DNA of 32,430 bases from Gammaproteobacteria bacterium 13_2_20CM_66_19 (lineage in GTDB: Bacteria; Pseudomonadota; Gammaproteobacteria; Steroidobacterales; Steroidobacteraceae): contig MNCZ01000062.1 in the NCBI GenBank assembly GCA_001914695.1, positions 1 to 32,430 on the forward strand, read 5' to 3'. Of this stretch, positions 1 through 32,430 are shown piece by piece; the first letter of the stretch is position 1, and each line of letters starts with the position of its first letter. The position numbers and the translations under genes were made by a program. The notes below the pieces were generated by a model that was given only the letters and a program-made list of their open reading frames with translations, did no database searches and had not been told where the DNA came from.

Positions 1-207
1 CGCTGGACCTCTCGCCGATGCAGCCGCTCGGGCGGTCTCTACGAATGCGAGGCGCGCACGCCGGACGACGCCTACGCGGCGCTGTACGCCGAAGCCGTGT
101 TCCACGATCGCGGCGAGCATGGCTTTTCGCTTTCCACGACGGTTCATATCAGCAGCGGCCCGCAGGCTGATCATCGGACTGCACCGGTCGACCGCGGGCA
201 TCGATGA
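1..207 (+). CDS. C-terminal end of an unidentified protein (partial)
   Basis: Frame 1 is open from the window edge to a TGA at 205-207 and reads as plausible protein around residues 13-50 (GLYECEARTPDDAYAALYAE then AVFHDRGEHGFSLSTTVHIS). The start lies outside the window. No family is recognised. The other two forward frames are arginine-rich and less protein-like. The call rests only on composition, and the first residues may belong to another frame. Confidence 0.3.
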   Translation, partial: RWTSRRCSRSGGLYECEARTPDDAYAALYAEAVFHDRGEHGFSLSTTVHISSGPQADHRTAPVDRGHR

Positions 208-323
208 GCTCCGCGCACCCGCCGCACGCCGTCGATCTGGGCGAGCGAGGCTGGGAGCCCCGAGAGTCTTCGCGTAGCCGCGAGCCCGTGAGAGCGCCGC
301 GCGCAAGCCGATCGAGGCGTGGT

Positions 324-432
324 TGGTAGCGGGGGGCCGCTTCGAGACTTTATAGCGCCTATCCCATCCGGGTGTCGGCAGTACGGGCCAGCATCGTTGC
401 GACGAGATGAGACACATTGCAACGGTTTGCAT
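324..432 (+). repeat. tRNA-fMet 3'-end scar, short type (unit A)
   Basis: The unit begins with TGGTAGCGGGGG, the reverse complement of the 3' end of the initiator tRNA found at 20123-20199. It continues with ~95 bp that closely match unit C at 9836-9943 (shared GACTTTATAGCGCCTATCCC-type segment and CATCCGGGTG). It ends in TTGCAACGGTTTGCAT (417-432), an inverted copy of the TGCAAAACGTTGCAA core beside the tRNA. The left core seen at 9821 is missing here, so this is the more decayed copy. Differences from unit C are not concentrated at third codon positions in any frame I tried, so it is probably noncoding. Confidence 0.65.
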
Positions 433-574
433 CGAGGTGCTCCAAGTAGATTGCCTTCGATACAACGGAATGCCGTTCTGTCTGTGAGGCGCCGGATGGC
501 GTGGATCGTCGCCTCCCGGCCAGGACCGGTCACTGAACCTACGAAACCCCGTTACCACGGAATAGACAGGACGT

Positions 575-1254
575 TCATAAAGGCGGCAGCGCAAGGAAAG
601 CGGTCTTGCCCTTGCTCTTCACGTAACGGTCCAGCGAAGGATCGAGGCGCACTGCAGTCTGTAGATCGCTGACAGCTTCGCGCGAGTCGCCAAGCCCTCC
701 GAAGGCTGCGCCGCGGAGGAAATAGGCCCGAGGCAGCCTTGGATCAAGTTGGATCGCCTGGGTCTCGTCTCTTATGGCACTTTCGTAGTCGTGCTGACGC
801 AGGGACACGTAGCCTCGTTCGCTCCACAACGCAGCAGTTTTCGGACGAGTTTAGAGTTGATACCTATGACTGTGTCGAAGTCCCGCAAGGCCGCGTCGTC
901 ATCAGATTGCGCTGCGTAGAATACCCCACGGTTGTAGTAGAGGTCGGCGTTACGGGGAGCCGATTTAACGGCTTCATTGTAATCGCCGAGTGCATGCTGC
1001 TTATCGCCCTGGGCAAAATACGCGGCGGCACGATTCGCAAACAGAAAAAAGCGCTCGTTGCCCTGGAGAATTTTGCGGTCCAACGACTTTGTGCATGCCT
1101 GAATGACCCTGGGCGGCGCCGTGTTCCCGTTGCGATTAATGCACGCCTCGATCACGATATGCTTTTCCCAATTGAGCTGATGCTCACAGATCGCCGACTG
1201 GATATAGAACCCACGGAGGTCTTTAACATCAGCATCTAAGCCAACTTCCCTCAT
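575..1254 (-). pseudogene. Tetratricopeptide-repeat protein, frameshifted
   Basis: Two minus-strand frames join into one TPR protein. The upstream part (1254 down to about 840) contains TPR units such as NADLYYNRGVFYAAQSDDDA followed by ALRDFDTVIGINSKL. The downstream part continues in another frame (about 850 down to 575) with WSERGYVSLRQHDYESAIRD and AYFLRGAAFGGLGDSREAVS, ending in LALPPL. The switch falls near 835-850, around a short A/T run. Each half alone breaks inside a repeat, so a one-base indel (mutation or sequencing error) is the simplest reading. The N-terminal IEACINRNG...VIQACTKSL pattern is typical of small secreted or periplasmic TPR proteins, but I see no clear signal peptide after the ATG at 1254, so the 5' end may also be damaged. 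Confidence 0.6.
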
Positions 1255-1514
1255 GCAGTTGGTGAATTCGTCCGGAGCAGGCGAGCGAAACTCGCGCCCC
1301 TCGCCCGAACCCGCCTAGGATGCCTACGCAGCGGGCCGGTGGCGTAAGCCGTGCTATCGGACTCGCTGCGACCCTTAGCCGATCACCTTACATAATCCGT
1401 GCCCGCGATTACCTATCGCGAAATCTGCGACATAGTTGTCGTCGATAGAGAGATGCGGGCCGTCGTTCCCGAGCGCTAGGTGCGACAGGATATTCGGACC
1501 GTTCCGGCGCATGA

Positions 1515-3638
1515 GTGGGGAATGAAGAAGGCGTGGCTCGCGTAGTCAAAGACCAGGCGTCCGACGACATCTGGCATCTCAGCATCGAGGACTTATTGGC
1601 TCCTTCGAGGGAACCGGCGCGAGCTGCGGGCGCGGGTCCCTTCGTCATCAACCTGAGGACGTCGTCGACCACGATCGGCTCGCCGCCAAAAGGACTGCTG
1701 CCGATCTATCGACTGCATGTATACCAACTCGAGCGAACTCACGACGGGCGGCCGCAGTTTCAGCTCCGCCTGGGTATCATCGAATCCGAGCTGGAAGCCG
1801 ACGCGCTCCTCTCAATGGTGCGCGAGCACTACCCCGCCGCTATCAAGGAAACCGCACAAGACGACGACAAGGCCGCGATCGCGCGTGCAGCGCGCGCTGC
1901 GGGGCCGGCGAAACCGCCGAGCGCAGTCGCGGACGCAAAGGCACCTGTCGCTCAAGAGCGGCGGAAGCCCACCCCGCCCGCTGCGCGACAGACCGCCCCG
2001 CCTGCAGCGCGACAGGGCGCCCGGCCGGCAGCGCGACAGCCCGCCCACGCTGCAGCACGGCGGGCCGCCCCGCCGCCAGCCCGACACGCCGCGGTGGAAT
2101 CAGCAGAGCATTTTCGGTGGGACATCGACGAGCTGTTGCCGGGGCTTGCCGCAGCTTGGCCGCCGCCGTCGGCGCCCGAGCCGACGTTGCCGCTTTATAC
2201 AGCGTCCAAAGGCGAGCGCAAGCCACCCAAGCTGAGCGCCTCGCGCGGCTCCGCAAAAGCGCAGATGCCGCCATCCTCCGCGGCGGCGCCAAGCACGAAA
2301 GTGAGCGCACGGTCTGGCGCGACTCCTCCGTTGCAGAAGGCGCGACCGTCTCAGACTTCTCAACGCGTCACCAATACATCTCTTGCTGAACGGCGGGAAC
2401 TACCATCGGTCGCACCCACTCAAGTTCCGACCGAGCCGCGCGAACGTGTCAATCCAGCAGCGCCGCTCGCGAAGACCGCGCAGCTGTCCGTCGAGGTCTC
2501 GCACGGCGTGTCGCACATTGAGGGGGCGCCGAAGAGCGCAGTTGTCGAGGAAATCGAATCGGACCCGAATGCCGTAACCGATCAAGTGGAGGTGCTCACC
2601 ACAAGGAGCGAGCGGCAAATTGGTGCCGCGACGGCAGCACCGCTGCCACCGGCTAGCACGAGCAGCACGGAGTCTTGGCTCGACCAGAAGCTTCTCGACG
2701 TTTCCAAGCCCGCGCCTGCGCGACCGGAACCGGACTTGCGTAACCTCGATGCTTCTGCTCGAACCGAGCCTAAACGAGTCATTATTGCGGACTTCCCCGC
2801 AGTCGACTCCGTGCGCCCAGAACATCACGCCGTAATTGCTGCTCCCGCTCCGGCGGCTGATACCCCGGGGAAGCTACCCGTCGCAGCCGCAGAGGATGCG
2901 GATTCGGAAGCACTGCAAAGCCGTGTGGCAAAGATCGGCGCGCTCGTGGACTCGGCAGAAACACACCAAAACAGTGCGAACGCGCCTCAGAGCGATGCCA
3001 AGGCATCTGTCGCGGCTGCGCCGCCCGCCGGTTCGCCTCAGCTAATTGCACCTGAGCCGATCGGCCCGAGCCCGCCGCCGGGCACTCCGCAGTCCGCGGA
3101 CGCGCGGGCAGGCGCTCCCTTGATGGACCGTACTCAAACGGTGCGTGCGCTCACACCCCTCGAGCTCGCGGACGGCGAGGCCTCTTGCTGGTTCGCCATT
3201 CAACTCATGCTTCGCGAAGAGCCGATCGATGCCGAGCAGGTGCCGAACCTCCCCATATTTGCAGAATACAGGCTGTACTCGATTACAGGTCTAGAGCAGG
3301 ACCGCGTGATGCACGCGCTGCGCGTCGGCTTCTTCTCGAGCGAGCTCGCAGCGGAAGCGGTGGCAGGTTATCTCGGGAGCTACTTCGACTCCCCGGTCAT
3401 CAAGCGCGTAAGCATCGCAGAGCGTGAGCGTTTTGCAGACACAGGCGTGGCAGCTCGCAAGGATGTCGGTACAGCAGCGATGCACGCCGTGATTGAACTG
3501 GCGACCCCGGCGCCTCCGGCAGAGCGCCGCCTCGCGGCTCCCTCTGACAGGCGCGCGGCTCCCTCTGACAGGCGCAAGAGTGCTGCGAGCCAAGCAACGT
3601 CGCTCTGGTCTCGCCTGGTTGCGTCGCGCCATCGGTGA
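1515..3638 (+). CDS. 707-aa protein with SPOR-like domains at both ends and a low-complexity middle
   Basis: A stop at 1512-1514 fixes the 5' limit; GTG 1515 is the first start, GTG 1533 the alternative, neither with a good ribosome site. Residues ~43-110 (FVINLRTSS, then YRLHVYQLER and FQLRLGIIESELEADALLS) and ~557-640 (WFAIQLML, YRLYSITGLEQDRVMHALRV, GFFSSELAAEAVAGYLGSYF) follow the beta-alpha-beta pattern of SPOR-type domains, ending in the usual 'length/gain corrected by residue window' signature (RLGiieSELEADAL / RVGFFSSELAAEAV). Between them lie ~440 residues rich in Ala, Pro, Ser and Arg, including PAARQ-type repeats (about 150-192) and a repeated RRAAPSD near 680. No transmembrane segment or signal peptide is seen. 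SPOR domains bind denuded peptidoglycan in the family; whether these do is unproven. The function of the whole protein is unknown. Confidence 0.7.
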   Translation: MGNEEGVARVVKDQASDDIWHLSIEDLLAPSREPARAAGAGPFVINLRTSSTTIGSPPKGLLPIYRLHVYQLERTHDGRPQFQLRLGIIESELEADALLSMVREHYPAAIKETAQDDDKAAIARAARAAGPAKPPSAVADAKAPVAQERRKPTPPAARQTAPPAARQGARPAARQPAHAAARRAAPPPARHAAVESAEHFRWDIDELLPGLAAAWPPPSAPEPTLPLYTASKGERKPPKLSASRGSAKAQMPPSSAAAPSTKVSARSGATPPLQKARPSQTSQRVTNTSLAERRELPSVAPTQVPTEPRERVNPAAPLAKTAQLSVEVSHGVSHIEGAPKSAVVEEIESDPNAVTDQVEVLTTRSERQIGAATAAPLPPASTSSTESWLDQKLLDVSKPAPARPEPDLRNLDASARTEPKRVIIADFPAVDSVRPEHHAVIAAPAPAADTPGKLPVAAAEDADSEALQSRVAKIGALVDSAETHQNSANAPQSDAKASVAAAPPAGSPQLIAPEPIGPSPPPGTPQSADARAGAPLMDRTQTVRALTPLELADGEASCWFAIQLMLREEPIDAEQVPNLPIFAEYRLYSITGLEQDRVMHALRVGFFSSELAAEAVAGYLGSYFDSPVIKRVSIAERERFADTGVAARKDVGTAAMHAVIELATPAPPAERRLAAPSDRRAAPSDRRKSAASQATSLWSRLVASRHR

Positions 3639-3867
3639 GATTGCGAATTAGCCGACGCTGCCAGAAATAGGGGGGCGAGCGTGCTAACGGCCGGCGACGC
3701 GGCGCAGGGCGGTAGCGCAATCACCCATCCGACTGCAAGAAGTGCGAATCCGGCTCGGCGACCGGAGCCTAGAGCGCTTCATCAAAGTCCGGATGTACGG
3801 CTTCAATCTGTTCCTCCGCCCCTCCGCCTGCGCTTACTGAGGAGCGCCTTGCAAGGCGGGAGCGACC

Positions 3868-4134
3868 ATGTACGTCACCTATCTCATCGGAATCGACAAC
3901 TTCAAACGTGGTAGCGGGGGCGCGATTCCGACTTATAGCACCACCGTCATTCCATTCACGAGCGCGGACCGCCGCCGCAAGAATTCCTCCGTCCAGATTC
4001 CCAACCACTGTTGTAACGGACACGCTCTCACACCCGATAACGTCCGAATAGACCATCGTGAACGCCGCTGGCGCTGCCGACGGTGTGGTAACGACCGCGC
4101 TGCGGCATTTGGGGATGGGCAACGGACAGGCTGA
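3868..4134 (+). CDS. Small zinc-ribbon protein (copy 1)
   Basis: ATG 3868 follows GCGGGAG with good spacing; 88 aa. The core is CNGHALTPDNVRIDHRERRW followed by RCRRCGNDRAAAF, a Cys-x-x-Gly-His ... Cys-x-x-Cys pattern resembling the zinc ribbon linked to phage HNH endonucleases, but without an HNH core. A second copy lies at 11782-11997. Between the copies many differences are synonymous third-position changes (GGA/GGG, ACA/ACC, CCC/CCT, GAT/GAC, AAC/AAT, CGT/CGC, TTT/TTC), which supports this strand and frame and argues for selection on the protein. The reading frame crosses the tRNA-derived scar at 3909, so the GSGG peptide is encoded by former tRNA sequence. DNA binding is an inference. 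Confidence 0.5.
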   Translation: MYVTYLIGIDNFKRGSGGAIPTYSTTVIPFTSADRRRKNSSVQIPNHCCNGHALTPDNVRIDHRERRWRCRRCGNDRAAAFGDGQRTG

Positions 4135-4279
4135 GTGCGCTCGCATAGTCAGGAGCACGCTCCCATCGGATCGGTATGTCGCCCTTCGCAACGGATGAAA
4201 TCGCCTGGACCCGATTGTCGCACGCGAAGACTGCCCGAGGCGCCCGTACGGTGGCGCAACGCCTTGCAACGGTCTGCAC
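3909..4279 (+). repeat. tRNA-fMet 3'-end scar, long type (unit B)
   Basis: The unit begins with TGGTAGCGGGGGC (3909-3921), the tRNA 3' end, and stays recognisably homologous to unit D (11769-12141) through the zinc-ribbon frame (to about 4115) and again at its right end. There TTGCAACGGTCTGCAC (4264-4279) is an inverted copy of the tRNA-flank core. Homology continues some 20 bp beyond (AAACGCATCACGCAGCGTAGT here, AAAATGCATCACGTAGTA in unit D). The middle part, 4115-4240, is not obviously similar between the two. Confidence 0.55.
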
Positions 4280-4753
4280 CCAAACGCATCACGCAGCGTA
4301 GTTTCTGCTCGATGGGATAAACTTAGCTTCTCGTCTGCGTTTGCGTTGCGAGAAGCAAAGCTCGGCGCAAAGAACAAGCGGATTTGCTCGCCGACGAAAC
4401 CGTGAGAGCAGGGGCTGCCGTGCTCGAGACCGACAAAGTACCAGTGCCTGTCCGGTTTCACCTCGACACGAAAGGGCGCGTCGTTAGCTTCGCTATGAGA
4501 CATTGATAACACCGCTCGCGCACAGCTCGGACCGACTGATGCCGACACCCGAGATGCACCGAATGCACGCGACGGGTGAGCTGCGTTTTCCTTTGTTCGC
4601 GCCATTGTGTGGAACCTGACGACGGACGCCAGCCGGCTGGACCTCGCACCCAGCAGCCCGTTCCGCGTCTCCGCGACGCTCGAGCGGACGATCTCATCCA
4701 CATGGGCCACCGCCTCTAAGAGGCGCGAGAAACGTCATCAGTCGGAAGAGAAC
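4280..4753. other. Stretch with no convincing gene
   Basis: A long minus-strand frame stays open across this stretch and on into the zinc-ribbon unit, but there it reads the wrong strand. Its part starting at ATG 4503 (MSHSEANDAPFRVEVKPDRH, then WYFVGLEHGSPCSHGF) is the most protein-like piece and could be a small unrecognised gene or remnant. It has no ribosome binding site and no family match I can name. I do not call it. Confidence 0.3.
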
Positions 4754-5239
4754 TCAATCGACCCGAACTGTCGCTGACGCCGTAACCGTATTGACGCCAC
4801 TGAGAGGCGTTGCGCCTGCGTTCAAAACAACAATGTCGGTCACGGTGCTAGGCACGCCATCCTGCCCGGCATGTATGGTCACGTGAAAGACGCACTGTCC
4901 GGATGTCGTGGAAATACCGGTATTGGTCGAAGCGTTCATCACTGGAACCAGAGACACCCCCGCTTGCCCCACCAGGACTTTCACATTAGAGGGTGCAGAA
5001 GCGCCAGGAGAGCAATTCGCCGTATCGTCGGTAATGGCGATATGCGCGCTGGAGATTGTGTGTGGAGTCGTGTCAATAAACGGGAAGACAGCGCCCGGAG
5101 CCAGGCCGGAAAGCATGGAGCTTGCCACTACAAACTGACTGCCATCGCCGTTTGCGGACGCTTCCCTGGCAGGCAATACCACAGCGAGCGAAACGACCAG
5201 ACCAACTGCGAGAACCACATAGTACTTTCGAGTCTTCAT
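4754..5239 (-). CDS. Small exported protein of unknown function
   Basis: The start at 5239 is preceded by AGGAGGT at ideal spacing, and the ORF extends upstream only as low-quality sequence, so MKTRKYY is the start. Residues ~1-32 form a classic Sec signal peptide (MKTRKYYVVLAVGLVVSLAV core, AREASA cleavage region). The mature ~130 residues are rich in Ser, Thr, Val and small residues. There are two cysteines (in TANCSPG and SGQCVFHV), which may form a disulfide. The pattern suggests a beta-rich secreted or periplasmic protein. No family is recognised. It is divergent from the HTH/TPR gene at 5402, with about 160 bp between the starts, so they may share a regulatory region. Confidence 0.7.
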   Translation of the reverse strand: MKTRKYYVVLAVGLVVSLAVVLPAREASANGDGSQFVVASSMLSGLAPGAVFPFIDTTPHTISSAHIAITDDTANCSPGASAPSNVKVLVGQAGVSLVPVMNASTNTGISTTSGQCVFHVTIHAGQDGVPSTVTDIVVLNAGATPLSGVNTVTASATVRVD

Positions 5240-5401
5240 GGGGACCTCCTCTGAACTGATTCTCGAGGGGCCTGATCCCCTCGGCCAGCATCCGCGGAGA
5301 AAGCTACGATGAGCCGGGAAGGGCCTGCAACAGGCAGTTGCGGGCTGTCCGCTGATGCCCGCTCGTGACCGCGTCGGGACGAGCGTAATTGCCGGGGGAC
5401 G

Positions 5402-7207
5402 GTGCACTGCGGTAAAGTTTCGTGCAAATTCAAGCAATTTTTCGGTAGGTCTCTCAGATCGCTCGTGGACGGTCCCGAACCACACAGCCGGGAAGAGCGC
5501 TCCGGGTCCCGCACGTCGGATCGTCTGGACTCCTGGAAAGAGATCGCGGCGTACTTCAAACGGGATCAGCGCACTGTGCGCCGCTGGGAAGAGAGCGAGG
5601 GCCTGCCGGTCCACCGGCATCAGCACAAATCTCGCGCGGCGATCTTCGCCTACAAATCTGAACTCGACGCGTGGTGGGACAACGGCCGCCAGAGGTTGGA
5701 AGGGGACGCGCAAACTACGGCTGCGAGAGGAACGAGACGGCTCATCTGGCCGGCTGCGGCAGCGGGGATTTTGCTAGTCGTTGGCGGGATGTTCGCACGC
5801 CACTGGCTGCGGGACAGGAGCATCCGGGCTCACGTCCAGTCGATTGCGGTCCTGCCGCTTGCGAATCTCTCTCAGGATCCAGGGCAGGACTACCTTGCGG
5901 ATGGGCTAACCGAAGCTCTGACGACCAATCTCGGAAAACTCAGCGCCCTGCGCGTTATTTCCCGGACTTCGACTGCGCAATACAAGGGCACAAAGAAATC
6001 CATTCCCGAAATTGCACGCGAGCTGCACGTGGATGCGCTGGTAGAGGGTGCGGTCATGCGCTCCGGAGACAGGGTCCGGATTACGGCACAGTTGATTGAG
6101 GCACCGGCGGACCGGCATGTGTGGGCCGAAACCTATGATCGCGACGTCCGGGACGTGCTGGCATTGCAAGCTGATGTGGCGCGCGCGATTGCCGTGCAGA
6201 TCCGTGGGAATCTATCCTCTATCCCGGCACCGCATGAAGCGATACCGCTAAATCACGAGGTGTATGAGCTATATCTAAAGGGCCGCTACGCGCGGGATGA
6301 GGGCAGCGAGGATGGCCTGAAATTGGCCTTTGAATACTTCCGGCAGGCCCTGGAGAAGGATCCGCAATACGCACCGGCCTACGCGGGACTCGCCGACTGC
6401 TACGCCCATCTTCCCTTCTACTCGGAAACCCGTCCGGCAGAGGCCTTTCCCAAAGCAAAAGCTGCCGCGCTGAAAGCGCTGCAGCTCGATCAAACCCTGG
6501 CCGAGGCACATGCTTCCATGGCTTACGTGGAAACCTATTACGATTGGAACTGGCCGGGCGCCGAGGCAGAGTTCAGAAGGGCGCTTGAACTCGATCCAAA
6601 TTATGCGGAAGCGCATCACTCCTACAGCAGATTCCTGGTTTCGCTAGGCCGCGTTGAGGAGGCCCGCGCCGAACTCAAGCGCGCCCAGGAGCTCGACCCG
6701 CTTTCCCTGTTGGTTCAGGCCAATAGCGGAGTCATCTCCTATTTTGGGCGGCAATACGACCAAGCCATTCAGGAACTGCGACAGATCAATCGCCTGGACC
6801 CGAAATTCTCTGTACCTTACTGGGGCCTTGGCCTCTGTTATGAACAGATGGGCGTGTATGAAGAAGCAGTCACCCAGTTGCAGAAAGCCATCCACCTCTC
6901 GGGGAGAGGGGCGAATGGTATTGCTTCTCTCGGCCACGCATATGGTCTGGCTGGTCGGCGCGGTGAGGCGCTGAAAATACTCCTCGAATTAGAGGAACGC
7001 GCCAAGAAGAGCTACGTATCCTCTTACCAGATTGCATTGGTTTATCTCGGTCTGCACCGGAACGATGAGGCATTGAAACAATTGGAGAACGCTTACCAAG
7101 AGCGCTCCACTCTTCTCACCTACCTTAAAATGGACCCCAGATTCGACCCGCTCCGCTCGGATCCACGCTTTGAGGACCTGCTCCGCCGCATTGGGCTTAA
7201 GCACTAA
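5402..7207 (+). CDS. HTH / TolB-like / TPR transmembrane regulator-type protein
   Basis: 601 aa from GTG 5402; a start nearer residue 40 is possible because the conserved part begins at LDSWKEIAAYFKRDQRTVRR. Domains in order: an excisionase/MerR-like winged HTH (about 41-95, with WE then LPVHRHQ); one transmembrane helix (about 114-134); a FlgO/TolB-N-like domain (about 147-265, from IAVLPLANLSQDPGQDYLAD to VRITAQLIEAPADRHVWAE); then TPR units (about 285-595, e.g. FEYFRQALEKDPQYAPAYAG). This architecture is common in Acidobacteriota and is usually annotated as a TPR or adenylate-cyclase-like protein. Its role there is not established; transmembrane transcription control is inferred. GC is lower than in the right part of the window, and the acidobacterial style suggests transfer. 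Confidence 0.8.
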   Translation: MHCGKVSCKFKQFFGRSLRSLVDGPEPHSREERSGSRTSDRLDSWKEIAAYFKRDQRTVRRWEESEGLPVHRHQHKSRAAIFAYKSELDAWWDNGRQRLEGDAQTTAARGTRRLIWPAAAAGILLVVGGMFARHWLRDRSIRAHVQSIAVLPLANLSQDPGQDYLADGLTEALTTNLGKLSALRVISRTSTAQYKGTKKSIPEIARELHVDALVEGAVMRSGDRVRITAQLIEAPADRHVWAETYDRDVRDVLALQADVARAIAVQIRGNLSSIPAPHEAIPLNHEVYELYLKGRYARDEGSEDGLKLAFEYFRQALEKDPQYAPAYAGLADCYAHLPFYSETRPAEAFPKAKAAALKALQLDQTLAEAHASMAYVETYYDWNWPGAEAEFRRALELDPNYAEAHHSYSRFLVSLGRVEEARAELKRAQELDPLSLLVQANSGVISYFGRQYDQAIQELRQINRLDPKFSVPYWGLGLCYEQMGVYEEAVTQLQKAIHLSGRGANGIASLGHAYGLAGRRGEALKILLELEERAKKSYVSSYQIALVYLGLHRNDEALKQLENAYQERSTLLTYLKMDPRFDPLRSDPRFEDLLRRIGLKH

Positions 7208-7312
7208 TCAGCGCCGCGATCACAGCGTCATCGGCCAGCGCGGCTTGCGGGGCCAGGCAGGATGATCGATTGAATCTAAGCAGCAGGTTGAAATGACGAA
7301 GGAGAAGGCGAG

Positions 7313-8797
7313 ATGACGAAGTTCTGGGTCGTGCTTCTTGGAGCTGCACTGCCTCTGACCAATCCCGTCGCGCAGAGTCAGCCGGACGCTCGGCAGAGAG
7401 TCATCGAACGCGCAAAGTCGCTCGAATTGAACACGCCTTACGTGCCGCCTCCCGGCGATCCGATGGAGCACTACGCGTCGGGATACGCCAAAATCATGTG
7501 CTCGTCAGTGTTCATCACCGGCCTGGATCCCGCGTTCGCTGCCGAGAACGTCGGCTATTTCACAGCTCCGTACGCGGAGCGCGCGAAGCTCGGCACACCG
7601 AAGATCGACCGCGAGAAGCGCAGGGTGCAGGTCACCATGCCCAATGGGAAGGTTCGCACAGCCAAGCAGGTTGCCAGTCAGGGGTGCGTGACGCTGCCGA
7701 TCGGCCAAACCGATGTGTTCTTCAAGCCGTCGATTGTGAAGAGCGCGCTGCCGGATCCAAAGACACAGCCGTGGCCGATGGGCGACGTACTTCCCTCCGG
7801 GACTCTGCCGCCGGAAGTCAACCAGGCCAAGATTCAGCAGGCGGTAGATGCGGCCTTCGACCCCGCGGGCATGACCGCGGCGTTCGTGGTCACGTACAAA
7901 GGGCGGATCATCGCCGAGCGCTACGGCGAGAACATCACACGCACGACGCCGCTCGAGGGCTGGTCGATGGGGAAGAGCATAAGCGCAACGCTTATGGGCA
8001 TCCTCATCAAACAAGGCGCGTACGAGCTATGGCAGCCGGCGCCAATTCCTGAGTGGCAGACTCCGGGCGATTCGCGCGCGAAGATTCGCATAGCCGATCT
8101 CCTGCACATGTCGAGCGGCCTGAGGATCCGCGCGCCACAGGATCCGGACTACGACGAGAAGGGTCCGTATGCCGATCACTTCTATCTCTACACAGGCAGC
8201 GTTGACTCCTTCAAATACGCCGCCACTCGTCCGCTGCAGTGGCCGCCAAATACCATTGGACGCTACCACAATACCGACCCGGTCCTCACGAACTACCTGA
8301 TCCGCCTCGCCGTGGAAAAGCGCAATGAGGACTACCACTCGTTCCCCCAGCGCGCGCTATTCGACAAAATCGGCATCCGCACGATGGTGCTCGACACCGA
8401 CCCGTACGGGAATTTCCTGCTGCAAGGCTATGAGCAAGGCTCCGGCCGCGACTGGGCGAGACTCGCAAATCTCTACCTGCAGGATGGCGTTTGGAACGGG
8501 GAACGCATTCTGCCCGAGGGTTACGTGAAGTTCGTGAGCACGCTCGCGCCTGCGTGGGAGGCAGACAAGCGTCCAATCTATGGCGGGCTGTTCTGGCTGA
8601 ACGGCGACGGCACATTCCCTGCGCCGAAGGAAACGTTCTACATGAACGGCGCCGGCGGGCAGTTTGTCCTCATTATCCCCTCGTACCAACTCGCCATCGT
8701 CCGGCTTGGACACTATAAAGGTGCCAGTGCTGGCGGTCTGGCGCTGCGGAAAGCGGTTGCGATGATAATGGATGCCGTTCCCCCCGTGGACAGATAG
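7313..8797 (+). CDS. Exported serine hydrolase, beta-lactamase (class C / PBP4b-like) family
   Basis: AAGGAGAAGGCGAG lies just before ATG 7313. The N-terminus (MTKFWVVLLGAALPLTNPVA) is a signal peptide. The family motifs are visible: SMGKS at 218-222 gives the catalytic Ser218-x-x-Lys221, and Tyr318-His-Asn320 is the Y-x-N motif. The third motif, normally K/H-T/S-G, appears as GAGGQ near the C-terminus. About 170 residues precede the SxxK, longer than in a minimal class C enzyme. The family includes esterases, D-aminopeptidases and PBP-like proteins, so substrate is unknown and antibiotic resistance should not be assumed. It stands directly before the penicillin-acylase remnant. Confidence 0.85.
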   Translation: MTKFWVVLLGAALPLTNPVAQSQPDARQRVIERAKSLELNTPYVPPPGDPMEHYASGYAKIMCSSVFITGLDPAFAAENVGYFTAPYAERAKLGTPKIDREKRRVQVTMPNGKVRTAKQVASQGCVTLPIGQTDVFFKPSIVKSALPDPKTQPWPMGDVLPSGTLPPEVNQAKIQQAVDAAFDPAGMTAAFVVTYKGRIIAERYGENITRTTPLEGWSMGKSISATLMGILIKQGAYELWQPAPIPEWQTPGDSRAKIRIADLLHMSSGLRIRAPQDPDYDEKGPYADHFYLYTGSVDSFKYAATRPLQWPPNTIGRYHNTDPVLTNYLIRLAVEKRNEDYHSFPQRALFDKIGIRTMVLDTDPYGNFLLQGYEQGSGRDWARLANLYLQDGVWNGERILPEGYVKFVSTLAPAWEADKRPIYGGLFWLNGDGTFPAPKETFYMNGAGGQFVLIIPSYQLAIVRLGHYKGASAGGLALRKAVAMIMDAVPPVDR

Positions 8798-8973
8798 ATC
8801 CCTGGCTTGGATTACTGCCACGTGCCAACGGGCCAACGACAGCTTTTCTCGTTGCTCTGTGACCGAAAGGGTCAACAGGCGCAGTTCACTCCGAACAGGC
8901 CGATTCCGGCCTTATGAGCGCGCAAATTGCTCGCCGCAAACCTGACAGTCGCGGGTCAACGGTCACGAAGTAG

Positions 8974-9572
8974 GAAAGCAACAACTGGACCGTCTCAGGC
9001 GCCCTCACGGCCACCGGCAAGCCTTTGCTGGCGAATGACCCTCACCGTGTGATTGCTCAACCCTCATTGCGCTACATAGTGCATTTGAACGCGCCAGGCT
9101 GGAACGTCATTGGTGCCGGAGAGCCACGTTTGCCAGGTGTCGCCGCGGGACACAATGAGCGCATTGGCTGGGGTTTCACCATCTTTGGAGTAGATCAGGA
9201 GGATCTGTATCTGGAGACGCTGAACCCGGGCGATCCCAAGCTCTACAAGACTAGGAACGGCTGGGCGCCCATGCGCGAGGAGCACGAAACTATTCGCGTA
9301 CGCGGCGCACCTGACGTGCCGGTTGTCCTCCACTTTACGAATCACGGTCCCGTAGTGTGGGCGACGGCAAGCGGGCTCTCGCACTGCGATGGATCGGCGC
9401 CGAACCGGGAACAGCTGGTTACCTAGGCTCCTTGACGCTTGACCGGGCACACAACTGGCAGGAGTTCGAACGTGCGATGCCGCACTGGAGAGTGCCTTCG
9501 GAGAACATCGTATACGCCGATCGGGACGGCAATATCGGCGAACATTCGACCGGGTTGGCGCCGCTGCGCTGA
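8974..9572 (+). pseudogene. Penicillin acylase family (Ntn hydrolase) remnant
   Basis: The remnant opens with [20 protein letters not shown] followed by DPHR. SNNW is the family's conserved motif at the start of the beta subunit, whose Ser becomes the N-terminal nucleophile after self-cleavage. Next come [20 protein letters not shown] and [20 protein letters not shown], also typical. A TAG at 8971-8973 sits directly before this block, so the signal peptide and alpha subunit are gone. Near 9357 the frame shifts: [10 protein letters not shown] continues as [33 protein letters not shown] and SENIVYADRDGNIGEHSTGL. It then stops at 9572, well short of the normal beta-subunit length. At least three lesions make it non-functional. 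Confidence 0.85.
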
Positions 9573-9820
9573 ACAGGCCCGCGATCGAGCAGGCCTTTCA
9601 GATCTGGCGCAGTGTATTCGCGGCGGCGTTGCCGGTGCAGCGTTCTACGTCCACTTCGCGGAACATCCGTCACGACGTGGCACGTGAAGCTGCCACTCAC
9701 CGTCGACGGCAAAGGGTCAAAGAGCCGCCGGTGGGAGGATGTGGAATAGCGGCGATTTCGATTACTGGCGGCCAATCAGGAAGGGACGCCAATGGACGTT
9801 GCAATCCGGTGCATCGGGAT

Positions 9821-9943
9821 GCAAAACGTCGCAAATGGTAGCGGGGGCACGCTTCGAGCTTTATAGCGCCTATCCCATCCGGGTGCCGGCGGTTCCGGCC
9901 AGCGTCTTCGCGACGCGATGAGATGCTTTGCAACGTCTTGCAT
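9821..9943 (+). repeat. att-like direct repeat plus short-type scar (unit C)
   Basis: Positions 9821-9849 match 20108-20136, at the tRNA-fMet 3' end, in 28 of 29 positions (one T/C difference). This is the pattern of attachment-site copies bounding an element integrated in the tRNA. After the tRNA-derived TGGTAGCGGGGGCA the sequence leaves the tRNA and matches unit A (324-432). It ends in TTGCAACGTCTTGCAT (9928-9943), which with the left arm ATGCAAAACGTCGCAAA forms an imperfect inverted repeat (15 of 17) around the unit. Confidence 0.75.
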
Positions 9944-10396
9944 TCGCGTGCGCCAGCAGAACGGGGGACACAGAAGCCACACCCGTGGAAGCAGGTGACC
10001 GAATAGACGTTTGGGCTCGCGTGCGAAACACTTAACCAGATCATCTTGATTGGCAGCTGATGACGCGGTCTAGACCCAAGCTGTCAGAGTCGCACCAGCC
10101 GCCCGGCAGGCGACTATCCAGCACGGGTCGTGAACGTCACCCTGCTCGGGACGGAAGGTCCTTGAACAAATTGATAGTGGGGGCGTGCTACCTATTGATC
10201 TACCGGACGTGCGGCTCCTACAACGCCGCCGAAAATGATGTGAACGGCGGCCGATCGAGTATTCGTAGGTGCAACCCATAGTCGGTTTCGCGGGCGCCTC
10301 TTCGTCCGCCAGGCGATGGTCATTGCACACGAACAGTCGCATCTGGGGACACTTCAAGTCTTCGCTGCCCAAGGTTGATGACGGAGGAGCGGGTCT
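9944..10396. other. Stretch with no convincing gene
   Basis: Short open frames exist on both strands, but none has a ribosome site, codon pattern or recognisable family. The best protein-like piece is on the minus strand near 10290-10350 (MRLFVCNDHRLADEEAPAKP), which may be a remnant of something I do not recognise. Confidence 0.3.
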
Positions 10397-10957
10397 CTAA
10401 GTGGTTGGCCACGCCATCTCAAGCCAGAGTTCCAGCGTTTTGTCGTGCCATGGGACCTTGCTGAGCAAATACGGCCGTAGCTCCTCGTAGTAACGATCTT
10501 TCAGGACCTGAGGGTCGATATATCCGGCGCCGGCGAGACGAAGGACATCTTCGCGGTCCCGTTCCGCATTGCGCTCCAACTTGGAGAGCGCTATGTCGGT
10601 GGCATCCAGCGCAAAGAGTTTCAACCGCTGCCAGGGAGCTGAAGGGAACATGCGAGTCAGTCGGCTTGCATAGTCGGCCGGCGGCGTCGCGACTCCGACG
10701 TGCTGCATATAGACACGGTACCTGCGATGCAGGTTCGATCCCAGCCCAGCAAGAGTCTCGACATTGTCATCGGGTGATTGAGCGATGACGGCGAGGAAAT
10801 CGATATCGGAGGTTTCGCGGCCGATCCCGTACTGTTGAGTTACGACAAAGCCGCCCAGGCAGCGGAGTTCGACCGAGGCTTTGAGAAGTCCATCCAGGTC
10901 TCCCAGGAAGGACCGCCACGGTTCGCCTGGCGCTGAGCGGGGGTCTTCAGTGGGCAT
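10397..10957 (-). CDS. Nucleotidyltransferase-fold protein (DUF6036-like)
   Basis: 186 aa. The polymerase-beta-like nucleotidyltransferase signature is visible at 34-53: LGGFVVTQQYGIGRETSDID, giving the Gly-Gly loop and the Asp51-x-Asp53 metal pair. Next come ATDIALSKLERNAERDREDV (about 118-137) and KDRYYEELRPYL, as in the DUF6036 group. Its start overlaps the end of the Xre gene by 11 bp, so the two are co-translated. Small nucleotidyltransferases paired with an Xre regulator are often toxin-antitoxin or phage-defence modules in which the enzyme nucleotidylates tRNA or an antitoxin. That role here is inferred from family and pairing. Confidence 0.7.
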   Translation of the reverse strand: MPTEDPRSAPGEPWRSFLGDLDGLLKASVELRCLGGFVVTQQYGIGRETSDIDFLAVIAQSPDDNVETLAGLGSNLHRRYRVYMQHVGVATPPADYASRLTRMFPSAPWQRLKLFALDATDIALSKLERNAERDREDVLRLAGAGYIDPQVLKDRYYEELRPYLLSKVPWHDKTLELWLEMAWPTT

Positions 10958-11636
10958 ATGACAGTTGATCGGCAGTCAGACCTGTAAGCAGATTCCAGTG
11001 GCGCGCGCGCGCCGAGCGGTTCGCCTTGAGCCAGCGGCGCTCAGCCTGTGGCATGGACTCCCGACAGAGAGTGTCTTCTCGTGCAAGGCGGGCATGCTCC
11101 AACTGCTGCTCGACCGCGGATAGCTGTCTGAACGCCGGGTCAAACTCCGCCCGATCAGCCGCGAGGTCTTTCGCGACCGCAACCAGAAACCCCAGGCGAT
11201 TCTGCACGTCCTGTAGCTTTGCATGGCGAACGAGCCAGGACCAATCCAGGTCCGGATACGATAACAATACCCAAGGGAGCGCTTCCGCGAGCCGGGTTTC
11301 GAGATCCTTTTGTAGAAGCGCTTCGAGGACGACGGCCGCCGGATTAGCCTTACGAGGACGCAGGTGTGCAAACCCTGGGTAGCCCAGACCGGAGAGTTGG
11401 CGAGCAAGCTGGGCGGCGTCCGTGACCTCTCCTTCGGCCGGTGGCTCGCGCATCGGAAGAGCGGTTGCTGGAAGGCGATATAAAGTAGCGGCCGACCGCG
11501 CCAGTTCCGGCGTCACGGGCCGTTGACCCATCTCCAGCTGTGAAAGATACGGTTGCGACACGTCCAGAGCCGCGGCTGCCTGCTTCTGGGTCAGGCCAGC
11601 TCTCAATCGCCCCGCTTTGAACTGCTCGTTCGTCAT
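10947..11636 (-). CDS. Xre-family helix-turn-helix regulator, likely partner of the nucleotidyltransferase
   Basis: I choose ATG 11636 (MTNEQFKAGRLRAGL, 229 aa) because the HTH begins there and the upstream in-frame ATG lies inside a palindrome. Residues ~5-55 are a classic Cro/CI HTH (RAGLTQKQAAAALDVSQPYL, then SQLEMGQRPVTPELA). The remaining ~170 residues (LARQLSGLGYPGFAHLRP, WVLLSYPDLDWSWLVRHAKL, DVQNRLGFLVAVAKDLAADR) form a helical domain I do not recognise by name. No clear Shine-Dalgarno is present; the 25-bp palindrome (11644-11668) ends 7 bp before the start, so autorepression is likely. The gene ends by overlapping the nucleotidyltransferase start. Confidence 0.75.
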   Translation of the reverse strand: MTNEQFKAGRLRAGLTQKQAAAALDVSQPYLSQLEMGQRPVTPELARSAATLYRLPATALPMREPPAEGEVTDAAQLARQLSGLGYPGFAHLRPRKANPAAVVLEALLQKDLETRLAEALPWVLLSYPDLDWSWLVRHAKLQDVQNRLGFLVAVAKDLAADRAEFDPAFRQLSAVEQQLEHARLAREDTLCRESMPQAERRWLKANRSARARHWNLLTGLTADQLSYAH

Positions 11637-11643
11637 GGCAGAA

Positions 11644-11668
11644 CGATATTGCAAATATTGCAATATCG
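11644..11668 (-). promoter_or_regulatory. Perfect 25-bp palindrome, predicted Xre operator
   Basis: Two 11-bp arms (CGATATTGCAA and its exact complement) flank a 3-bp spacer. It sits 7 bp upstream of the Xre ATG on the minus strand. A perfect dyad this long is very unlikely by chance and is where an autoregulatory Xre protein would bind. Confidence 0.75.
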
Positions 11669-11768
11669 CAAGCCTTGCAATGGGCGCGATCGGGAACGGC
11701 GCGAGACACGGCGGAACGCCCCGCGTTGCGTGGCTAAGTTACTGAAACTTAAGTATTAATTGTCGGAA

Positions 11769-12141
11769 TGGTAGCGGGGGCGTGCTTCCGAGTAATAGCA
11801 CGGCCGTGATCCCGTTCCCGAGCGCTGATTGCCGCCGCAAGAATGTCGTCATTGAGATTCCGAATCGCTGTGGTAACGGGCACCCGCTCACCCCTGACAA
11901 TGTCACGATAGACCAGCGCGAACGCCGCTGGCGCTGCCGACAATGTGGTCGCGAGCGCGCTGCTGAATTCAGGGGTCGCCACCGACGGGTGGTCTGAGTT
12001 CCCTTTCATGGCCAAGACGATAACTCAATCGGTTGGGGATGCCTACTTGTGGGACGGCTGCAATCGCTGCGGCTCACATGTTGCGCGACTCGATCACCAG
12101 ATCGACGAGCCTAACGTGCAACGACTTGCAGCGCTCTGCGA
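11769..12141 (+). repeat. tRNA-fMet 3'-end scar, long type (unit D)
   Basis: The unit begins with TGGTAGCGGGGGC (11769-11781) and is homologous to unit B over the zinc-ribbon frame and at the right end. TTGCAGCGCTCTGCGA (12126-12141) is the most diverged form of the inverted core (about 10 of 15 matches to the tRNA flank), followed by AAAATGCATCACGTAGTA, which matches unit B beyond its end. Confidence 0.55.
11782..11997 (+). CDS. Small zinc-ribbon protein (copy 2)
   Basis: 71 aa from GTG 11782; the frame is open upstream to a stop at 11743, with GSGG encoded by tRNA-derived sequence as in copy 1. Core: CGNGHPLTPDNVTIDQRERR then WRCRQCGRERAAEFRG. Cys-x-x-Gly-His and Cys-x-x-Cys pairs are conserved, as are LTPDNV and RERRWRCR. 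Similar ribbons are attached to phage HNH nucleases, but the nuclease motif is absent. No ribosome binding site is clear, so it may be expressed from an upstream start or be decaying. See copy 1 (3868-4134) for the substitution pattern. Confidence 0.5.
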   Translation: MLPSNSTAVIPFPSADCRRKNVVIEIPNRCGNGHPLTPDNVTIDQRERRWRCRQCGRERAAEFRGRHRRVV

Positions 12142-12421
12142 CAAAATGCATCACGTAGTATCGACTCTTACGTTCGTGAAGCCGTCAGCGATGAGCCCGC
12201 GTTCACACATAGTGAACGACAAAATGCGAGAGAAGGCGGGAGCCTCGGGTGCAACTGGGATCGTGCTGGACTCAATGTCAGAGCCGACCACAGGTGCAAA
12301 GATTGCGGGAGCTTCGCAGCGCAGCGCTTGCAGGGTGCGCGCTGCGGCGCCGGGCTTGCTCGGGGCCGTGAAGTACGGTGGTCAACGCCACGATGCTATC
12401 CTTTGCCCAGGAAGCCCATAA
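12008..12421 (+). CDS. Doubtful open frame after the second zinc-ribbon gene
   Basis: ATG 12008 begins MAKTITQSVGDAYLWDGCNR, then CGSHVARLDHQIDE and VQRLAALCDKMHHVV. The last segment resembles AQRLATVCTQTHHAA encoded in unit B at about 4252-4298, so a short second coding region may have been part of the long-type unit. The last ~75 residues look random. I recognise no family, and there is no good ribosome site. Confidence 0.25.
   Translation: MAKTITQSVGDAYLWDGCNRCGSHVARLDHQIDEPNVQRLAALCDKMHHVVSTLTFVKPSAMSPRSHIVNDKMREKAGASGATGIVLDSMSEPTTGAKIAGASQRSACRVRAAAPGLLGAVKYGGQRHDAILCPGSP
12200..12218. repeat. Short perfect inverted repeat
   Basis: Seven-base arms CGTTCAC and GTGAACG surround a 5-bp spacer. 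It could be an operator or chance; no adjacent promoter is evident. Confidence 0.3.
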
Positions 12422-12445
12422 TAGAGTCAGCGCAGGAGGACGGCC

Positions 12446-12613
12446 ATGTGCTACGAGGAACGATTCTTCTTGCAACGGACTACGGCGAAGGTTCAGAAGC
12501 GCGAGGAGCCCGAGTCTGTGATCGACCCTCTGCGGCCGAGCGCACCACCGAATCGCCCGATGCCCCAGACGGACAAGCCAAAGGAAGTCGAGCTCGAGCT
12601 GGAAACCGTTTGA
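12446..12613 (+). CDS. 55-aa hydrophilic small protein
   Basis: ATG 12446 follows GCAGGAGGACGGCC, a strong ribosome site, and the frame ends at TGA 12611-12613. It starts MCYEERFFLQRTTAKVQKRE and continues with a Pro/Glu-rich tail (PSAPPNRPMPQTDKPKEVEL). Short proteins beginning MCY and ending in a charged, proline-rich tail are common in Burkholderiales and Bradyrhizobium-type genomes and have no known function. It is 96 bp upstream of the 2OG-oxygenase gene and may be cotranscribed. Confidence 0.6.
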   Translation: MCYEERFFLQRTTAKVQKREEPESVIDPLRPSAPPNRPMPQTDKPKEVELELETV

Positions 12614-12709
12614 GCGATTGAAGGCCGGAAGCCCTGGGTTGCCGATGCTCTCGGGGCTTTCGATCGCGACGCATCATCTGGCGCGCAGTTCGACCAGCGC
12701 GAGCCGCCA

Positions 12710-13387
12710 TTGGACAGTCACAACCCGCGGTGGAGCGAGACATCGGACGTGATTCCGATGTTCGCCACGCTCGTGTGGAAGATCGAACTCGAGGCACAGT
12801 TGCGCGAAACCATCGGCGCTCAGGCGCTTGCAGCGATCGCACGCATGAGGCGGGACCTGCCGCCGCTTGCGCCCGGTCAAGGGTGGCAGTCAGTGCAGTC
12901 ACTGCACGAGCTCGATGACTTCCGGGATCTCGTTGCCTGCGTACACCGCGTCGTGCCGGGAATTCTTCGATTCCTAAAGATCGGCTACGAGGCGTACCAA
13001 ATCACCGCCTGCTGGGCGACAGCCCTCACGAGAGGCGCGGCGCACAAGATGCACCAGCACCCCAACAACTTCCTGAGCGGCGTGTACTACGTCCGGACCC
13101 ATGCGGGCGCGGACACCATTAACTTCCACGACCCGCGCAATCAGACCGGGATCATCCGGCCACCGGTCTTTGAGCTCACGGCCGAGAACACCGATCAGGT
13201 TGTCGTGAGAGTGAAGGACGGAACGATGCTGGTATTTCCAGCCTACCTGCAGCATTCCGTCGACGCGAGCGCGAGCGACAATGAAAGAATCAGCATTAGC
13301 TTCAACATCATGTTTTCATCCTTCCCGGAGCATCTGAGCAAGCCGCTGTGGCAACCGGCGGCAGCGCCCACACGCGCCAACGCGTAG
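12710..13387 (+). CDS. 2OG-Fe(II) oxygenase-like protein, TIGR02466 type
   Basis: 225 aa from TTG 12710; ATG 12758 (MFATLVWKIEL) is an alternative, but the family usually has residues before the F-x-T-x-V-W motif. The double-stranded beta-helix core shows HKMHQHPNNFLSGVYYVRTH (112-131) with the metal-ligand histidine region, INFHDPRNQTGIIRPP (137-152), and GTMLVFPAYLQHSVDAS (171-187) with the second histidine (His182). ERISISFNIMF carries the Arg expected to bind 2-oxoglutarate. Members are uncharacterised oxygenases frequent in proteobacteria and phages. Substrate is unknown. Confidence 0.75.
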   Translation: MDSHNPRWSETSDVIPMFATLVWKIELEAQLRETIGAQALAAIARMRRDLPPLAPGQGWQSVQSLHELDDFRDLVACVHRVVPGILRFLKIGYEAYQITACWATALTRGAAHKMHQHPNNFLSGVYYVRTHAGADTINFHDPRNQTGIIRPPVFELTAENTDQVVVRVKDGTMLVFPAYLQHSVDASASDNERISISFNIMFSSFPEHLSKPLWQPAAAPTRANA

Positions 13388-13410
13388 TCGAACACGCGTG
13401 CCCGTTTCGT

Positions 13411-13441
13411 GAAACACGCTGTGTTCACGCGCGCGTGTTTC
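13411..13441. terminator. Hairpin downstream of the oxygenase gene
   Basis: Nine-base arms GAAACACGC and GCGTGTTTC pair perfectly across a 13-base loop, 24 bp after the oxygenase stop. There is no T-tract, so termination is only possible, not shown. Confidence 0.3.
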
Positions 13442-13448
13442 GGTCAAG

Positions 13449-13532
13449 GTCCAGGTGCCGCGCCACCTGCGGGTCAAGCATGCCTGCGCGGGGCTGCTTG
13501 CGCATTTGGTCACGAGCAAGTACGAAGACTAA
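13449..13532 (+). pseudogene. Possible IS66-family transposase (TnpC) scrap
   Basis: The forward frame reads VQVPRHLRVKHAC then AGLLAHLVTSKYED and stops at TAA. IS66 TnpC proteins carry a V-x-RH-x-R-x-K-x-AC segment, a zinc-binding stretch, then LLA-x-x-x-x-x-KY-x-D(HLPLYRQ). Here the two ends appear joined, with the Cys region deleted and the protein cut off at the D. No terminal repeats or neighbours of an IS66 are seen. The match is short, so this is tentative. Confidence 0.35.
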
Positions 13533-13982
13533 TAGTATTCGCCCGTGCCGCCTCGGGAGGCGCTGCAACGGCAATCATCAGCCGCGAGGACTGCCGCGAA
13601 CATCGCGGATCATCAGTCACGCGACCCGTTCGGCTGCATACACCTCACTCCGGACAACCTCCAGAATTCGGAAGTCTCAGCCAACGCGTGTCGCGCCGCT
13701 AGTGCGGGCGGTTGTGCTGGTCCTGCGAGGTGGGTTTCGGCTCGCCACTTGTGCGACGGCGGATATTCAGAGTCGTAGTCCTCACGTAATCCGTCGTTGT
13801 CACTATCGAGTTCCACGCATCGTGCGTGAGGTGGCTGATCCGTTCCCTTAGGTGCTGAAAGCCTTGCATCATTTTCATTTCGGTCTCCTAGGCATGCAAT
13901 GGGTCCAGGGAGGCCCTAGGGTCGACGGGCCGCCCGCGCCCGCGAGCATGCAACGATGGGCGCCAAGCGGAGGGCAACCAGA
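13533..13982. other. Degraded stretch with no intact gene
   Basis: No frame on either strand is convincing. A minus-strand piece near 13755-13790 (EYPPSHKW) faintly recalls the NYLPSHEW segment of NAD-formate dehydrogenase and could be further debris of the remnant at 13983-14121, but the match is too short to count. Confidence 0.3.
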
Positions 13983-14121
13983 TTCGGCGGGCGTGAAATC
14001 GATCGACCTTGGGCATCGGAGTGGTTTGACCGCCCGGGTAGCGGTCAATGTCGGGAATGCCGTCGCGCGCATACGTCCTGGGATAGCCCGTAACGGGATC
14101 TACACAGACGATCTTGGCCAT
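13983..14121 (-). pseudogene. NAD-dependent formate dehydrogenase, N-terminal stump
   Basis: ATG 14121 on the minus strand reads MAKIVCVDPVTGYPRTYARD then GIPDIDRYPGGQTTPMPK. After a frame change near 14005 it continues IDFTPAE. The N-terminus of bacterial NAD-formate dehydrogenases (about 400 aa; Pseudomonas sp. 101 type) has the same order: MAKxxCV, DPV-x-GYP-x-x-YARD, YPGGQT-x-P-x-PK, IDFTPG. After this, similarity is lost within ~45 codons, and the catalytic and NAD-binding domains are missing. The intact enzyme oxidises formate to CO2 with NAD+. It lies at the downstream end of a minus-strand redox cluster, 195 bp past the reductase gene. Confidence 0.75.
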
Positions 14122-14316
14122 GGCAGTTCTGCACTGGCACACGGTTGCCGGGAGAGACCCCATCGCCGCCAAGCATTCGGGGCGGCACCCCTCGGATTCT
14201 ACGCCTCGTCCCCGTCTGCGACATGAAGGAGAGTAAATAGACGCTGAGTGTGTGCGGCGCAGCGAGGTCCGTCGGTGTTTGGAGTGCACCGCTAATTGCT
14301 ATCAAGAGTCCGGCAC

Positions 14317-15039
14317 TCAGTAGCCGTAAAACTCTTCGGAGCGCATCGCCTGCCCGTCTATCCCGATCTCTTCGAGCATCTGCTGCATTGCCATGGTCAT
14401 CGCCGGTGGCCCCGCGAAATAGTAGATCGGACTCCTGAGATCCGGGAGATGACGCTCCAGCATGTCCCGCCGGACGAGACCTGTTTCGCCCGCCCAGGCG
14501 CGCGTCGATTTCTGCGGTGCCGTCATGGTCGCGATCAGCCGGTAGCTCGGGTTGACTTCTTCCAACCGCTGCAGCTCGGGGAGAAATGCCCCATCCTGCG
14601 GCCGGCGGTTCGAATAAAAAAGATAAAGCCGATGTGGCAACCTTCGATGTGCTGCGTCCACCACCATGGCCCGAAACGGTGTAATGGCGATTCCGCCCGC
14701 GATCAACGCGGCGGCCCGCGAGGCGTCGTCGTGCAGCACCAGTTGTCCGTTAGGACCGTCCATCCTGAGCAGCGTACTGAGCGGCGCCGTCCTGAGCACA
14801 CGCTTAAAAGAGGTGTCACGCACGCGCGTGGCGATCATCAGATCCGGCTCGCCGGGGGCGCTCGCGATTGTGAAGGTACGCGAATCTCCCTCAGCGTCGG
14901 TCTCCGGTGGGTTGACGAGAGTCACCAGCATCGACTGTCCTGCTTGATGCGTGAAACCGGCAGGCTTGGTGAAATGGAAGGCCATCGTGCCTTCTGCCAC
15001 CGTCTCCCGATCACTCAAAGAGACCTCATGGAGTGGCAT
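14317..15039 (-). CDS. FAD/NAD(P)-binding oxidoreductase of the ferredoxin reductase (FNR) family
   Basis: 240 aa, full length for a stand-alone FNR module. An N-terminal FAD barrel contains RTFTIASAP (54-62), the FAD-binding R-x-Y/F-S/T-x-x-S motif. The NAD(P) domain has AGGIAITPFRAMVVDAAHRR (about 114-133), YLFYSNRRPQD and YYFAGPPAMTMAMQQML. It ends EEFYGY, the usual aromatic C-terminus that stacks on the flavin. No 2Fe-2S domain is fused. Such proteins pass electrons between NAD(P)H and a partner. The CDGSH iron-sulfur protein encoded 30 bp upstream, the cupredoxin or the cytochrome are possible partners, by context only. Confidence 0.85.
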   Translation of the reverse strand: MPLHEVSLSDRETVAEGTMAFHFTKPAGFTHQAGQSMLVTLVNPPETDAEGDSRTFTIASAPGEPDLMIATRVRDTSFKRVLRTAPLSTLLRMDGPNGQLVLHDDASRAAALIAGGIAITPFRAMVVDAAHRRLPHRLYLFYSNRRPQDGAFLPELQRLEEVNPSYRLIATMTAPQKSTRAWAGETGLVRRDMLERHLPDLRSPIYYFAGPPAMTMAMQQMLEEIGIDGQAMRSEEFYGY

Positions 15040-15069
15040 CGCGAGAGCTCTTGCCGGGTTCCCGCACCT

Positions 15070-15291
15070 TCAGAACGTCCGGATGCTCGGAAAAGTCTCT
15101 GCGCAGTCATGGCGAGCGCCCGCATCGTCATACCAGTAGAGCCTGTTGGCCTCCTCGTTCTGGGTGAGTTTGTGCGAGCTGTCGCAGAACGGCTGATTCT
15201 TGGACAGTCCGCACCGGCAGAGGTATTTTTCCTCGCCGCCGATCGCGAGTTTGTAGGGTCCTTGATGCGTGCGTTTTACCTGGCGTGCCAT
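15070..15291 (-). CDS. CDGSH-type iron-sulfur protein
   Basis: The start MARQVKR at 15291 follows CAGGAGACCGCG; the frame is open further upstream but lacks a ribosome site. 73 aa. The metal-binding motif is C-R-C-G-L-S-K-N-Q-P-F-C-D-S-S-H, matching C-x-C-x2-S-x3-P-x-C-D-x-S-H. Ser replaces the Gly of the canonical CDGSH, and three Cys plus one His remain to hold a 2Fe-2S cluster. The gene overlaps the 3' part of the DUF488 reading frame in another frame, and precedes the FNR reductase by 30 bp. A small electron carrier is the likely role. Confidence 0.85.
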   Translation of the reverse strand: MARQVKRTHQGPYKLAIGGEEKYLCRCGLSKNQPFCDSSHKLTQNEEANRLYWYDDAGARHDCAETFPSIRTF

Positions 15292-15850
15292 CGCGGTCTC
15301 CTGTATCAGGGCGGGGTCGCCTCCCGCGTACCGGTAGCTCGTTGCCAATTCGAACCGGGCGCGCGGACTTATTAGTAACGCCGAATGTTGCCGCGCTTCT
15401 TTTCGAAGGCGGCCGTGCGCGCGCCGTGAAGCGTCGATTCTGTCCCCGCAGGAGACTAGCGCGCAGCACGACTGCTGCATTATGACGCGTGTCGTGTGCG
15501 CTGTAGAGGAGAGTCACGGCGCCGCGCTGGCTTGCTTCGATGATAGGCTGCCAGGCACTCGGGTTGGCTCTCAACTCGCGCTCGTAGCGCCTGCGAAAGC
15601 CCTCCCATCGCTCTATCCTATGCGCGAACCACATCCGCAGCGCGGTGCTGGGCGCGACGTCCTTCATCCACGCGTCTGCCGCGAGCGCTTCCTTCATGCC
15701 CCGCGGCCAGAGGCATTCCACCAGGATGCGCTGCCCATCGCTGCGGTGCGGAGGCTCGTAAACGCGCTTGATCCCAATCACGACATCCTCAGATGGGAGC
15801 GGGGCCGCCCAAGTCGCGGGTAAGGTGTCAACGCCGTGCTCCTCATACAT
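15128..15850 (-). CDS. DUF488 (YeaO-like) protein with run-on C-terminus
   Basis: The YeaO core is clear: IGIKRVYEPPHRSDGQRILV, LWPRGMKEALAADAWMKDVA, PSTALRMWFAHRIERWEGF and VTLLYSAHDTRHNAAVVL. It ends near residue 133 (about 15450). Family members are usually ~115-125 aa and stop there. Here the frame runs 107 more residues, basic and random-looking, through the CDGSH gene in a different frame, so the native stop has probably been lost by a mutation or indel near 15440-15450. A TAG is present in another frame at that point. The start overlaps the end of the AhpD-like gene by 8 bp. The function of DUF488 is not established. Confidence 0.7.
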   Translation of the reverse strand: MYEEHGVDTLPATWAAPLPSEDVVIGIKRVYEPPHRSDGQRILVECLWPRGMKEALAADAWMKDVAPSTALRMWFAHRIERWEGFRRRYERELRANPSAWQPIIEASQRGAVTLLYSAHDTRHNAAVVLRASLLRGQNRRFTARARPPSKRSAATFGVTNKSARPVRIGNELPVRGRRPRPDTGDRDGTPGKTHASRTLQTRDRRRGKIPLPVRTVQESAVLRQLAQTHPERGGQQALLV

Positions 15851-16172
15851 CCGCGATCGCTTGGAGAGCGATCAGCGAGTGAGCGTAGGCAGCGCCTGCG
15901 CGCATCTCGGCGGCGACCCAGATCGCTTCCGTCAGTTCTTCCGGCGTGGCGCCGTGGCGCAGCGCGGCTTTGGTGTGGCCACGGATGCAGTACGGACATT
16001 GGGTGACGTGCGCCACCGCCACAGCGATGAGCTGCTTGGTCTTGTCAGGCGGAGCGCCTTCTGCGAAGACGCGCTCACTGAAGGCGGTGAAAGCGTCCTG
16101 AACGTCGGGGGCGAGCTTCTTGCGCCTCGCTGCGAGGTCGGGTGTTGGCTGCGGTAGGACATCTGTCGCCAT
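15843..16172 (-). CDS. Carboxymuconolactone decarboxylase / AhpD-like protein
   Basis: 109 aa with AGAGGAGACG before ATG 16172. The AhpD-type redox motif is present: HVTQCPYCIRGHTKAALRHG, with the C-x-x-C pair and the following His. EELTEAIWVAAEMRAGAAYA gives the conserved acidic/His-adjacent helix. Single-domain members act as small alkylhydroperoxidase-like reductases or are uncharacterised. It is probably cotranscribed with the downstream DUF488 gene (8-bp overlap). Confidence 0.85.
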   Translation of the reverse strand: MATDVLPQPTPDLAARRKKLAPDVQDAFTAFSERVFAEGAPPDKTKQLIAVAVAHVTQCPYCIRGHTKAALRHGATPEELTEAIWVAAEMRAGAAYAHSLIALQAIADV

Positions 16173-16232
16173 GGTGTGCGTCTCCTCTGTTGGTGCGGGT
16201 CCGGCCGCAAAGCGGAGAGCTGAGAGTCAAGA

Positions 16233-16652
16233 TCACTTGAGAGTTCCTGCGCGGTTTGCGCGAGTGATCGGCGCCTTGGCCCGGGATTCCACGACGAGCC
16301 TGGCCCTCATGGTAGGGTGAAACGTACACCCGTAATCGAACTCGCCCACCCTGCGGGCCCTGTAGGTCCAGGACACGTTAGGTGCGATGCTGCCCGAATC
16401 GAAAGCCTTGCTATCCGCCGTGGCGGTATGAGGAAACAGATCTCTGTTGATCCAGACGAGACGATCCCCTCGGTGCACCGTTAGCGTCTGCGGATTGAAA
16501 CGCATCCCCTCGATGGTAACGGTATAGGTTTTCGCGGCAGGGATCTGGGTCGCGCTTCGGGTACCCGCAGCGACGGTCAGCGTGCCTGCGCACACCACAA
16601 CGCAGGCGCGGGCAATGCCCCGGGTTTGCGACACGCATGCAAGCAGCTTCAT
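16233..16652 (-). CDS. Exported cupredoxin (plastocyanin/amicyanin-like)
   Basis: 139 aa. An N-terminal signal-like segment spans ~11-33 (ACVVVCAGTLTVAAG). The single cupredoxin domain starts near YTVTIEGMRFNPQTLTVHRG. Type 1 copper ligands are visible: His75 (LFPHTATADS), Cys109, His112 and Met115 in YGCTFHPTMRARL. This supports a periplasmic electron carrier. It starts 3 bp after the DUF4142 stop, so the two form an operon. Confidence 0.85.
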   Translation of the reverse strand: MKLLACVSQTRGIARACVVVCAGTLTVAAGTRSATQIPAAKTYTVTIEGMRFNPQTLTVHRGDRLVWINRDLFPHTATADSKAFDSGSIAPNVSWTYRARRVGEFDYGCTFHPTMRARLVVESRAKAPITRANRAGTLK

Positions 16653-16655
16653 CCA

Positions 16656-17183
16656 CTACATCTTGCCCAAGGAGCTTTGGATCTGCTTCGCGCTCTCCAG
16701 ATGAGCGACGAACGCAGGACGCACCTTGACGAGCAACGCTTTGAGCTCTGCATTCTGCGCGCTCGGAATCAAGGTCTTGTCCAGCGCGTCGATAACGCTC
16801 TGATGATAGGCGACCTCATGTTCGATGTACGCCTTGTCGAACGCACCGTCGCGGAGCTTCTTCAGAGCAGCGAGATTCTCGTCCCCGCCCCGTTTGAGGC
16901 TCTCGCTCGTCGGGTTGCTCTCGGGGGTCACGTGCAACTTCTGCACGAGCTCCGTGGCCGACTGGTTCACGCCGGAATGATCCGTAATCATCCGCTGTGC
17001 GAAGTCCTTGACTTCCTTGGAGTGCCCTTTCGACTTGGCGAGTTTGCCGGCGGCGATATCCACCTGATTCGCGGTCACGACAATCGCTGCAATCTGCGGA
17101 TCCATCACATGAGTAGTCTGGGCCCCGGCAGCTGCGGTGAGCAGGGCGAGGGTTGCAGCGCAAGGCGCATAGCGCGGTTTCAT
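16656..17183 (-). CDS. Exported DUF4142 protein
   Basis: The start MKPRYAPCAATLALLTAAAG (17183) is a signal peptide and follows TGAGGAGGACGAA, so the longer upstream open frame is not used. 175 aa. The mature part is the helical DUF4142 domain (ferritin-like fold predicted for the family): MDPQIAAIVVTANQVDIAAG, KSKGHSKEVKDFAQRMITDH, then YIEHEVAYHQSVIDALDKTL. The family is periplasmic and often induced with stress genes; metal binding is suspected but not proven. It is the first gene of the minus-strand cluster and diverges from the cytochrome gene. Confidence 0.85.
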   Translation of the reverse strand: MKPRYAPCAATLALLTAAAGAQTTHVMDPQIAAIVVTANQVDIAAGKLAKSKGHSKEVKDFAQRMITDHSGVNQSATELVQKLHVTPESNPTSESLKRGGDENLAALKKLRDGAFDKAYIEHEVAYHQSVIDALDKTLIPSAQNAELKALLVKVRPAFVAHLESAKQIQSSLGKM

Positions 17184-17467
17184 TTCGTCCTCCTCACGGG
17201 AGCAACAGCCCGTTCGTGACTGACAGGTTCTTTTAGCACCTGTCGTGACATTGGACAACGCGAGTTTGTGGGCGCCATCCCCGCCGTGAACAACTGTTAG
17301 GCACCAGCTGCGGCCGGTTCTGTAGGTGAAGCGATCTCCCATGGCGGCCGCTCTGCGGCCGAGTGTGCGCTGCCGCTTCGACACAGCGATTCCTTCGCGT
17401 CGTTGCAGCGTCGCCGACGGTCATTAGAAGACGACCTCTGACCAGCTTATGCCACCGTAGGGCTAGT

Positions 17468-17481
17468 GTTACCGACGTAAC
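17468..17481. promoter_or_regulatory. Dyad GTTAC-N4-GTAAC, predicted Crp/Fnr-type site 1
   Basis: Perfect five-base arms with the four-base spacer CGAC. The centre is 27 bp from that of site 2. It lies in the intergenic region between DUF4142 (minus) and the cytochrome (plus), so it could serve either direction. Confidence 0.6.
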
Positions 17482-17494
17482 AGCTTCTGGGAAC

Positions 17495-17508
17495 GTTACC
17501 AAAGTAAC
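17495..17508. promoter_or_regulatory. Dyad GTTAC-N4-GTAAC, predicted Crp/Fnr-type site 2
   Basis: The spacer is CCAAA-type (GTTACCAAAGTAAC), identical over all 14 bases to the site before the Crp/Fnr gene at 18959. It ends about 95 bp upstream of the cytochrome start codon. The flank TGATCTGTCACC resembles TGACGTTGCCACC after site 3, so the wider promoter may be duplicated. Confidence 0.65.
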
Positions 17509-17602
17509 TGATCTGTCACCTTCGAAGTGGTAGCAAGAACAGGCGAGCGTGCGAAGCCGAACACTGATCGCGACTCGATCACAGGGATGGGAGGAATTCG
17601 CC

Positions 17603-18910
17603 ATGAGACTGTTCAGGGGAACGCGCTTCCTGCTCGGCGGCCTTTTGCTCTGTCTTACCCTAAGAGCGCAGGAGCTTTCAGGGTTCGATGCCGTGATTCG
17701 TGACAATGCCAGACAAATGGCCGATGAGGGCAAGCGAACCTTTCGATTCGACACATTCGGCGACGAGACCTTCTGGGGTGACACGCTGCGACTGCACGAA
17801 GCAATCGAAGGGCAGAAGTTGGGCGGCGTGGGGGCCGGGGTGAGCCCGGCGACGGCGCTCGCGGTAGGCCTGAAAGTCGACGTGGACGCGTTGCCCGCCA
17901 GCGTCATAGCCGCTCTTAGGGCAGGCAAGGTCGACCTTAACGATACTGCGACAACGCTGCTGCTGCTGAAAGTGGGTTCTGTGGTTGGAGTGACCGGGCA
18001 TTTCAACAGCCAGGGTCGGCTGAGTTCGATTGGAATACAATGTGCCCTTTGTCATTCCACCGTGGACGACTCATTCGCTCCTGGCATCGGTCATCGGCTG
18101 GATGGTTGGGCGAATCGTGACTTAAACGTTGGCGCGATCACATCGCTCGCGCCGAACCTGCAACCTGCTGCAGCCCTCCTCGGCACGGACGTAGCGACGG
18201 TCAGGAAGGTACTCGCTGCCTGGGGACCGGGAAGGTTTGACGCCGAACTCTTCATGGATGGCAAGGGCTTCCGGCCCGACGGCAAGAGCTCTGCCGTTCT
18301 CATTCCGCCGGCTTTTGGACTGGCCGGTGTCAATCTGCACACGTGGACCGGCTGGGGTTCGGTCACATACTGGAATGCGTTCGTGGGAAATCTGGAGATG
18401 CACGGCAAGGGAACGTTCTTCGATCCGCGCCTGAACAGTGCCGCTCAGTTTCCCGTGGCGGCGGCTGCCGGTTTTGGTAACCTGCGAAACACCCCCGACC
18501 TGATCACAGAGAAGCTCGGCGCGCTGCAATTTTACCAGCTCGCCATACCGGTTCCGAAGCCCCCGAAGGGAAGCTTCGACGAAGCGGCAGCCGAGCGGGG
18601 CAAAGAGCTCTTCGCGGGTCAGGCTAAGTGTGCGACATGCCACGTTCCGCCGCTATTTACCGAGCCGGGCTGGAATCTGCATGCGCCCGAAGAGATCGGA
18701 GTCGACGACTTCCAGGCCAGTCGTGCCCCGGACAGGCGTTACCGTACGACTCCGCTGAAAGGACTGTGGACGCACACCAAAGGTGGCTTCTTCCACGACG
18801 GGCGCTTCTCAACGTTGGGCGAAGTGGTACAACACTACAACGGTTTCTTCGGTCTCGGCCTCAGTGATCAGCAGGTTCACGATCTGGTCGAATATCTGAA
18901 GTCGCTGTAA
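17603..18910 (+). CDS. Exported di-heme c-type cytochrome (cytochrome c peroxidase-like)
   Basis: The start MRLFRGTRFLLGGLLLCLTL (17603) follows GGGAGGAATTCGCC; the upstream extension of the frame has no signal. 435 aa with a signal peptide to about residue 22. Two heme-binding motifs are seen: CALCH (147-151) and CATCH (343-347). The C-terminal part (RRYRTTPLKGLWTHTKGGFF, HDGRFSTLGEVVQHYNGFFG, then DLVEYLKSL) is as in the MauG/CcpA superfamily. Long insertions separate the hemes, so substrate could differ from peroxide. It is divergent from the redox cluster and 227 bp before the Crp/Fnr gene; two dyads lie upstream. Confidence 0.85.
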   Translation: MRLFRGTRFLLGGLLLCLTLRAQELSGFDAVIRDNARQMADEGKRTFRFDTFGDETFWGDTLRLHEAIEGQKLGGVGAGVSPATALAVGLKVDVDALPASVIAALRAGKVDLNDTATTLLLLKVGSVVGVTGHFNSQGRLSSIGIQCALCHSTVDDSFAPGIGHRLDGWANRDLNVGAITSLAPNLQPAAALLGTDVATVRKVLAAWGPGRFDAELFMDGKGFRPDGKSSAVLIPPAFGLAGVNLHTWTGWGSVTYWNAFVGNLEMHGKGTFFDPRLNSAAQFPVAAAAGFGNLRNTPDLITEKLGALQFYQLAIPVPKPPKGSFDEAAAERGKELFAGQAKCATCHVPPLFTEPGWNLHAPEEIGVDDFQASRAPDRRYRTTPLKGLWTHTKGGFFHDGRFSTLGEVVQHYNGFFGLGLSDQQVHDLVEYLKSL

Positions 18911-18958
18911 CTGGCAGGATACGCGACCCAGCCTGCTGATCGGTTCGGCACGGCATGT

Positions 18959-18972
18959 GTTACCAAAGTAAC
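18959..18972. promoter_or_regulatory. Dyad GTTAC-N4-GTAAC, predicted Crp/Fnr-type site 3
   Basis: GTTACCAAAGTAAC, identical to site 2, between the cytochrome stop and the Crp/Fnr gene. If the centre is at -41.5 as in class II Fnr-type promoters, transcription would start near 19007, just after the AT-rich GATAGGCGTAT (18993-19003). This suggests autoregulation. Confidence 0.65.
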
Positions 18973-19137
18973 TGACGTTGCCACCTGTAGGTGATAGGCG
19001 TATCAGTGCTCGGGACGCTGGTACGCAAATCCACTCAGGGAGCGGGGTCTTCGCCATGACAGAAGCTCCAGCGTGGCGGTTCCTAGTCGCGTTCCCAACC
19101 TCTCGTGAAAAGCGCGTGGCTTCGGCAGAATCATTCG

Positions 19138-19875
19138 ATGCCAGCATCGATCGCACCCACCGGCCAGAGTGCAGAGCGGCAGGCCCTCGGATTTGAGGAT
19201 TCCCTCTCTCAGGCAGCGCTTTCTACCGCTCTGGTTTCAGTCTTTCGCGGAAAGTTTTGCGACGCTATCCTGCCGAATCGAAAAGCAGTCGCTTTCAAGA
19301 AGGAACAGGTCATCTACGACGTGGGGGATACGGCACGAACGTTCTTCTTTCTGCAGCGTGGATTTGTAAAGGTCGGCACGATTACGTCCGATGGCCACGA
19401 ACTCATCTACGATGTACGCAAAGCCGGAGATGTCGTCGGCGAACTGTGCGCGTCCGAGCTGCAGCGTCTGGATCGAGCCGTGGCGCTTGAGCCAGCAGAG
19501 GCCATCCCCGTGCCATTCGAGGAGGTAATGGAAGCCGTGCGAGAACGACCTGACCTACTGACACGACTCGTTGACGTCTTCTGCCGTGCGCTGAGTGAGG
19601 CCTATGCACAAGTGAACACCTTGGCGGTGGACGACACGGCTCATCGGCTCGCCAAGGTGCTGCTGAAACTGGCGGCCAAGATAGGTCAGCACTCGGGGTC
19701 CGAGGTCGAGATTCCCACGTATCTCACGCAAGAAGAAATCGCGCAGATGGTGGCTGTACGCCGGGAGAGAATTTCAACAGCGCTGAATTTTTTTCGCCGC
19801 AAGCGCCTGATTCAATATACCAATCATGGGCACCTGGTGCTGAATGTGAGCGCCCTGGAAAGCTACGTTAGTTGA
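19138..19875 (+). CDS. Crp/Fnr-family transcription regulator
   Basis: ATG 19138 (245 aa) is preferred; an in-frame GTG at 19105 is possible, and neither has a strong ribosome site. An N-terminal cyclic-nucleotide-binding-type barrel spans about 35-140 (VIYDVGDTARTFFFLQRGFV, KVGTITSDGHELIYDVRKAG, DVVGELC), followed by a dimerisation helix and a winged HTH (YLTQEEIAQMVAVRRERIST, ALNFFRRKRLIQYTNHGHLV). The four-cysteine N-terminal pattern of oxygen-sensing Fnr is absent, so another ligand or redox signal is likely. The GTTAC dyad before its own gene and before the cytochrome is the natural candidate operator. Confidence 0.85.
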   Translation: MPASIAPTGQSAERQALGFEDSLSQAALSTALVSVFRGKFCDAILPNRKAVAFKKEQVIYDVGDTARTFFFLQRGFVKVGTITSDGHELIYDVRKAGDVVGELCASELQRLDRAVALEPAEAIPVPFEEVMEAVRERPDLLTRLVDVFCRALSEAYAQVNTLAVDDTAHRLAKVLLKLAAKIGQHSGSEVEIPTYLTQEEIAQMVAVRRERISTALNFFRRKRLIQYTNHGHLVLNVSALESYVS

Positions 19876-20107
19876 CGGCTAAGCCCGCCAAGGGCGACAC
19901 GTCCTCGCCGCGGCCACCCGTTTCCTCTGTGGATTGTGTTCAGCGCTGCGCTGGCGCTGCTGCTCTCATCGACCTGGAAAGCCGGTCAACACGTTCCAGG
20001 GGCGCCGGCAGCCCCACCACAGAAACAGCACGATCCGATATCTGAAGCCCGAAACGTTGCTGACCGTCCGGCGCGAGGCTCGTCGGTGCATTTGGGTGCA
20101 AATGGGT
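19876..20107. other. Island right edge without a convincing gene
   Basis: No clear gene. A forward open frame (GTG 19936) runs into the tRNA antisense and ends in AGAGFEPATFGL, the well-known artefact peptide produced when the complement of a tRNA 3' end is translated. TGCAAA-type motifs are repeated at 20094-20120 (GGGTGCAAA twice, then GCAAAACGTTGCAAA) and may be recombinase-binding sequences. Confidence 0.4.
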
Positions 20108-20136
20108 GCAAAACGTTGCAAATGGTAGCGGGGGCA
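20108..20136. repeat. att-like core at the tRNA-fMet 3' end
   Basis: This sequence covers the last bases of the tRNA gene (from 20123) and 15 bp beyond it, and matches 9821-9849 in 28 of 29 positions. It marks the right-hand attachment site of whatever occupied, or still occupies, 9.8-20.1 kb. Confidence 0.75.
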
Positions 20137-20199
20137 GGATTTGAACCTGCGACCTTCGGGTTATGAGCCCGACGAGCTGCCAGACTGCTCCACCCCGCA
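20123..20199 (-). tRNA. Initiator tRNA-fMet (CAU anticodon), CCA encoded
   Basis: 77 nt on the minus strand. The anticodon arm TCGGG-CTCATAA-CCCGA carries the three G-C pairs unique to initiator tRNAs. The T arm GCAGG-TTCAAAT-CCTGC pairs perfectly, and the acceptor stem GCGGGG/CCCCGC is followed by the encoded CCA. Position 1 is U and position 72 is U, so the first pair is open as required for formylation, though E. coli uses C1-A72. Its 3' end is the insertion target of the neighbouring elements. Confidence 0.95.
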
Positions 20200-20213
20200 C
20201 CAGGAGGGCGCGC

Positions 20214-20242
20214 ATTCTACAAGCCGATGGCGGGGGCGGCAA
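20214..20242 (-). promoter_or_regulatory. Sigma-70 promoter of tRNA-fMet
   Basis: On the minus strand TTGCCG (20242-20237) is followed by a 17-bp spacer and TAGAAT (20219-20214), 14 bp before the mature tRNA 5' end. The following GCGCGCC is a GC-rich discriminator, as in stringently controlled stable-RNA promoters. Confidence 0.6.
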
Positions 20243-20376
20243 TAGAAAGAAGAGGTAGCGTCCGGCGTACCAAAGGCTTGCATCGGCAGGCGGGTTTTTC
20301 CCCGCGGCCGCGATCCCGCCAGCCGCGGCCACCCGCCCGGGGCGACGAGGCGCGGGGCGAGGCCGCGGCCGCATCT

Positions 20377-20793
20377 TCAGGCTAGCTTGCTGGCGATCTT
20401 CCCGGCGAGCGCCGCTCCGGCCTTGGGGTCTAGTCCCTTCAGTGGCCAGCCGATGCCGAGTCCCTCGCGCGGACTGGGCTTGGGGATGATGTGGAAGTGC
20501 ACGTGTGGAATGGCCTGGTGGGCGCCGGTGCCGTTGTTTTCGAGCACGTTGTATTCCTTCACGCCCGTGGCGGCGACGACCGCGCGGCACAGGCGCGGCA
20601 GCACCCGCCCGATCGCGGCGGCTGATTCGTCCGAAAGGCGATCGAGGGTTTCCGCAGGCTCTTTCGAGACCACGAGCGTGTGCCCGTCGCTCAACGGGTT
20701 GATGTCGAGAAACGCCAGCACCTTGTCGTCCTCGTAGATCTTGTGGCAGGGGATTTCCCCGCGGACGATCTTGCCGAATACCGTGTCTGCCAT
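20377..20793 (-). CDS. HIT-family nucleotide hydrolase/transferase (HinT-like)
   Basis: 138 aa, the usual length. ATG 20793 (MADTVFGKIVRGEIPCHKIY) matches family starts; the frame upstream is spurious. The histidine triad His97-Val-His99-Phe-His101 (IPHVHFHIIPKPS) is intact. Preceding conserved parts are DDKVLAFLDINPLSDGHTLV and YNVLENNGTGAHQ. HinT-type enzymes hydrolyse purine phosphoramidates in the cytoplasm. It is a stand-alone gene upstream of the tRNA on the same strand and divergent from frmA. Confidence 0.9.
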   Translation of the reverse strand: MADTVFGKIVRGEIPCHKIYEDDKVLAFLDINPLSDGHTLVVSKEPAETLDRLSDESAAAIGRVLPRLCRAVVAATGVKEYNVLENNGTGAHQAIPHVHFHIIPKPSPREGLGIGWPLKGLDPKAGAALAGKIASKLA

Positions 20794-20935
20794 GGGTAGC
20801 CTCTGCGCCAATGCCCCGCTTACGGCCACATTGTCGCGCGCCGTGGCGTACTGACAAGACCGTTCGTGGATTTTGCGGTCCCGGCGCGTGCGCGTAGACT
20901 CACACGCTCGCTGCGCCCTGATGAGGGGACCTGGC

Positions 20936-21209
20936 ATGAAGACCAAGGCTGCCGTTGCGTACGCCGCCGGAAAGCAGCTCGAAGTCGTGACGGTCGATCT
21001 CGACGGCCCGAAGGCCGGCGAAGTGCTCATCGAGATCCGCGCGAGCGGCGTGTGCCACACGGTCAAATTCACCCGTTCCGGCGGCGATCCGGAGGGCCTG
21101 TTCCCGGTGATTTTCGGGCACGCAGGGCACGGCGTTCGGCGGTGCGCGGGGCCGCAGCGACGTTCTGATGCACGAGGGCGAGTCGATCCGCTCGGTGATC
21201 ACCTTCTGA
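20936..21209 (+). pseudogene. frmA: S-(hydroxymethyl)glutathione dehydrogenase, collapsed by internal deletions
   Basis: ATG 20936 gives the normal class III alcohol dehydrogenase start: MKTKAAVAYAAGKQLEVVTV, DLDGPKAGEVLIEIRASGVC, and GLFPVIFGHAGHG in place of the usual GLFP-x-ILGHEGAG. After ~65 residues the DNA jumps, in another frame, to the enzyme's C-terminus: AFGGARGRS, then DVLMHEGESIRSVITF and TGA 21207-21209. In intact FrmA (about 370 aa) AFGG-x-x-GR and LMH-x-GESIRSV-x-F are themselves ~45 residues apart, so there are at least two deletions. The catalytic zinc site and NAD domain are lost. It precedes gfa, as in functional formaldehyde operons. Confidence 0.9.
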
Positions 21210-21278
21210 GAACGCTGCGCGCCTTCGGGGCGCGCGGTGCTCTACACTGACGCTCACAATTCGAATCAGGAGAACCTC

Positions 21279-21851
21279 ATGGCTATCTCGATACATCCGG
21301 CCGTCGATGGCGGCGTCAAGGCGGGCGCTACCGACTTTGCGGGCGGTACGCTCACCTGCAAGTGCAGCTCCTCACCCGTGACCGTGAGCCTGAAGGGCAA
21401 CACGGCGTTCAACCACGTGTGCGGCTGCACCAAGTGCTGGAAGCCCAAGGGGGCGCTGTTCTCAGTGGTCGCGGTCATCGGGCGCGACAAGCTCAGCGTC
21501 ACCGCGAACGCCAACAAGCTCAAGGTCGTCGACGAGAAAGCGCCCATCCAGCGCTACGCCTGCACCGGCTGCGGCGTGCATATGTACGGGCGGATCGAGA
21601 ACAAGAACCACCCGTTCTACAGCTTCGATTTCGTGCACACCGAGCTCTCGAAGGACCGCGGCTGGTCGGCCCCGGAGTTCGCGGCGTTCGTCTCGTCGAT
21701 CATCGAGTCGGGCTTCCCGCCGGCGCGCATGGGCGAGGTGCGCGCGCGCCTCAAGGAGCTGAAGCTCGAGCCGTACGACTGCCTGTCGCCCGGGCTCATG
21801 GATCTGATCGCCACGCACGCGGCGAAGCAGAAGGGCACGCTCGCGGCCTGA
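21279..21851 (+). CDS. gfa: S-(hydroxymethyl)glutathione synthase (formaldehyde-activating)
   Basis: ATG 21279 follows CAGGAGAACCTC; 190 aa, full length. All zinc-binding cysteines are visible: Cys27-x-Cys29 (CKC), Cys48, Cys50 and Cys53 (CGCTKC), Cys95 and Cys98 (CTGC). Flanking conserved segments include [20 protein letters not shown] and [20 protein letters not shown]. The enzyme condenses formaldehyde with glutathione to feed FrmA, though a scaffold role has been argued. Its usual partner frmA, 69 bp upstream, is destroyed, so it either works with another dehydrogenase elsewhere or is on its way out. Confidence 0.95.
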
Positions 21852-21892
21852 TCCGGACCGCAGCCGCCGTGTGCGGCCGCTTTCACGCTCGT

Positions 21893-21930
21893 GCCGGCAC
21901 CGGGTCCGCAGGAGGCGGACCGGTGCCGGC
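21893..21930. terminator. Strong GC hairpin between gfa and DUF885 gene
   Basis: Arms GCCGGCACCGGGTCCGC (21893-21909) and GCGGACCGGTGCCGGC (21915-21930) pair over 16 bp with one bulge across a 5-base loop. There is no T-tract on either side. It lies 41 bp after gfa and 27 bp before the next start codon, so it may terminate, protect the gfa message 3' end, or affect initiation downstream. Confidence 0.5.
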
Positions 21931-21957
21931 AGCTTCGGTTGCGCCTGGGAGAGTCCC

Positions 21958-23796
21958 GTGGTCGATCGCCGAGAGTTCATCACCGTTGCCGGTTCGCTGG
22001 TCGCCGCCTGCGTCGCTTCCTCGCTCGGGAGGGCGGCTCGTGCCACCGCGCCGCCCGCGAGCGAGGCTGCTGAGCGGCTCAACGCGCTGTTCGATGTCTT
22101 CATGGAGGAGCGATTCGAGAAGAATCCCGACATGCTCACGATCCTCGGCCTCGACAAGGGCAAGTACGCGTGGGCGAAGTCGAAGCTCACCGAGGCTTCG
22201 CTTCAGTGGGTGCGCGAGTCGAAGCAGGACAACGCCTCACGCCTCAAGCGCCTCAGGGCCTTCGATCGCGGCACGCTCTCGGGGGCGGATCTCGCCAACT
22301 ACGACACGGTCGAGTACCAGTTGGAGACCACCGCGCGGACCGGGCCCTTCGAGTACGGCGACGCGGTGCGCCCCTATGTGGTGAGCCAGCTGACGGGCTC
22401 CTACCAGAGCGTTCCGACCTTTCTCGACCGCCAGCATCGCATCGACAACAAGGAGGACGCGGAGGCCTACCTCGCTCGCTTAAGGGCCTTTGCGACGGTG
22501 CTCGACGAGGAAACGGAGCGGGTGCGGCACGATGCAGGGCTCAAGGTCGTGCCGCCCGATTTCCTCATCAATCGCACGCGCGATCAGATGCGAGTCCTGC
22601 GCGGCACCGCGCCCGCGGACTCGATCCTCGCCACCTCGATCGGGAAGCGTGCGCAGAAGCTCGGCCTCACCACCGACTACGGCGCGGAAGCCTCGCGCAT
22701 CGTCGGCGCCGAGGTCTATCCGGCGCTTGACCGGCAAATGCGCTCGCTCGCCGAGCTGCGCCCCGCGGCAGCGCACGATGCGGGCGTCGGGCGACTGCCG
22801 CAGGGTGAGGCGCTCTATCAGGTTGCCCTGCGCTTTGGCACGACCACCGACATGACCGCCGACCAGGTGCACACCCTTGGGCTCGATCAGGTGAAAGAGC
22901 TCGATGCGCGCATGGATACGCTGCTGCGTGCGCAGGGGAAGAAGAGCGGAACGGTATCCGAGCGCATGCAGGCGCTCGCCAGGGACCCGCAGTATCTCTA
23001 TCCGGACACCGATCCGGGGCGGCAACAGATCCTCGATTACTGCAACGGGCTCATCACTTCGCTCCAGCCTCGCCTCGAGAAATATTTTCACGTCCGGCCG
23101 AAGGCGGCCGTCGAGATCCGCCGGGTGCCGGTCTATACCGAGGCCGGCGCGCCGGGCGGCTACTACCAGATTCCGGCGCTCGACGGCTCGCGCCCCGGAG
23201 CCTTCTACATCAATCTGCGCGATACCGGCGAATGGTCGCGCTGGAAGTTGCCGACGCTGGTCTATCACGAATCCGAGCCCGGGCATCACTTTCAGCTGGC
23301 GCTGGTGCTGGAGATGCCCTCGCTCCCGCTGATCCGCAAGGCGGGCGGCGCCGGCTTCTCGGCGAACACCGAAGGCTGGGCGCTCTACGCCGAGCAACTG
23401 TGCGATGAGATGGGCCTCTATGACTCCGAGCCCCTCGGCCGGCTGGGGCTCCTGCAGTCGCTGCTCTTCCGCGCCGCGCGCTGCGTGGTCGATACCGGGC
23501 TGCACGCCAAGGGCTGGAGCCGGGAGCGGGCGATCGACTACATGGTCGCGACGACCGGCGAGAACGCGACAGCCATGACGACCGAGGTCGAGCGGTACTG
23601 CACCTGGCCGGGTCAGGCGTGCAGCTACAAGGTGGGGCATACCCGCTGGCTGGCCCTGCGCGCCGAGGCGCGCCGCCGCCTCGGCGCGAAGTTCGACATT
23701 CGGGACTTCCACGATGTGGGACTCTCGGCGGCGCCCATGCCGCTCGCGGTGCTCGAGCGTGTGGTCGGGGAGTGGCTGGCGAGCCGCAAGGCATGA
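21958..23796 (+). CDS. Exported DUF885 family protein (putative metallopeptidase)
   Basis: GTG 21958 with GGGAGAG upstream gives MVDRREFITVAGSLVAACVA, a twin-arginine-like signal (RREFI). An ATG-less extension upstream is unlikely. 612 aa. DUF885 hallmarks: YHESEPGHHFQLALVLE near residues 436-452 (HE-x-x-PGHH, resembling a zinc ligand motif), GWALYAEQLCDEMGLY, and the final MTTEVERYCTWPGQACSYKV. The N-terminal part (LFDVFMEERFEKNPDMLTIL) is also typical. The family is thought to contain carboxypeptidase-like zinc enzymes; the substrate is unknown. It ends in ATGA shared with the next gene, so the two are translationally coupled. Confidence 0.9.
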   Translation: MVDRREFITVAGSLVAACVASSLGRAARATAPPASEAAERLNALFDVFMEERFEKNPDMLTILGLDKGKYAWAKSKLTEASLQWVRESKQDNASRLKRLRAFDRGTLSGADLANYDTVEYQLETTARTGPFEYGDAVRPYVVSQLTGSYQSVPTFLDRQHRIDNKEDAEAYLARLRAFATVLDEETERVRHDAGLKVVPPDFLINRTRDQMRVLRGTAPADSILATSIGKRAQKLGLTTDYGAEASRIVGAEVYPALDRQMRSLAELRPAAAHDAGVGRLPQGEALYQVALRFGTTTDMTADQVHTLGLDQVKELDARMDTLLRAQGKKSGTVSERMQALARDPQYLYPDTDPGRQQILDYCNGLITSLQPRLEKYFHVRPKAAVEIRRVPVYTEAGAPGGYYQIPALDGSRPGAFYINLRDTGEWSRWKLPTLVYHESEPGHHFQLALVLEMPSLPLIRKAGGAGFSANTEGWALYAEQLCDEMGLYDSEPLGRLGLLQSLLFRAARCVVDTGLHAKGWSRERAIDYMVATTGENATAMTTEVERYCTWPGQACSYKVGHTRWLALRAEARRRLGAKFDIRDFHDVGLSAAPMPLAVLERVVGEWLASRKA

Positions 23797-24929
23797 GTCG
23801 GCGGAGGCGAATCCCCGCGCGCGGCACGGCAGGGCGCATCGCGATGGGGCTCGCGGCCGCCTGGCTCGCGTCGGCCGCCACCGGAGCGCTCCCGGGGGCG
23901 GTTGCGGCCGGGGCGGAGGCGAGCTATCCGCCGCCGGTGCAGAGCGACTTCCTCCTCAAGGACTTCAGATTCGCCTCCGGCGAGTCGCTCCCTGAGCTGC
24001 GCATCCACTATCGCACCTTCGGTACACCGCGCGCGGACGCCCACGGCGTAGTGCATAACGCGGTCATCATCCTGCACGGCACCGGAGGGAGCGGTGCGAG
24101 CCTCGTGAGAGCGGAATTTGCGGGCGAGCTCTTCGCGGCGGGTCAGCCGCTCGATGCCGCGAAGTACTTCATTGTGCTCCCCGACGGCATTGGCCACGGC
24201 AATTCCAGCAAGCCGAGCGACGGGCTGCACGCCCGCTTTCCTCACTACGGCTACCGCGACATGGTCGAAGCGCAGTACCGGCTGCTGACCGAGGGCCTTC
24301 ACGTCAGTCATGCGCGCCTCGTCATGGGTACCTCGATGGGCGGCATGCACACCTGGCTCTGGGGCGAGCTGCACCCTGAGTTCATGGATGCCCTGATGCC
24401 GCTCGCCAGCCTGCCGACGCAGATTTCGGGCCGTAACCGCGCGTGGCGGCGGGTGATCATCGATGCGATCCGCAACGACCCGGCGTGGCAGGGGGGCGAG
24501 TACTCGAGCGAACCCCCCTCGCTCAGGACCGCCCTGGAGATGCTCTGGCTCGTCAGCAGCAACCCGGTGCTGCGGCAGGACGAGGCGCCCACCCTCGCGC
24601 GCGCGGATCAGGCGCTGGACGCCTACGTCAACGATCAGATGAGATCGGCCGACGCCAACGACCTCTTGTATGCCGTGAGCGCCTCGCAGGACTACGACCC
24701 GGGGCCGGCGCTCGAGAAGATCGAGGCCCCGCTCATAGCGGTGAACTCAGCCGACGACCTCATCAATCCGCCCGAGCTCAAAATCCTCGAGCGCGAGATC
24801 CAGCGCGTGCCGCACGGGAGGGCGGTCGTGATCCCCTTCAGCGAGCGCACCCGGGGTCACGGCTCGCACACCGTTGCGGTGCTCTGGAAGCGGCATCTCG
24901 AGGATCTGCTCAAAGCCCCGGAGCGCTGA
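23793..24929 (+). CDS. Exported alpha/beta hydrolase (homoserine acetyltransferase-like fold)
   Basis: 378 aa; the start overlaps the DUF885 stop (ATGA). A signal peptide (GRIAMGLAAAWLASAATGAL) is followed by LRIHYRTFGTPRADAHGVVH and HGTGGSG (oxyanion region). The nucleophile elbow is GTSMGGM with Ser181. The acid is probably in VNSADDLINPPE, and the histidine is His356 or His359 in RGHGSHT. MetX-like members share the RIHYRTFG start, but export and coupling to a DUF885 enzyme suggest an extracytoplasmic hydrolase rather than methionine synthesis. Confidence 0.85.
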   Translation: MSRRRRIPARGTAGRIAMGLAAAWLASAATGALPGAVAAGAEASYPPPVQSDFLLKDFRFASGESLPELRIHYRTFGTPRADAHGVVHNAVIILHGTGGSGASLVRAEFAGELFAAGQPLDAAKYFIVLPDGIGHGNSSKPSDGLHARFPHYGYRDMVEAQYRLLTEGLHVSHARLVMGTSMGGMHTWLWGELHPEFMDALMPLASLPTQISGRNRAWRRVIIDAIRNDPAWQGGEYSSEPPSLRTALEMLWLVSSNPVLRQDEAPTLARADQALDAYVNDQMRSADANDLLYAVSASQDYDPGPALEKIEAPLIAVNSADDLINPPELKILEREIQRVPHGRAVVIPFSERTRGHGSHTVAVLWKRHLEDLLKAPER

Positions 24930-24971
24930 GTCGGCACGGGTGCCGGGGCGCGGCGGCGATTCCGCCCGCGC

Positions 24972-26150
24972 TCAAGCGTCGTGCACGAGCTGCGGGCCGA
25001 GCTCCGTGATGGAATTGCAGCCGAGCTGACCGAGCACCCGATCGATCTCGGTAGTCAGCATCGCGAGCGCGCGATCCACGCCCGGCTCGCCGCCGGCGGC
25101 GAGGCCATAGAGCGTCGCGCGGCCGATCATCACCGCCTGGGCACCGAGCGCGAGCGCCTTGACGACGTCGGTGCCGCGGCGGAAGCCGCTGTCGATGAGG
25201 AGGGTGAGCCGCTGGCCCACGGCGCGCCGGATATCCGGCAGCACCTCGATCGGCGCCACGCAATAATCCAGCTGCCGTCCGCCGTGATTGCTCAGCACGA
25301 TACCGTCGCACCCAAGCGCCGCGGCGCGCTCGGCGTCGCCGACGCTCAGCACTCCCTTGATGAGCAGCCGCCCGCGCCAGAGCTGCCTGATCCACGTGAT
25401 GTCGTCCCACTGGATGGTCGGCTCGAAGAGCGGGGGGATCACCGTGGCGCCGCCGAGTGCCGTGGTGGCCGACGGCGGCAGGTAGCCCTCGAGATTGCGG
25501 AAGCGCGGCATGCCGGGGGTGACGAATGTCCGCCACAGCCAGCGCGGGTGGCGCAGCATGTCGAGCGCGGTGCGCACGGTGGGTCTCCCCGGGGCGCGGT
25601 AGCTGCGCCGGTCCCACTCCCGGTTGCCGAACACGTTCGCGTCGGTGGTGAACACCAGCGCCTCATAGCCGGCCGCTCCGGCGCGCTGGACGATGTCACG
25701 TGCGATCGCGCGCTCCTTGAGCACGTAGAGCTGCAACCAGAGCCGTCCGCCGGCACGGGTCGCGAGCTCTTCGAGCCGCGTGGTCGAGAGCGTGCTGAGC
25801 GTGAAAGGAATGCCGAGGCGGGCCGCCGCGCGCGCGAGCGCGAGGTCACCCTGCGGGTGGAGCATGCCGTTCAGGCCCGTGGGGGCGATGATGAGCGGAG
25901 CGTTGGCGAGGCGCCCGAAGATCGCGATACGCTGATGGCGCGCCGAGGTGTCGATCAGGGTCTGCGGGATGAGCCGCAGCCGCTCGAGGGCGTCGCGGTT
26001 GCCGCGCAGCGTGACCTCATCCTCCGCTCCCCCCTCGACGTACTCGAAAGCGAAGCCTGGTACCCGCCGTCGCGCGATTTCGCGGAGCTGAGCGATATTG
26101 AGGGCGCGCGCCAGGTCGAGGCTGTTGAATGGACGCCGCTTCCAGGGCAT
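24972..26150 (-). CDS. FMN-dependent alpha-hydroxy-acid dehydrogenase (LldD/mandelate dehydrogenase family)
   Basis: 392 aa, family length. FMN and substrate residues are in order: FEYVEGGAEDEVTLRGNRDA (about 35-54), IIAPTGLNGMLHPQGDLALA, LQLYVLKER, and KGVLSVGDAERAAALGCDGI. The active-site LSNHGGRQLDY carries His289, and DSGFRRGTDVVKALALGAQA (about 326-345) binds the phosphate. It oxidises a 2-hydroxy acid such as lactate or mandelate and passes electrons to quinone or oxygen. No lactate permease or regulator is adjacent, so the substrate is open. It ends convergently with the hydrolase gene. Confidence 0.9.
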   Translation of the reverse strand: MPWKRRPFNSLDLARALNIAQLREIARRRVPGFAFEYVEGGAEDEVTLRGNRDALERLRLIPQTLIDTSARHQRIAIFGRLANAPLIIAPTGLNGMLHPQGDLALARAAARLGIPFTLSTLSTTRLEELATRAGGRLWLQLYVLKERAIARDIVQRAGAAGYEALVFTTDANVFGNREWDRRSYRAPGRPTVRTALDMLRHPRWLWRTFVTPGMPRFRNLEGYLPPSATTALGGATVIPPLFEPTIQWDDITWIRQLWRGRLLIKGVLSVGDAERAAALGCDGIVLSNHGGRQLDYCVAPIEVLPDIRRAVGQRLTLLIDSGFRRGTDVVKALALGAQAVMIGRATLYGLAAGGEPGVDRALAMLTTEIDRVLGQLGCNSITELGPQLVHDA

Positions 26151-26161
26151 GAGCGCGCGGG

Positions 26162-28081
26162 CTACTCGTAGAGCGCCACGCTGATGCGCGAGGCGACGAA
26201 TGTGTTGGCCGCGGCGTTCAATTGCCCGACCGCGACCAGCCGGTAGATCTTGTTGGTGCCGTTCAAAGTGGAAGAGAGCGCGCCGGCGAAGGCGCTGGCG
26301 CTATGGAACACCGAGATGCCGCTCGTGAGCGTGATGCTGCCGATCGACAGCCGCAGATCAGCCTGGGCTGCGCCCACGATGGTGAAAGGCGGACTCGTGG
26401 GGAGCAACTTCAGGTCGTACGTCCCTGGGCGGGTCAGGTCGAGGGTGCCCGGGACGGTGACGATGTGGTGAACGCTTCCGAGACTGGCGTTGCTGAGATC
26501 TACGACCAAGCCCGAGGTGTTGGCGGAGGTGAAAGGTGCGGTCGCCCCCCCGTTCACCCATTCGACCACCAGGCGCTGCTCGGTGGCGCTGCCGAGCGCG
26601 ATGGCGGTCGCGTTGAAGTCGGGCGGTGCGGCCCCGAAGGGGCTGACGAGGCCGTCGACCGCGAGCAGCGTGCTGGCGGCGACCCCGCTCTCATCGAGCG
26701 TGCCGGTGTTGACCGCGTAGGCGGCGGGGTTGGCTACCGGTGTGCCGGTGCCGGCGAAGTTGAAGCCGGCGGGCGCGAAGTTGCCGATCGTCAGGACATC
26801 GAGCACGGCGCTCCCGGGGGTCGCGGAGCTCAGCGTGCCCCAGATACGGGAGGAGGCGAGGCGCGCCTGGCAGGGTGTCGGCGTGCCTCCGACCATGCAC
26901 GTGGCCGCGTCCAGGCTGAGATTGCCTGCGCTGTCGACGCTGCACTGGCCGGAGACATCGAGCTGCTGTCCGACCGAGATCGAGGCGGGAGTAAGCCCGC
27001 TCGCCATGACCCCATCCTGGCTCACGGTGGTGGCGCTGCCGATCGTGACCGTGGCGTTGTTGTAGAAAGCATCGGGATATGCAGCGCAGGCAGCGCCCAG
27101 GCGCTGGAACAGATGCGCGCCGTGCACGGTGAGGGTGTTGCCGCTGCGGGCGCTCACGACTCCGGTGACATGGTCTGAAAGGGTCTCGAGACTGGTGCCG
27201 GCGTATACCGCGGTCGCGTGGAAGCCCGGCGTGATACCCGACAGGTCCCCGAGCGTCCCGTAGGCTGCGACCGGCGCGTTGGTGGTGAGGGCGGCCATGG
27301 CGGCGAGTCCCGAGGCGCCAGTGTAGGCGGTGCCGTCGACATTGAAATAGGTGTTGGCGTCGGTGCTCACGGTCACCGCCCCCACGGCGGACGACTGATC
27401 GGTGAGGGGACGGGTGTTGCTGATGTAGTCGTTCGAGGCGCTCTCTACGATGACCAGGAGTCCCCGCGCGCGCATCGAGCTGGCGTCTGCCGGCGCCGGC
27501 CTCATGACCGCATACGGATGCACGGTCACCTTGGGCGTGGAGCCCGAGGTGTCGATCGAGTTCGAGGCCGCAAGGTCGATGTCGACGGCGAGGCGCGACG
27601 ACTTGCTTGAGGTGATGGTGAGCTGATTGCTGGGATCGAAGGTGACGGTGACGCTGCTGGTCGTCGGCGCGGTCCCTTTTAAATTGACCACGCTGGCGGC
27701 GACCGCCTGTCCGTTGAGGTTGACCCAGACGCTCGCGCTCAGGTAATCAAGGGTGATCGTGGCGGACTTGTAGGTTCCGGACGGCACAGCGTCCGCTACG
27801 AGCAGCTCGGACCCGTCGGTGAGAGCCGCCAGGTCGGCGAGCTCGCTCACTCCCGACACCCAGGGGTGCAGCGTCCAGACCGTGCCATTGGTATTGGTGA
27901 GGGCGATCGAGTCGATCTGCACGCGATAGCTGGCGAAGTCACCGCTGGTATCCGAGAGTGTCACAACCAGCGTACCCAGCGGGGTGTTGGAGCTGCCGCC
28001 GCAGCTCGCGAGCATGACGAGGGCGCACGCGAGGGCGGGCAGCCTGCGCGCGGGGCTCCGGCGGGTGCGAACGACGGTCAT
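26162..28081 (-). CDS. Large lipoprotein with DUF4382-like N-terminus
   Basis: 639 aa. A lipoprotein signal ends in the lipobox LASC (ACALVMLASCGGSSN), giving an acylated Cys near residue 27. The following ~160 residues (GTLVVTLSDTSGDFASYRVQ, IDSIALTNTNG, LADLAALTDGSELLVADAVP, SGTYKSATITLDYLS) match the DUF4382 pattern. The rest is Ser/Thr/Ala-rich beta-type sequence with repeated modules such as GVVSARSGNTLTVHGAHLF, resembling DUF5666. The function of these families is unknown; a surface or periplasmic envelope role is inferred. It is in tandem with a second, related-looking lipoprotein gene. Confidence 0.8.
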   Translation of the reverse strand: MTVVRTRRSPARRLPALACALVMLASCGGSSNTPLGTLVVTLSDTSGDFASYRVQIDSIALTNTNGTVWTLHPWVSGVSELADLAALTDGSELLVADAVPSGTYKSATITLDYLSASVWVNLNGQAVAASVVNLKGTAPTTSSVTVTFDPSNQLTITSSKSSRLAVDIDLAASNSIDTSGSTPKVTVHPYAVMRPAPADASSMRARGLLVIVESASNDYISNTRPLTDQSSAVGAVTVSTDANTYFNVDGTAYTGASGLAAMAALTTNAPVAAYGTLGDLSGITPGFHATAVYAGTSLETLSDHVTGVVSARSGNTLTVHGAHLFQRLGAACAAYPDAFYNNATVTIGSATTVSQDGVMASGLTPASISVGQQLDVSGQCSVDSAGNLSLDAATCMVGGTPTPCQARLASSRIWGTLSSATPGSAVLDVLTIGNFAPAGFNFAGTGTPVANPAAYAVNTGTLDESGVAASTLLAVDGLVSPFGAAPPDFNATAIALGSATEQRLVVEWVNGGATAPFTSANTSGLVVDLSNASLGSVHHIVTVPGTLDLTRPGTYDLKLLPTSPPFTIVGAAQADLRLSIGSITLTSGISVFHSASAFAGALSSTLNGTNKIYRLVAVGQLNAAANTFVASRISVALYE

Positions 28082-28200
28082 CGAGACATCCCTTCGATAC
28101 GGCTTGGCCGCGGGCGTCGCGGCACCCGCTTAGAGGCAATCCGCGGGCGAAGCGTTCCCCCACCCCGCAAGGCGCGCATAGTGTACCGGTTTCGCTCCGG

Positions 28201-29973
28201 TCAGTTGATCGTCAGCTGGGCGCTGCCACTCGCGCTGCCGCGCAGATCGATTGGCGTGGAATACGACTGGCGATGCAGAGTGCTGGACGGAGCGGCCGAC
28301 TTCCAGGCGCGCACCGTCAGGTAATAGAGAGAGGCCGGCGTGCCGCTGGGCACGCTGTTGACGGTGACCGTCGCGCCCGGCCCCTGTGTCAGCGCCGCAT
28401 CGAGCGGCGCGGCGGCGATGAGCGTGCCGTCGTGCCCGACCAGCAGCTCGCCGTGGTCATACTTGCCCGCGGTTGCCTGCGTGATGCTGACGGAAATCGA
28501 GCCGGGGCTGTCGCCCGCTGCGAGCGTCAGTGCCGGCAGCGTGACCGGCGGCGCCGTCGTGCCCGACTGCGGCGCCGCTACGGAGGTCGTAAGGGGTCCG
28601 TCCTGGTACCCCGGGGCACTCGCCGCGACCAAGTAACCTCCCTCTTTTTCCACGGGCGCAGCGCTCACCAGGGTTACGGTTGCGCCGCTCGCGTTGTACG
28701 TGCCCGAATCGATGGTGCCGGTCGACAATCCTTCCGCGTTCGCAAGTGTCTGATTGAAGTTCGCAAGTGTCTGATTGAAGGGATCGATGGGGCTCGCTTC
28801 GATCAGGTACGGCACTTCGCCTTTGGTCGCCAGCGTCTGGTAGAAAGCGACCCAGGCTCCTGCGGGGAGCGCCGGCCCGCTGGCGTTGCCCAAGTTCACC
28901 GTGTAAGGGCTCGCCGAGCGGGGGATCAGCGTGCCCACCGAGACCGTATTGGTCGCGCTCGAGCCGGTAGTACTGGTCGAGCTGGTCGAGCCGCTCGTCG
29001 TCGAGCTCGTGCTGCTGCTCGCAGGGCTCACCTGCACGGCCTTGATGATGATGGTCGCTATCCGTGCGCCGTGGATGACTACGTCGTACGCGGGAGGGTT
29101 GGAGGAGCTGGTGGGGAGCGGGTAGAGCAGGAAGCTCCCGTCGGCGTGCACCGGCGTGCTGCTCATCACCACGTGACGCGTTCCATCGGCGCTCAAGACT
29201 TCCGCGCTCACCTGGATGGCGGGCAGTCCGCTGCTGCCGGTGAGGTTGGTGAGCGTCAGCTGCCCGGAGATTCCTCCGACCTGGGAGAGATCGTAGGCGC
29301 TGGCGTGGGAGCTCATCAGGATGCCGTTCGGGCTGCTCGCTCCGGCGTAGGTGAATAGCGCGAGATCGCGTGCCCCGTCGAAGTCGAGCGCGAACGAGGC
29401 GGTCGTCGTGCTCGAGGTCGTGGCCGACGCCGTGGTGCTTGGGGTCGAGCTCGTCGGCGTCGTGGCGCCGCTCAACGCTGCGCCGATGTTTCCGATCGGC
29501 ACGGAGAGCGAGCCCTGGATACCGATGCCTTGGTCGGGACTGAGGAGCTCGAGAGGCAGCTGGTGCGGCGTGCCACCGCTGTCGACGAAGTCCGCTTCGG
29601 CGTTGTAGAGCGCGCCCGCGGTCTTTGCGGAAGAAGTCAGGTCCGCGGCAGCGTCCACCGGAATCAGCCGCACCTGCGAATAATTTCCGGAAGCGAGCTT
29701 GAGGCCCGTGACGAGGCTGCCGAGGTTGCCGCCGGAGTCGGTGACCAGGTCCACCGTCGCCGGCGTCGAGAGCGGGAACTTGACCCAGCCGCCGTCGTCG
29801 GGACCGGCGTTCGCGCTCGTATTGAACCAGACTTCCTGCGCGGTGATCCAGACGTGCGAGTAGAGCGCGGGGCTGTTCCCGGTCACCGACACGTCGGTTT
29901 TCACCGAGCAGCCGGCCAGGACGCAGGCGAGTACCGCGATAGGGACGGCAAGCGAGAGGCTCTTCCGGTTCAT
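28201..29973 (-). CDS. Large lipoprotein, second of the pair
   Basis: The start MNRKSLSLAVPIAVLACVLA (29973) is a lipoprotein signal with lipobox LAGC; the longer frame upstream is spurious. About 590 aa. The N-terminal region (WFNTSANAGPDDGGWVKFPL, VDLVTDSGGNLGSLVTGLKL, ASGNYSQVRLIPVDA) has the DUF4382 layout. Two Ser/Thr tracts (about 200-220 and 345-370) look like linkers between beta-type domains. FNQTLAN is repeated in tandem through a 21-bp duplication. The C-terminal module ending SGSAQLTIN is separate. The gene lies 119 bp upstream of the other lipoprotein on the same strand. Role unknown. Confidence 0.8.
   Translation of the reverse strand: MNRKSLSLAVPIAVLACVLAGCSVKTDVSVTGNSPALYSHVWITAQEVWFNTSANAGPDDGGWVKFPLSTPATVDLVTDSGGNLGSLVTGLKLASGNYSQVRLIPVDAAADLTSSAKTAGALYNAEADFVDSGGTPHQLPLELLSPDQGIGIQGSLSVPIGNIGAALSGATTPTSSTPSTTASATTSSTTTASFALDFDGARDLALFTYAGASSPNGILMSSHASAYDLSQVGGISGQLTLTNLTGSSGLPAIQVSAEVLSADGTRHVVMSSTPVHADGSFLLYPLPTSSSNPPAYDVVIHGARIATIIIKAVQVSPASSSTSSTTSGSTSSTSTTGSSATNTVSVGTLIPRSASPYTVNLGNASGPALPAGAWVAFYQTLATKGEVPYLIEASPIDPFNQTLANFNQTLANAEGLSTGTIDSGTYNASGATVTLVSAAPVEKEGGYLVAASAPGYQDGPLTTSVAAPQSGTTAPPVTLPALTLAAGDSPGSISVSITQATAGKYDHGELLVGHDGTLIAAAPLDAALTQGPGATVTVNSVPSGTPASLYYLTVRAWKSAAPSSTLHRQSYSTPIDLRGSASGSAQLTIN
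28739..28780 (-). repeat. Perfect 21-bp tandem duplication in a coding region
   Basis: Positions 28739-28759 and 28760-28780 are identical, keep the reading frame and duplicate the heptapeptide FNQTLAN. Confidence 0.9.
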
Positions 29974-30115
29974 GTGCGAGTCCCTGTGCAGGCCTTCCAG
30001 GGATGATGTCTCAAGCGCTTTGACCTGGCAACGCACGCCAGGTTCTCGATGTGTCGAATTGTGGCCGCACTGGCAAGGGCCGGTGTAGGTTCCCGCGACG
30101 GTCGGCGCGCCCTCT

Positions 30116-31048
30116 CTAGCGCGCCCGCATGATGGCGCGCCGCACGTCCGCCAGCGGCGCGCTGTCTGAGAGACGCACCGACGAGTCTTCGGACTCGATA
30201 CCGAGCTCCCGCCACAGCCCCATGAGGTCGGGCGTGACGGGTGAGTCCTTCAGCCGCGCATAGAGATCCTCGAGTGTCGTCGTGCCGACCGCATGATCCC
30301 CGGTAAGCAGCACCCGCTCGATCGGCCAGTCCGCGGCCAGCCCGCCGCTGTCACGCACGATGGCGCGCAGCGCATCCTGCAAGCCGAAGCGGTTGTGCGA
30401 CTGCCGGTGAATGTCGACGTCCGCCAGCAGGCAGAACATGGCGCCGCCCCAGTAGGTGCGTGCCCAGGTATGGGTGCGGTCGAGACCGCGGTCGCCCGAC
30501 TCGGGCAGTCCCCGGGGCATCTGGCGCATCTCCTCCGCCCACACGTCCGCTTCACTGCGGTTACCGGCCTGAACGCGCGCCACGCCCTCGACGTAGGTCG
30601 CAAGCCCCTCGGAGAGCCAAGCGTGCGCTTCGCCCGTATCGGGCAGTGCGAGGTGGGCCATCTCATGCACCAGCACCCAGTCCGAGAGCAGCTGCGCCTC
30701 GGTCACATCTTGTCCGAGGCGCACCTGAATGTAGGCCTCGGGATTGGCAAAGCTCTTGCCGCCGTGCACCCCTTCGCCGCGCTCGGCCATCACCCGCACC
30801 GTAAGGCGGGCGACCGGGAAATGGCCGTAGTACCCGGCCACGATGGAGGCGGAGCGGCGAATCCAGCTCTCGATCGGATCTCCACCGCCGCGGAACGCGC
30901 CGCGGTCGAGCTCGATCTGTACGGCGACGTCGCCGACAGTGATGCCGCTGCTACGGCCCGCGGCGAGTCCGAGCAGCGCGCCGAGAGCCAGAAACACGAT
31001 CGCGGCGGCGGCGGCGAGGGCTGCGCTTGGGGGCCCGGCGCGCGACAT
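30116..31048 (-). CDS. Membrane-anchored gluzincin-type peptidase (HExxH)
   Basis: 310 aa. A single N-terminal hydrophobic helix (about 8-30) serves as anchor or signal. The zinc motif is VHEMAHLALP, His128-Glu-Met-Ala-His132, and the third ligand Glu147 lies in WLSEGLATYVEG, the spacing of gluzincins (M1-like, peptidase_MA). A following aromatic stretch is HTWARTYWGGAMFCLLADVD. The catalytic face would be periplasmic. No substrate is known. It starts 13 bp after the GST gene stop on the same strand and may be cotranscribed. Confidence 0.85.
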   Translation of the reverse strand: MSRAGPPSAALAAAAAIVFLALGALLGLAAGRSSGITVGDVAVQIELDRGAFRGGGDPIESWIRRSASIVAGYYGHFPVARLTVRVMAERGEGVHGGKSFANPEAYIQVRLGQDVTEAQLLSDWVLVHEMAHLALPDTGEAHAWLSEGLATYVEGVARVQAGNRSEADVWAEEMRQMPRGLPESGDRGLDRTHTWARTYWGGAMFCLLADVDIHRQSHNRFGLQDALRAIVRDSGGLAADWPIERVLLTGDHAVGTTTLEDLYARLKDSPVTPDLMGLWRELGIESEDSSVRLSDSAPLADVRRAIMRAR

Positions 31049-31061
31049 CGCCTAAGGCTCG

Positions 31062-31760
31062 TCAGCGCGCAGTCTGGCCGAAGAGCACGCGCCTCGTCTC
31101 CTCGGTGAGAGGCGCCGGACTGCCGAACGCGGGATTCACGGACTTGGCTTTCTCGTAGGCGCGCCGCGTGGCGGGCCGGTCGCGAATGGCCTCGAACCAG
31201 CGCTTCAAGTGCGGGAAATCCTCGAGCTTCTGCCGCTGCGTCTCGTAGGGCACGATCCAGGGGTAGGCCGCGATATCCGCGATCGAGTACTCGCCGCCGA
31301 TGAACGTCCGGTCGGTCAGGCGCTTGTTCAGCACTCCGTAGAGCCGATTGGTTTCCTTCACGTAGCGCTCGATCGCGTAGGGGATCGGCTCGGGCGCGTA
31401 GCGGGTGAAGTGATGGTTCTGACCGGCCATCGGGCCGAGTCCCGCCATCTGCCAGAACAGCCATTGGATCACCTCGTAGCGCCCGCGCAGGTCGGACGGC
31501 AGCAGCTGCCCGGTCTTTTCGGCGAGGTAGAGCAGGATCGCGCCCGACTCGAATACCGAGAGCGACGCGCCGCCGCCCTTGGGATCGTGATCGATGATCG
31601 CGGGGATGCGGTTATTGGGGGAGAGGGCGAGGAACTTGGGGTCGAATTGAGCGCCGGTATTGATGTTCACCGGGATGATCCGATAGGCGAGCCCCGTCTC
31701 CTCGAGGAACATCGTGATCTTGTGTCCATTCGGCGTGGTCCAGTAATGAAGGTCGATCAT
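31062..31760 (-). CDS. Glutathione S-transferase, YfcG/YghU (Nu class)-like
   Basis: The start MIDLHYWTTPNGHKITMFLE (31760) follows CCGGAGGGACATC; an upstream ATG 31793 is less likely. 232 aa. The thioredoxin-fold part contains TTPNGHK (the Nu-class active site, with Thr and Asn that bind glutathione), SPNNRIPAIID and SVFESGAILLYLAEKTG. The helical domain contains QWLFWQMAGLGPMAGQNHHF and IADIAAYPWIVPYE. Enzymes of this class act as glutathione disulfide-bond reductases rather than classical transferases. Confidence 0.9.
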   Translation of the reverse strand: MIDLHYWTTPNGHKITMFLEETGLAYRIIPVNINTGAQFDPKFLALSPNNRIPAIIDHDPKGGGASLSVFESGAILLYLAEKTGQLLPSDLRGRYEVIQWLFWQMAGLGPMAGQNHHFTRYAPEPIPYAIERYVKETNRLYGVLNKRLTDRTFIGGEYSIADIAAYPWIVPYETQRQKLEDFPHLKRWFEAIRDRPATRRAYEKAKSVNPAFGSPAPLTEETRRVLFGQTAR

Positions 31761-31961
31761 GATGTCCCTCCGGCGAGGGCCACAGATTGGCACGCCCGGC
31801 GGAACCAGCGCGAGGCCCTTACGGGTTGGCGCAGCGTACGCCTTTAGCGGTATGGGAGCGAAGCGCGCGTCTGCCCTGACCCGGGAAACCGCACGTTACG
31901 CGCTGCTGCCGGCGGCGGCCGCGCCCCAGACCTCGCCGCCGAGGGAACGGTGATCGCCGCT

Positions 31962-32430
31962 TCAGCGGCCGTCGCCGTCCTTCGATGAGCGCCCGTCGAT
32001 CCAGGTCTCGAGCACGTTGAGCTTCTCGTCGGCGAGCACCAGGTTCGCCTTGAGGCCCGGGGCGATGCGGCCGGTGTCGTGCGTGAGCCCGAGGAACTCG
32101 GCCGGCCATTCGCTCGCCATGCGCACCGCCTCGGGGAGGGGGAGCCCGAGCATCGAGACCGCATTGCGTACGCAGCTCGCCATGTCGATGTTGGAGCCGG
32201 CGAGCCGGCCGTCTTCGTCGAAGCACGCGTAGCCGTTGACGGTGATGCGCCGCCCCTGCAGCTCGAAGGAGCCATTGTCGGTGCCGACGCTCGGCATGGC
32301 GTCGGTGACCAGCATGAAGCGGTCGTGAGGCTTGCAGCGCAGCGCGATACGCAGCACCACGGGGTCCGTGTGCTCGCCGTCGACGATGATGCCGCACCAG
32401 CTCGATGGATCTTCGAGCGCGGCGCCCACG
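31962..32430 (-). CDS. nagA: N-acetylglucosamine-6-phosphate deacetylase, C-terminal part (partial)
   Basis: The frame runs off the window end; only ~155 C-terminal residues are seen. Family segments: GIIVDGEHTDPVVLRIALRC (conserved His), FMLVTDAMPSVGTDNGSFEL with the catalytic Asp of TDAM, and GRLAGSNIDMASCVRNAVSM. The TIM-barrel finish is EAVRMASEWPAEFLGL and GRIAPGLKANLVLAD. The enzyme removes acetate from GlcNAc-6-P in amino-sugar recycling. The TDAMPSVG form with NIDMASCVRNAV is close to proteobacterial NagA. The 200 bp before the GST gene hold no other gene. Confidence 0.9.
   Translation of the reverse strand, partial: VGAALEDPSSWCGIIVDGEHTDPVVLRIALRCKPHDRFMLVTDAMPSVGTDNGSFELQGRRITVNGYACFDEDGRLAGSNIDMASCVRNAVSMLGLPLPEAVRMASEWPAEFLGLTHDTGRIAPGLKANLVLADEKLNVLETWIDGRSSKDGDGR

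Follow-up and report, generated by a model that had tools for sequence, protein, structure and literature searches.

The closest known systems to the locus described here are, as far as the excerpted accounts go, the additive flexible genomic islands (fGIs) and the ssrA islands of Dehalococcoides. Additive fGIs, e.g., fGI1 of Alteromonas, fGI-2 of Methylophilaceae and fGI1 of Actinomarinales, consist of cassettes taken up at a conserved tRNA gene, with repeats of the tRNA end and a size that varies between strains (PMC4119200; PMC10872708; PMC7771536). In the excerpted account of the Methylophilaceae fGI-2, the repeats correspond to the last 20 nt of tRNA-Lys and the islands range from 330 bp to 42 kb (PMC10872708). 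The Dehalococcoides islands are arranged in tandem downstream of one RNA gene with 20-bp copies of its 3' end as borders; an integration module is missing from 15 of the 31, which are suggested to move with adjacent islands (PMC3146451). Tycheposons, tRNA-bordered cargo elements found at tRNA-Met(CAT) in Methylophilaceae, are linked in the same excerpts to a tyrosine recombinase (PMC10872708).

The window, i.e., the whole stretch of 32,430 nt that was analysed, comes from a host group of uncultured Gammaproteobacteria, and its cassettes recur in other species. Its left 20.1 kb are very probably an array of five complete mobile gene cassettes and part of a sixth, inserted at the tRNA-fMet 3' end (Table 1). 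This array is an unusually cassette-like form of the known tRNA-targeted island type. With additive fGIs it shares the conserved tRNA target with 3'-end repeats and a number of cassettes that varies at the same place, whereas tRNA-fMet as target, a core of 12-13 bases with a conserved half-site, families of cassettes whose ends are paired, and nearly identical cassettes that two genomes have in opposite order set it apart from these islands as the excerpts describe them. Tandem units at one RNA gene with 3'-end copies as borders are also found in the Dehalococcoides islands, where, however, the excerpted target is the tmRNA gene and the enzyme the serine recombinase DsiB, against tRNA-fMet and a P4-like tyrosine integrase in only three relatives here. 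Tycheposons are given there as 4-200 kb long with a recombinase gene (PMC10872708), whereas many of the present units measure about 1 kb and have none; an integrase beside the tRNA or inside the element, as in P4-type islands and tycheposons, is absent from the window. As in chromosomal integrons, small cassettes, often with toxin-antitoxin pairs, form an ordered array of one orientation on a fixed insertion platform, but this platform is a tRNA gene, the window's genome (G000) has no intI over the cut-off and the cassette ends show no attC-like pairing.

Table 1. Coordinates of the cassettes, cores and other features in the window
Feature	Position	Strand	Remarks
Right-hand part of a further cassette	1..323	+	Cut by contig end
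Core copy 1, exact	324..335	+	Left end of cassette 324-3908; profile 28.8 bits
Cassette with TPR protein and 707-aa ORF	324..3908	+	324-3852 recurs in G045.C128 at 97%
TPR protein	772-1254	-	
707-aa ORF	1515-3638	+	Without family
Core copy 2, exact	3909..3920	+	Left end of cassette 3909-9835; profile 33.4 bits
Cassette, end family L2/R1	3909..9835	+	TPR protein, beta-lactamase-family hydrolase, truncated penicillin amidase
Zinc-ribbon-like open frame, 74 codons	3910..4131	+	Crosses the core and continues into the L2 left end
Truncated penicillin amidase piece	9025-9423		
Family R1 right end	9794..9835	+	TGCA-rich; common to 20084-20122
Core copy 3, exact	9836..9847	+	Left end of cassette 9836-10171; profile 33.3 bits
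336-bp cassette	9836..10171	+	
Core copy 4, degenerate (TGATAGTGGGGG)	10172..10183	+	Left end of cassette 10172-11768; profile 23.4 bits
Cassette with DUF6036 nucleotidyltransferase/HTH gene pair	10172..11768	+	
DUF6036 nucleotidyltransferase	10397..10957	-	Pfam E 2.3e-10
Helix-turn-helix protein	10947..11663	-	Pfam HTH_31 E 7.4e-11
Core copy 5, exact	11769..11780	+	Left end of cassette 11769-20122; profile 31.9 bits
tRNA-adjoining cassette, end family L2/R1	11769..20122	+	
Zinc-ribbon-like frame, second L2 cassette	11770..11994	+	
Family R1 right end	20084..20122	+	Adjoins the tRNA
tRNA-fMet (CAT), intact	20123..20199	-	ARAGORN; Rfam RF00005; 3' end 20123-20134 on + = insertion point

The tRNA-Met(CAT) gene reads as an initiator tRNA, judging from three G-C pairs in the anticodon stem and the absence of a Watson-Crick 1-72 pair in its sequence. 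GC content is 60.9% to its left and 67.9% to its right. Five exact copies of TGGTAGCGGGGG can be found, all on the + strand, at the positions given by the earlier note (324, 3909, 9836, 11769 and, inside tRNA-fMet, 20123); in a shuffle control, 0.15 matches with at most one mismatch are expected per shuffle and none of 100 shuffles reached five. That set was correct but incomplete, since a profile scan adds one site in the window, the degenerate sixth copy TGATAGTGGGGG at 10172, which lies outside the training of a profile built partly on the window's exact copies and scores 23.4 bits, the other copies scoring 28.8-34.4 and the next best place 4.0. The left end at 10172 is also found at cores of G000:C61 and G045.C29.

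The same core divides similar arrays in relatives of the genus. Over 58 stretches (806 kb, the window included) selected for a motif, tRNA or cassette match, 130 sites of at least 12 bits, largely the training set of the profile, lie on the forward strand versus 0 on the reverse strand, which serves as control; outside these stretches stand L050 (a lone copy in G000.C100), L052 (G005.C64) and L148 (second part of G052.C56). Among the matches listed, a single orientation is seen in all 30 contigs with at least two exact copies. One reverse copy (G041.C268) appears when one mismatch is allowed. Conservation continues past the 12 search bases, with C in 77%, G in 89% and T in 81% of 100 sites at positions 12, 15 and 17, respectively; the N-masked tRNA of G041.C253 entered this analysis and that of the end families as a non-tRNA site. 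The repeat, previously taken for a mere fragment of the tRNA, is instead probably a recombination core running on into cassette-specific ends.

Further cores, from one to seven, lie downstream of tRNA-fMet in 16 of the 37 loci read, and none lies on the opposite side in any of the 37 within the stretch read, in agreement with the serial insertion at the tRNA 3' end that had been proposed from the window. Copy number varies at this locus and the array cores are tied to tRNA-fMet, two points on which that proposal had been made to depend. The other 21 loci have no further core; 14-20 kb were read on that side in seven of them (G001, G002, G005, G010, G052, G053 and G071) and less in the remaining 14. 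A left-flank stretch common to G058 and G002 is 5.4 kb from the tRNA in the former and 19.7 kb in the latter, and has no match in the window's genome (assembly 82.6% complete). In G058 and G048, the sequence to the left of the array at first resembled chromosome flank but was rejected as such: its ORF looks by eye like a PIN-domain (VapC-type) toxin gene, so that the sequence probably belongs to another cassette. No clean empty site was found in a partial check of relatives, nor was an excised circle or a one-cassette difference between strains seen in the draft genomes, most of them highly fragmented.

The cassettes can be traced as units between genomes. G045.C128 contains window segments 324-3852 and 3909-9836 at 97% and 98% identity, the cassette 3909-9835 from end to end, and has them in reversed order. 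The chromosome flank is only 79.3-79.7% identical to that of G045.C29. Cassettes that are nearly identical but exchanged in order, while the chromosome has diverged, suggest that they move and reshuffle as units. With two units far from the tRNA reordered in this way, the array has been shuffled and not only layered: of the layered accretion put forward in the earlier note, serial insertion is supported and layering alone is not. G045.C128 stops short of the tRNA and its flank, so that mis-binning of a contig from a strain near the window's genome is possible; this would weaken the case for transfer between species, but the reversed order stands. Window 1-317 is 96% identical to G045.C133, where the next cassette belongs to another family. 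Further cassettes shared between genomes (G058/G003, G003/G012 and G052/G020) begin and end exactly at cores and differ in at least one neighbour, which would likewise imply movement as units. No viral contig matched any of three core or left-end patterns, and no plasmid or phage record matched window 3909-9847.

Draft genomes and the position of several cores near contig ends could suggest that chimeric contigs were joined at a short repeat during assembly or binning. Such an artefact is extremely unlikely, given that core-delimited arrays can be found in many separate assemblies and that the G058 cassette at 14288-15852 is present both in G003, where each of its boundaries lies at a core, and in G014 and G012, where the left one does. 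Homologous recombination of the RecA type, acting on scattered copies of the short repeat with no site-specific recombinase, would draw on cores identical over 12-13 bases and on some cassette ends alike over 100-400 bases. Efficient homologous recombination needs more than 12-13 bases, however, and boundaries fall at the core even where 400 neighbouring bases show no similarity. As this process also leaves the tRNA 3' end as target and the single orientation unexplained, it appears very unlikely.

Many cassettes combine family-specific paired ends with differing cargo. Left- and right-end families pair non-randomly (statistic 30; 20,000 permutations gave 6.8 on average and at most 24, none being as high) among 28 cassettes with both ends in families, several of which are the same cassette in two genomes, so that the 28 are not fully independent of one another. 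Of seven complete cassettes with an L2 left end, six have R1 on the right; they are 1.8-8.4 kb long and align mainly at their ends, except for one pair representing a single cassette in two genomes. No family was assigned to 31 of 105 left ends and 63 of 130 right ends, and the largest left-end family strings dissimilar types together. The long match described before at 9821, with a single mismatch over about 30 bases, exists because two cassettes of one kind share the R1 right end, which accounts for the 28/29 identity between 9821 and 20108. The length and divergence of the copies were accordingly no longer read as signs of age, and any age ladder built on repeat divergence was given up.

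With regard to cargo, the tRNA-adjoining cassette encodes a 2OG-Fe(II) oxygenase, an NAD-binding oxidoreductase, CDGSH, DUF488, CMD, cupredoxin and DUF4142 proteins, a cytochrome c and a Crp-like regulator. The DUF6036 nucleotidyltransferase and the helix-turn-helix protein probably form a toxin-antitoxin-like pair. The 336-bp cassette matches a longer one of G045.C29 (1030 bp) at both ends and is without the central portion of that cassette.

Recombinases were searched for as tyrosine type (PF00589 and TIGR02249). The window has indeed no intact integrase, as had been noticed: G000 has eight PF00589 places, none on this contig. No core lies within about 1.5 kb of the integrases at the six loci read of these eight, and three of four loci scanned for tRNAs adjoin others (Arg, Val and a tRNA-Met without the core at its locus). 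The integrase of G044.C99 was discarded as array integrase, as it adjoins tRNA-Ala. In three relatives, a P4-like integrase is present in a 5-8 kb element directly beside tRNA-fMet. The units may thus be remnants of ordinary integrative islands, each having lost its own tRNA-fMet integrase by deletion and the array being an immobile graveyard, as truncated genes such as the penicillin amidase piece and the resemblance of the 336-bp cassette to a deletion form of a longer one would also suggest. This explanation is unlikely, if by no means negligible: cassettes that are still 97-98% identical although differently ordered suggest recent movement, the integrase-bearing elements have ends (L4/R7) of a family other than those of the window, and an integrase lies inside only 3 of 68 core-to-core intervals, a fourth (G001) containing a weak 172-residue piece.

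Cassette sizes and toxin-antitoxin-like cargo resemble those of integrons, and intI (TIGR02249 over cut-off) occurs in 14 of 58 genus genomes, including the array-rich G045, G040, G044 and G041. Arrays of integron cassettes that IntI mobilises, in which the tRNA end would be a stray attachment site, are nevertheless a highly improbable explanation, as no TIGR02249 hit over cut-off was obtained in G000 (same 82.6% complete assembly) or in the array-bearing G003, G012, G049, G050, G052 and G058, and none of 14 scanned intI-type loci has a core. Inverted pairing between the two ends of a cassette is also absent (13.2 for its own ends versus 13.1 for ends of other cassettes), and on these tests the integron was rejected.

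For the tRNA-targeted array, the cassette unit would extend from one core to the next. In the model preferred here, a circular cassette with one core is joined to the core of the tRNA by a site-specific, probably tyrosine, recombinase, likely supplied in trans; crossover within TGGTAGCGGGGGC would regenerate the tRNA 3' end and leave a core copy on the far side. Repeated insertion would give an array of one orientation, and recombination between cores would allow cassettes to be excised and moved. That this represents an independently arisen integron-like system, with an initiator tRNA as platform, a quasi-palindromic tRNA-derived core and a trans-acting recombinase reshuffling cassettes common to several species, is a tentative and rather improbable proposal. 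The array suggests that a tRNA core can support an integron-like lifestyle, with small cassettes that mostly lack an integrase and in some cases have toxin-antitoxin-like cargo. Now that the core, the end families and a candidate integrase have names, what moves integrase-less islands becomes a testable question.

The zinc-ribbon-like frame that crosses the core (Table 1) is open in all seven L2 copies, with a pN/pS of 0.45, the other two forward frames having 1.14 and 1.74; a family search returned nothing convincing for it (best E 0.038). A stop codon supplied by the core (TGG TAG) is true of the Fic cassettes in G052 and G020 and was dropped as a general rule. When a cassette's own ends are joined, a start codon is gained six codons before the core in four of six members of the zinc-ribbon family; two of these four represent one cassette shared by two genomes. 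The frame might therefore be turned on once the cassette is excised as a circle.

All five tRNA-fMet 3'-end copies claimed in the earlier note are present on the + strand of the window: the 12-mer core occurs five times where 0.15 copies are expected, and at least five were seen in none of 100 shuffles. The tRNA is intact, and the window is an entire contig of a draft assembly of 136 contigs. A core profile, trained on sites with no more than a single mismatch taken from 58 stretches of the genus (the window included), finds six places, namely the five exact copies and TGATAGTGGGGG, over a background of 4.0 bits at the next-best place and at most 0.7 bits on the reverse strand. To the right of the 12-mer, the non-tRNA copies have a common sequence unlike the tRNA, conserved beyond the search 12-mer (C 77% at 12, G 89% at 15 and T 81% at 17 in 100 non-tRNA sites, among them one N-masked tRNA from the relative G041). 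The right half of the core, G-M-T-W-Y-S, is similar to the tRNA and, inverted, to the left half TGGTAGC. Tyrosine recombinases use a pair of half-sites flanking an overlap of 7-8 bases, and the core layout would be compatible with such an arrangement. The core is more than a scrap of the tRNA.

Features of the window and of loci in relatives (G, genome; C, contig; L plus three digits, single fetched stretch)
Feature	Coordinates	Remark
Cassette	324-3908	exact core at 324
Cassette	3909-9835	exact core at 3909; L2/R1 family
Cassette	9836-10171	exact core at 9836
Cassette	10172-11768	TGATAGTGGGGG at 10172; 23.4 bits; absent from profile training set
Cassette	11769-20122	exact core at 11769; L2/R1 family
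tRNA-fMet	20123-20199 (-)	exact core at 20123
Left edge, longer match	1-317	96% identical in G045.C133; next cassette there L2, not L0
Left edge, shorter match	1-277	95% on G045.C29, contig with tRNA and flank
First shared unit	324-3852	97.3% identical to G045.C128 6058-9560
Second shared unit	3877-9943	97.9% identical to G045.C128 125-6165
Candidate cargo-free interval	3852-3908	
Frame across core	3910-4131	L2 end
Frame across core	11770-11994	L2 end
Penicillin amidase piece	9025-9423	133 residues; profile positions 186-299 of 675
Nucleotidyltransferase gene piece	10396-10611	216 bp; 97% repeat at G000:C33:6178-6393
Cargo-free interval	L053:6518-6576	
Cargo-free interval	L133 (G040.C1, oriented 3940-3996)	
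Cargo-free interval	L132:1042-1100	
Core-bounded cassette pair	G058 14288-15852 / G003 9465-11028	82%
Core-bounded cassette pair	G003 11028-17816 / G012 4742-12734	81%
Core-bounded cassette pair	G052 15662-16459 / G020 4994-5791	92%

Counting the tRNA's own copy, the exact 12-mer is present in 42 of the 58 genus genomes, the richest being G045 (19), G040 (13) and G041 (10), for which a reversed control gives 2, 1 and 0, respectively. All 30 contigs having two or more 12-mers among the matches listed keep to one orientation. In the 58 stretches (806 kb, picked for carrying the motif or the tRNA or for matching the cassettes), forward and reverse profile sites number 130 vs 0 at ≥12 bits, 131 vs 1 at 10 bits and 132 vs 10 at 8 bits; 20 additional stretches give 19 vs 0. 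With one 12-mer mismatch allowed, a single reverse copy appears, in G041.C268. Core-to-core distances range from 56 bp to 18 kb (≤1.33 kb in 26 of 68). The array is common within the genus and not universal, because, of the 37 tRNA-fMet loci found across all 78 stretches, 16 have one to seven more cores downstream and none is detectable at seven loci read for at least 14 kb on that side; the other 14 of the 21 loci without a further core were read for ≤10 kb. Cores on the opposite side of tRNA-fMet were found at none of the 37. Two tRNA-fMet loci per genome occur in G003 (C26, C65), G007 (C117, C213) and G020 (C223, C671), and G003 has further cores at both. Among named genomes, the core pattern was found in 12 stretches, all from metagenome bins and nine apparently already in the genus set. 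The record titles read Proteobacteria, Pseudomonadota or Gammaproteobacteria for eleven and Acidobacteria for one (L225), the latter a matter either of naming or binning or of wider spread.

Cassette ends were grouped by clustering the 90 bases right and the 60 bases left of cores. Families were not assigned to 31 of 105 left and 63 of 130 right ends. L0, with 34 members the largest family of left ends, chains together unlike types, e.g., A and C. For 28 cassettes, both the left and the right end have a family, and the pairing of these families is far above chance (statistic 30, mean of permutations 6.8, value reached in 0 of 20,000); some of the 28 are one cassette present in two genomes. L2 is followed by R1 in 6 of 7 cases, L3 by R0 in 4 of 4, and L4, which bears an integrase, by R7 in 3 of 3. 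Members of the L2/R1 family (1.8-8.4 kb) align mainly over their first 200-400 and last 40-150 bases, except for one pair, the same cassette in two genomes. The cassettes are units, many of them bearing paired ends. Core-to-core intervals of 56-58 bp, i.e., cassettes without cargo, were also seen, those of L053 and L133 agreeing with each other in left and in right family; judged by eye, 3852-3908 in the window may be another, with a decayed core.

Two units of the window recur in reversed order on contig C128 of G045, the first lying left of the second in the window and right of it in G045. The right end of the first differs, since the next core stands at the end of the match in G045 and 57 bases further in the window. 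On the chromosome to the right of the tRNA, identity between the two genomes is 79.3-79.7% (7.5 kb, G045.C29). G045.C128 stops short of the tRNA and its flank and could therefore be a mis-binned contig; the reversed order would stand even so. Each of the three core-bounded pairs in other genomes has at least one differing neighbour. A Fic cassette is common to G003 and G058, and the tRNA-nearest cassette differs (L4/R7 and L0/R6, respectively), as entry of new units at the tRNA would predict. The serial accretion proposed earlier, with diverged outer copies being older, is only partly retained: downstream cores favor accretion, but the long match offered for it exists because common R1 right ends stand before both 9836 and 20123, and the reordering in G045 points to shuffling on top of layering. 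No clean empty site was seen among the genus loci compared. A 1.6-kb stretch left of the G058 array has long matches (>300 bits) in 26 of 58 genomes, G058 included, and was not found in G000, the genome of the window. Its distance to the tRNA, on the same side in both, is 5.4 kb in G058 and 19.7 kb in G002; a core follows after 3.1 kb in G066, 4.4 kb in G055 and 8.7 kb in G052, and in G014 the stretch is inverted with respect to the cores.

As the earlier note held, the window contains no intact integrase. G000 has eight PF00589 places; no core was found at the six loci scanned, and three of four scanned for tRNAs adjoin other ones (Arg, Val and a tRNA-Met whose locus is without a core). Searches with 64 integrase queries over the 58 stretches placed a P4-like integrase beside tRNA-fMet only in G003, G012 and G007 (86-95% mutual identity); the best match in the other 55 genomes reaches 51% over part of the protein. 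An integrase match in G044 adjoins tRNA-Ala, G001 has a weakly integrase-like piece of 172 residues (18.6 bits), and none was found in the 20 additional stretches. The window cassettes may be moved by the P4-like integrase in trans, by another missing from the 82.6% complete assembly or by something else.

All seven L2 copies contain a frame, about 74 codons long, that crosses the core, continues into the left end and has the pattern CxNGHxL...RWRCRxCG, called zinc-ribbon-like by eye; the best hit of a family search has an E of 0.038. Its pN/pS is 0.45 over 60 codons vs 1.14 and 1.74 for the two remaining forward frames; one reverse frame is open in all seven (1.07) and another has stops (0.66). 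If a cassette is closed on its own ends, an ATG or GTG stands six codons ahead of the core in four of six L2/R1 cassettes, two of these being the same cassette in two genomes, and not in the other two or in the L2/R4 cassette. Any role for this frame is speculation.

By published usage, the tRNA-fMet array is an additive flexible genomic island. Such islands hold gene cassettes at a tRNA, along with repeated copies of the tRNA end, as here (PMC4119200, PMC10872708, PMC7771536, PMC5217437), and the ssrA islands of Dehalococcoides (PMC3146451) are close to the array too. tRNA-targeted cassette islands are already known; this array and its paired-end families are apparently undescribed, no description having been found in the literature searched, which leaves out most subscription journals. 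The array is not an integron as far as the tests made go. Integron integrases (TIGR02249 over cut-off) occur in 14 of 58 genus genomes, e.g., in L191-L193, at loci without tRNA-fMet cores.

Cargo in the window comprises TPR proteins, a beta-lactamase-family hydrolase, a truncated penicillin amidase, a DUF6036 nucleotidyltransferase/HTH pair, a 2OG-Fe(II) oxygenase and a set of oxidoreductase, cupredoxin and cytochrome. Fourteen of 20 selected cargo proteins of other arrays (18 from relatives, two from G000 contigs C33 and C61) match a Pfam family: four Fic/Doc, a MazE-like antitoxin adjoining one of them, DUF6036, HTH, kinase, M20 peptidase, CAAX protease, OmdA, bestrophin, DUF1573 and aldehyde dehydrogenase. 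Toxin-antitoxin-like units recur in these arrays, as they do in integrons. The C33 copy of the nucleotidyltransferase gene piece has a type A core about 1 kb away.
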